Source: a virus. Taken from it: 62,580 nt of DNA. The notes under the pieces were generated by a model. It searched no databases. It was not told where the DNA came from and saw nothing but the letters and a program-made list of their open reading frames with translations. Below, one piece after another: positions 1 through 62,580 of this stretch (position 1 is the first letter of the stretch; each line of letters starts with the position of its first letter). Location: IMG/VR virus record IMGVR_UViG_3300017963_002532, positions 64,001 to 126,580 of that record; one strand, written 5' to 3'. Both the position numbers and the translations under genes were made by a program.

Positions 1-445
1 CCAACCAGTGGTAATGAAAAAACTGTCCGAGGGTGAAGGTCGGCATCATCGCACGGATCTGGTGGAACTTGAACTTCAGCTTGGGAATATCAAACCCACC
101 GATATTGTAGCCGGAAGGAATCCACTGCTTATTGTGGCGCTCCTTCATCTTAATCCATTCCTGACAGAACTCGTAGAACGACGGAGCCGCGAGGACCTCT
201 GCCTTACGAGCAGCAAGGTGGTTCATAGCCAACGCTTGCTTGGCATCTACCGTCTCCAGAACCTCTGGAGCCGAGGGTGCGATGAGAGTGTGGATACTAT
301 CCTTCTCTTCAAGGGTATTACCGTCCAGCAGCACGCCGCCGAACTCAATAATCTCTGCTCGCAGGTCAAGTCCCGTGGTCTCCGTATCGAATACGAAGAT
401 ATCAAACTTGTCCCCCGGGGTCTTCCTGGTCTTTTTTTCTGCCAT
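1..445 (-). CDS. DnaQ-like DEDD 3'-5' exonuclease (partial, C-terminus outside window)
   Basis: The frame opens at an ATG at 445 and runs off the window edge, so only about 148 N-terminal residues are visible. Around residues 17-24 it reads FVFDTETTG, the ExoI motif of DEDD exonucleases with two metal-binding acidic residues. Near residue 113 there is a NIGGFDIPKLK stretch fitting ExoII. The family removes nucleotides from DNA 3' ends and often serves as a proofreading subunit. Because the phage also encodes a DnaE-type polymerase lacking an obvious proofreading domain of this type, it may supply proofreading; this is inference. The start lies 44 bases inside the preceding nuclease gene. Confidence 0.8.
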   Translation of the reverse strand, partial: MAEKKTRKTPGDKFDIFVFDTETTGLDLRAEIIEFGGVLLDGNTLEEKDSIHTLIAPSAPEVLETVDAKQALAMNHLAARKAEVLAAPSFYEFCQEWIKMKERHNKQWIPSGYNIGGFDIPKLKFKFHQIRAMMPTFTLGQFFHYHWL

Positions 446-1022
446 CACTATCTCCGTTGGTTCCACGCTTGCGGAACGTCCTAAAGGAAACCTTGCCTGC
501 TTCCACTAACTTCTTGACCTTCTTCTGGCGCGTTGATAGACCCGCATTGCCGCTCTTAACCTCGACCAGAATGATCTCGTCATCCTTGATCACGAGGTAG
601 TCGAACGTCTTGAACACGGGGATTACGTTGTCTTCAATAATGTCGCCGGGGAAGTCTTCGAACAGCGGGGCAACCTTCTCCAGAATATGCCCGGTGCGGA
701 CCTCGCTGCTCTTACGGTCTGCCAGATACCGGCGGCTCTTTTCCTTCTCACCGCGTAGCTCCTTCTCGTAGTAATCAGCCTTCTCGGTCATTTCTTTCTG
801 GCTACGCTCAAGGAGTTTACGTAGCTTCCGTGCGTATGATTCTTCAGCCTCCTGCTGAGCCTGCTTCATCTCTGCTTTGTGCTCTTTAAGCATAGCAACC
901 ATAACGTCACGACGATCGAGATTACGTCGGAGATGGTACACAGCGACGCCAAGACTGACAATGATAACGGTGGCAACAATTCCTAAGACTGGCACTAATT
1001 GACTATACGTCGCAGCTTCCAT
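402..1022 (-). CDS. Membrane-anchored Holliday-junction-resolvase-like nuclease
   Basis: This 206-residue protein has three parts. Residues about 8-30 form one hydrophobic membrane helix. Residues about 32-105 are highly charged and heptad-like, probably a coiled coil. Residues about 108-190 match the endonuclease family related to archaeal Holliday junction resolvases (Endonuc_Holl type), with an FDYLVIKDDEIILVEVKSG core giving the D...E-x-K nuclease signature followed by a conserved Q. It probably cuts DNA while tethered to the inner face of the membrane. The domain order also resembles RmuC. It overlaps the end of the reductase gene by 20 bases and the exonuclease start by 44. The substrate is unknown. 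Confidence 0.72.
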   Translation of the reverse strand: MEAATYSQLVPVLGIVATVIIVSLGVAVYHLRRNLDRRDVMVAMLKEHKAEMKQAQQEAEESYARKLRKLLERSQKEMTEKADYYEKELRGEKEKSRRYLADRKSSEVRTGHILEKVAPLFEDFPGDIIEDNVIPVFKTFDYLVIKDDEIILVEVKSGNAGLSTRQKKVKKLVEAGKVSFRTFRKRGTNGDSDGRKKDQEDPGGQV

Positions 1023-2922
1023 TCTTGCAAGACCTTTCCTGACCCGAGCCCTCCTCAGCGAGTTGGATCAACTGTTTTACTTCGTCTTCGTCCATATCGT
1101 GGACGTTGATCGACTCCAGGGGCGCTCCGCCCCCTCCAAAGTCCCTACTTCCTTCGCGGTAGATTGTCCACCCCTTGATATGCTTCCCGTACTTTAGGAT
1201 GTACCGAGCGATGCTCTCGGGGGTCGTATTCTCAGCGACGTTCGTTGTCTTCGAGATCGACTGATCAATCCACTGCTGCACGCGGGCGATCATCTTCATG
1301 TGTTCCTCGGCGGACACCTGATGAGCGCCGACACAGTTAACCGTGTCTGCTTCTGCGCGGAACAATTCCTTGAACAACGGGTCAATCACGATGCGTTCTA
1401 CGATAGTGCCGTCCTTCCTGAAACGACGCTTGAACGCTGCGGCAAAGATCGGCTCAATACCGCTGGAACAACCAGCCAACATGCTGATCGTGCCAGTCGG
1501 TGCGATCGAGAGGATCACCGCATTACGAATGCCGTGCTCTTCGATCTCTTCCTGCACGTCCGGCGGCAACGCCTGGATGAAGTCACAGTCGAAGTGACGA
1601 TCAGGATCAAACCGCTCGAATGCACCCTTCTCTTTCGCCAACCTGATAGACGCCCTGAACGACTCGTCGCGGATGGTCTTCATCAGACGATCCACAAACT
1701 CAAGCGACTGATCCGAGCCGTAACGCATCCCCATTTTAATGAGTAAGTGCGCTAAGCCCATAACGCCAAGACCAATACGCCGCGAGTTGTGTGACACCGC
1801 ACGCATCTCGTCCAGCGGGTATTGATTCACGGTCAACACGTTGTCCAAGAATCGTACACCGGCGCGGATAGCCTTCGCCAACAGCTTCCAGTTGACGTCG
1901 TTGGTCTTCGGGTCATACATCTTCAGGAGGTTGACAGAGCCGAGGCAACAATTGCCCAGGTTCGGCAGTAGAGCCTCCGTGCATGGGTTCACCGAAGCGA
2001 ACTTCTCAAAGTACCACGTCGTAAAGTTACGCTTGATCAGGTCTTCATTGATGATGCCGGGTTCTCCTGACTTATGAGCGTTCTCTGCCAGAATCTCCAG
2101 GATCTCATGCGCACCGATCTCGCGCTCCGATAGCGCCGTGAACTTGTCTGACTCATCGATACGATAGTGAACGTCAGCCCGAATGACGGCGTCCTTCTTG
2201 TCAGTAGCAATGACCTCGATTTCATCTGACCGGCGCTTCCAGCCGCTTTCCTCATTGCGGTAGCCCGTGCGACGCACCTTATATAGTCTATACTCACGAC
2301 CCGAGAACTTGAACACCCACGGCTTTTTCTGTTTCGCAGCCTTCAAGAACTCGTCATTGATGATGATCGAGATGTTGTGGTTCGTTAGCTCGCCAAGATC
2401 CAGCTTCACCTTCAAGAACTCAAGAACATCTGGATGGCTAATGTGCAGAAGACCAATCAGCGCGGCTCTACGCGCCCCACCAGCCTTTACCTCATTACCA
2501 ATACAGTCGATCTTGCGCATCTCGCTGATGACGCCGGGCGCTTGACCGTGCATACCCTGAAGAGCATCGCCCTTCGGTCGAATACGCGAGTAGTTGATAC
2601 CACAGCCACCGAAATTGACCGACGTAATATATACGTCATGGAGTAGTTTGCCGATTGATTGTGCGTTGTCTTCTACCTGGAACGCAAAACAATTCAGTAG
2701 TTGGGGACGACTCCGTCCCGCACCATATAGCACGCGACCACCGGGCACGAAGAGCATATCATCCATGACTTCGTGGAACTGCTCGGCGACTTCTTGCTGC
2801 TTATCCGGCGACTCAACATTGACTACCCATTGAACAACTCGATTGACTACATCTTCCCATGTATTTTCAGTAGGTAAAGCATACCTACTCTTCAGGATCT
2901 CTAGCTGGAGCGGGTTCAGCAC
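1003..2922 (-). CDS. nrdJ: Class II (adenosylcobalamin-dependent) ribonucleotide reductase
   Basis: This 639-residue enzyme reduces ribonucleotides to deoxyribonucleotides for phage DNA synthesis. Landmarks are LLNCFAF with the first redox cysteine at about residue 78, NPCTE at 312-316 with the thiyl-radical cysteine flanked by Asn and Glu, NCCLGSVNL just after it with the second redox cysteine, and an APTGTIS segment. The C-terminus ends in a CKNGSC cysteine pair, expected for thioredoxin-linked turnover. No separate radical-generating subunit lies beside it, which together with sequence style favours class II (NrdJ). The start is a GTG. A charged stretch of about 50 residues (roughly 208-260) looks like an insertion. 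It overlaps the flavoenzyme gene by 38 bases. Confidence 0.92.
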   Translation of the reverse strand: MLNPLQLEILKSRYALPTENTWEDVVNRVVQWVVNVESPDKQQEVAEQFHEVMDDMLFVPGGRVLYGAGRSRPQLLNCFAFQVEDNAQSIGKLLHDVYITSVNFGGCGINYSRIRPKGDALQGMHGQAPGVISEMRKIDCIGNEVKAGGARRAALIGLLHISHPDVLEFLKVKLDLGELTNHNISIIINDEFLKAAKQKKPWVFKFSGREYRLYKVRRTGYRNEESGWKRRSDEIEVIATDKKDAVIRADVHYRIDESDKFTALSEREIGAHEILEILAENAHKSGEPGIINEDLIKRNFTTWYFEKFASVNPCTEALLPNLGNCCLGSVNLLKMYDPKTNDVNWKLLAKAIRAGVRFLDNVLTVNQYPLDEMRAVSHNSRRIGLGVMGLAHLLIKMGMRYGSDQSLEFVDRLMKTIRDESFRASIRLAKEKGAFERFDPDRHFDCDFIQALPPDVQEEIEEHGIRNAVILSIAPTGTISMLAGCSSGIEPIFAAAFKRRFRKDGTIVERIVIDPLFKELFRAEADTVNCVGAHQVSAEEHMKMIARVQQWIDQSISKTTNVAENTTPESIARYILKYGKHIKGWTIYREGSRDFGGGGAPLESINVHDMDEDEVKQLIQLAEEGSGQERSCKNGSCDV

Positions 2923-4099
2923 CTTCTACACCCCCAAGGGACTCTTGTGTTAATACATCCTTCACGCGCTTCGCAGCCCTCTCCGCCCCTGCGAGAAAGA
3001 GATCAAGCACGCTGTATCCATAACCGGCGTTCAATACCACCTTGTTACTGCCAGGAGCAAGTCGAGTGAAGGGTAGGAGACTCATTGGCTTCCTGTAATT
3101 AGAAGACCAAATGTACTCTTGGTAATAGTGTCCTTTACTGAATGGCACGTATTGGGTCAGAAATCTCTGAGCCTTACGGATATCGTCGTCATTGTATCCG
3201 AAGTTACCGCCCTGTGTGGGACGCCCTCTAAACGAATAGATGAGACGTCCATCCTGAATAGACCACGCCTGGATGCCGGTGACCGTGCGTGCGGTCATCG
3301 GGATCTTACCCGCCACCTTTTCGATGGGAGAGGTCGTGAAGCATAGGCTGGCAGTCTCGGGTCCGAACAGTTCGGCTGGGTCCGTGTAAAAATGCGTGAG
3401 ATTGTCAGTGCAGATGACGGCTGTGCGAGCCTTAACCAGCATACCCTCATCCGACATGATATCTACACCGTCGTCAGTTTCCTCGATATGATCTACGGTG
3501 AAATACTCGACCGCCGAGTTGTTGACGAACGTTCCGTTGATCGCAATAAGTAGGTCGAGTAGCTTACTCGGGTTGATCGTTGCCTCACCCGGGTAATATA
3601 GTCCTGCTGTAAACTTGCCAGCCACAAGGTCGGCTACTTGCTTGTGATCGAGTTCGTCGCAAACAATGCCATTCTTGACTAGTAGCCCATGAAGGACCTC
3701 TAGCTGGGCAACCTGTGTCTCATTCGCGGCGAGATGCACGCCGCCGTTGCATACGAGATCCGCGTCGTAGCTAATCTCATGGATCAACTCTTTCAGCATG
3801 TCCCGGCTCTTCTCAGCCAGCCGGACACGCTCAATAATAACGTCCTCGCTATGCGTGTTCGGAGAGCAGTCGGGCACGGTGCAGACCGCGCCGATGTTAC
3901 GAGACGACTCTCCGCAGCCAAGTGTTCCGCGCTCCAGTATGATGCAGCGCAGGTTATACTGGCTTAAAAAGTACATTGTGGCGAGCCCTTTAAGCCCGCC
4001 ACCAATGATTGCAATATCCACTTCGTCTCGTGGAAAGCCGAATGCGTTATGGCTTCGCCTCTCCGTCGTCCAGAATGGTTTGTGCTTTATCGTCGCCAC
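2885..4099 (-). CDS. DAO-family FAD-dependent oxidoreductase
   Basis: This 404-residue protein carries an N-terminal Rossmann dinucleotide-binding signature (IAIIGGGLKGLA, about residues 29-40), the following ERG acidic turn, and a C-terminal GYG segment typical of glycine-oxidase or D-amino-acid-oxidase-like flavoproteins. The family oxidises C-N bonds of amines or amino acids using FAD. The start is GTG at 4099 with a GGAAG ribosome site upstream. It sits between a zinc-ribbon gene and the ribonucleotide reductase, in a block that otherwise makes nucleotides. Such an enzyme is unusual there; a role in making a modified base is possible but not shown. The substrate cannot be read from sequence. 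Confidence 0.75.
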   Translation of the reverse strand: MATIKHKPFWTTERRSHNAFGFPRDEVDIAIIGGGLKGLATMYFLSQYNLRCIILERGTLGCGESSRNIGAVCTVPDCSPNTHSEDVIIERVRLAEKSRDMLKELIHEISYDADLVCNGGVHLAANETQVAQLEVLHGLLVKNGIVCDELDHKQVADLVAGKFTAGLYYPGEATINPSKLLDLLIAINGTFVNNSAVEYFTVDHIEETDDGVDIMSDEGMLVKARTAVICTDNLTHFYTDPAELFGPETASLCFTTSPIEKVAGKIPMTARTVTGIQAWSIQDGRLIYSFRGRPTQGGNFGYNDDDIRKAQRFLTQYVPFSKGHYYQEYIWSSNYRKPMSLLPFTRLAPGSNKVVLNAGYGYSVLDLFLAGAERAAKRVKDVLTQESLGGVEGAEPAPARDPEE

Positions 4100-4328
4100 G
4101 TTGCTCTTCCTTTAGCTGTCTGTAGTGCTCTCGTTCGATCTCTCTTCGGCGTCGTGAGTACTTCTTGTGGCAGTTGTTACATATTACACTGTGTTCTTTG
4201 ATGACCACCCCGTAATAAGTACGTCTCACTAATGTAGAGCGAGGAGGCTGCTCCTTCTTCCAGAGCAACCTCCGTTTTCCACACTCAGGGCAATCATAGA
4301 ACTTAAGTTCGTCGCCCTTATAGGTCAT
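4047..4328 (-). CDS. Small zinc-ribbon protein
   Basis: This is a 93-residue basic protein with two cysteine pairs, CPEC near residue 13 and CNNC near residue 50, separated by about 35 residues, as in a zinc ribbon. The C-terminal half is rich in Arg, Lys and Glu. The chosen ATG at 4328 overlaps the dUTPase stop as ATGA, implying translational coupling; an alternative start at 4349 would run into the dUTPase gene. It overlaps the flavoenzyme by 53 bases. Nucleic-acid binding is plausible, but no function is assigned. Confidence 0.65.
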   Translation of the reverse strand: MTYKGDELKFYDCPECGKRRLLWKKEQPPRSTLVRRTYYGVVIKEHSVICNNCHKKYSRRRREIEREHYRQLKEEQRGDDKAQTILDDGEAKP

Positions 4329-4771
4329 TTTCCAGAACTCCCAAGGCACTGAGTGCCGCGCTCGGTATCGGATAGCTCATCCACTTCCTTTACGTCGTGT
4401 GTCGGCGTTGGAATTAGAATGAACTGCGCGATCTTGTCACCGGGCTCGATCTTATGACGAGGCATCGACTGATTACCGGCAAGGAGTTGCATCCACACGA
4501 TAACCTCACCGCGCCAATCTTCATCGACCACACCGGCACGAACCGCAATTCCCTTCGTCCCCATGCTGCCGCGCTCCTTGACAATGAAGCCGTAGCCGGG
4601 CGGCGGCTCGATGGCAATGCCAGTCTGAAATTCCTGGGGACCCATATCGTTCCACAGGGTAATAGCCTTACCATCTTTAGGGCAGAAGTAGATATCATAC
4701 CCCAGCGGGGTGTCGTACGCCCGAGACGGTAACTTCGCCTCGGGACGCAGCTTCTTGACCTTGATCGTCAT
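4325..4771 (-). CDS. dut: dUTP diphosphatase (trimeric type)
   Basis: This 148-residue protein hydrolyses dUTP to dUMP and pyrophosphate, limiting uracil in DNA and feeding thymidylate synthesis. All five motifs of the homotrimeric family are present: GYDIYF (24-29), ERGSMGTKG (66-74), GVVDEDWRGE (80-89, with Trp where Tyr is usual), PGDKIAQ (110-116) and the C-terminal ERGTQCLGSSGK (137-148). The length is normal. The ATG overlaps the preceding stop as TAATG and its own stop overlaps the next gene as ATGA, so it belongs to a coupled nucleotide-metabolism operon. Confidence 0.95.
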   Translation of the reverse strand: MTIKVKKLRPEAKLPSRAYDTPLGYDIYFCPKDGKAITLWNDMGPQEFQTGIAIEPPPGYGFIVKERGSMGTKGIAVRAGVVDEDWRGEVIVWMQLLAGNQSMPRHKIEPGDKIAQFILIPTPTHDVKEVDELSDTERGTQCLGSSGK

Positions 4772-5334
4772 TAGTCAGTTTTCCTCACAAACGTCTGAGC
4801 AGCGAAGTACTTGCTCATAGTAACACGAACGATCTCACGCAGAGCGATCTTCTCATGCGGCTTGAGATACGTCATAACCTTATTGTGACCCTTACCGGTG
4901 TTCTGAGACATCGATAGGATGGTGTCCTTGGTCTTGTCACTATTGTCGAGTGTCAGATCCTTGGTCATTTTCTCGTCCGCACCTGCGGGCTGATACTGGT
5001 GAACAATCTGAACCTCATCGATTCGGTTGCCCTTGGCGTCCTTGTGATACCCCTCCAGCATGACGAGCATCTGAGAAAGATCTACGAGATCCAAACAAAT
5101 GCGAATCGTCTCCGGGTGAGGTTTTCCGCCTTCGACAACCCAGACAAACGCAGAGTCCTTCGCGCCCTTGGCAGGCTTTGCCTTGGTCTGCGGCGCTGCG
5201 GTGACAAAGATACAGGGAGTCGGCAGCTTCTTGCCGCTGTTCTTCTTCTCACCGATTTCAAACTGAAATGCTGCGCCTCGACGGTTAGGATAATTGCCAT
5301 TCGGTTTATAGATATCAAATCGCCCCATGATCAC
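4771..5334 (-). CDS. Conserved-type phage protein of unknown function
   Basis: The product is about 187 residues from a GTG at 5334 (GTGA overlap with the upstream stop) or 185 from the ATG at 5328. It is mixed alpha/beta in character, with a lysine-rich middle (about residues 50-60) and no recognisable catalytic motif. It lies between a possible annealing-type protein and dUTPase in one coupled operon behind the promoter-like site at 6006-6040, so a role in DNA or nucleotide metabolism is reasonable by context only. I do not recognise the family. Confidence 0.6.
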   Translation of the reverse strand: MIMGRFDIYKPNGNYPNRRGAAFQFEIGEKKNSGKKLPTPCIFVTAAPQTKAKPAKGAKDSAFVWVVEGGKPHPETIRICLDLVDLSQMLVMLEGYHKDAKGNRIDEVQIVHQYQPAGADEKMTKDLTLDNSDKTKDTILSMSQNTGKGHNKVMTYLKPHEKIALREIVRVTMSKYFAAQTFVRKTD

Positions 5335-5978
5335 GCCTTCCTGTCGTTAATATAACGGCTAACCTTAGTTGCTTCGATACTCGAAAGCTTTTCCAGTTTA
5401 CGTTTAGCCGTCGTCTTCTTGGGAAACAAAGTCTCCAGGATTTCATCAATATCAAGCTTCCGGGTCTTCGCCATCGTCTTGATACCGCGAATCTGGAGGT
5501 CACTAATTAGTTCGTCCGGGTCCGCGAATGCGTCATGTGACGTCATCGGGTCCATCTCTTCCGCCGCTCGCTCGATGTTGAACGCACGGGCGAAGCAACG
5601 ACCCATCGCACGCGACGTAGCAGTCGCCACGGGGAAGTTGCCGTATTTCATACAGTTGCCGTAGTGACAATCTGCCGCATCCGAGACCTCAATCCCGTCG
5701 GCAAACTTCACACGCACGCTGACAAACGCCAGAGGAATCTCGACGGTCTCCCCCTTCTTGTACCGAGTAGATTGGTATGAAGTCACACCAAGATTGTCAA
5801 TTCGCATTTCTACGATGCCACGGATATTGGCAAGCCTTCTCAGCCCCTTGAGAATAGGAGCCTTGTCTTTGCCTTCACCGTCAAACTCATCACTGCGGAG
5901 GTACTGGAGCCAGTCGTGGCTCGGTTCCTCCTTCAAGAGTTTATGCATCTCATCTTGAGTCAGTTCTTTATCGCTCAT
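5331..5978 (-). CDS. Unknown early protein, possibly recombination-associated
   Basis: This 215-residue protein is the first gene after the promoter-like site at 6006-6040 and has a good GGAG ribosome site. A central segment (about residues 85-145) contains a KFADG turn and an ATATSRAMGRCFARAF helix. Similar Ala-Thr-rich TRAxGRA helices occur in phage single-strand annealing and Erf or Rad52-like proteins, so it could be an annealing protein, but the resemblance is weak and rests on my reading alone. The C-terminal 70 residues are charged and helical. Confidence 0.55.
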   Translation of the reverse strand: MSDKELTQDEMHKLLKEEPSHDWLQYLRSDEFDGEGKDKAPILKGLRRLANIRGIVEMRIDNLGVTSYQSTRYKKGETVEIPLAFVSVRVKFADGIEVSDAADCHYGNCMKYGNFPVATATSRAMGRCFARAFNIERAAEEMDPMTSHDAFADPDELISDLQIRGIKTMAKTRKLDIDEILETLFPKKTTAKRKLEKLSSIEATKVSRYINDRKA

Positions 5979-6005
5979 GAATCACTCCAAAAAGTGGACC
6001 GCTCC

Positions 6006-6040
6006 CATAAGTATTATGGCAATAGAGCTAGATTTCTTTC
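6006..6040 (-). promoter_or_regulatory. Promoter-like motif, copy A
   Basis: On the minus strand, GAAAG (6040-6036) is followed by exactly 15 bases and then GCCATAAT (6020-6013), 3 bases and TATG. Two other copies with identical spacing lie near 35.5 and 46.3 kb. CATAAT preceded by TG resembles an extended -10 element, with GAAAG 17 bases upstream of it. It begins right after the stop of the 6041-6631 gene and would give a leader of roughly 28 bases before the ATG at 5978. Confidence 0.7.
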
Positions 6041-6631
6041 TTAGTTATTTAGGGAATCCGGATCGAGTTTCGGATCGAGGCGAAGCGCCTCCTTGACGAT
6101 TACGATGGTGGGTACGCTGAACATGCGTGAGAGAACACGTTTGCCGAGATGAAGTCGATTGAGGAAACTTGCCTCATCCTTCTTCGGGATTCTGAAGTCG
6201 CGGTACATCTCGCTCTCAGCAACCAGTTGGAAGATCTTTTCACGACGCTTCTCAAGTTGCTTGGACTCAAAGCCCTCGAACTTAGCATTCACGACAGGAG
6301 AATCCGCAATCGTTTTCTCCGGTTTGGCGGGCGCGTCTTCCTGACGAGGAACCGGCATGGTGTTGTCCCTGCCAACTTCCTGTAGGCGTTCGCGGTCAAG
6401 CTGCTTGTCAAGCCGGGCAATAGCACGATTCATATCGCGGATAGTCTCTACCTCAAGTTCGCGCTTAAGGCGACCGATATCGCTCGGCAGCAAGTTCATC
6501 TTATTCTTGAACTCGAACTGAGATGCCTGACGCTTTAGCATCTCCAAAAACCTAATCTTCTGCTTGGTAGAAAGAACCCGTGCCTTTTCACTGGTCACCT
6601 GGGCTCTCTTAGCATCGTCTAAATGACTCAT
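6041..6631 (-). CDS. Charged helical protein of unknown function
   Basis: This 196-residue protein is rich in Lys, Arg, Glu and Asp, with long predicted helices at about residues 1-85, a Pro/Ala linker near 95-110 and another helical block to the end. The ATG overlaps the preceding stop as TAATG. It is the last gene of the sugar island operon before the gap that carries promoter copy A. No motif is recognised, and its place at the end of a sugar operon does not by itself suggest a sugar role. Confidence 0.55.
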   Translation of the reverse strand: MSHLDDAKRAQVTSEKARVLSTKQKIRFLEMLKRQASQFEFKNKMNLLPSDIGRLKRELEVETIRDMNRAIARLDKQLDRERLQEVGRDNTMPVPRQEDAPAKPEKTIADSPVVNAKFEGFESKQLEKRREKIFQLVAESEMYRDFRIPKKDEASFLNRLHLGKRVLSRMFSVPTIVIVKEALRLDPKLDPDSLNN

Positions 6632-7749
6632 TACTTATACATCCCTTCAAGTAACTTCCTGTTATCTTTCACCCAGCGGTGAACTTGACGATAACCCTCT
6701 TCGATGGTCACCTTTGGTGTCCATCCGAACTCCTGAGAAACGGCGCTGATATCTGAGATATAGATACAGTGATCCGCCATTCTCTCTTCCTTATTATACG
6801 ATATTTGAAGCCGTTTACGACTGATTTTCTCGACAATCTGAGTGGCTTCTCGTAAAGAAAGAGTAGATCCCGCGCCGCCGCCGACATTGTAAACGGAGCC
6901 GATATACCGCTCCGGATCGGCGCTTAGGGCAATTGCCTGTAAGTGCATTAATGGGCAGAGGTCGTCCGTCCAGAGCACGTCCCGGACCTGTGCGCCCTGC
7001 CATCCGATGTACTCGATCGGGAGTCCCAGGAGCGCCGCGATCATCCACCACGCGACCCATCCCTGCTCCGGCTTGCCCCACTGACACGGTCCCGCGAGGC
7101 AGGAGAACCGGTTCACGATCGCCGGGATACCAAAGGCGTGGGACCACTCCCGCACCAGGATATCCGCAGACGCCTTAGAAGCCCCGTAGATGGACTTCTC
7201 AGCGCCGTTGATGGTCAGGTCAGACGAGTATCCAAGCGCCGGATCGAAGCCCTCTGGAGCCTCATAGCCGTCAGGGAAGGAGATATACGGGTTCTCGTCG
7301 TCGATGAGCGCCTGCCAGTCCCACACCCAACGGTCTCCTTCCAGCTTACGAGGAGCCTCGTTGATCACGTCGGCGCTGTAGACCTTATTCGTGGAGAAGA
7401 AGATCAAGGACTGAGCATTCCCGGCGCGGATATACTCCAGCGTATTCACGACGCCAGCCGTGTTGTTCGTGTAGTCATACTGCGGATTGTTATACCCGTC
7501 AACCGCCGTAGGTTGAGCGGCACAGTCAACGACTACGTTGTACTCACCCGGCAACCGTGCAAAGTCTTCCATACAACGCACGTCGCCATGAAAGAACCTA
7601 ATACCTAGCTTCTTGAACTCTGCTAGATTGTTATGAACACCGTAGCGGGTTAGATTGTCCATCACATGGACGTTGTAACCCTTCTTCACGAAAAAGCGGG
7701 CGATGTTCGACCCGATCGCGCCGCAACCCCCAAGAATGAGAACTCTCAT
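6631..7749 (-). CDS. Extended SDR sugar epimerase, CDP-paratose 2-epimerase (RfbE)-like
   Basis: This is a 372-residue extended short-chain dehydrogenase. The N-terminal GGCGAIGSN gives the Rossmann glycine motif, STNKVY (about 119-124) the catalytic Ser/Thr, and YGASK (about 189-193) the Tyr-Lys pair. The RFSCLAGPCQWG stretch followed by QGWVAWW and QVRDVLW is characteristic of CDP-paratose 2-epimerases, which make CDP-tyvelose, and of close relatives. It acts in the cytoplasm on a nucleotide sugar with bound NAD. It follows the WecB-like gene by 10 bases with a GGGGGAAG ribosome site. The exact sugar is not provable here. Confidence 0.8.
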   Translation of the reverse strand: MRVLILGGCGAIGSNIARFFVKKGYNVHVMDNLTRYGVHNNLAEFKKLGIRFFHGDVRCMEDFARLPGEYNVVVDCAAQPTAVDGYNNPQYDYTNNTAGVVNTLEYIRAGNAQSLIFFSTNKVYSADVINEAPRKLEGDRWVWDWQALIDDENPYISFPDGYEAPEGFDPALGYSSDLTINGAEKSIYGASKASADILVREWSHAFGIPAIVNRFSCLAGPCQWGKPEQGWVAWWMIAALLGLPIEYIGWQGAQVRDVLWTDDLCPLMHLQAIALSADPERYIGSVYNVGGGAGSTLSLREATQIVEKISRKRLQISYNKEERMADHCIYISDISAVSQEFGWTPKVTIEEGYRQVHRWVKDNRKLLEGMYK

Positions 7750-7759
7750 ACTTCCCCCA

Positions 7760-8920
7760 TTACTTTTTGCACTTGCAACCGCCCTTACAGCGGGGCTTGT
7801 CTTCCAGAATCTTTTTGATCACTGCCACGATATTCTGCGACGGCGTATAGTCGTTGTAGGAGTCGTAGTAGTAATTATCCCATGCGCGGTTCATTGAACG
7901 CAGCGCACCATATAAGGCAACGTCATCCTGAATCCTCATAGTCCACAGAAACGCATTACCGTCGTCCGGATTGTTAGGAATCAGGGTTGTCGGACGCTCT
8001 GTAGAATCCCGTAGGATCAGGCATGGCTTCCGGAAGTAGTGAGACTCCTCAGATGAGGTAGAACCACTGTCGCTGACCACGACGTTACACCCGGCGACGA
8101 GCCGCAAGAAATCCTCCTGTGTCTGTGAGTCGAGAATCTCCACGCTGTCCGGAATGAAGTCGAGCAAACCGTACTTCTCTAGCTCCTTCCGTGTGCGCCC
8201 GTAACAGACGAACTTAGCCTTGCGCCCGCCCTGATAGATCTCGCGCAGTAGGTGAACGAAGTAGGTGAGGTTCTTCTCGTTCATGTTGTTGCCGCGATGG
8301 AACGACACAAGGTCATAGTCGCCCACGGTGGGTTGGATACCCCACTTGGTGACGTAGTAGTCCAGCGCCTCGATGATCGTATTCCCAACCACGTGGATCG
8401 TCTCTGGTAGATGACCCTCGCGGATTAGGTGTGGCACATACTCATGGAGATACACGAACTTGTGGTCCGCGATAGCGTCCATCGCCACCCGGTTGATCTC
8501 CTCCGGCAAGTCGAAGTTCTTATAGGCTGTCTCAAGTTTGCCCGACCGCATCGCGCACTCGATCCTGGCGTACTTGATACCCATGCGCTTCGCAATGAGA
8601 CCACTCAGGCACGGATTCATATCGCCCAGGTTGACGAAGAGGTCCGGCTTGATCTCTGCCAGCAACTCGGGTAGCCGATAGAATAGGCGGCTTAGCTGCT
8701 CATACCAGTTCTCGCCCTTCGCGCCGATGCCGAGGTTGTAGTCCGGCTCGCGCAATCCAAGGTTCTCAATAAACGCACGATCAAGCACGTCCGTATGAGA
8801 ATGCTGACCGCTGTTGATGAAGATACACTCGATATCTCGATCTGCGTCCAGGTTCTCAATCAGCCGCGCCAACCGAGCAAAGTCCGGTCGCCCGGCGGCA
8901 AAGACTACCACCTTCTTCAT
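7760..8920 (-). CDS. UDP-GlcNAc 2-epimerase (WecB/FnlC)-like
   Basis: This 386-residue protein belongs to the GT-B-fold sugar-nucleotide 2-epimerases. Signature pieces are SGQH near residue 37, NLGD with the catalytic Asp, RIECAMRSG (usually HVEAGLRS) with the catalytic Glu, LPEEINR, FHRGNN with the catalytic His, and SDSGSTSSEE with RDSTERP. The catalytic acids and His of the family are therefore kept, although flanking residues diverge. The extreme C-terminus is a lysine/cysteine tail (CKGGCKCKK) not usual in the family. The start overlaps the reductase gene as ATGA. A C2 epimerisation in an N-acetyl sugar pathway is likely. Confidence 0.82.
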   Translation of the reverse strand: MKKVVVFAAGRPDFARLARLIENLDADRDIECIFINSGQHSHTDVLDRAFIENLGLREPDYNLGIGAKGENWYEQLSRLFYRLPELLAEIKPDLFVNLGDMNPCLSGLIAKRMGIKYARIECAMRSGKLETAYKNFDLPEEINRVAMDAIADHKFVYLHEYVPHLIREGHLPETIHVVGNTIIEALDYYVTKWGIQPTVGDYDLVSFHRGNNMNEKNLTYFVHLLREIYQGGRKAKFVCYGRTRKELEKYGLLDFIPDSVEILDSQTQEDFLRLVAGCNVVVSDSGSTSSEESHYFRKPCLILRDSTERPTTLIPNNPDDGNAFLWTMRIQDDVALYGALRSMNRAWDNYYYDSYNDYTPSQNIVAVIKKILEDKPRCKGGCKCKK

Positions 8921-9813
8921 GACGTATACCTCTTCTGAACGAGTTCTCGCACCTGATCAATGATGTGCGGAACAGTAAGCTGCATCATATACACCGGATA
9001 CTCTGTCTTCAGAGTCATCCACTTCTCTTGCGGAGCCTTGACAGGCTTAATATCCGCACACACCCGACCGACCCGGGCAAACTCTTTCTTGAATGCCCAT
9101 AGTAGGTTCTCTTTCGAGACCGGAAGAGATGGCATGTGCTGGATACCCGGCTTCCACCAGCCCATCTTCATGATCGTGTAAACGACCTTTGCCCACTGGT
9201 AGGTGGTCATCCCGTTCCAGTGATGATTGACGAAGCCATTGACCTCGCCATCCTGATCGAGATACCACTCAAGAAGCGACCGCTGGGTGTTCATCTCCGG
9301 ACCGACAATGGACGTGCGAATGTTCATCGCCTGCGGACACTCGCCGAGAACCTTTGAGCGCCCGTATACGTCAGTAGCATCCGGTAGGTCGCTTTCCTTA
9401 TACGGCATACGCTTGTCGCCACTGAACACGCAATCAGTGCTGGGGTGGAAAATCTTGCCACCGAACTCACCAGCCATCACGGCTAGCTCGTGCGGGAAGA
9501 TGGAGTTGAGGCGAATGGCATCCGCTACCGAGGCGGGATTCCCCTCATTGATCGTCGGCTTAATCGCACCGATGCAGTTGATGATGTATTCAAACGGACC
9601 GTGTTCCGTGAAGAGGTCGCGCAACTGGTCTTCGTGACCAAGCAGCACGTCCAACACGGCGTGGGTACGCCCGTACATCCGCTTCTGTATACGAGTATCG
9701 GGCTCACGACACGTCCCGACAACCTCGTATTCCGACCCATTATTCAAGTATTGAAATACCTGATGCCCGAGCATCCCCGTAGCACCAAGTACTAGAACCT
9801 TTGGCTTGCTCAT
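8917..9813 (-). CDS. RmlD-type NDP-sugar reductase
   Basis: From the ATG at 9813 (ATGA overlap with the upstream stop) the protein is 298 residues. It has GATGMLGHQ at the N-terminus for NAD(P)H binding, STDCVFSG, and YGRSK as the catalytic Tyr-Lys pair, placing it in the dTDP-4-dehydrorhamnose reductase (RmlD) branch of SDR enzymes. It would reduce a 4-keto sugar nucleotide. Together with the adjacent cupin gene it forms an RmlC/RmlD-like pair; no RmlB-type 4,6-dehydratase is clearly present in the window. Confidence 0.8.
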   Translation of the reverse strand: MSKPKVLVLGATGMLGHQVFQYLNNGSEYEVVGTCREPDTRIQKRMYGRTHAVLDVLLGHEDQLRDLFTEHGPFEYIINCIGAIKPTINEGNPASVADAIRLNSIFPHELAVMAGEFGGKIFHPSTDCVFSGDKRMPYKESDLPDATDVYGRSKVLGECPQAMNIRTSIVGPEMNTQRSLLEWYLDQDGEVNGFVNHHWNGMTTYQWAKVVYTIMKMGWWKPGIQHMPSLPVSKENLLWAFKKEFARVGRVCADIKPVKAPQEKWMTLKTEYPVYMMQLTVPHIIDQVRELVQKRYTS

Positions 9814-10355
9814 CGTGGTTCTACGCTCCACACGTCGCCGAATAGGTCCGGCGGATATCGGAAGTCGTCGCCCTTACTTTGGTCAAACGTCGAAGACGAA
9901 AGAGAGAGTAATAGACAGTCATCCGTAAGGCTTACCCAGCCATTCGCATAGCCGGGCGGAATGATCAACATCTGCGGCTTACGCTCGGTAAGAACAAACG
10001 CATCCACGTTATTCTCGTCAAACGTATGCTTCTCTGGCTCGTCGCCGATCTGCTCTGTGCCAGTTGCCCGAACCGCGACGAACTTAGCCATCCCACGTAG
10101 TACGACAAAATACTTGGTCTCGTGATTGTGAAAGTGAAAGCCGCGAACCACCCCCTTCTGGCTGTTGTTGATGAAGTAGACACGCTTTACATCATCAAGA
10201 TCAATACCAGCACACGTCTTCGCATTAGCCCCGCTGACACGAAGCCCCTCATACTGATCGTCGTCTCCACGGCTCCAGTCATTCCAAACCGGAGTGAGAA
10301 TACCTCTATCGTCCGTATAAGACGGCAGGTCTCTCAATTCTAGCCTTTTACTCAC
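9810..10355 (-). CDS. Cupin, dTDP-4-dehydrorhamnose 3,5-epimerase (RmlC)-like
   Basis: The GTG at 10355 is preceded by GAGGAG at good distance, giving 181 residues. The core VVRGFHFHNHETKYFVVLRG and the PPGYANGW segment are the cupin barrel hallmarks of RmlC-type sugar epimerases or the related FdtA/WxcM isomerases. The first catalytic His lies in the GFHFH stretch. It overlaps the SDR gene upstream by 8 bases and the RmlD-like gene downstream. It probably epimerises or isomerises a keto-deoxy sugar nucleotide; which carbon is not decidable. Confidence 0.78.
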   Translation of the reverse strand: MSKRLELRDLPSYTDDRGILTPVWNDWSRGDDDQYEGLRVSGANAKTCAGIDLDDVKRVYFINNSQKGVVRGFHFHNHETKYFVVLRGMAKFVAVRATGTEQIGDEPEKHTFDENNVDAFVLTERKPQMLIIPPGYANGWVSLTDDCLLLSLSSSTFDQSKGDDFRYPPDLFGDVWSVEPR

Positions 10356-11325
10356 TGAGTTTCTCCTCAATGTTCTTCTTGTTGTTGAAGATCGGGTGCC
10401 GGTGGTTCTTGATCCGGCGCGAAGCTACTGCTGCCGCGATCTCCGCAATAGCGCGTTCCAGCGAGTAATCAAACCCCAGCGGGAAATCACGCTTAAACTT
10501 CTCGGTTGACGCCGCGTAGTCTCGGGCATCCATTCCGTCGCCTTCACGCTCCGTGGTCTTAATCTCGCCAAAGTTCAGAGTCTCCTGGATTGTCTGTGCC
10601 AACTCGTCGATGCGACAGTTGCACTGCGCCACGTTGTAGATGCCGGTCATATCCTTACGCGCAGCGTAGGCAATAATCCGAGCAATGTCTTTCACGTGAA
10701 CGAGCGGGCGCATCTGATCGCCACCATGCACGGTTAGCTCGCCATTGCGCACCATATTGGCGGTCATGATATTGACCACGAGGTCGAAGCGCGGACGAGC
10801 GAACTTGTCACCAAGCCCATAGACGGTGCCAAGACGGAAGATGACGGCGTTCTTATCTTCAAGAAACCTTTCAGCCGCCAGTTTGGTCTTCGCATACTCA
10901 GACAGTGGATTAGTTCCAGCGTCTTCCTTGAGCAGCGTACCACGAGGCGCAGTACCATACACAGAACACGTGCTCATGAAGATGATACGGCGGTCGCCAG
11001 CCACGCTTGCCAGCCACTCTACCGAATCCTGGTTGATCTCTTTCGTCAGCGCCGGGTCAATACTACACGCCGGATCGCCAACCAGAGCCGCCAGCCATAC
11101 GATCGTGTCGAAGTCTTCACCTTCGATCAGCCTCAGTAGCTTATGGCGCTCGCGGATATCTCCATAGTGGAACTGCACGTCCTTGAGATACTGACGCTCG
11201 TAGAGAAGACTATCATACACGTGAATCTCAGTATGAGACGCATCTTTCTGGAAGTTCGCCGCACGTAGGATATCAACCAACGCGCCGCCGATGTAACCCG
11301 CACCCCCAACAATCAGAACCTTCAT
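10348..11325 (-). CDS. NAD-dependent sugar epimerase/dehydratase (GalE-like SDR)
   Basis: This 325-residue extended SDR begins with LIVGGAGYIGG (NAD-binding), has MSTCSVYG (catalytic Ser/Thr) and YAKTK (catalytic Tyr-Lys). The RPLVHVKDIAR segment is typical of nucleotide-sugar epimerases and dehydratases. A GGAGG site precedes the ATG. The last 30 residues are basic and unlike the family core. It may catalyse 4-epimerisation or serve as the missing dehydratase or reductase in the pathway; sequence alone does not decide. Confidence 0.78.
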   Translation of the reverse strand: MKVLIVGGAGYIGGALVDILRAANFQKDASHTEIHVYDSLLYERQYLKDVQFHYGDIRERHKLLRLIEGEDFDTIVWLAALVGDPACSIDPALTKEINQDSVEWLASVAGDRRIIFMSTCSVYGTAPRGTLLKEDAGTNPLSEYAKTKLAAERFLEDKNAVIFRLGTVYGLGDKFARPRFDLVVNIMTANMVRNGELTVHGGDQMRPLVHVKDIARIIAYAARKDMTGIYNVAQCNCRIDELAQTIQETLNFGEIKTTEREGDGMDARDYAASTEKFKRDFPLGFDYSLERAIAEIAAAVASRRIKNHRHPIFNNKKNIEEKLSE

Positions 11326-12054
11326 CTAAACCTCCGTCATATCGTAGCCCAGCCTCCGGGCTAACATTCGTATCTCCGCAGACACCGTATCCGACTGTTC
11401 TCTATTCTCCGGCTTCCTCCATTGTCCAATTCGGTCCGGCGATATCGGACGCTTGTGTGGCACTCCCCAGCCCCCCAAAGTATCCCACACGCGCTTACCA
11501 GCTAGCTCGGCGGAGTCGTGCTTCTGAAACTCCCGATCTACATCTTGTTCTTCATGAAACTTGTCATACCCTTCAATTACCTCCTCATGAAGAAAGTTAG
11601 CGATACGTCTCATTATGATGTCCGTATCAACCACGAGTTCTTCATATTTGATTACGAGAAGGTCGGGGTTGTTTTGATGTAATAGAATCTCGTTTGCCGT
11701 ACGCTCCCACGACTTTGGGTGCCAAAAGTATCTCTGCTCTGCGTGTGGATTATGTGATACCGCAACATCTCGGGGATCGCGGATGGTACAAATAATACGC
11801 TCGCCCCTATCAAAGAGATCTTGGAAACAATAGTTACCCCACTCTTCCCAAAAACCGAACGGCTGTTTCGTAACAACATAACGATCGTTATGAATATGGG
11901 CTAGTTCTAAGAACCTTTCCATATACCGCTCTCTCATCAATGGGTGCATTTCGCTCCTGGTATACACCTTACAGTTGGTGATATACGGCATAAGCATGAG
12001 CAACAGACTTGTGCCACTCCGCGCCGGTCCAGTAACAAAGATATGGTCAGGCAT
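11326..12054 (-). CDS. PAPS-dependent sulfotransferase
   Basis: This is a 242-residue sulfotransferase-fold protein. The 5'-phosphosulfate loop FVTGPARSGTSLL lies at about residues 6-18, and the 3'-phosphate loop IRDPRDVAVSH at about 90-100, both in the expected positions for PAPS binding. The family transfers a sulfuryl group from PAPS to a hydroxyl on a sugar, protein or small molecule. It sits between an SDR and a small unknown gene in the sugar island, so a glycan is the likeliest acceptor. Such genes are uncommon in phages. Host PAPS would be required. Confidence 0.82.
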   Translation of the reverse strand: MPDHIFVTGPARSGTSLLLMLMPYITNCKVYTRSEMHPLMRERYMERFLELAHIHNDRYVVTKQPFGFWEEWGNYCFQDLFDRGERIICTIRDPRDVAVSHNPHAEQRYFWHPKSWERTANEILLHQNNPDLLVIKYEELVVDTDIIMRRIANFLHEEVIEGYDKFHEEQDVDREFQKHDSAELAGKRVWDTLGGWGVPHKRPISPDRIGQWRKPENREQSDTVSAEIRMLARRLGYDMTEV

Positions 12055-12055
12055 T

Positions 12056-12535
12056 TTAGAACGTGCGCCCCTCTACCGGGTACTCGTACTTCGGTAGAAA
12101 CTTCTTAAGTGCCATGTTTAGGGCTGACTTCCCGTTACCCCGTAGCTCACACGCATCGCGGCTTACGCCATCCCACGCTGCAATGAGACCCACACGTGGC
12201 TCCGCGCCCTGAGCAACGCCCTTGTGTTCTTTGCGCTTCAAGTTCTCATACTGTGAGACAATACCCGCGCCCACGGAGATGTGGATCGCGCCGATCAACA
12301 CGTCAGCCAGATCGTCGCCCTGCTCGTGCTCTAGGCGTAGTCGCTCGCGCAGAACGCCCTCTTGGAAATCAGCAGTCTGACCCGCAGCCCCAGCCTTCTC
12401 CATGCACGCCTTGGCTGCGTCTTCATCTGCTGCCGTATAGGACTGGTAAATGAACTCGTGTACCTTGAGAATCTCAATCGCAATGCGGTCGATGATCTCT
12501 GCTACGTGAGCATACTTTACGATCTTATCAGGCAT
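12056..12535 (-). CDS. Unknown protein in sugar island
   Basis: Starting at the ATG at 12535 (AAGGG ribosome site, 8-base overlap with the upstream gene), the product is 159 residues. The N-terminal half is helical with an EHEQGDDLADVLIGAIHIS segment that recalls all-alpha NTP pyrophosphohydrolases of the MazG type, but the full metal-binding E-x2-E-x12-E-x2-D pattern is not evident. The longer frame from 12610 would run deep into the neighbouring gene and is not favoured. Function unknown. Confidence 0.5.
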   Translation of the reverse strand: MPDKIVKYAHVAEIIDRIAIEILKVHEFIYQSYTAADEDAAKACMEKAGAAGQTADFQEGVLRERLRLEHEQGDDLADVLIGAIHISVGAGIVSQYENLKRKEHKGVAQGAEPRVGLIAAWDGVSRDACELRGNGKSALNMALKKFLPKYEYPVEGRTF

Positions 12536-12959
12536 CTGAATCACCCTTTGTCTTATATCCTTCTGCTTGCGGACACGACGCCTTGTGACGCCCCTTAAGT
12601 GAACAGCCACATGGACGCTTGTTCAGTTGATCTGCCCGCTCTTTCACTTTCTTCTTGCGCTTCGGGATGTAGAATTTACGCCGCTCTTTAGCGCGTTCCT
12701 TCCTCTCCTTTAGGCGCTCCTCTTTCATCTCCTCAGCAGTCTGAATTTGTAGTCTCTTGTCTGGTCCGTAAGAGGAACACTTCCAACAGATAGCCGCGAC
12801 AGCCTGCTCCCCAATCTCACGTATGCCATCCTTATTCTGCCACTCAGGAAAGAGAGGACGCCAGCACAGCGCGCAGTGGGTTTTCAGCATCGGATCTGGG
12901 TTTTCCAGATCAATCTCAACTGTCTTCCAATACTTATCGATTACGAGAGTCTTCGTCAT
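12528..12959 (-). CDS. Cysteine-rich zinc-binding protein
   Basis: This protein of about 143 residues (ATG at 12959; ATGs 6 bases and GTGs slightly further upstream are alternatives) has CALC and CWKC pairs about 30 residues apart, forming a probable zinc ribbon. A second cluster near the C-terminus, CGCSLKGRHKASC, can also bind zinc. Between them lies a very basic helical region (about residues 75-115). It probably binds nucleic acid or protein. It overlaps the pseudo-HAD gene by 26 bases. No specific family is recognised. Confidence 0.55.
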   Translation of the reverse strand: MTKTLVIDKYWKTVEIDLENPDPMLKTHCALCWRPLFPEWQNKDGIREIGEQAVAAICWKCSSYGPDKRLQIQTAEEMKEERLKERKERAKERRKFYIPKRKKKVKERADQLNKRPCGCSLKGRHKASCPQAEGYKTKGDSDA

Positions 12960-13578
12960 CACCATCGCCAATCAAAGTGGTGACCAGTGGCACGGTCAAC
13001 TTCGTTCCACGCGGGAGCCTGTGAACATGGCACCCAACGCTACGAGCAGCTTCCACGCCAAGTACGTCAGATTCAATAACCAGTGTCTCGTCAGGAGTCG
13101 TGCGACAATAGTGTAGGGCGACATCATAGCCGAACGCCGCCGGTTTGCCCATCGGAATCTGGTCTGGGGTGATAATATACTGTATACTCGGTAGAACTCC
13201 GCAACAGTCAAGTGCGAACAAAGCTACCTGATAGTCCTTATTCGTGACGCACACAAGGGAGAATCCGTGTTCGCGGATGTACTCCCCCACTAGTATTATG
13301 TCATTATCTGGCTTGATTCTTTCGGTAAAAATATCAAATATGCGCTCGTGGTACATGGCGCGTACTAACTCCAACTGATTCCACCAAATGGCGCCACTCA
13401 GGTTGAGTAGCGCAATCTTGGAATTGAAAGTTAGATTACCGAAGTCACGAATCTGTTCAGTTGGGCTAACGTTGACACCTGTGACGTGTTTCACGGCATA
13501 CTGAAATGCCTCAGCCTCCAAGTGTCTGATATCTACAAAAACCCCATCGAGTGCTCCGACGATAGCTTTTGGTACCAT
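12934..13578 (-). CDS. HAD-fold protein lacking the nucleophile Asp (probable pseudo-enzyme)
   Basis: This 214-residue protein aligns along its length with the HAD phosphatase at 15798-16418: a CVTN versus VCVTNK motif II, a PMGKPAAFGYD motif III lysine region and a VIESDVLGVEAARSVG motif IV region. The family's DxD motif I should read FDLDG, but here it reads GALDG, so the nucleophilic Asp at about residue 9 is Ala while the second Asp remains. The protein should therefore not act as a normal aspartyl-phosphate phosphatase. It may be a regulatory or scaffold copy produced by duplication. Confidence 0.7.
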   Translation of the reverse strand: MVPKAIVGALDGVFVDIRHLEAEAFQYAVKHVTGVNVSPTEQIRDFGNLTFNSKIALLNLSGAIWWNQLELVRAMYHERIFDIFTERIKPDNDIILVGEYIREHGFSLVCVTNKDYQVALFALDCCGVLPSIQYIITPDQIPMGKPAAFGYDVALHYCRTTPDETLVIESDVLGVEAARSVGCHVHRLPRGTKLTVPLVTTLIGDGDDEDSRNR

Positions 13579-13587
13579 TATCCCTCC

Positions 13588-14439
13588 CTAGACCGTCAGA
13601 CCAAAACGAGTCAGAACCTCTCTCTCTAAAGATAGTTGCGCCTCTCGGCTCTCCCATCCTTGTCCGCCGTTCGAGTCCGCGCCAACCGGGCGATCTAGAT
13701 GAGCAAACGGGAACCAGGATTGGTGGATACCCCACTGAGAACGTGAACCCTTGTTTAGTACGCCTGTCTCAAAGTCACGGTTGTCAGCAGCAAGAGCCAC
13801 ATTGATATTATCCAGCAGCGTCATCTCGGGACAGTCGGGACGCGTATTCACAGGATCGAGGAGGAACTTGGTGCGCTTCACAAAGCCCGGGTCTACCATG
13901 AAGACCTGTGGCATGATCTCTCGCCCGGTCCACTTCACCACGGGGTCGTCGTAGCCGCCCACCGTCTGACAAGCCATAGCCTTGCCGTTCACGAACATCT
14001 CCTTGGCGGCGTTGTAGATCCCCTCCTCTTGGAGTAAGAGGATGTTGGACTCACAGATCACCACCACATCCACGTCGTCAGCAACATCAAACAGCGCCTC
14101 TAGCCCGACCTTGTAGTTCCGCAGCATGGACTGACACATCGACTCCATCGCCTTGCCGTCGGCGGGTGCGCGGTAATGCCCTGCGCCGATACCGGGCGAG
14201 ATATCGAACGTCGCCGGGATGAAGTGCTCACGCAGATAGTCCAGGCTGATCGTAACGATATTCGGCACGACCACGTGACGGTCTACGTTTGTGGTATCGA
14301 ACTCACCCTCGGGGTCTCCACTCAGCACAGAAACGATAGGGCTGTCGGCGAACTTCTCCCACTGGTGCTTGATGATATTGGCAGTCCACTCTAGCTCAGT
14401 GAATTGATCGTAGCCAATGAATACGAATCCTACTTTCAT
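13588..14439 (-). CDS. Unknown protein, possibly glycosyltransferase-like
   Basis: From the ATG at 14439, which overlaps the nucleotidyltransferase stop as ATGA, the product is 283 residues. The N-terminus (MKVGFVFIGYDQF) looks like a beta strand followed by a turn, and DVDVVVICESNILLL near residue 130 is a strand ending in acidic residues as in GT-A folds, but a clean DxD is not seen. Context (nucleotidyltransferase upstream, sugar genes around) suggests a sugar-related role. The 70 extra N-terminal residues of the longer open frame are rejected as they lie in the upstream gene. Confidence 0.45.
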   Translation of the reverse strand: MKVGFVFIGYDQFTELEWTANIIKHQWEKFADSPIVSVLSGDPEGEFDTTNVDRHVVVPNIVTISLDYLREHFIPATFDISPGIGAGHYRAPADGKAMESMCQSMLRNYKVGLEALFDVADDVDVVVICESNILLLQEEGIYNAAKEMFVNGKAMACQTVGGYDDPVVKWTGREIMPQVFMVDPGFVKRTKFLLDPVNTRPDCPEMTLLDNINVALAADNRDFETGVLNKGSRSQWGIHQSWFPFAHLDRPVGADSNGGQGWESREAQLSLEREVLTRFGLTV

Positions 14440-15188
14440 TGTGGAACCTTTCCAAGCCAGTACATCATCTCGAACTTGCGCAGGTCTTCCGGCGTCCCAA
14501 CACCAGCCATGAATGATACCTCGTAAGGATAGATAGGACCATTGAGGTTGTTGAACGTCGGAGCCACGTAGAACTCGCCGTTGACGCGCAGGTTCAGCCT
14601 GATCATCTCGTCCGCCGCTGCAACGAAGTCGGAGCCCTTTTTCCACCAATATACGCCCACCGTAGCATTGTCACTGATCGGGTCCTTCTCAGCCACGTGG
14701 GTCACGCGACCGTTAACGTCCACCTTGGCGAATGACCACTTCGGGTGCCAGGACTTGAACGTGAGGATACCGGCGTTAGCCTTCTGCTCTTCCATCTCAT
14801 AGAAGAAGCTTTGTGGGTCCCAACGGAAATACTGGTCCGAGTTGACAACCAATAGCTGGCTGTCTTCCTTGTCGATGTAATCCCGCGTCAGCAGCACGGT
14901 GCAAGCCGCGCCCTCGGTAGTCTCATTCACAACCGTGTAGTTGACCATTACGGGATGATACTTCTCCAACATACGGTCGAGTACCTGATCGACCTTGTAT
15001 CGATCCACATGCTCTTGGCGCACGATGAAGTGCCAGCTAGCCCCGTGGATATTCACACAGTCGATAACCGACTTGATCATAGGGTTGCCATCTGGCATCT
15101 GGATGAGTGGCTTAGGAAAGGAGTAACCCTGCTGTGCGAAACGGCTCCCCTCGCCCGCCATAGGAACAACGATGTTTAGATTGGGCAT
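14436..15188 (-). CDS. Sugar-phosphate nucleotidyltransferase
   Basis: This 250-residue protein begins with NIVVPMAGEGSRF followed by SFPKPLI, the nucleotide-binding signature of RmlA/GlmU/RfbF-type pyrophosphorylases. NSDQYF near residue 117 supplies the metal-binding Asp. GVGTPEDL near the C-terminus is also typical. It would activate a sugar phosphate to an NDP-sugar, feeding the SDR, epimerase and PLP enzymes nearby. Which nucleotide and sugar are used cannot be told. It overlaps the methyltransferase gene by 13 bases. Confidence 0.85.
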   Translation of the reverse strand: MPNLNIVVPMAGEGSRFAQQGYSFPKPLIQMPDGNPMIKSVIDCVNIHGASWHFIVRQEHVDRYKVDQVLDRMLEKYHPVMVNYTVVNETTEGAACTVLLTRDYIDKEDSQLLVVNSDQYFRWDPQSFFYEMEEQKANAGILTFKSWHPKWSFAKVDVNGRVTHVAEKDPISDNATVGVYWWKKGSDFVAAADEMIRLNLRVNGEFYVAPTFNNLNGPIYPYEVSFMAGVGTPEDLRKFEMMYWLGKVPQ

Positions 15189-15796
15189 TTGACTCGTCCT
15201 ACAAAATAGCCTTCTAGTCCGTTAAACAACTGCCTGTGAACCCCGGCACCTACCTGCTCAGGCGTGATCTCATCAGCGATAAAGAAGTCAGCGAACTCGC
15301 CGGTGCGCCCCTTGACCGTGCAATACTCCGCCGATGGTGCCCTTGCGTATATATCGTGGATCATCACAACGCTGGTCTCGTGACACAGGTGGGGTAGTGC
15401 GTCGAGATAGCCATTCACGAACGTAACCTCGTGATGCTCTCCGTCGATGTGTACGAGGTCGAACTTCTGTGAGTTCTGCCGAAAGAACTCGAACATGCAC
15501 TGGTGATGAAATCGGAAGAGTGGATGTTGAAACTTGCTCACGAATGGCTGCGCGTTGATATCCACCCCTGTGTATTCCTGTAGCGAGGAGGGATAGGTTA
15601 AGAAAGAGATGGTTGAATATCCCTGGTCCACTCCAATCTCCAACATGGTCTTTGGCTTAAAAGCATCTAACACCATGCGCTGGAGCCTGAGATCCTCGGG
15701 CTGCTGTGCTTTTGGAATATGCACAAGCAGCGGATGATCGAATACGTCCTGCACTTCCGGCACAGCGACAGCAACAACCTCGTCTAGTAATGTCAT
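15176..15796 (-). CDS. Class I SAM-dependent methyltransferase
   Basis: This 206-residue protein has MLEIGVDQGYST (about residues 51-62) as motif I for SAM binding, and FDLVHIDGEHHEVTFVNGYL (about 110-130) as the acidic post-II region. This arrangement is seen in the Methyltransf_24 and macrocin-O-methyltransferase-like families that methylate sugar hydroxyls and other small molecules. It lies between a HAD phosphatase and a nucleotidyltransferase, so sugar O-methylation is the likeliest job. Cytoplasmic, no membrane segment. Confidence 0.75.
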   Translation of the reverse strand: MTLLDEVVAVAVPEVQDVFDHPLLVHIPKAQQPEDLRLQRMVLDAFKPKTMLEIGVDQGYSTISFLTYPSSLQEYTGVDINAQPFVSKFQHPLFRFHHQCMFEFFRQNSQKFDLVHIDGEHHEVTFVNGYLDALPHLCHETSVVMIHDIYARAPSAEYCTVKGRTGEFADFFIADEITPEQVGAGVHRQLFNGLEGYFVGRVKCPI

Positions 15797-15797
15797 C

Positions 15798-16418
15798 TTA
15801 CCTATCCATGAACTGATTGAAATTCGGAATTGTTAGTTCGTCTACCCCACGAACGTACCAGATATTCAGACAGCCAGTCCGTACTGCTGACTTGAATCCC
15901 TTATGAGAATCCTCCACGATCACGCACTCGCCGGGATGAACCCCGAACGCCCTCATCGCTTGCCAGTAGCCGTCTGGCTCCGGCTTCGGTGCGTCCATAT
16001 CCTCGTTTGAGATGATCGTGTCGATGTATGGGAAGATCCCACATGCTCGTAACAGCAAAATAGTAGAGTGGCGAATTGAGTTGGTGACGCAGGCTACCTT
16101 ATACCCTCGCTCTTTCCAGTATTCGCCCAGCCCCACGATAGTCTCGTCGCGCTCAATAATCTGCGGGATCAACTCCCACGTCTTGTCCTGCTTGATGCGG
16201 GAGATATCGTCGAACTCCTCGGGCTTCACGCGTCCTTGATCTACAAGGGCGCGCAGCTTTACCTTTGTAGGAAGCCCGTTGAAATCCTCGATATGCTCCT
16301 GGCGCGAGATTACCTTCCCCGTTACCTCCATCAGCGCCTCATTGAACGCCTGATAGTGGAGTTCCTTAGCGGGGACCAGTACTCCGTCCAGGTCGCATAG
16401 TATTGCCTTTACTGTCAT
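15798..16418 (-). CDS. HAD-superfamily phosphatase (beta-phosphoglucomutase-like)
   Basis: From the ATG at 16418 (GGAG about 10 bases upstream) the protein is 206 residues. Motif I is intact as CDLDGVLV, motif II is CVTNS, motif III lies in APKPEPDGY and motif IV is VIVEDSHKGFKSA. The long helical cap inserted after motif I fits beta-phosphoglucomutase-like and sugar-phosphate phosphatases. It probably dephosphorylates or isomerises a sugar phosphate in the pathway. A diverged copy with a lost nucleophile lies at 12934-13578. It overlaps the upstream gene by 53 bases. Confidence 0.8.
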   Translation of the reverse strand: MTVKAILCDLDGVLVPAKELHYQAFNEALMEVTGKVISRQEHIEDFNGLPTKVKLRALVDQGRVKPEEFDDISRIKQDKTWELIPQIIERDETIVGLGEYWKERGYKVACVTNSIRHSTILLLRACGIFPYIDTIISNEDMDAPKPEPDGYWQAMRAFGVHPGECVIVEDSHKGFKSAVRTGCLNIWYVRGVDELTIPNFNQFMDR

Positions 16419-17061
16419 TGAAAAACTTCTCCGCTTCATCTGCGAACTTAGTACATACACCCCAAAAGTTCTTTTCACGCGCAAGAGACCAGACCGCCTC
16501 TCTCACGTGCGTCTTATACTCGCCATGTAGCTCTGGAGAGACGGCGACAATCTTGAGAGCGCCCTCATCTACGCGAGCCCGAGTGAGGTTCATCGTTAGC
16601 TCTTGGTATAGAGACGCAGGACTCACGGTCACATGAGGATACCAGTCGAACCAGATATACTCGCCCATAGGATACTCGATCCCGTATTGGCTCGCACGAG
16701 TGGCAAGCGGTAACCCCGCCTGAGCATAGATGGGAATCTCCGGCTGTGCCATATCAAAGCAGAAGTACTGGTCTTGCAGAATCCCGTGATGCTGTAAGAG
16801 TTCGTTCAGCATGGGAGCCAAGCCATCTTGTTTGACGTTAAGTGCAAGAAGATTCCTCTGCCCGACGTTGTCTCGCAACCACCCGGATAGAAAGGTCCCC
16901 AATGGCTCACCGCGCATTCCGCCATGAAGGTCATGCCGCAAAATCAAAAACGAATCACTCGGATCGCCGTCTTCGTCATCGCACAGGCGTACGTCGATCT
17001 CATAGGAGCCCAGCATGTTTCGACTTAATTGCTCCTGTCCCCTATGGCGAATGATTTTCAC
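16366..17061 (-). CDS. GDPD-like TIM-barrel protein
   Basis: This 231-residue product starts at GTG 17061 with AGGAGG upstream and a GTGA overlap with the PLP-enzyme gene. YEIDVRLC near residue 20, LILRHDLHGG near 40, LALNVKQDGL near 75 and FDMAQPE near 103 follow the strand and active-site order of glycerophosphodiester phosphodiesterase or PLC-like barrels (EIDV, H-D, NxK, FD). Such proteins also recur in capsule and sugar clusters with unclear roles. Here it may act on a phosphodiester or phosphosugar; function is inferred from fold only. Confidence 0.6.
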   Translation of the reverse strand: MKIIRHRGQEQLSRNMLGSYEIDVRLCDDEDGDPSDSFLILRHDLHGGMRGEPLGTFLSGWLRDNVGQRNLLALNVKQDGLAPMLNELLQHHGILQDQYFCFDMAQPEIPIYAQAGLPLATRASQYGIEYPMGEYIWFDWYPHVTVSPASLYQELTMNLTRARVDEGALKIVAVSPELHGEYKTHVREAVWSLAREKNFWGVCTKFADEAEKFFNDSKGNTMRPGRSTGPR

Positions 17062-18161
17062 TGAATTGCCTCCTGCAATGCCGCGATGATCTGCGCCACG
17101 TCTTCGTCGCTCATCATCGGATGCGAGCCAACGTAGAAGCCGTGTTCGTTGATATACTTGGCGTTCGGGAACTTACCCTCTACGTCGTCACCAAAGTGCT
17201 TCTGCACCACCGGCTGCGACGTGATGGGCATCATCATGCGCGTCTCGATATCGCTAGCATTCAAACAGTCAACGATACGATCCCGGTCCATGCCCTGGTC
17301 GAGCAGAATCGGATACATCATATATGTGTTGTTCTCTACTGGCATCACGTGGACTCCCTGCTGGAAACCAAGTTCCTGAAGTCCGTGCGTCAGAAGCATC
17401 CCGATATACTGCCGTGCCTCAATGATGTTGTCCCGGTTGTAATGCTGGGCAAGACCAAGCGCCGCGTTCAGATCCGCATACTTCAACGAGTAACCCCACT
17501 CGTCAAACGTGAAGCGGTCCTTCAGGTTCGCCGTGGCAGTATAGTCGTCGTGTTTGACGCGACCGTGGTTGATCAACTTCCAGCACTTAAAGTAGAAATC
17601 ATCATCATTGCACATGATCGCCCCACCCATGCCGGTCGTGACCGTATGAGAGGAGTAGAAGGAAGTGCAAAGGATCTGACCGAAGCCTACGCCCGGGGCA
17701 TAGCACGCCTCGCACGCATCCTCGACAGAGATGTTCTTGAACGGATACGGGCGTGAGATAGCCGCGCCGAACAGGTGGACCGGCATGATGATGTCCACGT
17801 CTTCTGGCACCTGATCATAATCCATCTCGGCGTGAGGCTCTTTATGCACGTCCACGAGCACGGGCTCATTGCCGGACTGGATCACCGCCGCCAAGCTGGA
17901 GATGTAGGTGATTGCCGGGACAGCCACGCGCAGCGGACGACCCGACTGAAGACGCAGTGCCTCCAGGGCGATCATTAGGGCAGACTGCCCGCTATTCAAA
18001 CACAGCGCGTGCTTGTAGCCGTGGACTGCCGCCAACTCTCGTTCAAACGACTCGGTCAGCTTGCCTGGACCGATCGACCCGCGATCAATAGCGTGCGCAA
18101 CAAGTGCCGCCTCCATAGGAGACAGCATGACGCCGCCTACTCTAACTCTACTATCCTGCAT
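17058..18161 (-). CDS. DegT/DnrJ-fold PLP enzyme with His replacing the PLP lysine (E1/ColD-like 3-dehydratase)
   Basis: From ATG 18161 (GAGG 9 bases upstream) the protein is 367 residues. It has the sugar aminotransferase (DegT/DnrJ/EryC1/StrS) fold, including SGQSAL phosphate binding and SVEDACEA, whose Asp contacts the PLP ring nitrogen. At the position of the internal-aldimine lysine the sequence is SFYSSHTVTTGMGG, with His (about residue 172) instead of Lys. In known sugar 3-dehydratases (RfbH/E1 and ColD) this Lys-to-His change converts the enzyme from transamination to C3 deoxygenation. It therefore probably makes a 3-deoxy sugar nucleotide. An RfbE-like epimerase in the same operon fits. 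Confidence 0.78.
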   Translation of the reverse strand: MQDSRVRVGGVMLSPMEAALVAHAIDRGSIGPGKLTESFERELAAVHGYKHALCLNSGQSALMIALEALRLQSGRPLRVAVPAITYISSLAAVIQSGNEPVLVDVHKEPHAEMDYDQVPEDVDIIMPVHLFGAAISRPYPFKNISVEDACEACYAPGVGFGQILCTSFYSSHTVTTGMGGAIMCNDDDFYFKCWKLINHGRVKHDDYTATANLKDRFTFDEWGYSLKYADLNAALGLAQHYNRDNIIEARQYIGMLLTHGLQELGFQQGVHVMPVENNTYMMYPILLDQGMDRDRIVDCLNASDIETRMMMPITSQPVVQKHFGDDVEGKFPNAKYINEHGFYVGSHPMMSDEDVAQIIAALQEAIQ

Positions 18162-19065
18162 TTTTGCATTCCTCAATGAAGGCTACGACTTTGTCCGCAT
18201 AGCTCTTCCAATCACCCAACTCCATAATCGCCTTGCGACGATACTCCCGCGCCTCTGCCCGCGTCTGTAAGATGTGGAGAAGAGCCTCCACATCCCCCGG
18301 CGGATAGCAATGCTCAGGCTGGATCTCATAGTTGAAGAGACCCACGTCTGAGGCGATGATCGGAAGCCCAGCTAAGTGAGCCTCCATCCCACAATACGGT
18401 CCGGCTGTCCAAAGGATCGGCACCAGGAGATAGTCTACCTGATGATATAGCTTGGCGTAGTCTTGTGGGTATGTGCAGTGGCTATCGGGGATGTGTAATA
18501 CCTCGATATTGTTCTGTTCGTACTTGTCTACTACGGGCTCCCAACCATTACCCACGAAGATGAGTTCATATCTCTCCTTCAGCAGCTTGCAGAACTCCTT
18601 GTGGTCTGGCAGATTAAGCATGAAGTCATGCCCGTAACCAGGAAAACCACCCCGGTTGGCGATCAGCAGCTTGATCTTCCGCAGCGGGAAGTCTTCCGCG
18701 ATTGCTGGCGGGGTGACGGTTGTGAGAGGACCACCGTAGCCGATCTCGCGGCACATCTTAGTATACCGCTCATTCATGGACTTGATGCCGTCCAGACCCC
18801 ACACGCCCTGGTTGTTGAACATATCGCGCAGCCAGTCTGCGCTGTCCTCGTGGGCGTGGGTGATATAGCCTACGTGGGTGGCGTCGGGATAGGTGACCTT
18901 GCCGTTACGATAACAGTTCTGAATATCGCAGTAGAAGTAGGCGTCAAATCCGGGGAATGCATTGTGAGAGATTGCATGGTCCCAACCTTCAGGGAGATTG
19001 GCTGCGAGACGTTCGGCAATCTTAGTTAATATCCATCCACTACTCACTGTCACTATATTTAATTT
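18151..19065 (-). CDS. GT-B glycosyltransferase (GT4-like)
   Basis: The ATG at 19065 has GGAG six bases upstream and gives 304 residues. The C-terminal half holds LLVPILWTAGPYCGMEAHLAGLPIIASDVG, the donor-binding region of GT4-type enzymes with the EAHLAGLP segment. The N-terminal half has an HAHED turn and a GYGGP segment. It should transfer a sugar from an NDP donor in the cytoplasm; no membrane segment is seen. The first bases lie inside the 3' end of the HNH gene. Acceptor unknown. Confidence 0.72.
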   Translation of the reverse strand, partial: KLNIVTVSSGWILTKIAERLAANLPEGWDHAISHNAFPGFDAYFYCDIQNCYRNGKVTYPDATHVGYITHAHEDSADWLRDMFNNQGVWGLDGIKSMNERYTKMCREIGYGGPLTTVTPPAIAEDFPLRKIKLLIANRGGFPGYGHDFMLNLPDHKEFCKLLKERYELIFVGNGWEPVVDKYEQNNIEVLHIPDSHCTYPQDYAKLYHQVDYLLVPILWTAGPYCGMEAHLAGLPIIASDVGLFNYEIQPEHCYPPGDVEALLHILQTRAEAREYRRKAIMELGDWKSYADKVVAFIEECKNAG

Positions 19066-19573
19066 CATCCTCATCTCCAAAATTTGTCTTAGCATATTCA
19101 CCATAATGTTGACGAGCAGCAGTGTCGTATGCTTTCGCAGCTTCAATATCAGAATTAAAACTACCAAGAGAAATTTTCTTATTATTCACATAAATGACAG
19201 CTCGCCAGCGCCCGTTGTCTAATGTCACACCCTTCAGAGGGGACTTGCCAGAATTTGTTTTTTGTTTCGCTCTATTACGGGCATTCTCAGCACGAGATGC
19301 TGAACGAAGATTGATTCTACGATTATCCAAACCGTTATGGTTGATATGGTCTACTTCGGGCGCATCCGGCAATATTATTCTGTGCATACTACGTTGAGGC
19401 TTATACCCACCAACGGCATAATAAGCGTTACCGACGCTATGAGCAGTCCATGTATAATCCCGCACCAAATCAAGATCTTGTCTATCTACTATGGCACGCA
19501 TACCATTACTAAGACAGAACTCTGCACGATCTGGATAGAGCAGAATTAGATTTCTTCTTGGTTTACCAGCCAT
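19040..19573 (-). CDS. HNH homing endonuclease with AP2 domain
   Basis: This 177-residue protein has an HNH core, VDHINHNGLDNRRINLR (about residues 77-93), followed by a C-terminal AP2/ERF-type DNA-binding domain (about 110-165) with the GRWRAVIYV and LGSF-EAAKAYD landmarks. This is a common free-standing homing endonuclease layout in phages. Its stretch is visibly more AT-rich than its neighbours, which suggests a separate origin. It sits between two intact genes, overlapping both (28 bases with the methyltransferase-like gene, 26 with the glycosyltransferase), so there is no sign of an intron. Confidence 0.88.
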   Translation of the reverse strand: MAGKPRRNLILLYPDRAEFCLSNGMRAIVDRQDLDLVRDYTWTAHSVGNAYYAVGGYKPQRSMHRIILPDAPEVDHINHNGLDNRRINLRSASRAENARNRAKQKTNSGKSPLKGVTLDNGRWRAVIYVNNKKISLGSFNSDIEAAKAYDTAARQHYGEYAKTNFGDEDEIKYSDSE

Positions 19574-20151
19574 TTATACATCCAAACCAGGGCGTTGGGA
19601 CTATTCTCAACATCGCAGGTAGAAATCTCTAGCCCAAGGTTCAAAGATGCGAAGACCTCTGGCGTAGGAACCACGATGCGGTGACGCTGCCACGGGTTAT
19701 GGTTACCAGCATCCTCGCCGTAGTAATTACCCCACGGTGTCCACGCTAAGAATAGCATATCGAGCCGGTCCAGGAGTTTCGGCATCAGGGTCTCGTGCTC
19801 TTCAATCCCAACATGCTCGGGTCCATGGCTCCAAATACACGTGTCGAATCCGCGCTCCCATAGCGCGTCATTGTCTACCGCCTCCTGGATGGACGATCCA
19901 ACAACCTCGATGCGCGGGTCGTTACGATACCACGCTCGTGCAATATGCGCATTGGACCTGTGTGCTTCGATAATCATAATGCGCTCGAAGCCGAGGTCGT
20001 CCTGGAACAAGTCTACCCACTGACGAGACGGGGTGTCATCATCCCACCCGATCGTTACAAGACTCTTCCCCATCTTCCCGGCATGGGTCCGCAGGAAGTT
20101 CATCAGAGGAGCATGGAATTGCTCTTGAAGTAAGTGATGAATGTGTTTCAT
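19546..20151 (-). CDS. Methyltransferase-like protein
   Basis: From the ATG at 20151 (ATGA overlap with the upstream glycosyltransferase) the protein is 201 residues. FERIMIIEAHRSNAHIARAW near residue 60 looks like strand beta1-beta2 of a class I SAM fold, IEVVGSSIQEAV gives the following acidic loop, and CIWSHGPEHV near residue 110 recalls the post-motif W-S-H-G-x-E-H turn of SAM-dependent methyltransferases. The glycine-rich motif I is atypical, so activity is uncertain. A modifying role on the glycan is plausible by context. Confidence 0.55.
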   Translation of the reverse strand: MKHIHHLLQEQFHAPLMNFLRTHAGKMGKSLVTIGWDDDTPSRQWVDLFQDDLGFERIMIIEAHRSNAHIARAWYRNDPRIEVVGSSIQEAVDNDALWERGFDTCIWSHGPEHVGIEEHETLMPKLLDRLDMLFLAWTPWGNYYGEDAGNHNPWQRHRIVVPTPEVFASLNLGLEISTCDVENSPNALVWMYKWLVNQEEI

Positions 20152-20972
20152 GATCCGTCCGCACACCTATAGTCATCGATCTGCCATTGCTGATCTAGTC
20201 CCAGCGCCGGATACTTACGGCGCAGATAGTCGAAGTTGATTTCCTGTGGTCTCGAACCCAACTCGGGGCAATAGTGCGACGGCATCCTGTCGTCTGCGAT
20301 TGGCATAAGGCTCATTTCCGCTGTGGAGATGAGACGCTCTAATGCCCAGCCGCGTTGACCACAGTGCCAATATTGTACATACTTCTGCTCGATTGCCTCG
20401 GGTGACGCAAAGCCGAGATGAATGATCTCGACATCCGACTGGTCCAGCATGTTCGACACGTCCGGCGTCTGCTTCTGGTGTAGCCCCGGACGCAGGTTAT
20501 ACTTCAGACCGGGCTCGATCTTGTAGATACACATCTGTCCGAACTCGTTAAACTGCTGGTCTGTTCTATACCAGCGCGGGTGTAAGTAGCTGTTCAGCCA
20601 ATGGGTTCCCCAACCCGTGACGCCCTCAGCCTCGCCGCGCTCGATCAACTCCATGATCTTACCCTCGTCGGTTCCTGCGCGGTCAAAGATCGTGTCGCCA
20701 TCCTGCCAGACAATCCAGTCGCCCTTGAGAACGTCGCGGGCATAGTCGAGAAGCTGCTGCTTGATAAACAACTCCCGGCAGAACTCGCCGCCGTGCCCTT
20801 GGATTACGTGACTGGTGTATTCCTTATAGACCTCTTGGGACCCGTCGTCGCTGCCATCATCATAGATGACGAAGTTATCGTCGCCCAGGATGAGGCGCAT
20901 ATTCTCCAGCACGCGACGCAGGTTGCCGTTCTGGAGTTCGTTCTTCAGTTGAAGATAGCCTACTGCTCTCAT
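20148..20972 (-). CDS. GT2-like glycosyltransferase, paralogue 1 of 3
   Basis: This 274-residue GT-A-fold protein has FVIYDDGSDDGS near residue 34, the nucleotide-binding turn of GT2 enzymes, and WQDGDTIFDR near residue 88, which supplies the DxD metal site. It is clearly paralogous to the genes at 21568-22332 and 24063-24824, sharing the DDGSxDGSQE, HVIQGxG and LxPxLxYxLxPGLH segments. No membrane helix is present. ATGA junctions on both sides show coupled translation. Donor and acceptor are unknown. Confidence 0.78.
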   Translation of the reverse strand: MRAVGYLQLKNELQNGNLRRVLENMRLILGDDNFVIYDDGSDDGSQEVYKEYTSHVIQGHGGEFCRELFIKQQLLDYARDVLKGDWIVWQDGDTIFDRAGTDEGKIMELIERGEAEGVTGWGTHWLNSYLHPRWYRTDQQFNEFGQMCIYKIEPGLKYNLRPGLHQKQTPDVSNMLDQSDVEIIHLGFASPEAIEQKYVQYWHCGQRGWALERLISTAEMSLMPIADDRMPSHYCPELGSRPQEINFDYLRRKYPALGLDQQWQIDDYRCADGS

Positions 20973-21571
20973 TGGTATTTCTGCCTAAAAATCTTGGTAT
21001 AAATCCACACGGCTTTGTGGTGACCAAACATCCAGAAGAGTTTACATAGGACACCCCGCCAGAAGAGAATCCGCCCCTCCTCTTTATACGAGAGACCAAG
21101 CTGGTTTGCGAGCACGTGGCATGACCTCGCGTAATGCTCTTCAAGCCCCGTCCCACGTGGTTGCTCAACATCTTCCATGAAGTCATAGAACAACTCAGCC
21201 TGTCTAGCGCATAGAGCATAACGGCTATATCCGAACTGACGTTCTTCCAAGTTGCCCGGTTTGAAATACCAGTCGGCAAACATGCCATTGTCAGGCGTTA
21301 GAAACTTGACATCAGTCAACTCCGGATGCTCGTCTAGATATTCTTTGATTTCATCAAGAATCTTCTGTGCCCTAATAACGTTATATTCAATCCATGTAAT
21401 CTCAGCATATGGCTCGAAGAAGAACCACCGGCAAGCATCCGGCACATCGTTGTGTTCGAGGATCTGCATGATCTGGTCTACATGGGGTACGTACTCTCGG
21501 CACTTCTCGAAATTACTCTTATAGTCAATCTCGATGCCGCCAAAGGTCACGCGGTAATTCGGAAGGTTCAT
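20969..21571 (-). CDS. Unknown protein between glycosyltransferases
   Basis: This 200-residue protein is rich in aromatic residues and helices, with a WFFFEPYAEITW segment near residue 48 and an LFWRGVLCKLFWMFGHHKAVW segment near the end that is hydrophobic but contains charged residues, so a membrane span is doubtful. It is coupled by ATGA overlaps to a GT2 gene on each side and may be a partner or an unrecognised transferase. I cannot assign a family. Confidence 0.5.
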   Translation of the reverse strand: MNLPNYRVTFGGIEIDYKSNFEKCREYVPHVDQIMQILEHNDVPDACRWFFFEPYAEITWIEYNVIRAQKILDEIKEYLDEHPELTDVKFLTPDNGMFADWYFKPGNLEERQFGYSRYALCARQAELFYDFMEDVEQPRGTGLEEHYARSCHVLANQLGLSYKEEGRILFWRGVLCKLFWMFGHHKAVWIYTKIFRQKYQ

Positions 21572-22332
21572 GATTCATTCCTCAAATATGACCAATCCGG
21601 GATGACCGGCGGATCACCCTCCGGCTTCGGCTGGTAATGAGAAGGAAAGAGATAGTCCGGCATATAGGACAGCGACGGCTGGGTGGAAAGCATACGCTCC
21701 AACGCCCAGCCCGTCTGCCCCAGCGCCCGATACTGGCGGTACTTCCGCTCGATCTCCTCCTGGGATGAGAAGCCCAGGTGAATGATTTCGACCACGCGCT
21801 GGTCTTCCACCTGAGCCACCCCATTCGGAAACCGCTGACGATGAAGTCCCGGCGTCAAATCATACGCCAATTCTGGCGTCAAACGAAATAAACCGACGGT
21901 AAGCAAGTCGTCGAATCGATCGTCTACACGATACCAGCGCGGGCTGAGATACGTGTTAATCCAATGAATCGCATAGCCATCGCACCCATCTAATTTGTCT
22001 GCCTTCTCCATTAGGTCCCGGATTGCGCCCTCGTCTGTGGCGGCTCTATTGAACACGGCATCGCCGTCGATCCAAACCGCCCAATCTCCATTGAGTACGT
22101 CACGGCAGTAATCGAGTAACTGCTGGCTAATCTCCGCCTCGCGCTGGAACATACCGCCGGGACCCTGAATCACGTGGGGCGTGTACTTACGATAGATCTC
22201 TTGAGACCCGTCGTCGGAACCGTCGTCGTAGATAACAAAGTCGTCGCACACCAAGCTGAGGTTTTCAAGACAACGACGTAGGTGTCCTGAGCGACGCTCG
22301 TTCTTTAGCTGAACGTAGCCAACTAGTTTCAT
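21568..22332 (-). CDS. GT2-like glycosyltransferase, paralogue 2 of 3
   Basis: This 254-residue protein has DFVIYDDGSDDGS near residue 31 and WAVWIDGDAVFNR near residue 83, the nucleotide-binding and DxD sites of GT2-type transferases. It matches the genes at 20148 and 24063 over its whole length, so the three arose by duplication with an unrelated gene or two now between copies. The family transfers a sugar from an NDP-sugar in the cytoplasm. Differences between copies lie mainly in the C-terminal acceptor half, fitting different acceptors. Confidence 0.8.
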   Translation of the reverse strand: MKLVGYVQLKNERRSGHLRRCLENLSLVCDDFVIYDDGSDDGSQEIYRKYTPHVIQGPGGMFQREAEISQQLLDYCRDVLNGDWAVWIDGDAVFNRAATDEGAIRDLMEKADKLDGCDGYAIHWINTYLSPRWYRVDDRFDDLLTVGLFRLTPELAYDLTPGLHRQRFPNGVAQVEDQRVVEIIHLGFSSQEEIERKYRQYRALGQTGWALERMLSTQPSLSYMPDYLFPSHYQPKPEGDPPVIPDWSYLRNES

Positions 22333-22336
22333 GTTC

Positions 22337-23212
22337 TTATCCTAAGATACACTTGAGCGAAAGGTCCTTATTCCTTTGGGCTCTTCGCTGAAATTCATCA
22401 GGCTCGATATCCCGCAGCCCGTTGAGCACGTTGATATTCCTCTTGTGAAATGGACCGCCACGAAAGCGACCACTACTCTTGTGCCATAGATGATACGCTT
22501 GCATATCATCTACAACCTGAAGCTCTCCGCCAGCCTGCGCTAAGCGCAGCATCATGAAGTCATCTTCTGCCGCCCAACCGCTCATGAAGTCGATATCGAT
22601 CAACCCACTCTCTAGGAATAGGTCTTTCGCACAACCCCACACGTAGGGATAGAAGGGACTCCCCAGGTCTGACGCCACGAGGGCGGTGCCCACTTCCGCG
22701 TCTTGCGCGAGATGATACGACACGCCGGGCTGGTTCACGTGATATGCACGATGATCTAATAAGGGCGCATTATACTGAACGTCAACTACCATCTCCGGCG
22801 ACAACTTCGCCTGTCCACTGAACGTGTTAGCAAACGGCACCCGCTTGCCAAGGTCTTCGTTGCGCAGCATGAACGCAATGTTGTCTTTCAGGAAGAGTGT
22901 TTCTGGTTGGAACTTCAGTACGCGATTACCACCCGCCAACAGAAATGCCAGATTGGTTGTGATCGTCGCGCTGCCCGACACGATGTCCACCCCGGCTCTC
23001 TTCACGTCGATCTGGACGAGCCGGATAGTATTAAAGTAGTCGCGGACTTGCAGTAAAAGATCCTCTAGCCCGTCGGTGCTCTCTTCATCGATTACGAGTA
23101 GTTCAACCTCACTAGCCTTGAGCGCCTCGCTAGAATGATGAAGAACACTACTCAGCGTCAAGCCTAGCTGTTCTGCCCGATTCTTGATACCAACCGCAAT
23201 GGTCAACATCAC
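22337..23212 (-). CDS. GT2-type glycosyltransferase with galactosyltransferase-like C-terminus
   Basis: The product is 291 residues from GTG 23212 (GTGA overlap) or one less from the next ATG. LLVIDEESTDG near residue 40 is the GT2 nucleotide-binding turn. MSGWAAEDDFMMLRLAQAGG near residue 215 is the conserved GW-x-x-ED-x-D/E region found in galactosyltransferase-like C-terminal halves, where the acidic pair includes the likely catalytic base. It is unlike the three-copy GT2 family next to it. Donor and acceptor are unknown. Confidence 0.75.
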   Translation of the reverse strand: MMLTIAVGIKNRAEQLGLTLSSVLHHSSEALKASEVELLVIDEESTDGLEDLLLQVRDYFNTIRLVQIDVKRAGVDIVSGSATITTNLAFLLAGGNRVLKFQPETLFLKDNIAFMLRNEDLGKRVPFANTFSGQAKLSPEMVVDVQYNAPLLDHRAYHVNQPGVSYHLAQDAEVGTALVASDLGSPFYPYVWGCAKDLFLESGLIDIDFMSGWAAEDDFMMLRLAQAGGELQVVDDMQAYHLWHKSSGRFRGGPFHKRNINVLNGLRDIEPDEFQRRAQRNKDLSLKCILG

Positions 23213-24063
23213 ACCAACCCTATCTCACGGATCACCCAAAAGACGAAGCCATCAAACTCATGCGCGTTATCCGGCGTCAACTTACTATTGTATTCCTGGA
23301 AGAGTGGATGCCCACCGAATAGATGTACGCAGTATTGAGGGATCTCTCGATCCTCCCCCTCAAAGATTGAGGGGATCACGTCACAATTATACGGATACAG
23401 CGTCTCGCTGGGCACGATGCAAGAGTTGGGGAACCTGTCAACCAACACTTGGTCATATCGCGCAGAGAGTAGCCGAAACGAATTGTGCGGATCGCACCCT
23501 GGGTCCAACAACAAGTATAGCGCGTCTGTCCCACAAGACTGGTAGTGCTCCGGCTTAAAGCCGCCATGACTACTGGCAAGCAACTCCTTGAAGAACTCGC
23601 TGCCGGGGCTCGCTGCAAGGAATCCAATCTGGAAACCCTGTGCCACGCTGTATGTAATGACCGCGTCCTTGTCTTTCACAACGTCATATAGGTCATCGAT
23701 CGGACCCGTGAACAGCGTGTCTGTATCTACATAGATGCCGCCGTTCTTGTGTAGCTCTTGGAAGCGGAAGATGTCGCTGGAATGGACGGGAGCCTTGTCA
23801 TCGAGGAGGCGGCTCAATTCACCCTCCACAGGGATCACGTTGATACGCAGATCCTTCAGGAATGGAAGGTAGTCCTTCCCCTCGTAAACATGAAAGTCCT
23901 GCTTGCCGTCGCCGAGCCAAGTCTTCTCGGCATCTTTCGGACGCTGGAGGAATAGATCGATCTGCCAGTCTGGATGGAAGTGACGTATTGACTTCAGACA
24001 CAGGAACCGTAGATACGATAGCTTGTCCGCCGACCAAAAAAGAAAAAACCTGCGCGGGATCAT
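23209..24063 (-). CDS. GT32-like glycosyltransferase (DXD sugar-binding region)
   Basis: This 284-residue protein begins IPRRFFLFWSADKL, like the IPKxIHxxW start of GT32 and Och1-type enzymes. SSDIFRFQELHKNGGIYVDTD near residue 95 is the hallmark of the Gly_transf_sug family, with YVDTD as the metal-binding DxD. A QGFQIGFLAASPGSEF stretch and a late HLFGGHP motif also fit. Retaining sugar transfer in the cytoplasm is expected. Its GTG/ATG and TAATG junctions couple it to GT2 genes on both sides. Confidence 0.83.
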   Translation of the reverse strand: MIPRRFFLFWSADKLSYLRFLCLKSIRHFHPDWQIDLFLQRPKDAEKTWLGDGKQDFHVYEGKDYLPFLKDLRINVIPVEGELSRLLDDKAPVHSSDIFRFQELHKNGGIYVDTDTLFTGPIDDLYDVVKDKDAVITYSVAQGFQIGFLAASPGSEFFKELLASSHGGFKPEHYQSCGTDALYLLLDPGCDPHNSFRLLSARYDQVLVDRFPNSCIVPSETLYPYNCDVIPSIFEGEDREIPQYCVHLFGGHPLFQEYNSKLTPDNAHEFDGFVFWVIREIGLV

Positions 24064-24824
24064 TACTCTTCCCTTAAATAATCGAAGTTGTGACTCGGCT
24101 TCTCGTCACAGGGGTCGGGTTGCCAGTGCGCCGGGAAAGTATCCTCCGGCAACTTCTGTAGTTCCATTCCCTCTGTGTCGATTAGTCGGTCGAGAGCCCA
24201 GCCGCTCTGGTGTGGTTTATACTGTCTATACTTGCCTTCAATCCACTCGGGAGATGCGAATCCCATGTGGATAATCTGAGTCTCGTTCTGGTCCCTCCAG
24301 TCACCTATGTTCGCCGGGTGCCTCGCCCGGTGCAGCCCTGGCGTCAGGTCAAACTGTAGCTCCGGTGTCAACCGGAACAGCGCCATGATCCATAGGTCGT
24401 TGAAGCTGTTGTCCATACGCTGCCACCACGGGCTCAGATACGTGTTGACGTAGTGAAACCTCCATGCGTGCATGGGGTATTGAGGACCGTCCGCGATCTC
24501 TATGAGTTTACGAATAGCACCCTCGTCTGTAGCAGCGCGATCAAAGATAGCATCGCAGTCCTGCCAGATGCACCAGTCGCCCTGGAGGACGTCGCGGCAA
24601 TAGTCCAAACATGCCTGACTAATCTTGGCTTCTTGCTTCCACTCGTTCCCCGGACCCTGGATTACGTGAGGCGTGTACTCGCGGTAGACCTCTTGGGACC
24701 CGTCGGTGCTGCCGTCGTCATAGATGACGAACTCGTCCACGACACGGCTGAAGTTCTCAAGAAAGCGACGCAAGTGTCCCCTGCTGAGTTCGTTCTTAGC
24801 CTGCGCGTATCCAACCAGCTTCAT
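24063..24824 (-). CDS. GT2-like glycosyltransferase, paralogue 3 of 3
   Basis: This 253-residue protein has EFVIYDDGSTDGS near residue 31 and WCIWQDCDAIFDR near residue 83, so the nucleotide turn and metal site of the family are kept. It is closest in layout to the copy at 21568-22332. The C-terminal third differs, which could reflect acceptor change after duplication. It begins at a TAATG junction with the next upstream GT2 gene. Confidence 0.8.
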   Translation of the reverse strand: MKLVGYAQAKNELSRGHLRRFLENFSRVVDEFVIYDDGSTDGSQEVYREYTPHVIQGPGNEWKQEAKISQACLDYCRDVLQGDWCIWQDCDAIFDRAATDEGAIRKLIEIADGPQYPMHAWRFHYVNTYLSPWWQRMDNSFNDLWIMALFRLTPELQFDLTPGLHRARHPANIGDWRDQNETQIIHMGFASPEWIEGKYRQYKPHQSGWALDRLIDTEGMELQKLPEDTFPAHWQPDPCDEKPSHNFDYLREE

Positions 24825-25609
24825 TAGTATCCCTCGTGATCAAATCGATGCATGAACGGGTCTACACCCGGCGGATATACGTCTTCCGGACGACTATCTT
24901 CACAGAAGTAGAGTTTACGTGCCAATCGCTGACAGTATGCCAGCGCCCTTCGCTCCTCTACCGGGTCTGATCCGGTAAGCTGTCCTAGACTAAGCCGATA
25001 CTCCATCAGCATCTCATTCACAGCCTTGAACTGACCGAACTGACCAATGAGCACGGCGTTGGCGTAGTCTTCACAGATGCGACGCCAGTATGGTCCCGCC
25101 TTGTTCTTCGCCCACATACGAAACATGAACGCGGGTCCCACCTTATACTCGTCTACTAAGTGTTCCCTACCCAGGTCTTCGTGAACCATTGGTCCATGAA
25201 TCATCGCATCATGCTGGTTTACGTAGATGAAGTCACCATATACCATGACGATATCGTCAGACTCGCGGTCTAGCGCATCTACCAATGTAGACACAAAGCG
25301 GGGCTTATATAGGTTGTCGGCGCTGACCATCGTGCCGTAGTCATAGCCGCCCTCGCGGTTGATCGCGTCGAACGCAGTATTAAGAGCGCCGCCGGTTCCC
25401 ATGTTTTCCTGCTCGAAGATCTGAATCTTCTCTGGATACACTTGCTCCCACGCCTGTATAATCTTAAGTAGCTCGGGTCGCGCACCATCGCTTACGGCGA
25501 AGATCTTGTAGTTATCGTAATCCTGGCGCAGCAGCGTGTTCATCGCGGCGTCGGCAAAATCCACGCTCGCATAGAACGGCAGCGCCAAAGCAACTCTTCT
25601 ACTCGCCAT
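24824..25609 (-). CDS. GT2-like glycosyltransferase, pair member a
   Basis: From ATG 25609 (GGAAG upstream) the protein is 261 residues. VALALPFY at the N-terminus, FAVSDGA near residue 36 and MGTGGALNTAFD near residue 68 follow the GT2 strand and nucleotide-binding order, and TMVSADNLYKP near 90 carries the metal-site region as SADN. It is paralogous to the 26005-26814 gene, with a HAD gene now between them. A conserved DVYPPGVDPFMHRFDHE end is shared by both. Acceptor unknown. Confidence 0.77.
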   Translation of the reverse strand: MASRRVALALPFYASVDFADAAMNTLLRQDYDNYKIFAVSDGARPELLKIIQAWEQVYPEKIQIFEQENMGTGGALNTAFDAINREGGYDYGTMVSADNLYKPRFVSTLVDALDRESDDIVMVYGDFIYVNQHDAMIHGPMVHEDLGREHLVDEYKVGPAFMFRMWAKNKAGPYWRRICEDYANAVLIGQFGQFKAVNEMLMEYRLSLGQLTGSDPVEERRALAYCQRLARKLYFCEDSRPEDVYPPGVDPFMHRFDHEGY

Positions 25610-26012
25610 CAGTCTCTTCCGGGAACCATGCAAAACCCAGGCGGCGTAGGGCTTGATCATACACGCCGGAGCCTAGCTCACGCATACACTCGATACTGCG
25701 GTCATCAATAAACGCCACAGCATCGGGCTTACCAGTGCCGCCAGTAAAGATGGAATCATACTCCAGCCCGTGCTTCTTCATCCACTCGCGGATACACTCA
25801 GCGGCGAACTCCGGGCTCTGCCCGTGGAGATCCGTGAAGAACTGGTTAGTTCGGCACGTGTAGATCATCACCGTATACCGCGTGCGCAGGGTCATAAGCA
25901 TCTCTCTCGCGCCCGGGTATGGATCATTGAACGTGCGAAGCCCATCACTCCAGTCATTCGGCTGCGGAGCTAGGGTGCCGTCGAGGTCTACGCACACGAG
26001 AGGCTTAGACAT
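25599..26012 (-). CDS. Small HAD-superfamily phosphatase
   Basis: From ATG 26012 the protein is 137 residues. CVDLDGTLA (about residues 6-14) is a complete DxDGT motif I, IYTCRTN gives motif II, and GKPDAVAFIDDRS gives motifs III and IV (Lys and Asp-Asp). The short cap-less form resembles phosphatases of nucleotide or sugar phosphates and the phosphatase half of polynucleotide kinases. It lies between two paralogous GT2 genes, overlapping the upstream one by 8 bases. It may remove phosphate from a sugar intermediate. Confidence 0.78.
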   Translation of the reverse strand: MSKPLVCVDLDGTLAPQPNDWSDGLRTFNDPYPGAREMLMTLRTRYTVMIYTCRTNQFFTDLHGQSPEFAAECIREWMKKHGLEYDSIFTGGTGKPDAVAFIDDRSIECMRELGSGVYDQALRRLGFAWFPEETDGE

Positions 26013-26814
26013 CATCCAACCCCTTCTTCTCAGCCGCCTCGTGGTCATAGCGGTGGATGTAGGGATCTACGTCGTCAGGATAGATATCGTCCAGTGTAAT
26101 ATCCTGCTCGCCCGACAGGGTGAGACGCGCCAGACGACGCGAGTGCTCCGCTGCCCTCTCCTCTTCTTCCTTATTAGAGCCGGTTAGCTGCTTGCCGGGG
26201 TTGTAGCGGAAGCCCATGAGAACAAGGCGCACTAGCTCAAAGTCCCCATACCGCGCCAGCCGGACTGCCATATCGTAGTCTTCACAGATACGACGCCAGT
26301 AGTCGCCAGCCGCACGCTTAGCGTCCATACGGAACATGAATGCCGGACCCTGATCATAACCATTTACCAAGTCCGACGTGGGCTTGAAGTCGTGGATGAC
26401 CGTCTCGATCACGCGATTGTTGACGTCGATATACTGGAAGTCCGCATACACCATCGCAACCTTTTTGGGCGAATGGTCGAGAGCCTTCACGAGACACGAC
26501 AGGAAGTTCGGGTAGTAGATATTATCACCCGATACCATCGTGCCATAATCGAAGCCACCCTTCTCAAACGCGGCGTCGAACCCCGTGTTGAGAGCACCAC
26601 CCGTGCCCTTGTTCTCTTGGCATAGGACGGTAATCTTCTCTGGATGGCGAGACTCCCACTCTTTCATGATGGGTAGGAGATTGCCCTCCGCGCCATCACT
26701 CACGGCGAAGATATGAAAGTTGTCGTACTCCTGGCTAATCAGGCTACGCATCATCATATGAATCCACCGCTCGCTGCGGTAGAACGGAAGGACTACTGCT
26801 ACGCGTCCACCCAT
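26005..26814 (-). CDS. GT2-like glycosyltransferase, pair member b
   Basis: This 269-residue protein has VAVVLPFY at the N-terminus, FAVSDGA near residue 38, a KGTGGALNTGFD segment and TMVSGDNIYYP near residue 92 as the metal-site region. It is the paralogue of the 24824-25609 gene across its full length. The shared YWRRICEDYxxAV and DPYIHRYDHE segments mark a subfamily distinct from the three-copy family nearby. No membrane segment is visible. Confidence 0.78.
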   Translation of the reverse strand: MGGRVAVVLPFYRSERWIHMMMRSLISQEYDNFHIFAVSDGAEGNLLPIMKEWESRHPEKITVLCQENKGTGGALNTGFDAAFEKGGFDYGTMVSGDNIYYPNFLSCLVKALDHSPKKVAMVYADFQYIDVNNRVIETVIHDFKPTSDLVNGYDQGPAFMFRMDAKRAAGDYWRRICEDYDMAVRLARYGDFELVRLVLMGFRYNPGKQLTGSNKEEEERAAEHSRRLARLTLSGEQDITLDDIYPDDVDPYIHRYDHEAAEKKGLDDV

Positions 26815-27359
26815 TATAGTACTCCCTTATCGGTCAGGTCCGAGATCACATCCTTGATCAGACCAATTGACTCGTCGTCGTCATTAGAGACCTTAATCAA
26901 TAGATCAAAACCATCTTCTACCTGTCGTGGAGGATTAGACTCCAACAACTCGTAATATTCAACTACCTTATCGTCCGGCTGCGACTCCTTGCGGCGCTTG
27001 TTCCGGCGCAGGCACGTGTTCAGATCCGCGTCAACAAAGAAGCCTACGACGCGGAAGTCGTCTACCGGCTTTCCGTGCGACCACGCCTTCACAACCCGAC
27101 ACGCCTCTTGACGTACGCGCTGCACCCGCGAACTCGTGTCTAAGACGTAAGAGATCCCTGTCTTCACACACTTGTATTGCTGTGCTACCGCATGAGCCCA
27201 ATTCTCGCACGCACGCTCCCACGAATAGGGCTCGCCCCTCTCCCAATAATCATCCGGGTTGATATAGTGCAAACCGAATTGTTGCGCCAGCAGCTTGGCG
27301 ACGGTGGTCTTGCCCGATCCCATTGCGCCGATCATGATGATCGCCGTGTGTTTTCTCAT
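26814..27359 (-). CDS. P-loop kinase (AAA_33/polynucleotide-kinase-like)
   Basis: This 181-residue protein has a Walker A motif GAMGSGKTT (about residues 11-19) and a lid-like RRNKRRKE segment near residue 120, in the style of AAA_33, zeta-toxin and polynucleotide-kinase-like small-molecule kinases. VLDTSSR near residue 73 could be the substrate-binding DxS/T site. It may phosphorylate a sugar or a nucleic-acid end. With the small HAD gene nearby it could form a kinase/phosphatase pair, but this is inference. Confidence 0.72.
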   Translation of the reverse strand: MRKHTAIIMIGAMGSGKTTVAKLLAQQFGLHYINPDDYWERGEPYSWERACENWAHAVAQQYKCVKTGISYVLDTSSRVQRVRQEACRVVKAWSHGKPVDDFRVVGFFVDADLNTCLRRNKRRKESQPDDKVVEYYELLESNPPRQVEDGFDLLIKVSNDDDESIGLIKDVISDLTDKGVL

Positions 27360-27583
27360 AGTTCCCCCACTAGGTCGGAAGACTCGTCTGTCCCGTGTAG
27401 TCGTAGTTCCTTATCACAGCACGCCGAGGCATACTCAGGGTTATCTATGATGTATAGAAAGAACCCGCAATGGTTGGACCATAGAATCTCAACCACCTTC
27501 GCCGGTCCTACCCACTGCTGAATCGAGGGGTCAATGTAGTCTACCTCGTCGCCTATTTGAAACGCCTGTTCCACCTGTGGCAT
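27356..27583 (-). CDS. Small unknown protein
   Basis: This is a 75-residue acidic protein with an ATGA overlap with the kinase gene downstream and a TAATG junction with the upstream transferase. FQIGDEVDYIDPSIQQWVGPAKVVEI looks like a small beta-barrel with an SH3- or KOW-like turn pattern. No catalytic motif is present, and the end is Ser/Asp/Glu-rich. Function unknown; tight coupling supports that it is real. Confidence 0.5.
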   Translation of the reverse strand: MPQVEQAFQIGDEVDYIDPSIQQWVGPAKVVEILWSNHCGFFLYIIDNPEYASACCDKELRLHGTDESSDLVGEL

Positions 27584-28392
27584 TATGACTCGCCTTTACA
27601 TCTGTGTAGGGTGAAAGAGTTGGATAGTAATAGAGATGGAATCCCCTGCTGCTCGCCGCGATCGAAATACTCTACGTCGCCAGTCAAGCCGCCGGGACCC
27701 ACGTGATTCCAAAGAGCACCCAGGCGCTCGTAGGTATCGCGGCGCTGAATCCAGCTAGCGCCGACCGTGTGGAACATCCAGCCCCGAGTTGCGTGCCTGA
27801 ACGGCAGGGCATACTCGTCGTTAGTGAGTAGTCGGTCGGCAGAGATCGCCTGACAGAACGTATCGAACTTACCCCAATCGGGCTTATACATATCGTCCCA
27901 CCAACCGATGGGCATGATGTGACGCGAGCATGGCGCTCCATACGCCGCCTTAGATCCGTCCCACGACTCCATCGTATACAGGTGGTAGAATGCCGTCTGC
28001 TCGAAGTTGCCTTCGTCGTCAAGATTCTCATAAGGAAGAATCAACTTCATGGCGTCGCCGATAAAGCCACGACTGAAGATCTGGTCCGAGCCCGACCTGA
28101 ATACATACGTCGCCTGGGACATTTCGTATCCCAGGTTGAAGCAGTTGTAGAGGTTGAACACGAAGTGATGATGCGGATGCCCCTTGAACTCATGTTCCGC
28201 CGCCCTATAGATCACGTAGCGGATGCCGTGGTCTTCAGCATACTGGATGATGTCCGGCTCCGGGTCCCATAGAACGAGGTTGATTTCCATATTGTCGTAG
28301 CCCGCCCGATCCCGGACACACCTTACCCATTGATCGAGCAACTTTACGTTGCGTCCAATAACCGTGTAACAGGATACGAGCGGGTTGTTCAT
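27583..28392 (-). CDS. GT2-like glycosyltransferase (diverged GT-A)
   Basis: This 269-residue protein starts VSCYTVIGRNVKLLDQWVRC, the usual GT2 opening with one strand and a helix. INLVLWDPEPD near residue 38 is in the nucleotide-binding place, and TYVFRSGSDQIFSRGF near residue 93 is in the place of the DxD strand, although the motif reads GSDQ. It may therefore be a diverged transferase. It lies in the glycosyltransferase run, one base from the 27356 gene and 2 bases from the small 28395 gene. Confidence 0.62.
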   Translation of the reverse strand: MNNPLVSCYTVIGRNVKLLDQWVRCVRDRAGYDNMEINLVLWDPEPDIIQYAEDHGIRYVIYRAAEHEFKGHPHHHFVFNLYNCFNLGYEMSQATYVFRSGSDQIFSRGFIGDAMKLILPYENLDDEGNFEQTAFYHLYTMESWDGSKAAYGAPCSRHIMPIGWWDDMYKPDWGKFDTFCQAISADRLLTNDEYALPFRHATRGWMFHTVGASWIQRRDTYERLGALWNHVGPGGLTGDVEYFDRGEQQGIPSLLLSNSFTLHRCKGES

Positions 28393-28394
28393 GA

Positions 28395-28652
28395 CTAATT
28401 CCCTGATGGCGGAGAAGCAGATGTGGTGATGTGAGTAATCTTACCATTGGCATCGACGTCAAACGTGAAGTTTACCGTCTTGCCGTCATCCCACTTACCA
28501 CGGATATACTTACCCTGCTCTACGATCTTCTCGTCCTTTGATTCACCGATTTGATCGTTGCCGTCTGCATCGGTGTAATAAATCTTTACGGTCCACCCCG
28601 TTAGGGTTGAACCAGTAACCGTTAGGCTACTAACGTCACTTTGGGTTGGCAT
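28395..28652 (-). CDS. Small Ser/Thr-rich protein inside the glycosyltransferase run
   Basis: This 85-residue protein has a strong GGAGG ribosome site. The N-terminal 20 residues are rich in Ser and Thr (SDVSSLTVTGSTLTG), followed by a beta-rich, Asp/Lys-rich body and a Ser-rich end with PPSGN. It has no signal peptide or membrane helix. A small non-enzyme protein placed among transferase genes could be a carrier, a virion decoration protein or a glycosylation substrate. That is inference; no family is recognised. Confidence 0.5.
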   Translation of the reverse strand: MPTQSDVSSLTVTGSTLTGWTVKIYYTDADGNDQIGESKDEKIVEQGKYIRGKWDDGKTVNFTFDVDANGKITHITTSASPPSGN

Positions 28653-28653
28653 A

Positions 28654-29748
28654 CTATTCCCTCCAAGCCTGCCCTACCTGGTTACCCCATTCGTCGCGCT
28701 GTCCTGTGATTGTCATCACCCAAATTTGCGGGACCTTAGCCAAACAGTATGGCTGAGTATTGTCCCACTCGTCAAATTGTTTATCATGATAGAATGGATC
28801 ATGCCATCCATTAATAACCTTTAGAATATACGGCGCATCCTCGTCAAGTTGCGCGTGCATGAGTGCGTGTAGCCCTTGAGGAAAGACGCCGGTATAGCGA
28901 GCGATCGTAGTCAAATCCTCAGTATGGTTGAGATACTGCTCAGTCTTCTCTAGGTGAGACTCCACGCCCCTGTCTCCGTGCTTGGCTAACTCTTCCTCAT
29001 AGAACTTTGCCTTCGCCTTTTGCTCTTCTGGATCTTTGATGAAACCCAGGTGCCAGATATACATATCGTTCAGCACGAAACGATACGGCTGCACAGAGTC
29101 ATCGAAGTAACTACAGAACGCATTCGGATAGGACATCACGGGGTGAGCCCGGTAGTGCATTCCCTTGTAGTACTTAATGATTCGCTGGTGCTGAGGCTGA
29201 TGCTCCGGGTCCGCCTTCTTGATGTGCATCATATCCCGGTAGAAGTGGAGGAACAGCGGGACGAACTCGCGGGCTTGCGGGTAGATGTCGATCAACTCAC
29301 GCAGCCGGTGGATATCCTCGGGGCGGTAGAACTCATCAACGTCGTTTATGATCATCCAGTCGCCCTCATCGAGAAACCGTAGGAACGTGTTCTTGATCTC
29401 TTCCAGGTCCACAAATGGGCGGTCCTGCTGAATCAACTCCACCTTATCGTCGGGATCATTGTGCTCGATGAACTCAAGGATCTTCTCCACGGTGGCGTCA
29501 ACAGAGTGACCGTCTTCCGTGCGATTCGGACGAGCAATCGTCGCCCCCTCGATGACAAGGATCTTATCCACGGCGTCGTAGATCGACCCCATCGTGTACT
29601 GGATCAAGTGTTCTTCATTATGAGCCTGAATACACTGCACCAGCTTGGGGCGCATCTCTAACTCGTCCAGAATATGGTAAGAAGCCTTACTCTGCTCCTC
29701 TTCCTTAGCCTTCTGCTCTTCTGGAGTGAGTTCCTTTTCTTCACTCAT
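28654..29748 (-). CDS. GT2-like glycosyltransferase with charged N-terminal extension
   Basis: This 364-residue protein begins with about 30 Glu/Lys-rich residues. It continues with KLVQCIQAHNEEHLIQYTM, the opening strand-helix of GT-A enzymes with the HNEE signature, and has WMIINDVDEFYRPED near residue 128 giving the DVDE metal site. Similar enzymes are annotated as glycosyltransferase family 2 or 92-like. It overlaps the upstream GT-B gene by 8 bases. Donor and acceptor are unknown. Confidence 0.73.
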   Translation of the reverse strand: MSEEKELTPEEQKAKEEEQSKASYHILDELEMRPKLVQCIQAHNEEHLIQYTMGSIYDAVDKILVIEGATIARPNRTEDGHSVDATVEKILEFIEHNDPDDKVELIQQDRPFVDLEEIKNTFLRFLDEGDWMIINDVDEFYRPEDIHRLRELIDIYPQAREFVPLFLHFYRDMMHIKKADPEHQPQHQRIIKYYKGMHYRAHPVMSYPNAFCSYFDDSVQPYRFVLNDMYIWHLGFIKDPEEQKAKAKFYEEELAKHGDRGVESHLEKTEQYLNHTEDLTTIARYTGVFPQGLHALMHAQLDEDAPYILKVINGWHDPFYHDKQFDEWDNTQPYCLAKVPQIWVMTITGQRDEWGNQVGQAWRE

Positions 29749-30721
29749 ATGAACTTTCCTTAATCAGCTTCTCCCAACTCTCCTTGAACGCCTTCCTGCT
29801 GAAGTGCTGCTCCACAACCTTGCGGGAGGCAGAGCCGATCTTCTTCAACTGGTCAGGCGTTAGCTTGGATAGTCGGGCGGCTAGCTCGTTTGCGTCATTC
29901 ACGAAGATCATCGAGTTATCGTCGAATAGCTTCGTCAATGTAGGATTACGAACGGAAATCACGGGTAGACCGCGACCTGCTGCTTGTAACACAAGAAGCG
30001 GCAGGGGATCTGCCTCGTGGATGTTGATGAAGCCCGTGTGCCTCTCAAGTAGGGAGGCTTCCTCGACCTCCTGGGTTTCGTAATAGAGACAGCCGTTCCA
30101 GCCACGAACCTCGATCGGGAGATCCTTGCGGTCCCGGATATCCTTCCATAGCTCGGTCGGATTGAGGTCGATGTGATTGTACCACAGCAGCCACTTACTA
30201 CTCTTCGGTTTATACTTGCGATGCACCGCCGGAGCCCACTCCGGGATCACCACGCTGTCTTCATCTGTGTAGCCCCATGCCTCTTGTGCCTGGGCTGTCT
30301 TGAAGACAACGACGTCTACCTTCTCGTCCAGATCCTTCTTGAAACCCTCGATGTTATACTCGGGCTTCGGGAGGAAGTGCTCGACGTAGATCAGTGGGAA
30401 ACCCAGCGACTCTGCTACCATATGTAGCCTCTCAACATGCTGGTATCTATCATGCGCGATGGCAGCGTCAATATACCGATCGATTCCACGGATATCCATC
30501 AGAGCCTTCATGTTAGCTCGGTCGTTGGCATAGCGAGGATCGTAGTAGTATTGCAAGCCCGGGATCATCGGAGCCCAATGGAAGAAGTCCGCCTGCATCC
30601 CGTCTGCCATCATGAGTTGATACCGCTGGTTCCCATCCATCGTGAGAATGGATGGTCTCTCTTCACGCACGTTGGCTGTATTCACAATCCAAAAGATCTG
30701 TGCGCCGGAATCAGTACTCAT
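29741..30721 (-). CDS. GT-B glycosyltransferase
   Basis: The ATG at 30721 has AAGGAG seven bases upstream and gives 326 residues. The C-terminal half contains HTGFINIHEADPLPLLVLQAAGRGLPVI, equivalent to the E-x7-E donor-binding region of GT4-type enzymes, though the pattern is degenerate. The N-terminal half is a Rossmann-like fold rich in Asp and Tyr. It starts 4 bases after the stop of the next GT4 gene. No membrane segment. Sugar and acceptor unknown. Confidence 0.66.
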   Translation of the reverse strand: MSTDSGAQIFWIVNTANVREERPSILTMDGNQRYQLMMADGMQADFFHWAPMIPGLQYYYDPRYANDRANMKALMDIRGIDRYIDAAIAHDRYQHVERLHMVAESLGFPLIYVEHFLPKPEYNIEGFKKDLDEKVDVVVFKTAQAQEAWGYTDEDSVVIPEWAPAVHRKYKPKSSKWLLWYNHIDLNPTELWKDIRDRKDLPIEVRGWNGCLYYETQEVEEASLLERHTGFINIHEADPLPLLVLQAAGRGLPVISVRNPTLTKLFDDNSMIFVNDANELAARLSKLTPDQLKKIGSASRKVVEQHFSRKAFKESWEKLIKESSYE

Positions 30722-30725
30722 CCAC

Positions 30726-31856
30726 TTACTCCTTGAGTAGAGATTCAAGAATCTCTTTGAACATCGGTCCCACGTGCTCGTGGTCGAATCGGTCCAGCCC
30801 CGTCACCTTGCGCAGCTTACCCTCCTTGTGGTCTTCATAGGCAAGGCGCATCTGCTCGATCATAGAGTTCACAGACGGCTCCGCCCATTGCTCCTGGCTG
30901 GTGAAGAGATACGGAAGCGGGTGACGCATATCGTATACGGGCTCGATACTATGACGAACCTCGTAAATCTCGTCCCGCTTCAAGTATGCCTCGGGTCCAC
31001 CCCACAGAGGAGAGACGATGCCGTTGCCGAATGCCGCCGCCTCGAAGAGCGGGATTCCCCACCCCTCGCCGTTGCTTGCGTTGACGTAGACGTCCGCCGT
31101 CGCGTGAATACGATCGACCTGCTCCCGGCTGAGGATCTGTGAGATGACTACGAGCGGAGGACACTTGGGATACCTCATGCCATCGTTGACGTCATTCACA
31201 AAACTCATGATCTGCTCTTCCTCATTGGAGCGGGTCATCTGGTTAAAGTAACCCTTGAGGATAAGCAATACCTTTTCGCCGTCCTGGAACGCACCCGCGT
31301 ATGCACGCAGTAGCTTGTCGATCCCCTTCTTCTTCGAGATCTGCGAGACGTTGTAGAAGATGAGGGGCTTCTCGTCGTCGGTCAGCTTCTCACCGGCAAT
31401 ATCGTCAATGAGTTCGACCTCGCGGGAATACCTCTCCATCTCGAACGTATGTGGCACAACAAACACGGGCTTGTCGCAACCACCCTTCTTGATAGCCTCT
31501 GCGCTCATAGGGCAGAACGTAACCACCGCGTCCATACGGTTGAGAGACTCAGCCCATGCCTGGGGAATCTTGTCCGTCTCGGTAGCAATCATACCCACGT
31601 ACTTCGCCCGCTTGTCACCGTCCCGCACCGCCATCTCATTCGGAGTTAAGTGCTGGATGATGATATCAACATTGTCGGGCGAGCGCGTGAACAGCTTCCG
31701 CTCCCACGGCTCTAGCTGATGCTCGTGTCCGTCGTCGTACTTGACGTTACGAAGAACGAGGTCCACGCCAACCTTATTGAGCGCGGCAACGTAGTCCCGG
31801 GCTGCTGTAGAATAACCAGAGAAGCCCAGGTATGGACTAATGTATAGGACTTTCAC
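30726..31856 (-). CDS. GT4-family glycosyltransferase
   Basis: This 376-residue protein opens KVLYISPYLGFSGYSTAARDY, the GT4 N-terminal glycine loop, and has VYVNASNGEGWGIPLFEAAAFG near residue 265, the E-x7-E donor-binding motif. The domain order and length are normal for the family. It retains the anomeric configuration when transferring from an NDP-sugar and works in the cytoplasm. It is coupled by ATGA overlap with the small gene at 31853. Confidence 0.86.
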   Translation of the reverse strand: MKVLYISPYLGFSGYSTAARDYVAALNKVGVDLVLRNVKYDDGHEHQLEPWERKLFTRSPDNVDIIIQHLTPNEMAVRDGDKRAKYVGMIATETDKIPQAWAESLNRMDAVVTFCPMSAEAIKKGGCDKPVFVVPHTFEMERYSREVELIDDIAGEKLTDDEKPLIFYNVSQISKKKGIDKLLRAYAGAFQDGEKVLLILKGYFNQMTRSNEEEQIMSFVNDVNDGMRYPKCPPLVVISQILSREQVDRIHATADVYVNASNGEGWGIPLFEAAAFGNGIVSPLWGGPEAYLKRDEIYEVRHSIEPVYDMRHPLPYLFTSQEQWAEPSVNSMIEQMRLAYEDHKEGKLRKVTGLDRFDHEHVGPMFKEILESLLKE

Positions 31857-32047
31857 TTCTCTTCCTCTTCCTTTTTCTCTAACATTTTCTTCCAGGCTCT
31901 TTCTGGCACAGCACTCATAAACTTGTCTTCATCGGTGAGCAGAGATGTAGGAAGACTATGTTGAAATACATCAAAGCCGCCGTGGTGGTTCTTGAATATA
32001 CAAGTATGACCTGAATCAGATATCAGATTACCATCGACCCACTTCAT
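31853..32047 (-). CDS. Small unknown protein
   Basis: This 64-residue protein has a Gly/His-rich N-terminal half and a Lys/Glu-rich C-terminal end of about 15 residues. It fits exactly between the two GT4 genes, with an ATGA overlap downstream and 8 bases upstream. No motif or membrane segment is recognised. It may be a small accessory or regulatory protein; nothing further can be supported. Confidence 0.45.
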   Translation of the reverse strand: MKWVDGNLISDSGHTCIFKNHHGGFDVFQHSLPTSLLTDEDKFMSAVPERAWKKMLEKKEEEEK

Positions 32048-32055
32048 GTTAGCCC

Positions 32056-33921
32056 TTACGACTTAATGATCATTGCCTGCACGCCGTCCTTCTTCTTCTC
32101 ATCAGCCTCCACGGTCTCACCACGGAAACGCTTCTGAGCCTCATTCAGACGCTTGGCAACCTCGTACTCTTGCATCCCTTGTTCAATGAAGAACTTGTAG
32201 ATGCCGTCGATCGTGTTCCTACCCTGTTGGAGAGTGGCGAGCCAGAACTGCTTACCCTGCTCGTCCACCGCACGCTTCAGGATATACTGATAGCACCAGT
32301 CGATGAACTCGGGGGCATTCATACCCGGCGGGGGCGGGTCCATACCCGGCTTGACCGGATTCTGCTCGGCTTCCCAACCCTCAGAGCGCGGCTTCTCGTC
32401 GATGTTGTCGAAGACGAACATCCAACGATCTACCATATCGCCCTCGGTGTAGTTGTCCATAACGCACTTACGCGCATCTTCACCCATCTGCTCGCGTAGC
32501 TCGTCGTTGCAGAGTAGCTCCTGCATCTTCTCAGCGCAGTCATTAATATCTGGTAGAGCACGCTTCTGAGAAGTCTCCGGCTCGTAATACCAACGGTCTA
32601 CCTCGATCGGCATTCCACCCAGGTGGACGGTGTATTCGTCCTTGTTGATATACGGGAAGTTCGGGATGCGCACCTTCTCCGTTAGGGCGGAGTAGTCCAG
32701 TGCCAGCACCGGGACGCCGCAAGCCTTCGCCTCGATGGGCGGGATTCCCTCACCCTCGGCGATTGAAAGCTGGACGTAGAGGTCGGCACAGTTGTAGATC
32801 TGCGCGAGAATATCACGACTCACACCACCATGAGTGTTCGGGCAAGACGCGGTGTGGCGTCCGCACTTCGCACACTGCACGCTGATCGTCTTGTTGCCGT
32901 TGATGGTCTCGACCGGCTTGTTAGCCAGCGCAACAGCCGGAGCGACAAAGATGTGATTGCACGCACGACACATGAACGTGTTGTACACGAATGCATGTAG
33001 GTCATGGCACGTATGCTCAACGCCGTAGTAGCCCTTCGAGATGCGCTCGATGTGCTTGGGATAGTTGTAGGACTGAGCGTTGTCAGGATAGCTCGTATGC
33101 AACCAGAGGATAGCCTTATCCACCCTGGCGTTGCCACGATATTTGTTCTTCATCTGCGCAAAGGCGTCGATCAGATCCGGGAACAGCTTACGCGCCTGAT
33201 TACGCATGGTGCTGAGGATCACGCCGCGATCTTCGATGCGGTCGTTGAAGACCTGATTGCCAACGATGACCGGCGTGTTGGAGCGAACCTGTAGCCACTC
33301 GCGCTTGAGTTCTTCCTTGTCCGCCCCCATAGGACGGAACGTGTCCACGTCGATCGGGGTGCGAAGTGGAACCTTGTGGAGACGAGACCGCTGCTTGCCC
33401 AGGACCGTGCTGTTACGAGCGAGAGTATCGATACCGAAATCGGTATAGCTCATCACGTAGTCGCACGACTCGTAGGTCTTGATCCAGTCTTCGTCCTGCG
33501 GGCAGGAGTCTACTGTCGGCATCCACAGCCACTTGAAGCAGCCGCGATACGGAGACCGCTTAATCCACTGGTCCATCCAGTGGTCCCTGTTGCAGACGAC
33601 AAAGTCCGGCTGGAAGTCGAGAACTACCTCGTCAAACTTCCAAGCGCCGAACTGGTTAATCAACTGCCCCTTGTCTTCCGGGAACGGGGAGGGGGTCATG
33701 TAGACGCGCTTCTCTTCCTCGTTCGTCGGCATACAGAAGTACTGCTTCCAGGGATTGGTATGACGACGCGGATCATTAGCATATCCATAGCTGCCGAACT
33801 CAGCGATCTCATACTTTCCTGTCGCGTACAGCCCCTTTAGCAACCGCTGATTGTATGTTGAGAAACCAGTAGCGAGAAAAGATGACTCGCTTACAATCAA
33901 TATTCTTTTTTTACGTTCCAT
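32056..33921 (-). CDS. GT4-family glycosyltransferase with Cys-rich insert and C-terminal DUF4214-like domain
   Basis: This 621-residue protein is a fusion. Residues about 5-230 form the first Rossmann domain. A donor-side domain follows with VQLSIAEGEGIPPIEAKACGVPVLA near residue 385. Between them (about 315-365) is an insert with CRAC, CAKC and a further CPN cysteine, likely to bind zinc. Residues about 530-585 (APEFIDWCYQYILKR..D..G..FW) match the DUF4214 pattern seen in secreted and glycan-related proteins. It is the first enzyme of the sugar run after the HNH gene, overlapping its end by 11 bases. Confidence 0.8.
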   Translation of the reverse strand: MERKKRILIVSESSFLATGFSTYNQRLLKGLYATGKYEIAEFGSYGYANDPRRHTNPWKQYFCMPTNEEEKRVYMTPSPFPEDKGQLINQFGAWKFDEVVLDFQPDFVVCNRDHWMDQWIKRSPYRGCFKWLWMPTVDSCPQDEDWIKTYESCDYVMSYTDFGIDTLARNSTVLGKQRSRLHKVPLRTPIDVDTFRPMGADKEELKREWLQVRSNTPVIVGNQVFNDRIEDRGVILSTMRNQARKLFPDLIDAFAQMKNKYRGNARVDKAILWLHTSYPDNAQSYNYPKHIERISKGYYGVEHTCHDLHAFVYNTFMCRACNHIFVAPAVALANKPVETINGNKTISVQCAKCGRHTASCPNTHGGVSRDILAQIYNCADLYVQLSIAEGEGIPPIEAKACGVPVLALDYSALTEKVRIPNFPYINKDEYTVHLGGMPIEVDRWYYEPETSQKRALPDINDCAEKMQELLCNDELREQMGEDARKCVMDNYTEGDMVDRWMFVFDNIDEKPRSEGWEAEQNPVKPGMDPPPPGMNAPEFIDWCYQYILKRAVDEQGKQFWLATLQQGRNTIDGIYKFFIEQGMQEYEVAKRLNEAQKRFRGETVEADEKKKDGVQAMIIKS

Positions 33922-34555
33922 ACTGATCTAACTCCCACTTCCTTCGCAGATTGGGACGAATATTCTTAGGCATACTATCACACTTAGATCTATTTTCAAT
34001 AGGGTCTAGTGGCTGGCAATTCTCAATACACATCCCATTTTCTGGATTCTTCCATTTAGACAGGGGAATAATATGATCGATTTCAAATTTGATGCCATAA
34101 TCGTCCCATGTCCATTCTGGACTCCATGTCGGACGCAATTGCATTTCAGACATAAACTCTAGCGTACTACCTACCCCTAATAGAAGTAACGTACTTTTAT
34201 TCTTCTTCCGCCCGGTGGTGCGAAGCATTTTACCAATACGTCCGCGTAGATTTTTGATCAACCTATACCCAGGATCAGATCGCCTACGTTCTAAATCATA
34301 TTTGCGTTTACGAGTACGAATTACGTTAGAATTCTTCTCTCTGTATTTCTTCACGGTATTTTTCACGGCATCTGCATTATTCCAATAGTATTGGCGTTTC
34401 TGCCGTCGTAAACGTTCAGCATGTTTTTGTCGGTACTTATCCTGATATTGTTTACAACACAACTTACAAGAAGGATATATACCTCCCTTGTGAGCCTTGC
34501 TATTATGGAAGTCAGACTCCAACTTAACCTTACCGCATTTACTACAGGTCTTCAT
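33911..34555 (-). CDS. HNH endonuclease (free-standing)
   Basis: From ATG 34555 the protein is 214 residues. It starts with a CSKCGKVK and CKLCCKQY zinc-ribbon pair, continues with a very basic helical region, and ends with an HNH core, EIDHIIPLSKWKNPENGMCIENCQPLDPIENRSK compressed in form: the catalytic DH, the NC-QPL and the N-x-K elements are all visible near residues 155-190. The region is clearly more AT-rich than its surroundings. It follows the ssb terminator and may be a mobile homing endonuclease inserted between ssb and the sugar genes. A start at 34585 would lie in the terminator hairpin. Confidence 0.82.
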   Translation of the reverse strand: MKTCSKCGKVKLESDFHNSKAHKGGIYPSCKLCCKQYQDKYRQKHAERLRRQKRQYYWNNADAVKNTVKKYREKNSNVIRTRKRKYDLERRRSDPGYRLIKNLRGRIGKMLRTTGRKKNKSTLLLLGVGSTLEFMSEMQLRPTWSPEWTWDDYGIKFEIDHIIPLSKWKNPENGMCIENCQPLDPIENRSKCDSMPKNIRPNLRRKWELDQYGT

Positions 34556-34556
34556 A

Positions 34557-34595
34557 ATACAAAGAAAGTGGGCGACAGCATACACCGCCGCCCAC
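34557..34595 (-). terminator. Rho-independent-like terminator after ssb
   Basis: On the minus strand GTGGGCG (34595-34589) pairs with CGCCCAC (34575-34569) around a 13-base loop, followed by the T-rich tract CTTTCTTTGTATT. It begins 9 bases after the ssb stop. This should end or reduce transcripts begun at promoter copy B and would make the following HNH and sugar genes depend on read-through. Confidence 0.6.
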
Positions 34596-34603
34596 CGTGT
34601 TAC

Positions 34604-34978
34604 TTAAAACGGGACGTCATCATCGTCGGCTGGCTTTGCCTTCGGCGGTCCGCCCTTGGGCTCGATGAACTGGAAGCCCTCCATGTGGACGCGAATCCGG
34701 CTTCGCTTCTCACCATCCTTCTCCCACGTCTCCAGCTTCAGCCGACCCTCGACGTGAAGGCGATGCCCCTTCTTTACGCTGCCGTGGATTAGCTCTGCCT
34801 GAGCGCCCCACGCAACGATATCGACAAAGAGCGTCTCTTCCTGCTGCTCTCCGCCTTGGTTCTTCCAAACACGAGTGACCGCGAGACCGAAGTCGGTGAC
34901 CGACGTGCCACCAGTGGTCTTGCGGAGTTCCGGGTCACGAGTCAGGCGACCGAGTAGAATTACCTTGTTGTAGTTCAT
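34604..34978 (-). CDS. ssb: Single-stranded DNA-binding protein
   Basis: This 124-residue OB-fold protein begins NKVILLGRLTRDPELR, the classic bacterial SSB start, and continues with FVDIVAWG and GHRLHVEGRL. The acidic C-terminal tip DDDDVPF matches the conserved tail that recruits replication and repair partners. It is shorter than E. coli SSB because the linker is reduced. The ATG overlaps the stop of the HExxH gene. It is the second gene behind promoter copy B and is followed by a terminator-like hairpin. Confidence 0.95.
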   Translation of the reverse strand: MNYNKVILLGRLTRDPELRKTTGGTSVTDFGLAVTRVWKNQGGEQQEETLFVDIVAWGAQAELIHGSVKKGHRLHVEGRLKLETWEKDGEKRSRIRVHMEGFQFIEPKGGPPKAKPADDDDVPF

Positions 34979-35493
34979 TGACTTCTCTCCAATTGCGTAA
35001 CTAGAATAAACCTCTCGAAATTCAAGAGACTGACAAAATCGAACAGCACATCGTCCTTGCGAGCGGTATCGATATGCTGCACATCCAATTCTCTGTTATT
35101 GCGATACTCTCCCCATATACCACTAAGTGCGGCTTGGGCAGAGACAAACTCTTCAACATCGTCTTCGTTGATGACACATGGCGGCATGAATACGGGACCT
35201 GATAGGCGCACACCGTGTTCAGTGGTGTACTGGATATCAGTGCTGCCCATGATCCGACCGATGCCATGAATGATCTCATGTAGGAAGATCTCAGCCGCAA
35301 GATCAGTGATGGTGATAAACATATCCTTTTGCAGCAACAGAGACTCAAAGGAATTTTCAACCACGTAAAATCCTTCAAGTCCATTCTCATTGCCTCGCCA
35401 CTTAAGGCGGAGTTCACAGATTTCACCATCTTCAGAGCCGGAAACCGTGACCGATCCAGCGGTTAGGTTTATCTGAACTAATACAGATGCCAT
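34975..35493 (-). CDS. Small protein with HExxH zinc-protease-like motif
   Basis: This 172-residue protein has LAAEIFLHEIIHGIGRIMG near residue 75, an HExxH motif in a helix, the hallmark of zincin metalloproteases, with acidic residues following (for example in EFVSAQ near residue 115) that could be the third ligand. It is the first gene after promoter copy B, directly before ssb, so it is probably expressed with replication genes. Phages often carry small HExxH proteins, mostly without known targets. Protease activity is unproven. Confidence 0.6.
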   Translation of the reverse strand: MASVLVQINLTAGSVTVSGSEDGEICELRLKWRGNENGLEGFYVVENSFESLLLQKDMFITITDLAAEIFLHEIIHGIGRIMGSTDIQYTTEHGVRLSGPVFMPPCVINEDDVEEFVSAQAALSGIWGEYRNNRELDVQHIDTARKDDVLFDFVSLLNFERFILVTQLERSQ

Positions 35494-35508
35494 ATGGATT
35501 CATCCCTC

Positions 35509-35543
35509 TATATATATTATGGCGTTTGCGCCTAAAAACTTTC
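35509..35543 (-). promoter_or_regulatory. Promoter-like motif, copy B
   Basis: On the minus strand GAAAG (35543-35539) is followed by 15 bases, GCCATAAT (35523-35516), 3 bases and TATAG. It sits in the 38-base gap after dnaE, with the upstream element inside the last dnaE codons. The ATG at 35493 lies about 15 bases downstream of TATAG. The GGCG-CAAA-CGCC palindrome just before the -10-like part may or may not be relevant. Confidence 0.72.
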
Positions 35544-38500
35544 AGACTTTACCTTAGAAATTTGCTGAATTTTCCAGGCTTTGACACCATCATTGTAGAA
35601 GCACCATAGCCGAACGATGCTATTTGGGACGAGTAGTTCTCCATACTTCGAGTACGTCTTCGGGAAGACGACCACGTCCTTCAAACCATAGGATCGATCG
35701 CTGACAGACAAGAACGCCATCGGCTTCCTGTCCTTCTTCGTGTGAACGACGCGAACATCATCAATCTGGACACAAAGCTGGAATCGTTCGTCGTTCTCCA
35801 TCGATAAAGTATCAAGACAGTTGTGCCCCGTGTTGGGTAGCGACGTGAAGATATCTTCAAAATTGCCGCTCAGGGGACAGCCAAGATACTTGTGTTCGTT
35901 CTGAAGATTCCACTCCTTGTCGTCACTGAACACCGACTCCTGGTACAGTTTCTCATACAGGACTCTTAGCTTAGCTCGACGATTCTTGTTGGGCACGAAC
36001 TCCTTCTTACTCTTACGGTCATCTACCGTATCCTCGTCGCCCATCGCTTCGATCAGCGGGACGAGCCCGTCAGTAGCGATATTGGCAAAGGCGTGCTCGC
36101 GCTCACGCTTCGGCAAGTCCTGAATGGTCTCGTATTCGAGTTCCATCTGCTTACGCGGCATACCGAACACGTCACACGCTCCACTACGAATCAAGCCCTC
36201 CATGACGCGACGGTTGACCCTGTGCTCATTCGCCAGTCGAACGAAGTGATAGAAGTCAGTCGCAGCACTGCACTTCTGGACCGTGCGCAGCCCGCCGATG
36301 CCCACGCCGTGGATGTGAGATAGACCGAACGCGATAGAACTCTCGCTCGTGATCTCGAAGTCCATGTTGCATACTGTCACCGACGGTGGAGTTACCCGAA
36401 TACCCGCGATCTTGGCGTCATTGATAAGTTCCTTGATGCGCTCTAAGGACTTCTGCTTATCGCCCAGGTTGGCGCACTTGATCATGTTGGCGCAGTAGAA
36501 CTCCGCCGGATAGTTCGCCTTCAAGAAGGCGTTCTTGTAAGAAAGAAGAGAATACGCCACCGAGTGAGACTTGTTGAATCCGTAGCCCGCGCCCTCTTTG
36601 ATGTAGTTCCAAAGCTGCTCAGCGATATCTTCGTAGCCGTTCTGCTTGGCTAGCTCGATGAAGCGAGCCTCCTGCTTGGCAAGTAGCTCCGGCTTCTTCT
36701 TGCCGATCGCCTTACGCACGATATCCGCCTCGCTCAACGTCATACCAACCATCGCGCACATCTGTAGCGCCTGCTCTTGATAGACGTAGACCGAGTGGGT
36801 CGGTCCAAGGACCGGCTTCAGGTCGTCGTGGATATATGCCTCTTCCTCTTCGCCGTGCTTGATCCGGGCGTAGCGCCTCGTCATCCCAGCGTCGAGGCAC
36901 GCCGGACGGATCAGGGCGGCGATGGCAGAGATCTCTTCAACGTTCGTGGGCGCAATAGACTTACACCAAGTCCTACCCAGGTTAGAACGCATCTGGAAGA
37001 TACCCTCTGTCCGACCATCGGCGAGCATCTGAAATGCTCTCTTGTTACCCTGTGGGAATCCCTCGAAGTCAATATCGACACCGTGGCGTTCCTTCACAAG
37101 ACCCAGGGCGTGGTGGATGATATCCAACTCGTTGAGCCCAAGGATATCCAGCTTGAGATAGCCGAGTTCATCAACCTCTTCCATCGACCAGCCGCAGATC
37201 AGCTTCTTGCCGCTCTTGTCTCGCACGAGCGGTAGGTTGCCGGTATCAAACGATACGTCGTTGATGATAACGGCGGCAGCGTGGACACCATAGCCGCGAT
37301 ACTTCCCCTCCAGCTTACGAGCGATCTCGAACACCTTGGGATACAGCTTCTCTGCTGCTGCAAGCTGAGGGTTGATATCGAACGCTTCCTTTAGGGAGAT
37401 ATCCGTGGCGTGGTCGTCGTTCTTCGGCGGGATCAATCCTGTCACACGGTTCGCCTCGTCAAACGGGACGCCCTGTGTGCGCATTACATCCTTCAGCACG
37501 GAGCGGGCAGTCATGCGACCGAAGGTAATCAACTGAGACACGCGGTCATCACCGAATCGTTCAGCGATGTATTGGATCACGTCTTCCCGATATTCCTTGG
37601 CAACATCAATATCCACATCCGGGAATGAATGAGAACGACCAACGTTGTAGAACCGCTCCCACACCAAGCCCCACTCGATGGGATCGAGATCCTTACCAGT
37701 CACGCCGAGTAGATAGAGGGTGAGCGAACCACCCGCTGATCCACGACCAGAACCGAACGGAATGCCACGAGCCTTACCCCACGACACCACGTCGTGGACA
37801 AGGAGGAAGTATTCCGCCATACCCGCTTGTTCAATGTCGGCGAGTTCTTTCTTCATGCGTGCCGCATACTCATCCTTATTAGGGCGGCTGCTGATATCAA
37901 ACTTCTTCCAACCCTCCAGAGCGAGTTGACGTAGCTGCTCAATAGGAGTATCGTTCGAGTCGTTGCTGATAGTCGGTAGGTGACGTCCACCGACACCGAC
38001 CTCGAACTCCTCGATACGCTCAGCGATACGTTGGGTCTCGTCGATCTCCTGGGGTGTGCAGTCAAACTGGAGGCACTCTTCGCTGGTCTTAAGGTATAGT
38101 TCACCGGCGTAGTCAGAGTAGCTCTCCTTAACCTCGTTGATGTGACGCGCAGTCATAATACCGATCAGGTGTAGGTGAGCCTCGTGATCCTCCTTTTTGG
38201 AGAAGTGGGCGTCCATTGTATATACGGTCGGACGACCGTACAACTTCGCCATCTTACGCATGAACGCGTTGATCTTCGCCTGATCGCAGTCAAGATCCCG
38301 GCATCCGATATCCTGGACCTCGAAGTAGAGGTTGTCGCCAAACTCTTTGACCATTAGACCAGCACGCTGAGTAGCTAGAGATTCATCACCCTCGCGGAAC
38401 GGCTTGCTGACCAGCCCTTTGGGGCATCCACTCAGAATGATCAAGCCCTCTTTGTTTGCTACCAGAGATCCCCAATCAATCCGTGGCTCGTAATGGAAGA

Positions 38501-38861
38501 ACTCAGGGGAGTTGGAGATGGAGACCAGCCGCATCATATTGTGCCAGCCCGTCTCGTTCTGCGCCAGCACAGTGATATGGAATGACTTGCCGCGCCCGAA
38601 CCCCTGGTCTTTCTGAGTCTTGGCGTCCGGGATGAGATAGAACTCGCATCCCAGGATAGGCTTCACGCCCTCTTTCTTGCACGCCTTCCAGAAGGCGATA
38701 TGGGCTGCAACGTTACCGTGGTCCGTGACCGCGATAGCTCCCGCACCTGTCTTCTTTGCGAACTTCGCCAGATCGTCAGGAGTATTTAGTCCATCAATCG
38801 AGTGCATGGTGCTGGCGCTCGTATGACAGTGAAGGTGTACGATTGGTTTAGATGTGTTCAT
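35532..38861 (-). CDS. dnaE: DNA polymerase III alpha subunit (DnaE type)
   Basis: From ATG 38861 (GGAAG six bases upstream) the protein is 1109 residues. An N-terminal PHP domain has HLHCH, TDHGN, a GCEFYL glutamate and DAHF, so the metal-binding residues that many bacterial DnaE proteins lose look kept. The polymerase core has GSGRGSAGGSL, PDVDID with two catalytic Asp and KLDILGLNELD with the third. An OB-fold region (VRVVHTKKDRKPMAFL) lies near the C-terminus; the tau-binding end of cellular enzymes seems absent. It is probably the phage replicase, with proofreading by the PHP domain or by the DnaQ-like gene at 1-445. Confidence 0.94.
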   Translation of the reverse strand: MNTSKPIVHLHCHTSASTMHSIDGLNTPDDLAKFAKKTGAGAIAVTDHGNVAAHIAFWKACKKEGVKPILGCEFYLIPDAKTQKDQGFGRGKSFHITVLAQNETGWHNMMRLVSISNSPEFFHYEPRIDWGSLVANKEGLIILSGCPKGLVSKPFREGDESLATQRAGLMVKEFGDNLYFEVQDIGCRDLDCDQAKINAFMRKMAKLYGRPTVYTMDAHFSKKEDHEAHLHLIGIMTARHINEVKESYSDYAGELYLKTSEECLQFDCTPQEIDETQRIAERIEEFEVGVGGRHLPTISNDSNDTPIEQLRQLALEGWKKFDISSRPNKDEYAARMKKELADIEQAGMAEYFLLVHDVVSWGKARGIPFGSGRGSAGGSLTLYLLGVTGKDLDPIEWGLVWERFYNVGRSHSFPDVDIDVAKEYREDVIQYIAERFGDDRVSQLITFGRMTARSVLKDVMRTQGVPFDEANRVTGLIPPKNDDHATDISLKEAFDINPQLAAAEKLYPKVFEIARKLEGKYRGYGVHAAAVIINDVSFDTGNLPLVRDKSGKKLICGWSMEEVDELGYLKLDILGLNELDIIHHALGLVKERHGVDIDFEGFPQGNKRAFQMLADGRTEGIFQMRSNLGRTWCKSIAPTNVEEISAIAALIRPACLDAGMTRRYARIKHGEEEEAYIHDDLKPVLGPTHSVYVYQEQALQMCAMVGMTLSEADIVRKAIGKKKPELLAKQEARFIELAKQNGYEDIAEQLWNYIKEGAGYGFNKSHSVAYSLLSYKNAFLKANYPAEFYCANMIKCANLGDKQKSLERIKELINDAKIAGIRVTPPSVTVCNMDFEITSESSIAFGLSHIHGVGIGGLRTVQKCSAATDFYHFVRLANEHRVNRRVMEGLIRSGACDVFGMPRKQMELEYETIQDLPKREREHAFANIATDGLVPLIEAMGDEDTVDDRKSKKEFVPNKNRRAKLRVLYEKLYQESVFSDDKEWNLQNEHKYLGCPLSGNFEDIFTSLPNTGHNCLDTLSMENDERFQLCVQIDDVRVVHTKKDRKPMAFLSVSDRSYGLKDVVVFPKTYSKYGELLVPNSIVRLWCFYNDGVKAWKIQQISKVKSESF

Positions 38862-38874
38862 TTCTATCTTCCAG

Positions 38875-39312
38875 CTATTTGTCGTCTGACTTCTTTGCAA
38901 TCTCATCCACGTTGACGCGATCCTTCGCTACGTCGGGTAGCTTGTCGAGATCTTGCTTGGAGACGTGATCGCCGCGCCTCTTGGTCGGCTTGAAGTCCTT
39001 AGTCCGACCCTTCTTCATGTCTTCCTTGTTCAACTTGTCATCGCGCTCTTTGATCGCCTTCTCTCGCATGGCGCGGACACGCTGGGCGTTGACCTTGTGG
39101 TAATCAGGATCTTCAGGGTCCATCCAACCCATCTGCTTCCAGAGGTCTTCCATACGCTTCCCGGTCTTGATGTTCGGAGCAGAATCACCCGTCCACGTAC
39201 GACGGAACTCTCCCTGACACTGAGGACACTCTATCACGGGTTGATAGTCATCCATCTTCATGAAGACCTCGGCTGCGTATCCACATTCACACGCAAAGTT
39301 GTAAGTAGGCAT
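38875..39312 (-). CDS. FmdB-type zinc-ribbon protein
   Basis: From ATG 39312 the protein is 145 residues. MPTYNFACECGY at the start and IECPQCQGEFRRTW near residue 28 form the CxC...CxxC zinc ribbon of the FmdB family. The rest is a very charged, Lys/Asp-rich tail. Members occur in bacteria and phages and are thought to bind nucleic acid or act as regulators. It is placed directly before dnaE, 13 bases from its start, so a replication-linked role is possible. Confidence 0.72.
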   Translation of the reverse strand: MPTYNFACECGYAAEVFMKMDDYQPVIECPQCQGEFRRTWTGDSAPNIKTGKRMEDLWKQMGWMDPEDPDYHKVNAQRVRAMREKAIKERDDKLNKEDMKKGRTKDFKPTKRRGDHVSKQDLDKLPDVAKDRVNVDEIAKKSDDK

Positions 39313-39320
39313 TACTCCCC

Positions 39321-39530
39321 CTATCCTGAATGCACTACGTGGTAGGTACCACAGATAGTACATTTGGCGCTTGTTTCCCACGGCGCAGTAATGAGCACAT
39401 GGAAAGATATAGATCCACACTCACACTTGAGACCGACGTGTTCCACATAGTCGCCGGTCACCCTACCGTTGTCGGTTTCTACGCCACCATCATGATACTT
39501 TTCTTCTAATTCATAGCGAATCTTTGCCAT
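39321..39530 (-). CDS. Small zinc-ribbon protein
   Basis: From ATG 39530, preceded by GGGGGAG, this 69-residue protein carries CECG near residue 36 and CTICG near residue 56, a plausible zinc ribbon spaced by about 20 residues. The N-terminus is acidic and polar. It lies between the SLOG gene and the FmdB-type gene in the replication operon. No family is recognised beyond the metal site. Confidence 0.6.
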   Translation of the reverse strand: MAKIRYELEEKYHDGGVETDNGRVTGDYVEHVGLKCECGSISFHVLITAPWETSAKCTICGTYHVVHSG

Positions 39531-39538
39531 ATCTCCCC

Positions 39539-39955
39539 CTAAATCCAAATGATGACAACCGGCTTACATGCCTGTCGTGCATAGTTTACAGTACTCTCGG
39601 TACCTTTTGACTTTCCGTCCCAAAACGCAACGATGAAATCAGAGGCAGCCACAATCTCCCGGTTACGAGCATGCGCCGCAGCAGCAAACCCCCGGTCTTC
39701 AATGATGCGTTGCTCCGGCTCGTATATCCACGGCTCGTCATGATAAAACTTAGCAGCAAATTGTTCAGCCAGGGTATCCGTACCCGCAGCTCCGCCACTC
39801 ACTACCACTACGTCACGGACCTTGTCATCAGGCTCTAGCGGAACAAAGCGTAGAATCTGCTCAAAGAAATAACGCTTATCCGTGAAGTCTCTACCACCCA
39901 CGATACCAATATAAGTCTTACCCGATTGCCTTTCGGAACTTCTCCCATTGATCAT
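39539..39955 (-). CDS. SLOG-superfamily protein (DUF2493/YspA-like)
   Basis: From ATG 39955 (AGGAGG nine bases upstream) the protein is 138 residues. YIGIVGGRDFTDKRYF near residue 14, VVVSGGAAGTDTLAEQFA near 45, ARNREIVAASDFIVAFWDGKSKGT near 90 and the closing TVNYA are the standard DUF2493/YspA segments. This Rossmann-like fold binds nucleotides or nucleotide-derived ligands, and some relatives are nucleoside hydrolases or ligand sensors. It overlaps the nuclease gene by 38 bases. Substrate unknown. Confidence 0.8.
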   Translation of the reverse strand: MINGRSSERQSGKTYIGIVGGRDFTDKRYFFEQILRFVPLEPDDKVRDVVVVSGGAAGTDTLAEQFAAKFYHDEPWIYEPEQRIIEDRGFAAAAHARNREIVAASDFIVAFWDGKSKGTESTVNYARQACKPVVIIWI

Positions 39956-40838
39956 CGCAAATATCCTCCTTGCATAAGAATTTACAGATCTTCGGCAGAT
40001 CTGCCTGACCGTCTCGGATTCGTTCTGCCGCGACCTCAAACTCCTCATGGAATCGTGCAATCTCATCCCACGTCTTGCTGAGGTTGTAACGAATCTTGGC
40101 GATCTCCGCTGGCGTATACCACACGGTAATCGGACGGTTCATAAAGAAATGGAACGTCAGAATGGTCGGCGTATCTGGATATAGGTGGTCGAGTGCCACG
40201 GCATACATCTGCGCCTGGATATCTTCCTTGATCGCCTGCTCGTTCTGTGACGGCTCCCACTTACGACCGGTCTTGTAGTCGATCATGTGGATGACGCCAT
40301 CGTCCTTGTAAGCGAAATCGATATACCCGCGCATGTGCTTGCCCGGCTCGAACTCAATCCGGAAGTCTAGCTCCACGCCGACGATCTCTTTGTCGTAGAC
40401 GTCGCCATGACTGGCAAGGAACTTCTCCATGAGGCGCACAGACGCGCCGTATAGGAGACGACCACAGCCGGACAGCTTCTCTACTTCCACCCCCTCGATC
40501 GCACAGATCCCGTCCATGTAGTGCTCGCACCCAGCGGTGAGACACTTGTGCAGCGGGCGTGGCTTCGTATAGTCGCCCGGCTTTGCCTGTTGAAGCAACC
40601 TCTTGTTATACCTCTTGTCTACCAGGAGATACTCGGCAAGTAGGTTCTTCTTCCAGTCGCGGTCGCCGTTGGCGTATGCCTCAAGAACGTTGTGGATAGC
40701 CGTGCCATGACAAGCGCCCCAATTCGTGCCAAGATCCACCCGGGGGTCTAGCACGTAGTTCATGAAGTACTTGAATAGGCACATCTTGAACGTCTTGATG
40801 CGACTGGCAGACAGGCTCGTTAGTCCCTTAGTCTCCAC
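39918..40838 (-). CDS. Cas4/RecB-type PD-(D/E)XK nuclease with probable Fe-S cluster
   Basis: This 306-residue protein has GTAIHNVLEAY near residue 46 (the His of the RecB motif), MRGYIDFAY (Asp) near 170, MIDYKTGRK near 188 (D-x-K) and QAQMYAVAL (the QxxxY element). A cysteine at residue 20 and three near the C-terminus in ICKFLCKEDIC fit the four-cysteine iron-sulfur cluster of Cas4 and AddB proteins. It likely processes DNA ends during replication or recombination. It overlaps the kinase gene by 11 bases. Confidence 0.86.
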   Translation of the reverse strand: METKGLTSLSASRIKTFKMCLFKYFMNYVLDPRVDLGTNWGACHGTAIHNVLEAYANGDRDWKKNLLAEYLLVDKRYNKRLLQQAKPGDYTKPRPLHKCLTAGCEHYMDGICAIEGVEVEKLSGCGRLLYGASVRLMEKFLASHGDVYDKEIVGVELDFRIEFEPGKHMRGYIDFAYKDDGVIHMIDYKTGRKWEPSQNEQAIKEDIQAQMYAVALDHLYPDTPTILTFHFFMNRPITVWYTPAEIAKIRYNLSKTWDEIARFHEEFEVAAERIRDGQADLPKICKFLCKEDICDDQWEKFRKAIG

Positions 40839-41442
40839 GTGTCAGCCTTTCCGCGATCACGGCGGCAATCTTCTTTGCCTCATTGGCGAGATCTTCTTCT
40901 GTGCCGGAATTATCTACGATGAAGTCGTCATCCTCGAAATCGTCAAGTGCTCGCTCAGAGATGTGTCCATCTCCATCGAACCCCGGTCGCTCAACCTTGA
41001 TAATAAAAGAGTGGTGCTGGAGCAATTGGTCTGCTTCGTTCGGAAAGCGTAGGTCAGTGATAAAGCAGAGTGCATTATCGTGCTCACGCTCAACCTCGGT
41101 AAACGGCGCTCTCGCCCAGCAGTCGTTATCCATCTCGCGGCAGACTTCGCTACCAAAGTATTGTAGTAGCTCTCTACCGGTAAGAGGCTTTTCCTCGTCA
41201 AACATATGTCTACCCGGCAGCGGATACACGTGCGTCACAAACGGCTTAAACTCGTCAGAGAACACAAACTCTGGATCAAACCCGAAGATCTGCGCGACCG
41301 CCAAGCGTAGATTCTTAGCAAATGACGTGCGCACAATAGACCTACTAATGAGGTGGATTACCAACTCGGACACTAGATAGTTCGTGAACGTATCTTTGCC
41401 CGAGCGTTTCGCGCCACGAACGCCGATGTATGCGTTACCCAT
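40828..41442 (-). CDS. Deoxynucleoside monophosphate kinase
   Basis: The ATG at 41442 (204 residues) or the ATG at 41451 are the likeliest starts; both lie just inside the end of the upstream gene. GVRGAKRSGKDTF is the P-loop. GRELLQYFGSEVCREMDNDCWA near residue 100 and ITDLRFPNEAD near 140 are diagnostic of phage dNMP kinases such as T4 gene 1. The enzyme phosphorylates dNMPs and, in some phages, modified dNMPs, which would support base modification if any exists. Confidence 0.87.
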   Translation of the reverse strand: MGNAYIGVRGAKRSGKDTFTNYLVSELVIHLISRSIVRTSFAKNLRLAVAQIFGFDPEFVFSDEFKPFVTHVYPLPGRHMFDEEKPLTGRELLQYFGSEVCREMDNDCWARAPFTEVEREHDNALCFITDLRFPNEADQLLQHHSFIIKVERPGFDGDGHISERALDDFEDDDFIVDNSGTEEDLANEAKKIAAVIAERLTRGD

Positions 41443-41974
41443 CAATCTCATACCTTTCGTCCAGTGGACGCCAACCCTTCGGCTTCCACTCCCCGCGCTG
41501 GAGGCGCTTGAGGTTCTCAACGACCTCCTCGATATTCTCGTGCATCATCTCGTGTCCGATGCGACCGACAATCCATGCCGGGCACTTGTCCTGCCACTCG
41601 TTCATAGCCAGAAAGACGGGCTTACGCTGCAAGCACGCCATAAATACCTCGTCCCAGGTGCCGCAAGTCTGCACGCCATGAAATAGGTGTCCAACAAGAA
41701 TATCGCACAGATCAACGTAGCGAAGGTCGTGCTGGACGATCTTTTTAGCCAACGCCTGGAACCCATCCCAATCGCGTTCGCCGCGAAGGCGGTCAAGTTC
41801 CTGGTATTCGCCCTCCGGCTGACGCTCTACCGGATCAACGATGTTCTTCTTCTGGAATCCCAGGTCCAACAGCATCGGCTTCAGGCGATTCCGCCAATGA
41901 GCCTGCTTGTCCCTCATCGACTCCATCGGTCCCGGTAGATACACTCTCGTGTCTGCGAAGTTGTACAAAGTCAT
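41435..41974 (-). CDS. Nucleoside 2-deoxyribosyltransferase-like protein
   Basis: This 179-residue protein begins with VYLPGPMESMRDKQAHWRN, matching the substrate loop and first helix of nucleoside 2-deoxyribosyltransferase-like folds. CDILVGHLF and TCGTWDEVFMACLQRKPVF near residues 90-120 fit the strand and helix that position the catalytic Glu. It may exchange or hydrolyse nucleoside bases in salvage. The ATG has GAGGAG seven bases upstream, so the start is firm even though it lies 140 bases inside the primase gene. Confidence 0.72.
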   Translation of the reverse strand: MTLYNFADTRVYLPGPMESMRDKQAHWRNRLKPMLLDLGFQKKNIVDPVERQPEGEYQELDRLRGERDWDGFQALAKKIVQHDLRYVDLCDILVGHLFHGVQTCGTWDEVFMACLQRKPVFLAMNEWQDKCPAWIVGRIGHEMMHENIEEVVENLKRLQRGEWKPKGWRPLDERYEIDG

Positions 41975-43001
41975 GTAATATCTCCTCGATCTCGTTTGGT
42001 TTCAAGTCTCCTGGGTCTTTGCCTGCTGGTAATCTGATCGTTCTCACTGATAGTAGGTCGTTTTGTTTGAATCTGTCTTGCATCCCCTTGATGGTTTTCT
42101 CTCCAGCCGCGTCCGCGTCGAATAGGGGGATGATTATCCGCGCTCCCATCTTACGAATCATCATCTCCTGCTGACGACTCAACTGTGTGCCAAGCACCGC
42201 GCATACATTATGGATGCCCGCGTCCTGAAGACGTAGCACGTCGATCGGTCCCTCGACCAAGATGATCGTTCCGCCCGGCGTGAAGTTCTTCGCCTGATGA
42301 CAATTATATAGGATCGACTTCTTCGCAAGGCTGTAGTGACGGTGTAACCCACCGCTATGTAACCACTTAGAGACGCCACGCTTCTTCCGCTCGTCGGCGT
42401 CGTCCAGCGTTGTGCGCCCCGTGAACCCTACGATCTCGCCGTCAAGATCACGAATGGGGAAAATAATCCTCCCTCTCATAAAGGAAGAAGAATCCCGCCC
42501 GCCGTAGTAGCCCACGCTATTGAACCGTAGCACAGACGGACTGAACCCGCGCTCCTGCATGTATTGGTGGTCTAAGTCTAACTCCTGTAGGCACGCTGGG
42601 TCGATAGTCTCTAGTCTCTCTGGTCTTGCTTTGTTTAAGAGATCCTTCAAAGACTTCTGGCGACTAACCTCCTTGAGATTCTTTAGCTCCTCGTCACCCG
42701 CCAATGCGCGAGCGATGATGTTGCACGCCTCCTGCATCCCACAGCCGGTGAACGCCCGAATGAACCCGATGGCGTCTCGACCGAACTCTTCATGACAACC
42801 GTGGCTCCAGCACGCCCACGTGTGTTTATCACGCGACCATGAGAACGCCTTGTCATTCGTCCGATCCCCCGGGTGGCTCGGCATCGGGCACGGTCCCGCC
42901 ATCCCCTGATGCGTCTCCTCCAGGTCCGGTATCTCCAGCGCCCGGAGGATCTTGGGTAGGTGCTTGCTGCCCAGGTCCGTTAGTTGTTCCCTGCTGACCA
43001 T
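41835..43001 (-). CDS. dnaG: DnaG-type DNA primase
   Basis: From ATG 43001 the protein is 388 residues. A CHCC zinc site is visible (Cys38, His43, Cys64, Cys69 in CPMPSH and CWSHGC). The TOPRIM core has ILVEGPIDVLRL near residue 255 and LFDADAAGEK near 300, the catalytic Glu and DxD. The C-terminal 46 residues are low-complexity and acidic and are read from bases that also encode the next protein. It makes RNA primers with the DnaB-like helicase upstream, and each gene overlaps its neighbour by 140-149 bases. Confidence 0.92.
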   Translation of the reverse strand: MVSREQLTDLGSKHLPKILRALEIPDLEETHQGMAGPCPMPSHPGDRTNDKAFSWSRDKHTWACWSHGCHEEFGRDAIGFIRAFTGCGMQEACNIIARALAGDEELKNLKEVSRQKSLKDLLNKARPERLETIDPACLQELDLDHQYMQERGFSPSVLRFNSVGYYGGRDSSSFMRGRIIFPIRDLDGEIVGFTGRTTLDDADERKKRGVSKWLHSGGLHRHYSLAKKSILYNCHQAKNFTPGGTIILVEGPIDVLRLQDAGIHNVCAVLGTQLSRQQEMMIRKMGARIIIPLFDADAAGEKTIKGMQDRFKQNDLLSVRTIRLPAGKDPGDLKPNEIEEILHDFVQLRRHESVSTGTDGVDEGQAGSLAESPEADAVGPGIPEEEHR

Positions 43002-44424
43002 TCTGGATTCTGCCTCCAACACCTAATTCTTGGATTCTGCCACGCTCTGCGTTGAACTCATAGTTGACGTATGTGCCCTCGCGCAGACCGCCGCGTCTTG
43101 ATTTACTTAGAATGAATTTGTAGTTGCCCTGTGGGTCTTCACGAAAATCCTCGATGTTCTTTCTCACCATGATCGTCACCGAGGTCGCCGTGTTCTTCAG
43201 GCGCTTCGCGCCCTCAACCTCTCCACCGGCATTCGTCTGACCCAGGGCAAGGACCGGGATATTCATATCGTGTGCGAAGTCGTGTAGCTTGCTCATCTCC
43301 ACGCCGAGATACTGAAACTCCTGAAGGTTGACCGCAGCCAACTCCCCCGGGTCCTGTAGTTTGATCTGGTCCACTACAAGGAAGCATTGCGGCTCACGAG
43401 AGTTCGGGTCACGATCCTTCACAGACGTCATAATCAGACGACGAACATGCTTGAGCGACTGAGACAGTGGTGTTCCGCGAATGTCCAGGTAGATGAAGTT
43501 CTTACCATAGACCTTATAGAACAACTTCCAGTTTGCCTCGTTCTCGTAGATCGCCTTGCACCGCATGACGTCATCGATCAGCGGTCCATCCATCCCCATG
43601 TTGGCGAGGGCGGCACGACTCTTACTCCACCACCCATAGTCGATGTAGTCGTATGGGATGTCGTGGACAATACAGAACCCACGCACGGTAGCGATCTCGG
43701 CGTCCATTTCTGTATCAAGATAGATCACCGGCATCTTTCGCGCAGCCTTCATCGCGGCACGTAAACCAATCTGGCTCTTCCCTGTGCCGGTGTAGCCTAC
43801 GAAGAAGTGGACGCTGCGATTGCGCAACTGCCCGACCGCCTTCTGCCAGATCGGGAAGCCGACATCCACGCCAGTCAGGGGATTAACCGCCAACTCTTCA
43901 ATGACTTCTTTCGTCTTCATGAAGATGCGTTCACCCATCTGCCGCGTATTCGTTGTCGCCTCACCCAGCCGAACTACAGTGCCCTCGACCTTCTCGATTA
44001 CTTCTTCTACGTCGTCCTTGGTTGTATTCACATAGGAATACAGGCGACGGAACTCGTCAATCGCCGTACGCTTGTATGATTCACCCTTAACGATACGTAG
44101 CCACTTGAGGATATCCTCGTGCTTCGCGTCGTAGTAGATAATCTGGTCAACAGACAAGCCACCATCTGTGACCTCGATGAACTTCTGCTCGTCAATACCT
44201 AACTCGTCTACGGCTGCAAACACGTGCTCGCGGTCGATCGAGTCGATATCCTTTTCATATAGGTGATGAAAGATCCTGAACATCATACTGTGAAGGGGAT
44301 CGGTAAAATCCTCCTCGCCCAGCAGGTTCTCGATCAAAGAGTACTCGGCTGGCTGATTATACAAGATCGCCAGGAGCATCATCTCCGCCACAGGATTCGT
44401 GTGACGGTTATCACTCTTCGTCAT
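42853..44424 (-). CDS. dnaB: Replicative DNA helicase (DnaB/RecA-fold type)
   Basis: From ATG 44424 the protein is 523 residues. The N-terminal 170 residues are helical like the DnaB primase-interaction domain. FFVGYTGTGKSQ near residue 208 is Walker A, FLVVDQIK is the Walker B strand, and LALGQTN near residue 405 is the motif H3-like segment. The last 50 residues are Gly/Pro/Gln/Asp-rich, disordered in style, and are encoded in bases that overlap the primase start. It unwinds DNA 5'-3' at the fork. It overlaps the upstream nuclease gene by 14 bases. Confidence 0.92.
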   Translation of the reverse strand: MTKSDNRHTNPVAEMMLLAILYNQPAEYSLIENLLGEEDFTDPLHSMMFRIFHHLYEKDIDSIDREHVFAAVDELGIDEQKFIEVTDGGLSVDQIIYYDAKHEDILKWLRIVKGESYKRTAIDEFRRLYSYVNTTKDDVEEVIEKVEGTVVRLGEATTNTRQMGERIFMKTKEVIEELAVNPLTGVDVGFPIWQKAVGQLRNRSVHFFVGYTGTGKSQIGLRAAMKAARKMPVIYLDTEMDAEIATVRGFCIVHDIPYDYIDYGWWSKSRAALANMGMDGPLIDDVMRCKAIYENEANWKLFYKVYGKNFIYLDIRGTPLSQSLKHVRRLIMTSVKDRDPNSREPQCFLVVDQIKLQDPGELAAVNLQEFQYLGVEMSKLHDFAHDMNIPVLALGQTNAGGEVEGAKRLKNTATSVTIMVRKNIEDFREDPQGNYKFILSKSRRGGLREGTYVNYEFNAERGRIQELGVGGRIQNGQQGTTNGPGQQAPTQDPPGAGDTGPGGDASGDGGTVPDAEPPGGSDE

Positions 44425-44830
44425 TGAGTAGCCCCACAATATCTACCGAGTCTACGTCGGTATCTTTTACACACATCAACTTGATGTTGTTGATCTCACA
44501 CCAGCGCCGCTTTCTGGAGTCATTCATCTTCTGCTTGCGAAACCCAGCCTGCGTGCCGTGATAGTGTTTAACGAACTTGGAATGCTGCGCACCCTGAACC
44601 TCAAAAGCAAAACCCTCATCAGGTAGCCAGAAATCCAGTGCTAACGCACCCGTGTTCGGCAGTCCAAACTCCTCCAGGATCTTGCTGTGAGGAAAGATTT
44701 CCTTGAGCCGCTGACCAAACCGAAACTGCGCGTTAGATTTACATTCCTCTTTACTCTTGAGTCTGTACTTGGACGGCAGGAGATCCATCTTCGTCTCCGT
44801 CCCGTCCAGGTTCTTGAACGTAGTTCCCAT
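44411..44830 (-). CDS. PD-(D/E)XK endonuclease-like protein
   Basis: The 139-residue product has LALDFWLPDEGFAFEVQGAQH near residue 63, giving D...E-x-Q with a trailing His, then KMNDSRKRRWCEINNIKLMCV. This is the Vsr/DUF559-like small endonuclease pattern (Asp, ExQ, then a K/R helix and closing strand). AAGGG eight bases before the ATG supports this start although it lies 80 bases inside recA. It may be a repair, resolvase or homing enzyme; placement between recA and helicase favours a role in recombination. Confidence 0.65.
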   Translation of the reverse strand: MGTTFKNLDGTETKMDLLPSKYRLKSKEECKSNAQFRFGQRLKEIFPHSKILEEFGLPNTGALALDFWLPDEGFAFEVQGAQHSKFVKHYHGTQAGFRKQKMNDSRKRRWCEINNIKLMCVKDTDVDSVDIVGLLNDEE

Positions 44831-45899
44831 ATAGTGTGCCCTTCAATTCTTCGTATAGCACAGAAACGGCTTCCGGATTGTCGTCCAGCCATGTTACTAC
44901 TTGGCTCTGAAACACGCTGGTCTCACCATCACACTTGAACGGAGGGTCAAACTTAGCCATAGCCTCCGGCATGACGATACGCCCACGGTCCCTTGCCTCG
45001 ATGATGCCAAACTGGATGCAAGTTGTCAGCGCGTCGAGCGAGGACCAGACCCCGTAACCAAAGCGGATAGGGAAGCGACCCTTCACGTAGGGCGCGGCGC
45101 ACTTGTTCTTCTTGACGAAGAAGTCCACCCACTGCCCCACCACGCGACCGTCATCCTCGGTGATGTAGTTCTTCTTGTAGATCTCACCCAACTGGATGCG
45201 CTGGACGGCATAGAACCCCATCGCCATACCGCCCGGCAGCGCCGTGTTGTCCCCGAACATCACACCCGGGTTCTTGCGGATCTGGTTGATGAAGACGATC
45301 GTGGACCGGTTCTTACGTAGGATATCCTTGAGATCACGGCACGCCGCACTCATTAGCTTCGCCAGCTTCGCCATGTGCTGCTTGCTGAGCGGACCGCCAG
45401 CCACCGCCTCCGGGACGAGGCTGTCGATCGAGTCCACAACGCAGACTGAGTTGGGGATCTTGGCAAATGCCTTGACGGCATCCAGACAGTCTTCGCCGGT
45501 ATCCGCCTCAATCATATGGAAGGTCTTGTTGCCGAACTCATCTTCGGCTTCCAGGTCGATCGTCGGGATCGATTCAACCAGCGAGCGGTTGATGCTCCCC
45601 TCCATATTGGCGTAGGCGACGTGCTTGCCTGCACGCTGGGCGATTCCCGCCACGGATAGGGCGAGGGTGGTCTTGCCGGATGAGGCTTCACCATATACTT
45701 CGTGCATTCCGCCGTCGGCAAACGGGATGTGTAGCTGGATGTCCAGCCCGGCTGACCCTGTAAAGTTCGGGTCGGGATCAATCACCGTATTCATCGGGCG
45801 GATCTTGGCGGAGTCGATCTTCTTGGCTTCTGCCACAAAGATCTTGTATACGTCAAGCTGTGCCTGGGCTGCGGTGTCCTTATTCTTCCTCTTCGCCAT
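44751..45899 (-). CDS. recA: RecA/UvsX-type recombinase
   Basis: This 382-residue protein has GEASSGKTT (70-78) as Walker A, VCVVDSIDSLVPEA near residue 153 as Walker B, and IVFINQIR near residue 205. Together with the PGG-containing L2 region these are the standard RecA features. It forms filaments on single-stranded DNA and drives strand exchange in recombination-dependent replication and repair. The C-terminal 25 residues are acidic and are encoded in sequence overlapping the next gene. The start has GGAAG upstream. Confidence 0.95.
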   Translation of the reverse strand: MAKRKNKDTAAQAQLDVYKIFVAEAKKIDSAKIRPMNTVIDPDPNFTGSAGLDIQLHIPFADGGMHEVYGEASSGKTTLALSVAGIAQRAGKHVAYANMEGSINRSLVESIPTIDLEAEDEFGNKTFHMIEADTGEDCLDAVKAFAKIPNSVCVVDSIDSLVPEAVAGGPLSKQHMAKLAKLMSAACRDLKDILRKNRSTIVFINQIRKNPGVMFGDNTALPGGMAMGFYAVQRIQLGEIYKKNYITEDDGRVVGQWVDFFVKKNKCAAPYVKGRFPIRFGYGVWSSLDALTTCIQFGIIEARDRGRIVMPEAMAKFDPPFKCDGETSVFQSQVVTWLDDNPEAVSVLYEELKGTLYGNYVQEPGRDGDEDGSPAVQVQTQE

Positions 45900-46299
45900 G
45901 ATCTTTCTTCCTTAAGAGCTTATTGATGTTGACTTTTTCTCGTGGTTTAACCTCGGCATCAGTATGCAACTCCTGTAGCTCCAGCAGCTTACGTTCGAGA
46001 TCCAGATCCTCGAAGTAGGAGTTGTCGATGTGCCAATAGATTAACCCGATCTTGTTCCAAGCTAAAGTTAGACCTTGCCTGAGAACGAGATCGAGTATCT
46101 CGGTGGCTGACGCATCTCTTGTTTTCACCAGTCTGCGAACCAGCGACAGCGACGTGCCCCATTCTTTGGCAAAACCACTGGCTTTGCGCCACGGGAAGCG
46201 AGGCAGAGACCCATGCTTTTGCAGCATGTAGACCTCAACCACCGCCTGTTCTGTGCTGTGCTGGACCGAGGGCGTACTTATGCTTTGGTACTTCTTCAT
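45880..46299 (-). CDS. Unknown protein, possible helix-turn-helix, first gene after promoter C
   Basis: The open frame starts at ATG 46299 (139 residues), which would place the start at about +2 of a transcript from promoter copy C, so translation would be leaderless. A second in-frame ATG at 46227 has GAGGT five bases upstream and gives 115 residues. AKEWGTSLSLVRRLV is a plausible HTH segment, and the C-terminal part is charged. As the first gene of the replication block it may be a regulator, but no family is recognised. Confidence 0.55.
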   Translation of the reverse strand: MKKYQSISTPSVQHSTEQAVVEVYMLQKHGSLPRFPWRKASGFAKEWGTSLSLVRRLVKTRDASATEILDLVLRQGLTLAWNKIGLIYWHIDNSYFEDLDLERKLLELQELHTDAEVKPREKVNINKLLRKKDHGEEEE

Positions 46300-46301
46300 C
46301 C

Positions 46302-46336
46302 TATAGTAATTATGGCATCTGATCGAAAGTTATTTC
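46302..46336 (-). promoter_or_regulatory. Promoter-like motif, copy C
   Basis: On the minus strand GAAAT (46336-46332) is followed by 15 bases, GCCATAAT (46316-46309), 3 bases and TATAGG. TG precedes CATAAT in the extended -10 place. It occupies the gap between the 46347 gene and the 46299 ATG and is the most upstream of the three copies, heading the replication module. Confidence 0.72.
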
Positions 46337-46346
46337 GTGATTTCTG

Positions 46347-46751
46347 CTATTTTTTCACAAAAATCAGAGCGTCATGATCCTTACTCATGGGGCGCGGCTC
46401 TTGTCCCTTAAGGTTGCCGCTCATATCAAACCAGAAGATGGTCGCGGACGAAGTTTCTTCGTCGAACAACCCAACTCCAGTGAGATCCATGTTGATAACG
46501 CCGCGATGAATCTTCTTCAAGATGAAGTAAGCATTCGCGGTAGGAACGTTGAAGATCTCCTCGCCGCACTGAAGGCGCAGGCGTGTGATCTGAACGTCTT
46601 TATCGGCAAGGTAAGCTTTGAGTCGCATCCAGGCTAGTCGAACCTCGGGAACGTTGTTCTCGAACACGGTTCTACCGTCAGAAAGAGATGCGATCCATCT
46701 ACAAGGTGGGACGGTCTTATCGACCGAAAAGGCAAGTTTCTCACAATTCAT
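46347..46751 (-). CDS. Unknown protein at the module boundary
   Basis: The ATG at 46751 has AGGA upstream and gives 134 residues; a longer frame from 46808 is possible. The protein is mixed alpha/beta with several charged residues and no recognised motif (a KDVQITRLRLQCGEEIF middle and a SATIFWFDMSGN late strand). It sits between the virion module and promoter copy C. It may be the last gene of the late operon. The 90 bases before it contain only a weak AGCTC/GAGCT hairpin. Confidence 0.5.
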   Translation of the reverse strand: MNCEKLAFSVDKTVPPCRWIASLSDGRTVFENNVPEVRLAWMRLKAYLADKDVQITRLRLQCGEEIFNVPTANAYFILKKIHRGVINMDLTGVGLFDEETSSATIFWFDMSGNLKGQEPRPMSKDHDALIFVKK

Positions 46752-46841
46752 GTCGCTGATTCCTAAATAATCAACCCTATGAACGAAACATGTATCCGAC
46801 GAGAACATCTCATCAGAACCACAGCTCTATCAACGAGCTTC

Positions 46842-47435
46842 TTAGAAGTATTCCACACTGAAGTGGAAACCCCAACTGTTCTTGACACCGGTTGTCAACG
46901 GCTTAATGGAGACACCGATATGCCAATCGTGGATAGCAGCGGTTGTGGTGTGGTTAGCCACACTCATGGAGTTCGATCCGTCACTCGAAAGATCAGAGAA
47001 CGCACTATCTTGGTCAACCTCTGCAACCTGCGTGGTCATATTGTCCGGAGCCTCGCCGAGAGTCACACCAGACGCCGCAGTTAGAGCAACCGCGTAGAAC
47101 AGACCGTTCTGCGTCTGAACAGAACTACCAGCAGTCAACCGAACTACGAGGCTACCGCTACCAACAGCCACCGGTAGAGACGCGTTTCCGCCTCCGTCGA
47201 TCGATACCGTGTTAGCATCGATGTACTTGAAGTTGATACCAGTACCCTTGTCGGTACCAGCCGAATCAACCCGATACGTGGTGTCCTGGTAGGAGCCAAC
47301 AGACACGCTATTACCCGGTCCACCCGCACCGAAGAATCCTAAGAAGGATGGATCGGCGGTGTTACCGGCAATCAGCCCGCTGACCTCAGTAAAGCCTTCA
47401 GGGCAACCGCTAGGCAAATGGAATGTAATACTCAT
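46842..47435 (-). CDS. Probable virion protein
   Basis: This 197-residue protein is rich in Gly, Ser, Thr and Ala and beta-strand in style, with no cytoplasmic-enzyme motif, like the other small virion proteins here. The C-terminal end (DWHIGVSIKP...FHFSVEYF) resembles the ends of the 58560 and 59721 proteins. It has one of the two best ribosome sites in the window (AGGAGGTG), so it may be made in large amounts. Exact role unknown. Confidence 0.6.
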   Translation of the reverse strand: MSITFHLPSGCPEGFTEVSGLIAGNTADPSFLGFFGAGGPGNSVSVGSYQDTTYRVDSAGTDKGTGINFKYIDANTVSIDGGGNASLPVAVGSGSLVVRLTAGSSVQTQNGLFYAVALTAASGVTLGEAPDNMTTQVAEVDQDSAFSDLSSDGSNSMSVANHTTTAAIHDWHIGVSIKPLTTGVKNSWGFHFSVEYF

Positions 47436-47441
47436 GAATTA

Positions 47442-47449
47442 CACCTCCT
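47442..47449 (-). promoter_or_regulatory. Strong ribosome binding site (AGGAGGTG)
   Basis: AGGAGGTG lies six bases before the ATG at 47435 and is a full match to the 16S rRNA anti-Shine-Dalgarno sequence, stronger than most sites in the window. It fixes the start of the 46842-47435 gene and suggests high expression. Confidence 0.7.
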
Positions 47450-47450
47450 C

Positions 47451-49682
47451 TCATACATTCATAAAAACTTCTGGTGATGCACTAGATTGTAGAATCTGGT
47501 ACAAGCACTCTACAAGTTGAATCTCAAACGAGCCAGTATCTAGTTCCGCACGGCACAAGAACCGGCGTCCGTCATCAAGACCGACAACCAGCCAGTCACC
47601 CTCGGTGATACCTTCATCGTTAGAGCCGACAAACATCGTGTGACCGATGAAGTTGTTGATATCTGCTACGTCGAACGGGATGATATTTGAATCGCCCGTA
47701 ACCGTATACTGATTCAGCAACACAAGGTTGAAGTTGTGGGACGTGCCTAGGCGCAACTCCCAGAATGAGAACACGCCAGCCGCCACGTCAACCGCCCGGC
47801 GAGCGAACGACTTACTACCGATGCCGATCGGCTGAACGATCTCGGTGCCGCCCGCAGAACTCTCATAGAATGTTCCGCCGTCCGGGTCTCCAACGATCCT
47901 GAATGCCTCGAACTGATGGCTGTCAAGGCTTCTACCTCCCACGCCAAACCAGCCGTAGTTTCTACTCCAGGCAATACCATTAATGGCGTAGCTGCCGTGA
48001 TTGCCGATGTGGTTGAAACCCACCTGGCTCCGCTCAACTGCCCGCGTATTCAGGTTCACCTTCAGGAAGTGATACTCTGTCGTCTGACCTAGACCAGCCG
48101 TCGCGCCCGTGTCTGTTGACGGGTCCGGTGCTGGCGGTAGCTGCTGTGAACTATACGAGCGGAACGACCACTGGTTCTTAACGAATGCAAACGCAGTACT
48201 CGAACCCTCCTCTTGGATCATCTCACCAGCATTTCGCCAATACAGCGACGGGGTATCATATGACTGACGCCAAACGTAGGTGATGCCCGGGGGCGGCTGC
48301 GTCGTAAAGTATGCCGACGTCTGAGCCCCGGTGCCACCAAGGTTATCATTCCTCACCGGGCTGAGAAGTAATGCCGCGCCATTGAACGGCGAAATATTCA
48401 GAACACCGCTGCTGTTGCGACCACCAAATAGTTCATCACAGATGTGAATACCTTTAGATCTCTGTGGTGTTACTGAGTAGCCGTTATCAACCAGTGCGTA
48501 TGATTCCTGCGGCTCACCAGATGTACTATTGCGAACAATAGAATATGTGTCATCCTCGTTCATGGCGACAATGCCGCTCAACCAACCGGTTACGTGATAG
48601 TCGTCCTCGCTGTTCGGATAGACGCTGAGCACGCCGCTCGGTCCGTAGCCTGTGTTACTATCAGATACGATAATTCTGTGGACTCCGTGCAGTAATTCTG
48701 GACTTTGTGCAACAAAATTCATGAACGCCATACCCACCGTACGCGGGTGTCCTGACGCCGCTGGGATCTGGGTGTTACGGTCTGCCCAATCCCCGATCCA
48801 GCGTTCGCCCGCCGCCACAGCCGTCAAAGGATCGTTCTCTTCACTTATAATGCGTAGCTGAGTGGTCTCACTGAAGCCATCTCCACAGAGCCTCATAACG
48901 CCAGAAGCCAGGACCGCCGGGCTGAAACCGGACGACTGAGGGGCTCCCAGCTCCCCGTAGTTAAACGCGTTCATATCCCCTACGTCGGGACCCGCCGTGT
49001 AGGAATCGCCCCCAGGCGTAATTAGCGCCGGAAATACGGGGGCTGTCTCATAGGTTACATTGAATGCGAACCGCTCTCCACGCCTGGAGAAGCGGGCGTA
49101 CGGCTGGTAGCTGATTTCCCTGATCGTTTGGGTGTCCATATATCCCGATGCGCCGATAATTCCACTGGCGCTGACAGCGTTGTCTCCGAAGATCGACCCG
49201 AAATCGAGCACCTTCTCTGGGAGGCGGTATTGGTAGTCTCCACTTGCGCCGCTTGGTAGCGGACTGAAGGATGTCCTTAGATAGTCCGTTCTCGCTATGT
49301 GCTGGGTCGAGTCCGTGTCCCACGCTACCGAGGTGAAGATCTGGTCCATAGAGTTCCGCAGATCCTCGATATAGTTGAGGCAGTAGGGATTGCCACTCGC
49401 CGATACAAACGCACCGCTCGGGTCCGGGTCGGCTACCTCCTGCTTGGCAACCTCTGTTGGGATCGCCGAACGGTAGTTGTAGAAGGTCGGGTCGGACTCT
49501 ATTCCATATTTACGGATCTCGGCTAGGTGAACATACATAGCCTGCTCATATAGAAATCCACTGATCTCGGGGATTGGCTGAGCTTGATCTGACCAACCTA
49601 CGCTGGGATTGCCGAACCTACCGAGAAAAGTAAATGGGATATCTATATATTGGTACGGTAGAACACCGCTTGCTACACTCAT
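47451..49682 (-). CDS. Large probable virion protein
   Basis: This 743-residue protein is beta-rich with many Gly, Ser, Asn and aromatic residues and lies in the tail module. I count about 15 Ser-Gly dipeptides, roughly twice what composition predicts. Segments such as QPYARFSRRGERFAFNV look like packed beta structure, but I cannot identify a domain. It may be a tail, fibre-base or adhesin component. Its ATG overlaps the upstream stop by ATGA. Confidence 0.6.
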   Translation of the reverse strand: MSVASGVLPYQYIDIPFTFLGRFGNPSVGWSDQAQPIPEISGFLYEQAMYVHLAEIRKYGIESDPTFYNYRSAIPTEVAKQEVADPDPSGAFVSASGNPYCLNYIEDLRNSMDQIFTSVAWDTDSTQHIARTDYLRTSFSPLPSGASGDYQYRLPEKVLDFGSIFGDNAVSASGIIGASGYMDTQTIREISYQPYARFSRRGERFAFNVTYETAPVFPALITPGGDSYTAGPDVGDMNAFNYGELGAPQSSGFSPAVLASGVMRLCGDGFSETTQLRIISEENDPLTAVAAGERWIGDWADRNTQIPAASGHPRTVGMAFMNFVAQSPELLHGVHRIIVSDSNTGYGPSGVLSVYPNSEDDYHVTGWLSGIVAMNEDDTYSIVRNSTSGEPQESYALVDNGYSVTPQRSKGIHICDELFGGRNSSGVLNISPFNGAALLLSPVRNDNLGGTGAQTSAYFTTQPPPGITYVWRQSYDTPSLYWRNAGEMIQEEGSSTAFAFVKNQWSFRSYSSQQLPPAPDPSTDTGATAGLGQTTEYHFLKVNLNTRAVERSQVGFNHIGNHGSYAINGIAWSRNYGWFGVGGRSLDSHQFEAFRIVGDPDGGTFYESSAGGTEIVQPIGIGSKSFARRAVDVAAGVFSFWELRLGTSHNFNLVLLNQYTVTGDSNIIPFDVADINNFIGHTMFVGSNDEGITEGDWLVVGLDDGRRFLCRAELDTGSFEIQLVECLYQILQSSASPEVFMNV

Positions 49683-50167
49683 GTGGCAAATCTTCCAAAT
49701 CCGTGAATCGGTAATTCGACGAATGAAACCGTAACCCTAGTTCCTGACATGCCGGACGGCACTGAGGCGGAATAATACATGCCACGCATACCCACTGTCG
49801 CCAGATGACGCCACGGGCGCGGGACTACGCTTGTGAATGTCGTACCGCTTGGGCTAACAACCCCCTCGTTGTTACACTCCTGTACGGTTACGAGCGCACC
49901 GGACGTTCCCTGATCTGAGACAGCCATAATCTCGACCGGTCGCACAATCGAGGTGGGGGTCGTAGACTGAATGAACATCGAACCGCTGGAGAGTTGAAAA
50001 TCTGCGCCGATCGTCTGAGTAAGCTGAGGGTTCTCTGTTAGAATAGTGACACGCTTACCGACGTCAACGACGTCTCCATCGTTGAGGGGAGGTACGTTGC
50101 TGATCTGTCGTCTTGCGCCGCTAGTCTTCGCTTCGTCAACTAGCTGGACCGTATATCGCTTAGCCAT
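49679..50167 (-). CDS. Small probable virion protein
   Basis: This 162-residue beta-rich protein has six Ser-Gly dipeptides, about four times the number expected from its composition. It begins MAKRYTVQLVDE and has no enzyme motif. An AGGAGGT ribosome site overlaps the end of the upstream hub gene. It lies between the 927-residue tail protein and the 743-residue protein and may be a fibre or baseplate component. Function unknown. Confidence 0.55.
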   Translation of the reverse strand: MAKRYTVQLVDEAKTSGARRQISNVPPLNDGDVVDVGKRVTILTENPQLTQTIGADFQLSSGSMFIQSTTPTSIVRPVEIMAVSDQGTSGALVTVQECNNEGVVSPSGTTFTSVVPRPWRHLATVGMRGMYYSASVPSGMSGTRVTVSFVELPIHGFGRFAT

Positions 50168-52951
50168 TTATACCTCCTCCTCCGAGATAACCTCTACTAC
50201 ACGAGCATTGAGTGCATGACCCCCCGTGAAGTAATAGAATGTTACGGAGGTGCCAGTGCCCCTTCCTTCCTCCTGGTAGTTGAACACCGCCGGGTCGCCC
50301 TCATTCAAAAAGCCGTCGATACACTCAGTACCATCGGACATCAGGCGTCCATCATTGCGGCGGTTCTTGTTAGGATACGTCACGCCGTTATTCGTCTGAC
50401 CGAAATATCTCTCCGGCTCCACGGACGCGCCACCCAACTCTACATTGAGTAGGTTGTTCACCGTGGTGATCTCAACCTTCTTAGAAAATGATTCCGGCTC
50501 TGTGTAATACTGCGTCTGCGGCGGCGTGAGTCCAATACTCCTCACTGGTCCCACGTTGAAATCGAAGATGTCGAAGTCAATTGGGTTAATACCACCCTGG
50601 AATGCCGGGAACTCCCTATCGCCCAGCGGCGGGATCTTGGTATATGCCGCATAGAAGTCGTTGATACGGTATGTGGTGATAATCCCCCCGGTACCAAATG
50701 AGAACGACATCGAGGCGATACCATTGTCACGCACGCCATATAAGCCGCTACTATTCGCATCCTGGCTCGCAAAGCTGTCGAAGTCCAATGCCGGGAAGCC
50801 GGGCTGTCGAATCTCAGCATAGCGTGAGTTGAGGGCATCGATGAATAGACCACGTAGGCGACGCTTGGCGCGAATATCCATGATACGCACGCCATTCTGG
50901 TTACCAGCCGGATAGAAGTTCCACGGAGCAAATTGTTCGTCAGACACGAACTGCTCACCCAGCACCGGGTGTAGCGTGCCAGACACCCACACGTCCGGGA
51001 ATCCATCTCCATAGCGATCATTTGTTTCAGTCGGAATAGCAACACCGCTGATCTCGGAGTATACGTTGACTAAGATGTTCGGACTATAGAGATCAAACTC
51101 GCCCGATGTATTCGCGTTGTTGATACTTTCAATCATGGTCGCTAGTGTATCTAGAACCGTTCCACTGCCCTTACTCTGTCCAACAATAGCAGGGAACTGG
51201 CACCATACTGTGCCATCCGGGAACAACTGAAATCCATATTCGTCGGAAGAATCACGAGGATCTCGAATTTGCTGCCCAACCTCACGAAGCTGCACGGGCA
51301 CATAGTGTTCCCTGGTTCCAGAAGTACTGAACGGCGGCACATCCTCGCTCCAGTTGCCGAATGACGCAGGGACATCCTCACCCTCTGGACCATAGATTGT
51401 GCTTGACGGCAATACGCAGTGCGCCGCCACGCGGAAGTCCTGCTGGATAAAGGGACTCACAGGACCCAAGGTCTTGTTGATCTCATACCCCTGGATAAAC
51501 GGACCATTCGAGCCACTCTGACTTAAGGCGTGTCCTTCGACTTGGTTTTCGACATTCGCCCAGGCTGCGCCAACTACCCGTAAATAACCAGATGCCTGAT
51601 TATATAGAAGCCCAGACGCAACATACGAACGACCAAAGTGACGCTGTGCGTGATCATTCACACGATTATGGAAGTTGATTACCCAGTTATCCGTCGCATC
51701 TCGGCGGTTGTTGATAACGCGCAAGTTGCCAGACGGATTAGCTAGTAGCTCTGACAGAGGCTCGGTCGGATCTAGACGACTCTGGAACTCCGGATGCTGC
51801 GCCGCGATCGAACCCGCATCCCCGTCCATCTCGAACCCCGGCGGAGTCGCGCCCGAAGCCGCTGTCTGATAGATCTTGAAGTACGTCCACTGCTCAATTC
51901 CCGCCAACGCCATCTGTAGCTCTCGGTCACTTGGGATGTAGGAACGTAGCTGACCGGCAGCATCAACGAACTGCACAGTAATACCATGCCATGCCGGAGT
52001 AAAGACAATGCCGCTCGACGGCAGGTCTACGCCATCGATGGGGCTGAGTAGTCGTGAGTTCCAGAATCCCTGTGTCCGCGCACCAAGAAGGCGTACACGG
52101 GAGGGTTCTTGCACTGCGTCCTTACCAAAACGTAGCGTAGTATAGTTGCTATCGCCCAAGGAGTCGAACAAAGCATTCTCATCGATCTTGAACGGCACCT
52201 TGCGGTTGACGACGTTGACCTCATCCTGCGACATATTCCAGTACCAGTCATACGCCGAATCCTGCATCACCTGATTCACAACGGAATCAAGCGTGTCGAA
52301 GTCAAACTGGAAACGGACCGCTGCCGCATCAGCACCACCCATGTTACCCGCAATGACTGCCGGGCTTGGTAGCTTCGATGGATCTATGTTGATTCTGTCA
52401 TTATCATAGGCATTTTGCAGAGCCGTATAGATCTCTGCGTAGGTAGCACCGCGCTCCAAGATCTTACGATACTCCCAGGTAATAGGATCTCTTTCTTGGG
52501 TTACCTGGAAAGTATATAGGTCCCGGAGTTCCGCCGGAATGGAAACAATACCACTTGGTCTACTAGCGCCAAGGTCGTCTGTGGTGATCTTCACACGACG
52601 AAGCGTCCTGCGACGGTCCTCCATCGTAATCTCAACAGTGACGCCACCCTGACCAACGCTGTACTCGGAGTGAGTGACAAAGCCACGAAGGAAGAATGAA
52701 CCAATCGTCATAGACAATTCAGTATTGATATTCGGAGTCTGTCCAGATGCACCGTGTAGATCGGCACGCTCGCCCTGGGACACGAATGTCAGGTTGAACT
52801 GGTGAGGCGAATCGTTAAATCCAAAGGTGGACGAAAAGCCCTGTAGTACGGCATCTAGGTCTGATCCGGGCAGACCTTCGGTAACCTGTCCGCTCGGGAA
52901 ATAGATCGCCGAGTTGACGCCAGATCCGCTTACTCCTACAACACCCATCAT
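50168..52951 (-). CDS. Probable baseplate/tail-hub (Tal-like) protein
   Basis: The ATG at 52951 has GGAG upstream and overlaps the fibre stop as ATGA, giving 927 residues; an earlier in-frame start at 52984 is less likely. Near residue 85-110 a VGQGGVTVEITMEDRRRTLRRVKI stretch follows the pattern of tail-hub and gp27-like proteins, in which a strand precedes the DRR motif. The rest is beta-rich with many Ser-Gly dipeptides. Gene order (after tape measure and other tail genes) supports a distal tail role. No lytic or glycosidase domain is recognised. Confidence 0.6.
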   Translation of the reverse strand: MMGVVGVSGSGVNSAIYFPSGQVTEGLPGSDLDAVLQGFSSTFGFNDSPHQFNLTFVSQGERADLHGASGQTPNINTELSMTIGSFFLRGFVTHSEYSVGQGGVTVEITMEDRRRTLRRVKITTDDLGASRPSGIVSIPAELRDLYTFQVTQERDPITWEYRKILERGATYAEIYTALQNAYDNDRINIDPSKLPSPAVIAGNMGGADAAAVRFQFDFDTLDSVVNQVMQDSAYDWYWNMSQDEVNVVNRKVPFKIDENALFDSLGDSNYTTLRFGKDAVQEPSRVRLLGARTQGFWNSRLLSPIDGVDLPSSGIVFTPAWHGITVQFVDAAGQLRSYIPSDRELQMALAGIEQWTYFKIYQTAASGATPPGFEMDGDAGSIAAQHPEFQSRLDPTEPLSELLANPSGNLRVINNRRDATDNWVINFHNRVNDHAQRHFGRSYVASGLLYNQASGYLRVVGAAWANVENQVEGHALSQSGSNGPFIQGYEINKTLGPVSPFIQQDFRVAAHCVLPSSTIYGPEGEDVPASFGNWSEDVPPFSTSGTREHYVPVQLREVGQQIRDPRDSSDEYGFQLFPDGTVWCQFPAIVGQSKGSGTVLDTLATMIESINNANTSGEFDLYSPNILVNVYSEISGVAIPTETNDRYGDGFPDVWVSGTLHPVLGEQFVSDEQFAPWNFYPAGNQNGVRIMDIRAKRRLRGLFIDALNSRYAEIRQPGFPALDFDSFASQDANSSGLYGVRDNGIASMSFSFGTGGIITTYRINDFYAAYTKIPPLGDREFPAFQGGINPIDFDIFDFNVGPVRSIGLTPPQTQYYTEPESFSKKVEITTVNNLLNVELGGASVEPERYFGQTNNGVTYPNKNRRNDGRLMSDGTECIDGFLNEGDPAVFNYQEEGRGTGTSVTFYYFTGGHALNARVVEVISEEEV

Positions 52952-55900
52952 TGATTGACTCCTACTACCAAGCTGTCGCACCAAAACCGACCGTTGTCAT
53001 CTCTGACGATCCAGACCGGGATATAGTTTCCGACCGAATGGTAGAGGTGTGTCGGATCATCATAGTGCGAGAGTGTACGATCACCGAAGTTGATGATCGA
53101 TTCCTTTACTCCCACCGGCTGCACACCATACGCCTGCGTGAAGGCGATCGTGTGTGGTACTACACCACTCTGTGGCGTGCCGGTTAGTTCCAGCGTTATC
53201 TTCTCGTCTGCGGCTAGACCAACCGATAGGTCAACGCGCTTGCGGCAGCTACCGTGCGTGCCCTGCTTATCAATGGCGTCAGCACGAATGATGTATACAC
53301 CAGACGATGTGAACGTGTGCTCGACCTCAAACACGCCGTCGCTCGGCGTCACGTCCTGCTGACCACTCATGTTACCAAACTGGATCCAGACACTCTCGAT
53401 CTCGTTTGCCGCACCATTCTGGATGGTCTCATCGCCCACGGTCACAGTACCAGATACCGTGACGTGATAGTAACCGTCGAGAGTGCCGGAGCCAGTAACA
53501 TAGCAGGTCACTGTCGGCGGTGTATACTGCCTCAAGACCTGAAGTGTCGCATCGAAGTCATTCGACATCGCGCTACCGATCCTGGCGATTAGATCAAAGT
53601 CGATATCTTCCGGCACAACATATGTGAACATCGAGAGGAAGGATGCGTCGTCATCCACGCTAACCGCGTTTAGATAGCCTCCGACCTGACCCGAGCCAGT
53701 CTCCTGGGTATATGTGACGTATCCGCCAATCTGACCCGACGCTGATTCTAGATCGTATGTTGTGTATCCGCCAATCTGACCCGACGACCCTGTCGGCGAA
53801 TCTAGCTGCTCTAGGTAGCCACCAACCTCGCCCGATGCCGATAGCTGGACGCCGTCCGTGTAGCCACCGACCTGACCAGACACGCCCGTCGCCGAGTCCG
53901 GCGCTGCCATGTAGCCGCCAATCTGACCCGACGCACCCGTGGCAATCACTATCGGCAAGCCGATCTTCACGACGGATAGAATCTCTCCAGACGACAGAGC
54001 CCGCTGGATGAAGTAAACTTCGTCTAAATCGCCGTCGTATGGCTGTTGGTTCGTCGGAGATGCGCCGACATGGAACGGTTCGGTTGTTGTGTCCTGTGCC
54101 TTGGACGAATCCGGCAGAGCACCACTACCAATAATAGTCGGGATGTAGTCGGAGCCCGTGCGGTAGATATACTGGACCTCGTTATCGCGGTCAACCACCC
54201 AATCGATATGCTGCCACTCGTTAGCGATCAGGCTGCTCGGCTGTGTCGAAACAACGTAGCCGATGCCGTCGATACTTACCTGACCCCAGACCTCGCCTTC
54301 TTCGTCCATATATAGGACATACTGATCATAAGAACCCTTGCCCGCAAGCTGCGCATAGCGTTCATACGCCACGCCGCTGGGCTTCGCCCACAGACCCATT
54401 GTCCAAGATGACGCCGTTGGGCTAAGCCCGGTGGACACGCCACTACCAGTACGTTGTAGTGACGGGAAGGGGTTAACCCAATGCTCAAATCTTGTGCCAT
54501 TGTTTCTACGAGCTGCAACCTGTTTCGGTGATCCTGTAATCACATTGAGGTGATTGCTCTTGCCGCTACTGTCTAGGCGCGTATCGTTGTCGCCTAACTC
54601 ATCAAGCCTCCAGACCCCCTGCATCTGCTCTTCTGTAGCAGTTACGCTGGTCACGAATGCATCGAGATAGCCACCAATGGATTCACCAGCAGAAGGTACG
54701 GGACCGACTCCGGACTCGGCTACATATGCAACCTCTCCGCTTGACAATGCGCGGCTGATGAACATGATGTCGTTGGCAGCGCCCGTGAAGTCTGTGTTCG
54801 CCGGGTTGGGATTACCCTGGAGGGCTAGCTCATCCGCAGAACCAGAACCCATAACGCCCGTGATCGCGCCGGAGCCAACAATGCCGCCATTGACGTAGAG
54901 AATAACCTCTCCGCCAGTCTTATTGTATGTAGCTGCAATATGAACAAATTGACCGCTTGGAACCGCGCCGTGCGCCGTAGTGACGTAATCGATTTCCGCA
55001 GAGCCCGCACCCCACCTGTGTGCCACCTGTAGCCTATCGACCGGCTTGCCAGCCGAACCAACAACCTGTATTGCGAAACGCGCACTGTTATTGAATGTCT
55101 GATCGTCCCGCATGATTAGGACAACCGGCTGCGTCTCCTGTAGGTGACCGCCGCTCGGATATATCCAACCCTGCCAGGTAAAGTTCTCCGCCGACCCCGT
55201 GTACTGCTCCCCAATATCGACACCACGGAACTTCGCATTTGTGCCAGTACCAGCGTTCTTCGTTACACGCGCATTCTCTCTCTGGATATTAGCTGTCTGA
55301 ACACCGCTTGTAAGAATACCCTGGTTGACAGGAGTAAGGGCAACAAGGTCGTTACCCAGGTCTCCGTAATCAACAAGAGCGTCGCCCGGAGAGTCCTCGT
55401 TGCCATACCACCAACTCTGGATGGCTGGATCAATCTTAGTGAAGACCTCTGGTGTCGCACCAGGATATACTTGTAGATAGCCACCAATCTGTCCAGATGA
55501 TTCTGGACTAAAGGCTGGAACATAGCCACCGATCTCACCAGACGTTGGTGTCGGTGCGGCACCAGCCTCAATATAGCCACCAATCTCACCAGACGTAGAA
55601 ACAGCCACGCCGTTAACGTAGCCGCCAATCTCGCCGGTAGTCACCTGAAGACCGGAGTATGTCGCATAGATGTTAAAGTTATCTACCTGAACAACTACAT
55701 TAGTACCATCACCATCAAAGTTCAGCGCACCACTTGGCGTTTGGTCATTAAGCGAATTGTCATACAGGCTATGAGTTTCCTCCCAAATGCCCGAGTTCTT
55801 CGCTTTAACATGGCACTGAATCAAATCACCGTCATCAACTACACGTAGACGAGCAGAGGTGATAGTATAGTCGTCAGTCAGGTAGGCAAGAGCCTGAACG

Positions 55901-57030
55901 TTACCGCCGTTCAACAACTCCTGAAGAACAAAACGATCCTGACCCGAGAGGCGTCGCCAGTATCCGAAACGCCATGTAGTGAGGTTGTTCGCCATTCCAC
56001 TCTTAGGACGGAATAGAATGTCGGCTTTGCACTGGCTAGTCGCAGCCTGATCGGGCGCGACGTCTAACTCATATCGTAAAGAACTAGCATTGGTGGGAAC
56101 GCCCGAGTTAAGTACGGCGATGATCGCCTTACCCGGGAACGCCACGGCATCGGCACGACGCCACATCACTAGACCGCTACCAGGGTCGCTTTTGATGTAT
56201 GCGTCATTAGCTGCGGTAGGCTTACCGTTGCTGGTCAGGGTCCACCAGTCGTCTGGCTGGCTGTCAGTTAGTAAGTTGCCGTCTGTGTAGTTCTCAAAGT
56301 CGATATCGAGGATACATCGTTCCTCGAAGTTGTGGACGTAGGCACCAATCTGACCCGAGGTCGCGGTTGCATTATTCACGCCGTATATGGTGACATCGCC
56401 AATACCGTGAATAAGACCCGCTTCGTCAGTACGCAACTGGAATGCGCCGCTAGTTGGGAGGTAGTTATACGTCGTAGTCGCTTCTTGATGGATAAACTCC
56501 CAGGTACCAGAGGCGTTAGCCCATATAGTGATATTACTATCATCATCCTCTACTAATAGGCGTAGACTTTCTACCCTATCAATATTGAATGAGTCTAGGT
56601 TAGTAATCGCACCGTTGTCTAGACGGTCGAATGTTAGTGTGTCTGCTGCGCCAGTGTTGTGTTCCCACTCAACACGATAACCATATAGTGTATCATTCGT
56701 CGCTCCGCTCGGTCGAATGAGCATAATGGAGCGACCTTCTAGCTGGTTCATGATCATACCAGCTTCAATCGACACCTTATCATACGCAGAACGATCTACG
56801 CCACTGCCGTCTAGAACCATGACGGCGCGGCGGTCGTCAGACACAGTGCCAGGATTGTTCCGCATAGCGATCTGACCGCTAGGCGCACCAACCTCTGTAA
56901 TGATTACGGAATCAAAGCCAACTGGGCGCACACCATCCTCGTTCTGGACCCTCCATCCATTCTGACCATGTAGATCACCAGTGGAGAAATCCTCCCAATC
57001 AATGAGGGCGAGGATGCCAGATGTAGCCAT
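52948..57030 (-). CDS. Giant fibre-like protein with LamG domains, SG-IGGY repeats and PKD-like domains
   Basis: This 1360-residue protein is modular. About residues 1-215 and 238-455 are beta-sandwich, LamG-like. About 540-775 and 800-1020 are clear LamG_3 domains ending in RALSSGEI-type helices. About 1160-1260 and 1270-1360 are PKD-like (FGD...HxYHSVGNY). Twelve short SG-[EQ]-[IV]-GGY linkers separate them: one near 226, four at 463-515, one near 780 and six at 1032-1125. LamG domains bind sugars or proteins, so it is a good receptor-binding fibre candidate. It is immediately upstream of the hub gene. Confidence 0.82.
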   Translation of the reverse strand: MATSGILALIDWEDFSTGDLHGQNGWRVQNEDGVRPVGFDSVIITEVGAPSGQIAMRNNPGTVSDDRRAVMVLDGSGVDRSAYDKVSIEAGMIMNQLEGRSIMLIRPSGATNDTLYGYRVEWEHNTGAADTLTFDRLDNGAITNLDSFNIDRVESLRLLVEDDDSNITIWANASGTWEFIHQEATTTYNYLPTSGAFQLRTDEAGLIHGIGDVTIYGVNNATATSGQIGAYVHNFEERCILDIDFENYTDGNLLTDSQPDDWWTLTSNGKPTAANDAYIKSDPGSGLVMWRRADAVAFPGKAIIAVLNSGVPTNASSLRYELDVAPDQAATSQCKADILFRPKSGMANNLTTWRFGYWRRLSGQDRFVLQELLNGGNVQALAYLTDDYTITSARLRVVDDGDLIQCHVKAKNSGIWEETHSLYDNSLNDQTPSGALNFDGDGTNVVVQVDNFNIYATYSGLQVTTGEIGGYVNGVAVSTSGEIGGYIEAGAAPTPTSGEIGGYVPAFSPESSGQIGGYLQVYPGATPEVFTKIDPAIQSWWYGNEDSPGDALVDYGDLGNDLVALTPVNQGILTSGVQTANIQRENARVTKNAGTGTNAKFRGVDIGEQYTGSAENFTWQGWIYPSGGHLQETQPVVLIMRDDQTFNNSARFAIQVVGSAGKPVDRLQVAHRWGAGSAEIDYVTTAHGAVPSGQFVHIAATYNKTGGEVILYVNGGIVGSGAITGVMGSGSADELALQGNPNPANTDFTGAANDIMFISRALSSGEVAYVAESGVGPVPSAGESIGGYLDAFVTSVTATEEQMQGVWRLDELGDNDTRLDSSGKSNHLNVITGSPKQVAARRNNGTRFEHWVNPFPSLQRTGSGVSTGLSPTASSWTMGLWAKPSGVAYERYAQLAGKGSYDQYVLYMDEEGEVWGQVSIDGIGYVVSTQPSSLIANEWQHIDWVVDRDNEVQYIYRTGSDYIPTIIGSGALPDSSKAQDTTTEPFHVGASPTNQQPYDGDLDEVYFIQRALSSGEILSVVKIGLPIVIATGASGQIGGYMAAPDSATGVSGQVGGYTDGVQLSASGEVGGYLEQLDSPTGSSGQIGGYTTYDLESASGQIGGYVTYTQETGSGQVGGYLNAVSVDDDASFLSMFTYVVPEDIDFDLIARIGSAMSNDFDATLQVLRQYTPPTVTCYVTGSGTLDGYYHVTVSGTVTVGDETIQNGAANEIESVWIQFGNMSGQQDVTPSDGVFEVEHTFTSSGVYIIRADAIDKQGTHGSCRKRVDLSVGLAADEKITLELTGTPQSGVVPHTIAFTQAYGVQPVGVKESIINFGDRTLSHYDDPTHLYHSVGNYIPVWIVRDDNGRFWCDSLVVGVNQ
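53669..53934 (-). repeat. Six copies of the SG-[EQ]-[IV]-GGY coding repeat
   Basis: On the plus strand the related sequence gta(t/g)ccgccaatctgaccc recurs six times at irregular 25-55-base spacing within the fibre gene. It encodes variants of SGQIGGY with different linkers (for example GASGQIGGYM, GVSGQVGGYT, SASGEVGGYL, GSSGQIGGYT, SASGQIGGYV, GSGQVGGYL). Spacing is too variable and the repeat too diverged for CRISPR. Confidence 0.85.
54664..54690 (-). repeat. Single GESIGGY repeat copy
   Basis: A diverged copy between the third and fourth LamG domains of the fibre (SAGESIGGYLD), with the same GGY ending but an inserted Ser. Confidence 0.75.
55474..55640 (-). repeat. Four copies of the SG-[EQ]-[IV]-GGY coding repeat
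   Basis: Copies at about 55474-55500, 55520-55545, 55569-55596 and 55615-55640 link the second and third LamG domains, encoding SGQIGGYL, SGEIGGYV, SGEIGGYI and TGEIGGYV. Linker lengths between copies are near 15 residues. Confidence 0.85.
56335..56360 (-). repeat. Single SGQIGAY repeat copy
   Basis: The first (N-terminal) copy of the fibre repeat, SGQIGAYV, lies between the first and second LamG-like domains and has Ala in place of the second Gly. Confidence 0.75.
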
Positions 57031-57467
57031 TACATCACCTTAGAATCGCCTAGAAACGGATCAATGCGCAACCTCTTAACCAAAGAGGCACCACGGCGGA
57101 CGTCGATATTGATGAAGTGACGACGCACCGCTTCCGGGATATCTTTAACAACTAGCCAGCGCGGCTTGTCGTTAAGATCATAGGTTTCAATAAGGAAGGC
57201 TGTCTGGTTGGGAACGATGACACCGCAAACGCGGCGATCAGGAAAGCACCTGTCTCCGATCTGCACGTCGCAGTATTCCTTGCCATCGTCTTCTTTGGTG
57301 TAGACTGCCAGCACCTTGACAGGATACGTAAGCACCTGGTTTGAGGCGGTACCGCCAATCTCAAAGGAGTGTCCTTCTTCCTTATCGAATGTGAACTCGA
57401 CTTGCTCACCACTATACGCCTGAAGCGTCGCGGTGATCGTATTTCCTTTTTCTTGCGTCTCAAACAT
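57030..57467 (-). CDS. Unknown protein before the fibre gene
   Basis: This 145-residue protein is beta-rich with a charged N-terminal half and Arg/Asp-rich C-terminus. It follows the hairpin at 57489-57517 and its stop overlaps the fibre ATG by one base. It may be a chaperone or small structural partner of the fibre by position only. No motif is recognised. Confidence 0.5.
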   Translation of the reverse strand: MFETQEKGNTITATLQAYSGEQVEFTFDKEEGHSFEIGGTASNQVLTYPVKVLAVYTKEDDGKEYCDVQIGDRCFPDRRVCGVIVPNQTAFLIETYDLNDKPRWLVVKDIPEAVRRHFINIDVRRGASLVKRLRIDPFLGDSKVM

Positions 57468-57477
57468 TCATCTCTCC

Positions 57478-57517
57478 ATAAAATGAATCCGGGGCTGAAG
57501 ATAAACCCCAGCCCCGG
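57478..57517 (-). terminator. Strong hairpin, probable terminator after the 63-residue gene
   Basis: On the minus strand CCGGGGCTG (57517-57509) pairs perfectly with CAGCCCCGG (57497-57489) around an 11-base loop, followed by ATTCATTTTAT. It lies in the 81-base gap after the 57549-57740 stop. The T tract is imperfect, so termination or an mRNA-stabilising role are both possible. Confidence 0.55.
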
Positions 57518-57548
57518 GCGTGTGGAGATTTCTCCCAGGACTAGGAGA

Positions 57549-57740
57549 TTAGGATGTGGCGTTTGTGAACGGGTTAGTGAGAGTCGCCTCCTGCTTGAAG
57601 CCAGATAGACGGCTGATCAGAGCACCACGTCCATAGGACGCACTAACCTTGCGATCAGTGTAACGAAGTACACGTAGACCCGTACGCATAAGTACTAGGT
57701 TAGCATCGTTGGTATCAGAGTTGTAGTTGATAGTTGCCAT
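57549..57740 (-). CDS. Small, probably highly expressed virion protein
   Basis: This 63-residue protein has no Cys or membrane segment and is rich in Asn, Thr, Ser and Arg. It carries the other AGGAGGTG ribosome site and is followed by a strong hairpin, both expected for an abundant late product. It may be a small decoration or tail protein. No family is recognised. Confidence 0.55.
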   Translation of the reverse strand: MATINYNSDTNDANLVLMRTGLRVLRYTDRKVSASYGRGALISRLSGFKQEATLTNPFTNATS

Positions 57741-57747
57741 GTGTTAA

Positions 57748-57755
57748 CACCTCCT
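57748..57755 (-). promoter_or_regulatory. Strong ribosome binding site (AGGAGGTG)
   Basis: AGGAGGTG lies seven bases before the ATG at 57740. With the site at 47442-47449 it is the best match to the anti-Shine-Dalgarno sequence in the window and supports the short 57549-57740 gene as real. Confidence 0.7.
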
Positions 57756-57765
57756 CCGTGTTGGC

Positions 57766-58557
57766 TTAAGAGAGTTTGCGAATATGACGCCCCGGATGGC
57801 TACGTATGAAACCATCCATACCTCCTACTAGGTCGGAGGCGGGTGTTGCTTCTATTTGTATCTGTGCGTCTGAGATGTATTCATCCCAGACCTTTACGTC
57901 TGTGATACTGCCGATTAGGTTGCGGTCAATTACCTCGGTGGCAGTAGACTTACGACCACCAATAATCCACCAGTCCTCGACACCAGAGATTTTGAGCTGC
58001 GATAGATTATGAGACTCTTCATCTTTCAAAATTCCGTCAACCCATAGTTGGGCAACCCCATCTGATGTAGCATCGTCTGAGGATGGCTGGAATCGAATCA
58101 GGATATTGTGCCAAGCACCATCTCGGAATCCCGGCTGCGGATTATCATCACGCCATTCGAGTTCGAAGTTAACGTTGTCTGGACGTCGAAAAAAACAGCG
58201 CAGCCACACAAAGTTTTCTACAGCACCCTCTTCCCAGCCAAACGAGAAGTTGCCGCCACCACGAGTAACCATCTCTTTCTGTGGGTCTGGTGCCGGAGCG
58301 CCAGGAAACGTCTGTGTCGTATTCACCCATACGCTCACCGATAGATTGCCCGAGATCATCGTCTCAGACTTCTCAGGGAAGCGTACGATACTACCGCCCT
58401 CTAGCCCGTTGAAGTCCAGGTATGTGCTACGTGGTCCGCCGCCCTGCCACGTCGGAATACCAGACCCCTCCAGCACGCCGCTGTGCGTCGGATCGACGTC
58501 ATTGACAGTCTGGGTCCCAGCCATCTCACTGAATTTTGCATGTAATACAAGAGTCAT
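57766..58557 (-). CDS. LamG/concanavalin-like lectin protein
   Basis: This 263-residue protein is essentially one LamG_3 domain: LVLHAKFSEMAG at the start, LSVSVWVNTTQTFP near residue 75, WHNILIRFQ near residue 148, a VDGILKDEE strand and ITDVKVWDEYISDAQI near the end. These follow the usual strand order of Laminin-G-like jelly-roll domains that bind sugars or proteins. As a separate protein in the tail module it is a candidate auxiliary receptor-binding or decoration protein. Confidence 0.8.
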   Translation of the reverse strand: MTLVLHAKFSEMAGTQTVNDVDPTHSGVLEGSGIPTWQGGGPRSTYLDFNGLEGGSIVRFPEKSETMISGNLSVSVWVNTTQTFPGAPAPDPQKEMVTRGGGNFSFGWEEGAVENFVWLRCFFRRPDNVNFELEWRDDNPQPGFRDGAWHNILIRFQPSSDDATSDGVAQLWVDGILKDEESHNLSQLKISGVEDWWIIGGRKSTATEVIDRNLIGSITDVKVWDEYISDAQIQIEATPASDLVGGMDGFIRSHPGRHIRKLS

Positions 58558-58559
58558 GG

Positions 58560-59138
58560 CTATGGTCCCGTATAATCGTAGGTCACTCTGTGCTCAAACC
58601 GACCAAACGAGCCAGCATCACCCGCGCCATACCGACCATTCGGAAAGGCTGCGCCGAGGATGAGGCTCACATACACGTACTGAGAGACGTCTGGGTCCAG
58701 GGTGCCACTCATGCTGGCATCGCCATTCTGTACAAAGAGATTCTGCGACCCTGGCAGAGATGTGGGGACTTCTATCATGCCAGCCTGACCGCTGGCAGCT
58801 TGGGCGGGGTATGCAGCCCAGACGCCTGAAGTGGCAAATTGCAAGTGGGATGAACCTGGAGAGAGGGCACTTTGGTCAGGAACATAGTACCTCATATTAT
58901 ATATACGATAATTTAGTGAAGAAGTCCTGAAAATAAAGACTTTTGTTTTGGCTCCGTAGTACCAATCCTCTTCGGTGAAGGTATCGAACTCCAGGTAGGC
59001 TGACTGCGTACCGCTCCCAAGTGTCTTCACATATGCTGCCGACCCACTAGCGATGTGGCGCGTCGGCGCAGGTGAAGTCTCGCTGATGTTAAATTCATAT
59101 AAATGAACAGTTGGAGCGTCAACCATCATGCCGTCCAT
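58560..59138 (-). CDS. Virion-type protein, paralogue of 59721-60233
   Basis: This 192-residue protein shares its C-terminal third with the 59721-60233 product: LPGSQN(L/Y)F, a (S/T)GS/TL-D strand, (Y/W)V/AYLxIxxGxxxPxGxYG and a YDY-type end. The first half is less similar. It is rich in Ser-Gly dipeptides (five). A few extra residues at the N-terminus make the exact start uncertain (ATG at 59138, 59129 or 59126). Beta-rich tail or fibre component likely. Confidence 0.6.
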   Translation of the reverse strand: MDGMMVDAPTVHLYEFNISETSPAPTRHIASGSAAYVKTLGSGTQSAYLEFDTFTEEDWYYGAKTKVFIFRTSSLNYRIYNMRYYVPDQSALSPGSSHLQFATSGVWAAYPAQAASGQAGMIEVPTSLPGSQNLFVQNGDASMSGTLDPDVSQYVYVSLILGAAFPNGRYGAGDAGSFGRFEHRVTYDYTGP

Positions 59139-59141
59139 TCG

Positions 59142-59717
59142 CTAGTTTGCGTCGATGTGTTCATACCAGCTAAGCGCCATATTAACCACGTTGTCGGCTG
59201 TTAGACTAGACAACCTAAGTAGGTATACTGTATTCTGCTTCAATACCCACTCCGAGTCCGCGCGAGCAGTGCCGCCGCCGGTGACTCGATTTGCGCCACC
59301 TCCAGTATCTACACCAAACTCAGTTTCAAATAGTAAGGTGCCGTCGTCTCCGTCATCCGCATGTTCTGTGATAATCAAACCCGGTCCATTGGCACTATTC
59401 CTATTGTTATTGTGAATTGGCATATGAATGCCAGACGTGTGAGTAGCTCCTTCAAAGAATTCGAACCTAGTATGTAGAGCCCCATACACGTTACCAAGCA
59501 GGTGAGCCCACCGCTCTGTATCCGGCGTATGAATAAGATACTCTAGCGGAGTCCCGATATCTAGGTCTCCACTAGTTGCAGAGAATGTAAAATGTCTACC
59601 GCTGTGAACCTCGTGGTGAGCGTAGTCCACAGTACGCAGCGCAGTTGTAGCACCATCGACCGCATTGGCAATATTAGGATCGACTCCCGCGCCCGGAAAA
59701 ACCTCTACCATGACCAC
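59142..59717 (-). CDS. Conserved-type virion protein of unknown function
   Basis: This 191-residue protein has a HSGRHFTFS strand near residue 38, a THTSGIHMPIHNNNRNSANGP stretch near 92 and a YLLRLSSLTADNVV end. The G-THT-G...NNNR pattern resembles a protein family I recall from the tail regions of diverse phages, but I cannot name it. Beta-rich with Asn/His-rich loops; no enzyme motif. Its stop lies 3 bases before the next start. Confidence 0.6.
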   Translation of the reverse strand: MVMVEVFPGAGVDPNIANAVDGATTALRTVDYAHHEVHSGRHFTFSATSGDLDIGTPLEYLIHTPDTERWAHLLGNVYGALHTRFEFFEGATHTSGIHMPIHNNNRNSANGPGLIITEHADDGDDGTLLFETEFGVDTGGGANRVTGGGTARADSEWVLKQNTVYLLRLSSLTADNVVNMALSWYEHIDAN

Positions 59718-59720
59718 TCC

Positions 59721-60233
59721 TTAATAGTAATCGTAGCGGAAACGATAGCGCAAAGTGCCAGCGCCCAAGCCGCCATAAGTGCCATCTGGCACGTCTGTCC
59801 CTGCAAAAATGGCAAGATACGCCCACTGCCCTAATCCGTCTACCTGACCAGAGCCGGTAATCTGCGCACCTCCCCCATGCCTGAAATAGTTCTGCGAACC
59901 GGGTAGCGAAATCGGGACATCGTCTGCCCCAGTCGTCAACTGCTTATTCTGAGCCCACGTATTAGTCAATTCCATAAGGAACTGATACGTGCCCTGGCTA
60001 AAGGCAGTAGTCGCTACCGCATAGAAACGCATGTCTTCGATAACTGTGTTACCATTGAACTCGACGCCACTCATGGCGACGACCTTAGTATCACTCACCA
60101 AGCCCGAGACGCTGTTATCGATCTGCCCAAAGTCTAGAGCCTGGGTTGTTGTATCTACGAACCCCGACCACGTGCCACTAGTCGCAGCAGCCACATCGAA
60201 CTGAACGATCTTGACTTCAGGCGGAAGTACCAT
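59721..60233 (-). CDS. Virion-type protein, paralogue of 58560-59138
   Basis: This 170-residue beta-rich protein has five Ser-Gly dipeptides. Its ISLPGSQNYF to YRFRYDYY segment (about residues 108-170) matches the end of the 58560 protein, so the two arose by duplication with an unrelated gene between. The start ATG overlaps the upstream stop by one base. Possible fibre or baseplate part. Confidence 0.6.
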   Translation of the reverse strand: MVLPPEVKIVQFDVAAATSGTWSGFVDTTTQALDFGQIDNSVSGLVSDTKVVAMSGVEFNGNTVIEDMRFYAVATTAFSQGTYQFLMELTNTWAQNKQLTTGADDVPISLPGSQNYFRHGGGAQITGSGQVDGLGQWAYLAIFAGTDVPDGTYGGLGAGTLRYRFRYDYY

Positions 60234-61708
60234 TACAAGCCTCCCTGGTAACGCGGAAGAGAAATACTGCCGCTGGCAGAGTTCACGCCCGCCAAGTCTA
60301 GGATGAACGAATACTGAATCGACGCCGAGGCAACCCTACTCTTGATATCGTAGTTCAGAGAGGGCTGTCCCACTAGGTCTAGGCGTATAAACTCAGAACT
60401 GTTTGGATCTGGCTTCACCGCGTTAAGGTCTGACTCTACCTGGGCGATGGCGCGGTTGACGTCCGCCGACTCATCCCCGGTGTTAGTTGCCCTGGCGCGA
60501 GCACTCACGCTGATGCTACCGTCTAGCGTTGTTCCCATCTCTTGTACGATGGAGCCAAGCTGTCTGAACGGAATTGTAAAGCGAGCCAATAGCTCGGTCG
60601 GATCTCGACGATCATAGGTCACAGACCTTTCGGCGATACCTGACGGCAGGTCGTCTGCCGGATCGTCGGTATATGTAACGTCATAGTCTACCGTGCCAAG
60701 AAACTCGGACTCTGCCACAGACTGCGCGATCCTCTTGTTATTCAGCGACAGCGAATAGCCCAACCCTGTATAGAATGCCGCAGCATCAACATATAGGTTC
60801 GGCTTCACATGGTTCAGCCAGCCAGAGGTGGCATTGTCGAAGCCAACGTTGCCGCTCGGCGCAACGTCTGTTCTACCTAGACCCTGGATCTTACCCTGAA
60901 GCTGGATAGAGGTAATGCCTGCCCGGTCGGTACTCACCGAGATAGAGCGCGAATGATTCCAAGGATAGATGCCCGACGTAACAATGAACGCCTCTGTGGC
61001 ATCATACGAACCACGGGTTAGGCTGACGGACTCTGTGCGCTGAGTAGAGATCTCATACAGGGGCGCTTCGCTCTGATGCACGTGAACCGGGAAGTTCGCC
61101 GGAGCCTTAGCCAGCCCCAGCAGGGTCCTGCCGTAATCCCGGGCATTCTCATGCGCGTTGTTGGTCTCGCCACTCTGAGCCGTGTTCTTGCCCACGATAG
61201 AAATCGAGTGTTCGATCCTGACCCTTTGGGACTCATCAACCTCATTGTAGGACCACGTGTTATCTTCGCTTTCAATTAAGCCGCTAGCGCCAATGTCGTC
61301 TTCGTCGTATTCAAGGACAACGGTGTAGATGAACTTATCATACTGGAGGTCTTCCGGCAACGAGATGCTACGCACCTTGGGATAGATGCCGCTGGCGATA
61401 TATTCACCAGGGGCAATCACCGTGTTAGATGGTCCCGCCCGTAAAGAGAAATGCTTCCCATCTGTTGCGAAGATGGACAGCAATTGCTCCTGCGCCGCGT
61501 AGACATCGTTGTAGGTTCCGCTCGGCGAGTTGATCCACGTGCCGTTCAGTGTGATTACACGGGTAGCAGCGATCTTCTCTTCGTTACCAGACTCTACGTA
61601 GTCGCGGTCCCAAGAGATAAGGGGTGTAGGCGGACCGATCCGGTCGTCGCCATACCAAATCTCGACCCAGGACTGTGAGTTCCCCGGGACGACTGACGAT
61701 AGGTGCAT
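60233..61708 (-). CDS. Probable tail protein after the tape measure
   Basis: This 491-residue protein begins with a basic to polar beta-rich region (PGNSQSWVEIWYGDDRIGP) and contains about ten Ser-Gly dipeptides. Its place directly after the tape measure gene is where distal tail (Dit-like) or tail-baseplate proteins usually lie in siphovirus-type gene order. No enzyme motif is seen. The ATG has an AGGGGG site. The Dit call rests on position, not on a sequence match. Confidence 0.5.
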   Translation of the reverse strand: MHLSSVVPGNSQSWVEIWYGDDRIGPPTPLISWDRDYVESGNEEKIAATRVITLNGTWINSPSGTYNDVYAAQEQLLSIFATDGKHFSLRAGPSNTVIAPGEYIASGIYPKVRSISLPEDLQYDKFIYTVVLEYDEDDIGASGLIESEDNTWSYNEVDESQRVRIEHSISIVGKNTAQSGETNNAHENARDYGRTLLGLAKAPANFPVHVHQSEAPLYEISTQRTESVSLTRGSYDATEAFIVTSGIYPWNHSRSISVSTDRAGITSIQLQGKIQGLGRTDVAPSGNVGFDNATSGWLNHVKPNLYVDAAAFYTGLGYSLSLNNKRIAQSVAESEFLGTVDYDVTYTDDPADDLPSGIAERSVTYDRRDPTELLARFTIPFRQLGSIVQEMGTTLDGSISVSARARATNTGDESADVNRAIAQVESDLNAVKPDPNSSEFIRLDLVGQPSLNYDIKSRVASASIQYSFILDLAGVNSASGSISLPRYQGGL

Positions 61709-61724
61709 TACAACCCCCTATTCT

Positions 61725-62580
61725 TTACTCGCCTGTTGCCGGAATACTTGGTAGCTGTGCTCTCAGGTTCGGCGGGAACGCGCCTGCCCCAATACCAGCC
61801 TCGACCATTGCCCGGATGATGACGCCCAGATTCTTGATGAATGTCGCAGAGTCCTTTACGTCCGGGTGGTTCTTTACTACGTCCGCCATAGCTGCCGGTA
61901 GTTCGGCGAGCCCCGTAATCTCTAGCTTCTCGATAGTTTCGCCTGCTAGCTTGATCAATACCTCTGTCGGCACCCTGCCACCGTTATTGGCTAGAGCCGC
62001 CTCGATGTTCTTGATCATAACGCCAAGCTCTTGTGAGTTGAATCCCTTTTCCCCGGTTAGAGGACGTAGAACCTCGATAAGATCCAGAAGCGCCTTCTCA
62101 ACCGGCACCTGTGTCGTGGAGCCAGCCGCCTTGCCCTTGGCAATGGCGAAGCCCGGCGTACCACTACCTACCTTGGCGAGATCCGCAGCCCTACCCTGCT
62201 CGAACAACTGGTTGAGAGATGTGACTGTCCTACCCATTTTAAGGAAGCCCTCGTTGAGTGCGGCAATCGATGTATCGTTTTCCTTAATAGCCTGATTGAA
62301 TCTCTCGTAGCGTTCCTGTAGAACGCCCATAGTCTCTGCCGTGCCCCTGCCAGACTCTAGGTTTTCTTGCGCTAGATCCAGGATGTTTGTCATAGCTGTC
62401 TGGAATGCCTGAATCCTAGCCATGCTCGCACGACCAAGGACAGCGTTAGTACCCATCGCCGGACCGGTCGGGCGGTTCTGCCTACGGATGAAATCCATCT
62501 CTGCCATGATACCTGCGCGGCGTGTGCCCTGCTCAGATGTTAGAGCAGCCAACTGCTGACGCGCAACCTCTACCTGGATA
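61725..62580 (-). CDS. Tape measure protein-like C-terminus (partial)
   Basis: The frame is open to the window edge, leaving about 285 C-terminal residues. It is long-helical and rich in Ala, Leu, Glu, Asn and Lys, with repeated helix starts, small hydrophobic stretches and a Gly/Ala-rich end (VEAGIGAGAFPPNLRAQL). This composition and the place before tail and baseplate genes fit a tail tape measure protein, which sets tail length. The call is by composition and gene order; no lysin or TMP motif is seen in this part. Confidence 0.5.
   Translation of the reverse strand, partial: IQVEVARQQLAALTSEQGTRRAGIMAEMDFIRRQNRPTGPAMGTNAVLGRASMARIQAFQTAMTNILDLAQENLESGRGTAETMGVLQERYERFNQAIKENDTSIAALNEGFLKMGRTVTSLNQLFEQGRAADLAKVGSGTPGFAIAKGKAAGSTTQVPVEKALLDLIEVLRPLTGEKGFNSQELGVMIKNIEAALANNGGRVPTEVLIKLAGETIEKLEITGLAELPAAMADVVKNHPDVKDSATFIKNLGVIIRAMVEAGIGAGAFPPNLRAQLPSIPATGE

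Follow-up and report, generated by a model that had tools for sequence, protein, structure and literature searches.

The locus raises the question of what a tailed phage would modify with about 13 glycosyltransferases (GTs) and an accompanying set of sugar-nucleotide, sulfotransferase and methyltransferase genes. These genes, most of them recognised by Pfam, lie between positions 6631 and 33921 of the window, the 62,580-nucleotide stretch of DNA analysed here (Table 1).

Content and bounds of the sugar-gene block

All open reading frames (ORFs) from 6631 to 33921 lie on the minus strand, and many of their junctions overlap by 1–4 bases. The cluster is placed between replication and nucleotide-metabolism genes of a siphophage genome of ~165 kb, represented by two overlapping near-identical contigs; its flanks comprise a DnaE-type polymerase, primase, DnaB and UvsX, along with tail genes, and RNR and dUTPase on the other side. 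Pfam matches, strand, overlaps and flanking genes thus confirm a sugar and GT gene block within a phage replication-tail genome, as given in a preliminary description, although the limits set there were too narrow, since sugar genes continue to the left of the window with a GDP-mannose 4,6-dehydratase (GMD), a further GT2 and methyltransferases. For eight of the 13 GTs, one or more Pfam GT families score above their cut-off, and those starting at 21568, 22337 and 28654 give sub-threshold matches. An HNH/AP2-like ORF (19040–19573) lies inside the cluster, and a second (33911–34585) adjoins GT4a. The eight loci matched in genome contigs all fall in MAGs from widely separated phyla and may be misbinned; we therefore assign no host.

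The gene at 17058, previously listed as a PLP gene, has the DegT fold, but alignment places His at the position of the PLP lysine. We take this replacement to be a feature of ColD/RfbH enzymes, and it points to a product that is probably a 3-dehydratase of this type rather than an aminotransferase. Its closest solved sequences are perosamine synthetases; a GDP-perosamine pathway, suggested by these matches, was dropped because of the His.

Table 1. Positions of GT, sugar-pathway, polymerase and tail genes in the window (SG, Ser-Gly pairs).
Feature	Position	Strand	Basis or remark
GT4a, GT-B/GT4 glycosyltransferase	32056..33921	-	Pfam Glycos_transf_1
GT4b, second core GT4	30726..31856	-	Pfam; 33-35% to relatives B and C
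GT4-like glycosyltransferase (weak)	29741..30748	-	phrog_7162 only, E 0.0012
GT2q, third core GT, GT2-like	28654..29748	-	sub-threshold Glycos_transf_2; 43-45% to B and C
Probable GT2-like transferase	27583..28392	-	guess from sequence pattern; no Pfam match
GT2	26005..26814	-	Pfam
GT2	24824..25660	-	Pfam
GT2	24063..24824	-	Pfam
GT32-type (Gly_transf_sug)	23209..24063	-	Pfam
GT2-like	22337..23212	-	sub-threshold Pfam
GT2-like	21568..22332	-	sub-threshold Pfam
GT2	20148..20972	-	Pfam
GT4	18151..19068	-	Pfam; ORF reaches 19167, start likely near 19068
DegT-fold PLP/PMP enzyme, ColD/RfbH-like 3-dehydratase candidate	17058..18161	-	His replaces Lys
HAD phosphatase/phosphomutase-like	15798..16418	-	Pfam
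Methyltransferase (Methyltransf_24)	15176..15796	-	Pfam
Sugar nucleotidyltransferase	14436..15188	-	Pfam
HAD phosphatase-like	12934..13578	-	Pfam
Sulfotransferase	11326..12054	-	Pfam
SDR sugar-nucleotide epimerase/dehydratase	10348..11325	-	Pfam
RmlC/FdtA-like cupin epimerase	9810..10370	-	Pfam
RmlD-like reductase	8917..9831	-	Pfam SDR/epimerase
UDP-GlcNAc 2-epimerase family	7760..8920	-	Pfam
SDR; closest solved relative CDP-tyvelose 2-epimerase	6631..7749	-	Pfam
DnaE-type DNA polymerase, consistently located upstream beside GT4a	35532..38906	-	
Putative acceptor: virion protein	60233..61708	-	10 SG (3 core motifs)
Putative acceptor: LamG/PKD tail fibre-like protein	52948..57030	-	40 SG vs 13 expected
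Putative acceptor: conserved tail protein	50168..52984	-	17 SG vs 7.6 expected
Putative acceptor: tail-block protein	49679..50167	-	6 SG vs 1.6 expected
Putative acceptor: tail protein	47451..49682	-	15 SG vs 7.8 expected
Tape measure C-end, interior control	61725..62579	-	SG not enriched; 1261 aa in companion contig

In agreement with the preliminary description, none of the cluster proteins has a convincing transmembrane (TM) segment. Across the ~165 kb, and in B and C, the two most complete relatives examined, no protein has more than three predicted TM segments, hence no flippase or polymerase; ABC exporters and lipid-carrier transferases are likewise absent from these genomes, so that an absence first claimed for the window holds far beyond it. 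Of the components of an LPS or O-antigen locus, sugar-nucleotide pathways and several GTs are therefore present, and export, polymerase and lipid-carrier genes are absent. This bears on the possibility that the infecting phage alters the surface of its host (LPS, O-antigen or capsule) by means of the lipid carriers and export apparatus of the cell, for example in superinfection block or pseudolysogeny. The 2-epimerase, the cupin/RmlD pair, GMD with the ColD-like enzyme and the CDP-tyvelose-2-epimerase-like protein are all typical of O-antigen pathways, and the T4-like marine cyanophages P-SSM2, S-SSM7 and S-SM2 carry similarly large sugar-nucleotide and GT blocks of unknown function, those of P-SSM2 and S-SSM7 being precedents as 'LPS gene clusters' (PMC3037559), although cyanophage clusters are placed near hli03/phoH and tRNAs. 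Nevertheless we regard host-surface remodelling as unlikely: beyond the lack of export genes, it leaves unexplained both a Ser-Gly motif confined to virion proteins and a GT core locked to polymerase and tail genes throughout the lineage.

Core and variable layers across the lineage

Comparison with uncultivated relatives resolves two layers, a core of GT4a, GT4b, GT2q and GMD, and a variable layer of sugar-pathway genes. Between relatives of ~40% identity the core GTs and GMD are conserved as well as the DNA polymerase, whereas the sugar pathways are not. The gene order DnaB-primase-Cas4-Pol-GT4a-GT4b is kept in contigs of many metagenomes, with the polymerase near GT4a in 79 of 80 contigs and GT4b found in 70 of 80; GT4a was also present in all 24 genomes chosen by their tail protein rather than by a GT. 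Neither GT4a (searched against 50,697 isolate phages) nor GT2q has a match in isolate phages, where GT4b reaches only ~23% to GTs of Streptomyces and other phages. GT4a combines a Pfam Glycos_transf_1 domain with a GT-B fold in its AF2 model (pLDDT 89), and carries a zinc-ribbon-like insert and a weak DUF4214 match at its C-end. The top PDB match of the model is the chlorovirus NY-2A GT B736L (3oy2), which carries little weight because the GT-B fold is common to all GT4 enzymes. We regard GT4a as a hallmark of the lineage and a candidate initiating or core enzyme.

The place of the core GTs within the replication block, GT4a coming after the DNA polymerase and replication genes, would suit DNA modification as well, in which the GTs would add an oligosaccharide to phage DNA and shield it from nucleases. 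There is precedent in Yersinia phage YerA41, which likewise has several GT genes and attaches a large adduct to a product of its own, its thymidines carrying ~1 kDa of what is probably oligosaccharide (PMC9023294). In YerA41 the target is DNA; here, by contrast, the analysis identified no enzyme that hydroxylates bases. The ThyA protein is a thymidylate synthase of the ordinary kind, and a Tet/JBP search had no match in 11 genomes, a weak argument as the control of the same search was also silent. Since it too leaves the Ser-Gly motif unexplained, we consider DNA hypermodification highly improbable, the least likely of the readings weighed here. Of the earlier proposal that a phage product, virion protein or DNA base, is glycosylated directly, the general idea stands as the best reading; the motif favours the protein, and the base finds little support.

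The Ser-Gly motif of virion proteins

In the virion proteins of genomes A, B and C, Ser-Gly (SG) ranks first among all 400 dipeptides (z ~9), compared to SG at expectation in non-virion proteins. The extended motif [AP]SG[VILQ] reaches 8–12 times expectation in A, B and C, with 0 occurrences in the tested non-virion proteins of these three genomes and chance level in 10 unrelated phages. Over eight genomes, 192 copies were observed in virion proteins vs 23 expected; five genomes outside the motif definition gave 22, 27, 23, 28 and 12 vs 2.1–3.0 expected. Both residues are specified: in [AP]xG[VILQ] only x=S is strongly enriched (8.4-fold), Thr, Asn and Ala versions not comparably, and in [AP]Sy[VILQ] only y=G is enriched to a comparable degree. 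SG pairs are conserved at 43–55%, compared to 24–25% for other Ser.

Three trivial origins were considered. First, a DNA-level artefact is ruled out by 22 distinct hexamers and a codon usage that matches background. Second, a generic beta-turn is unlikely, as NG, DG or TG in place of SG within this frame gives counts at or near chance. Lastly, the excess is not the product of repeat-rich fibres such as the one at 52948..57030, which has internal SGQIGGY-type repeats, as 159 copies vs 19.6 expected are left without the SG-repeat fibres. Tape measures lack the motif and any SG enrichment, although they are weak controls because they are probably helical, and no clear SG enrichment is seen in the major capsid protein. 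In the tail tube, conserved SG sites at 170, 207, 212, 248 and 276 of 447 are internal rather than C-terminal.

The motif could also be real yet unrelated to the GTs, marking Ser for a different modification or acting as a signal in structure or assembly, with the GTs serving something else. Virion proteins in general show a mild SG enrichment (1.20; lambda 1.64; T4-like contigs 1.32), some SG sites have conserved flanks, and tail tube site 170, placed in a predicted strand, is retained by 25/25 inner and 31/36 outer relatives. However, strict specificity for Ser and Gly, with no Thr, Asn or Asp, misfits a generic turn, and the beta-rich tails of other phages lack a comparable motif level; in P-SSM2 virion proteins SG is only 1.29-fold enriched and [AP]SG[VILQ], at 3 vs 1.8 expected, shows no clear excess. 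Relatives with a diverged GT4a have lower motif strength, which is suggestive of a link between GT and motif. Two points count against such a link or its generality: an outer clade has GT4a and an SG excess but a much weaker flanking context, and GTs and motif co-occur in a single lineage, where common descent would be enough to unite them. Even so, we judge a motif unrelated to the GTs very unlikely.

A proposed virion glycosylation system and its relatives

The explanation we favour, and hold to be probable though well short of certain, is a cytoplasmic, self-contained O-glycosylation system that would attach exchangeable sugars to the Ser-Gly sites of exposed virion proteins. Two features of phage virion glycosylation, encoded GTs and a recognisable acceptor pattern on virion proteins, are present. 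The chief targets would be tail tube, tail tip, fibre and neck or decoration-type proteins. We postulate that the fixed core of GT4a, GT4b and GT2q initiates and elongates a shared stem at the Ser of (A/P)-S-G-(V/I/L/Q), supplied with GDP-sugars via the phage GMD, and that swappable GTs, rare-sugar pathways, the sulfotransferase and methyltransferases build variable outer sugars. A flippase would be unnecessary, because proteins of this kind are in the cytoplasm before they are built into virions. The glycans may serve shielding, stability or adsorption. We would give an even chance to the broader proposition of a sequon-directed, general O-glycosylation in a large uncultivated siphophage lineage, in which the fixed core reads (A/P)-Ser-Gly-(V/I/L/Q) and the swappable sugar module diversifies the coat. 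A literature search for a Ser-Gly phage sequon returned nothing relevant; such a sequon would be new and, to our knowledge, the first phage-encoded proteome-wide one.

In mycobacteriophages, according to the account in PMC12619734 of Freeman et al. 2023, phage-encoded GTs glycosylate structural proteins, the tail tube among them, and the glycans, placed at the C-termini of capsid and tail tube, act as a shield. The present system, known from its genes and putative virion acceptors, differs in its 13 GTs and rare-sugar pathways, and in putative sites (motif positions rather than glycans) that are internal, spread over many virion proteins and share the Ser-Gly motif. It resembles the autonomous capsid glycosylation of chloroviruses PBCV-1 and NY-2A in its virus-encoded, cytoplasmic-type GTs and GDP-sugar enzymes, although chloroviruses have a eukaryotic algal host and N-linked glycans at atypical Asn sites (PMC9614988), as opposed to the putative Ser-Gly sites of a tailed phage.

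Sugar-gene blocks of phages, such as the cyanophage 'LPS clusters', have had no established role. The lineage described here supplies a concrete acceptor motif, and the question is therefore directly testable. If the proposal is true, it would constitute a lipid-free, cytoplasmic, Ser-Gly-specific O-glycosylation system, would account for GTs kept beside the polymerase in a common uncultivated phage group, and would suggest variable sugar coats as a phage defence or adsorption trait.

The sugar gene block and its conserved core

Open reading frames and family matches bear out the block proposed in the preliminary description, with about 13 glycosyltransferases (GTs) plus sugar-nucleotide enzymes, a sulfotransferase, methyltransferases and HAD enzymes, all in one direction. 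The full IMG/VR record of this phage (genome A; 126,580 bases, the window being bases 64001-126580) overlaps a contig of 113,546 bases that is nearly identical to it (100% for both the polymerase and the tail protein at window position 60233) and extends ~38 kb further, so that ~165 kb are visible. The extension encodes TerL (best isolate-phage match only 25%), a capsid-position gene, a 1261-aa tape measure protein and a tail tube protein. Left of the window lie further sugar genes (GDP-mannose 4,6-dehydratase (GMD), GT2 and methyltransferases) and an IMP dehydrogenase gene. In the uncultivated relative B, IMP dehydrogenase is encoded inside the GT cluster itself, and the placement of this gene close to sugar genes in both genomes may reflect demand for, or supply of, GDP-sugars. 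In the ~165 kb, in B and in a second relative, C, a simple hydropathy scan found no protein with more than three transmembrane segments; in B and C the sole ORF with three is 110 aa long and probably not a real gene.

Coordinates of features (window positions unless a compared locus, L, is named)
Feature	Coordinates	Strand	Observation
FAD-dependent oxidoreductase (DAO)	2885-4099		Adjoins RNR gene in A, B and C
Sugar gene	6631		Nearest solved relative: CDP-tyvelose 2-epimerase
Sugar gene	7760		Nearest solved relatives: UDP-GlcNAc 2-epimerases
Sugar gene	17058-18161		Nearest solved relatives: DegT enzymes
Candidate HNH-type, homing endonuclease-like ORF	19040-19573		Inside GT cluster
GT2q	28654-29748	-	
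GT4b	30726-31856	-	
GT4a	32056-33921	-	
Candidate HNH-type, homing endonuclease-like ORF	33911-34585		Adjoins GT4a
Tail fibre-like protein	52948-57030		LamG and PKD domains; ~12 short SG(Q/E)(I/V)GGY repeats between domains
IMP dehydrogenase	L006:5049-6146; L021:16000-17040		
GT4a split by in-frame insert	L086:8471-11512		
Lambda virion genes	L036:1-24000		

The layout of A recurs in both relatives, which are at ~40% TerL identity to A and measure 137 kb (B) and 170 kb (C). GT4a (44%), GT4b (33-35%), GT2q (43-45%) and GMD (38-44%) are conserved in both to a degree comparable to the polymerase (39%), and the remaining sugar genes of A are without counterpart in either. Among the latter, the DegT enzyme aligns a His with the expected PLP lysine (SFYSSHTVTTG), which is the pattern of ColD/RfbH dehydratases; together with GMD, this makes a GDP-3,6-dideoxy sugar a plausible product.

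GT4a gave zero tblastn matches among 50,697 isolate phages, and a profile search of IMG/VR matched 323 contigs. Of the 80 contigs retrieved, 79 have the polymerase within the retrieved flank and 70 have GT4b; GT4a was in turn present in 24 of 24 genomes chosen via the tail tube protein, and was found in every member examined. Its AF2 model (pLDDT 89) has a GT-B fold, and the top PDB match is B736L of chlorovirus NY-2A, an enzyme for which GDP-mannose binding is reported (PMC9614988). The GT4a of some relatives is split by an insert (also in G020, G023 and G024, judged by frame length), which in L086 matches Intein_splicing, Hint and LAGLIDADG_3 and is thus, by these matches, identified as an intein. 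Eight GT4a relatives (L238-L245) are on contigs of MAGs ranging from Hydrogenophaga to Lokiarchaeota; these may be phage contigs that were grouped with hosts or misbinned.

Ser-Gly dipeptides in virion proteins

An excess of Ser-Gly (SG) was first noticed by eye in tail proteins and then tested, with virion protein sets chosen by position and homology. SG is the most over-represented of 400 dipeptides in the virion proteins of A, B and C (observed/expected 154/73.9, 206/111 and 181/94; z ~9), where GS, TG and AG are close to expectation, and it is not enriched in their non-virion proteins (48/47, 43/46 and 58/52). The ratio is 1.86-2.09 for these three genomes, compared with 1.20 overall in 10 unrelated phages (0.80-1.64). 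Lambda is the highest of these; SG is again the top dipeptide of its virion proteins (63 vs 38.3 expected, z 4.0), without the flanking motif described below.

The flanks are biased to A/P preceding and V/I/L/Q following. Counts of [AP]SG[VILQ] in the virion sets of A, B and C are 25, 31 and 24, against expectations of 2.1, 3.8 and 2.7. The motif is missing from the non-virion proteins tested (0, with 3.7 expected), and each control phage has 0-3 copies, which is chance level. Because the motif was defined post hoc, it was tested on five additional genomes, giving 22, 27, 23, 28 and 12 (2.1-3.0 expected); SG ranked first among dipeptides in all five. Tail-tube flanks from other relatives gave 145 vs 20.2 expected, compared with 35 vs 18.1 for T4-like and 6 vs 10.4 for SPO1-like matched controls from the same collection.

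Across eight genomes, [AP]xG[VILQ] is strongly enriched only where x is S (192/22.9; ratios for T, N, D and A of 0.88, 0.96, 1.35 and 1.55), and [AP]Sy[VILQ] only where y is G. This specificity makes a turn motif less likely and favours recognition of Ser-Gly. SG codon usage matches background, and SG pairs are conserved between orthologues at 43-55%, compared with 24-25% for other Ser. In the tail tube protein, SG is conserved at several columns across 25 inner-clade relatives; in a moderate model (pLDDT 68) the sites lie mostly outside confident strands, with site 170 inside a predicted strand. SG is not enriched in the tape measures, which fits an interior protein but would fit a helical one too.

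Interpretation and distribution across clades

From the observed motif and gene architecture we infer a cytoplasmic O-glycosylation system that would act on virion proteins, with sugars on the motif serines. Remodelling of the host surface, or glycosylation of DNA, would give no account of the Ser-Gly motif. In six outer-clade genomes (GT4a 30-36%) the SG ratio is 1.36-1.70 with little flanking context (motif 5-7 vs ~2.3 expected). A side clade whose tails resemble the inner type and whose GT4a forms a branch of its own is intermediate in motif strength (23/6.8; p = 0.0003 vs the inner set). Joint change of enzyme and motif would be consistent with this gradient, which could also arise from phylogeny alone. 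Cytoplasmic O-glycosylation of virion proteins would explain why export genes are missing, why the core is conserved and the sugar layer variable, and why the Ser-Gly motif is confined to virion proteins.
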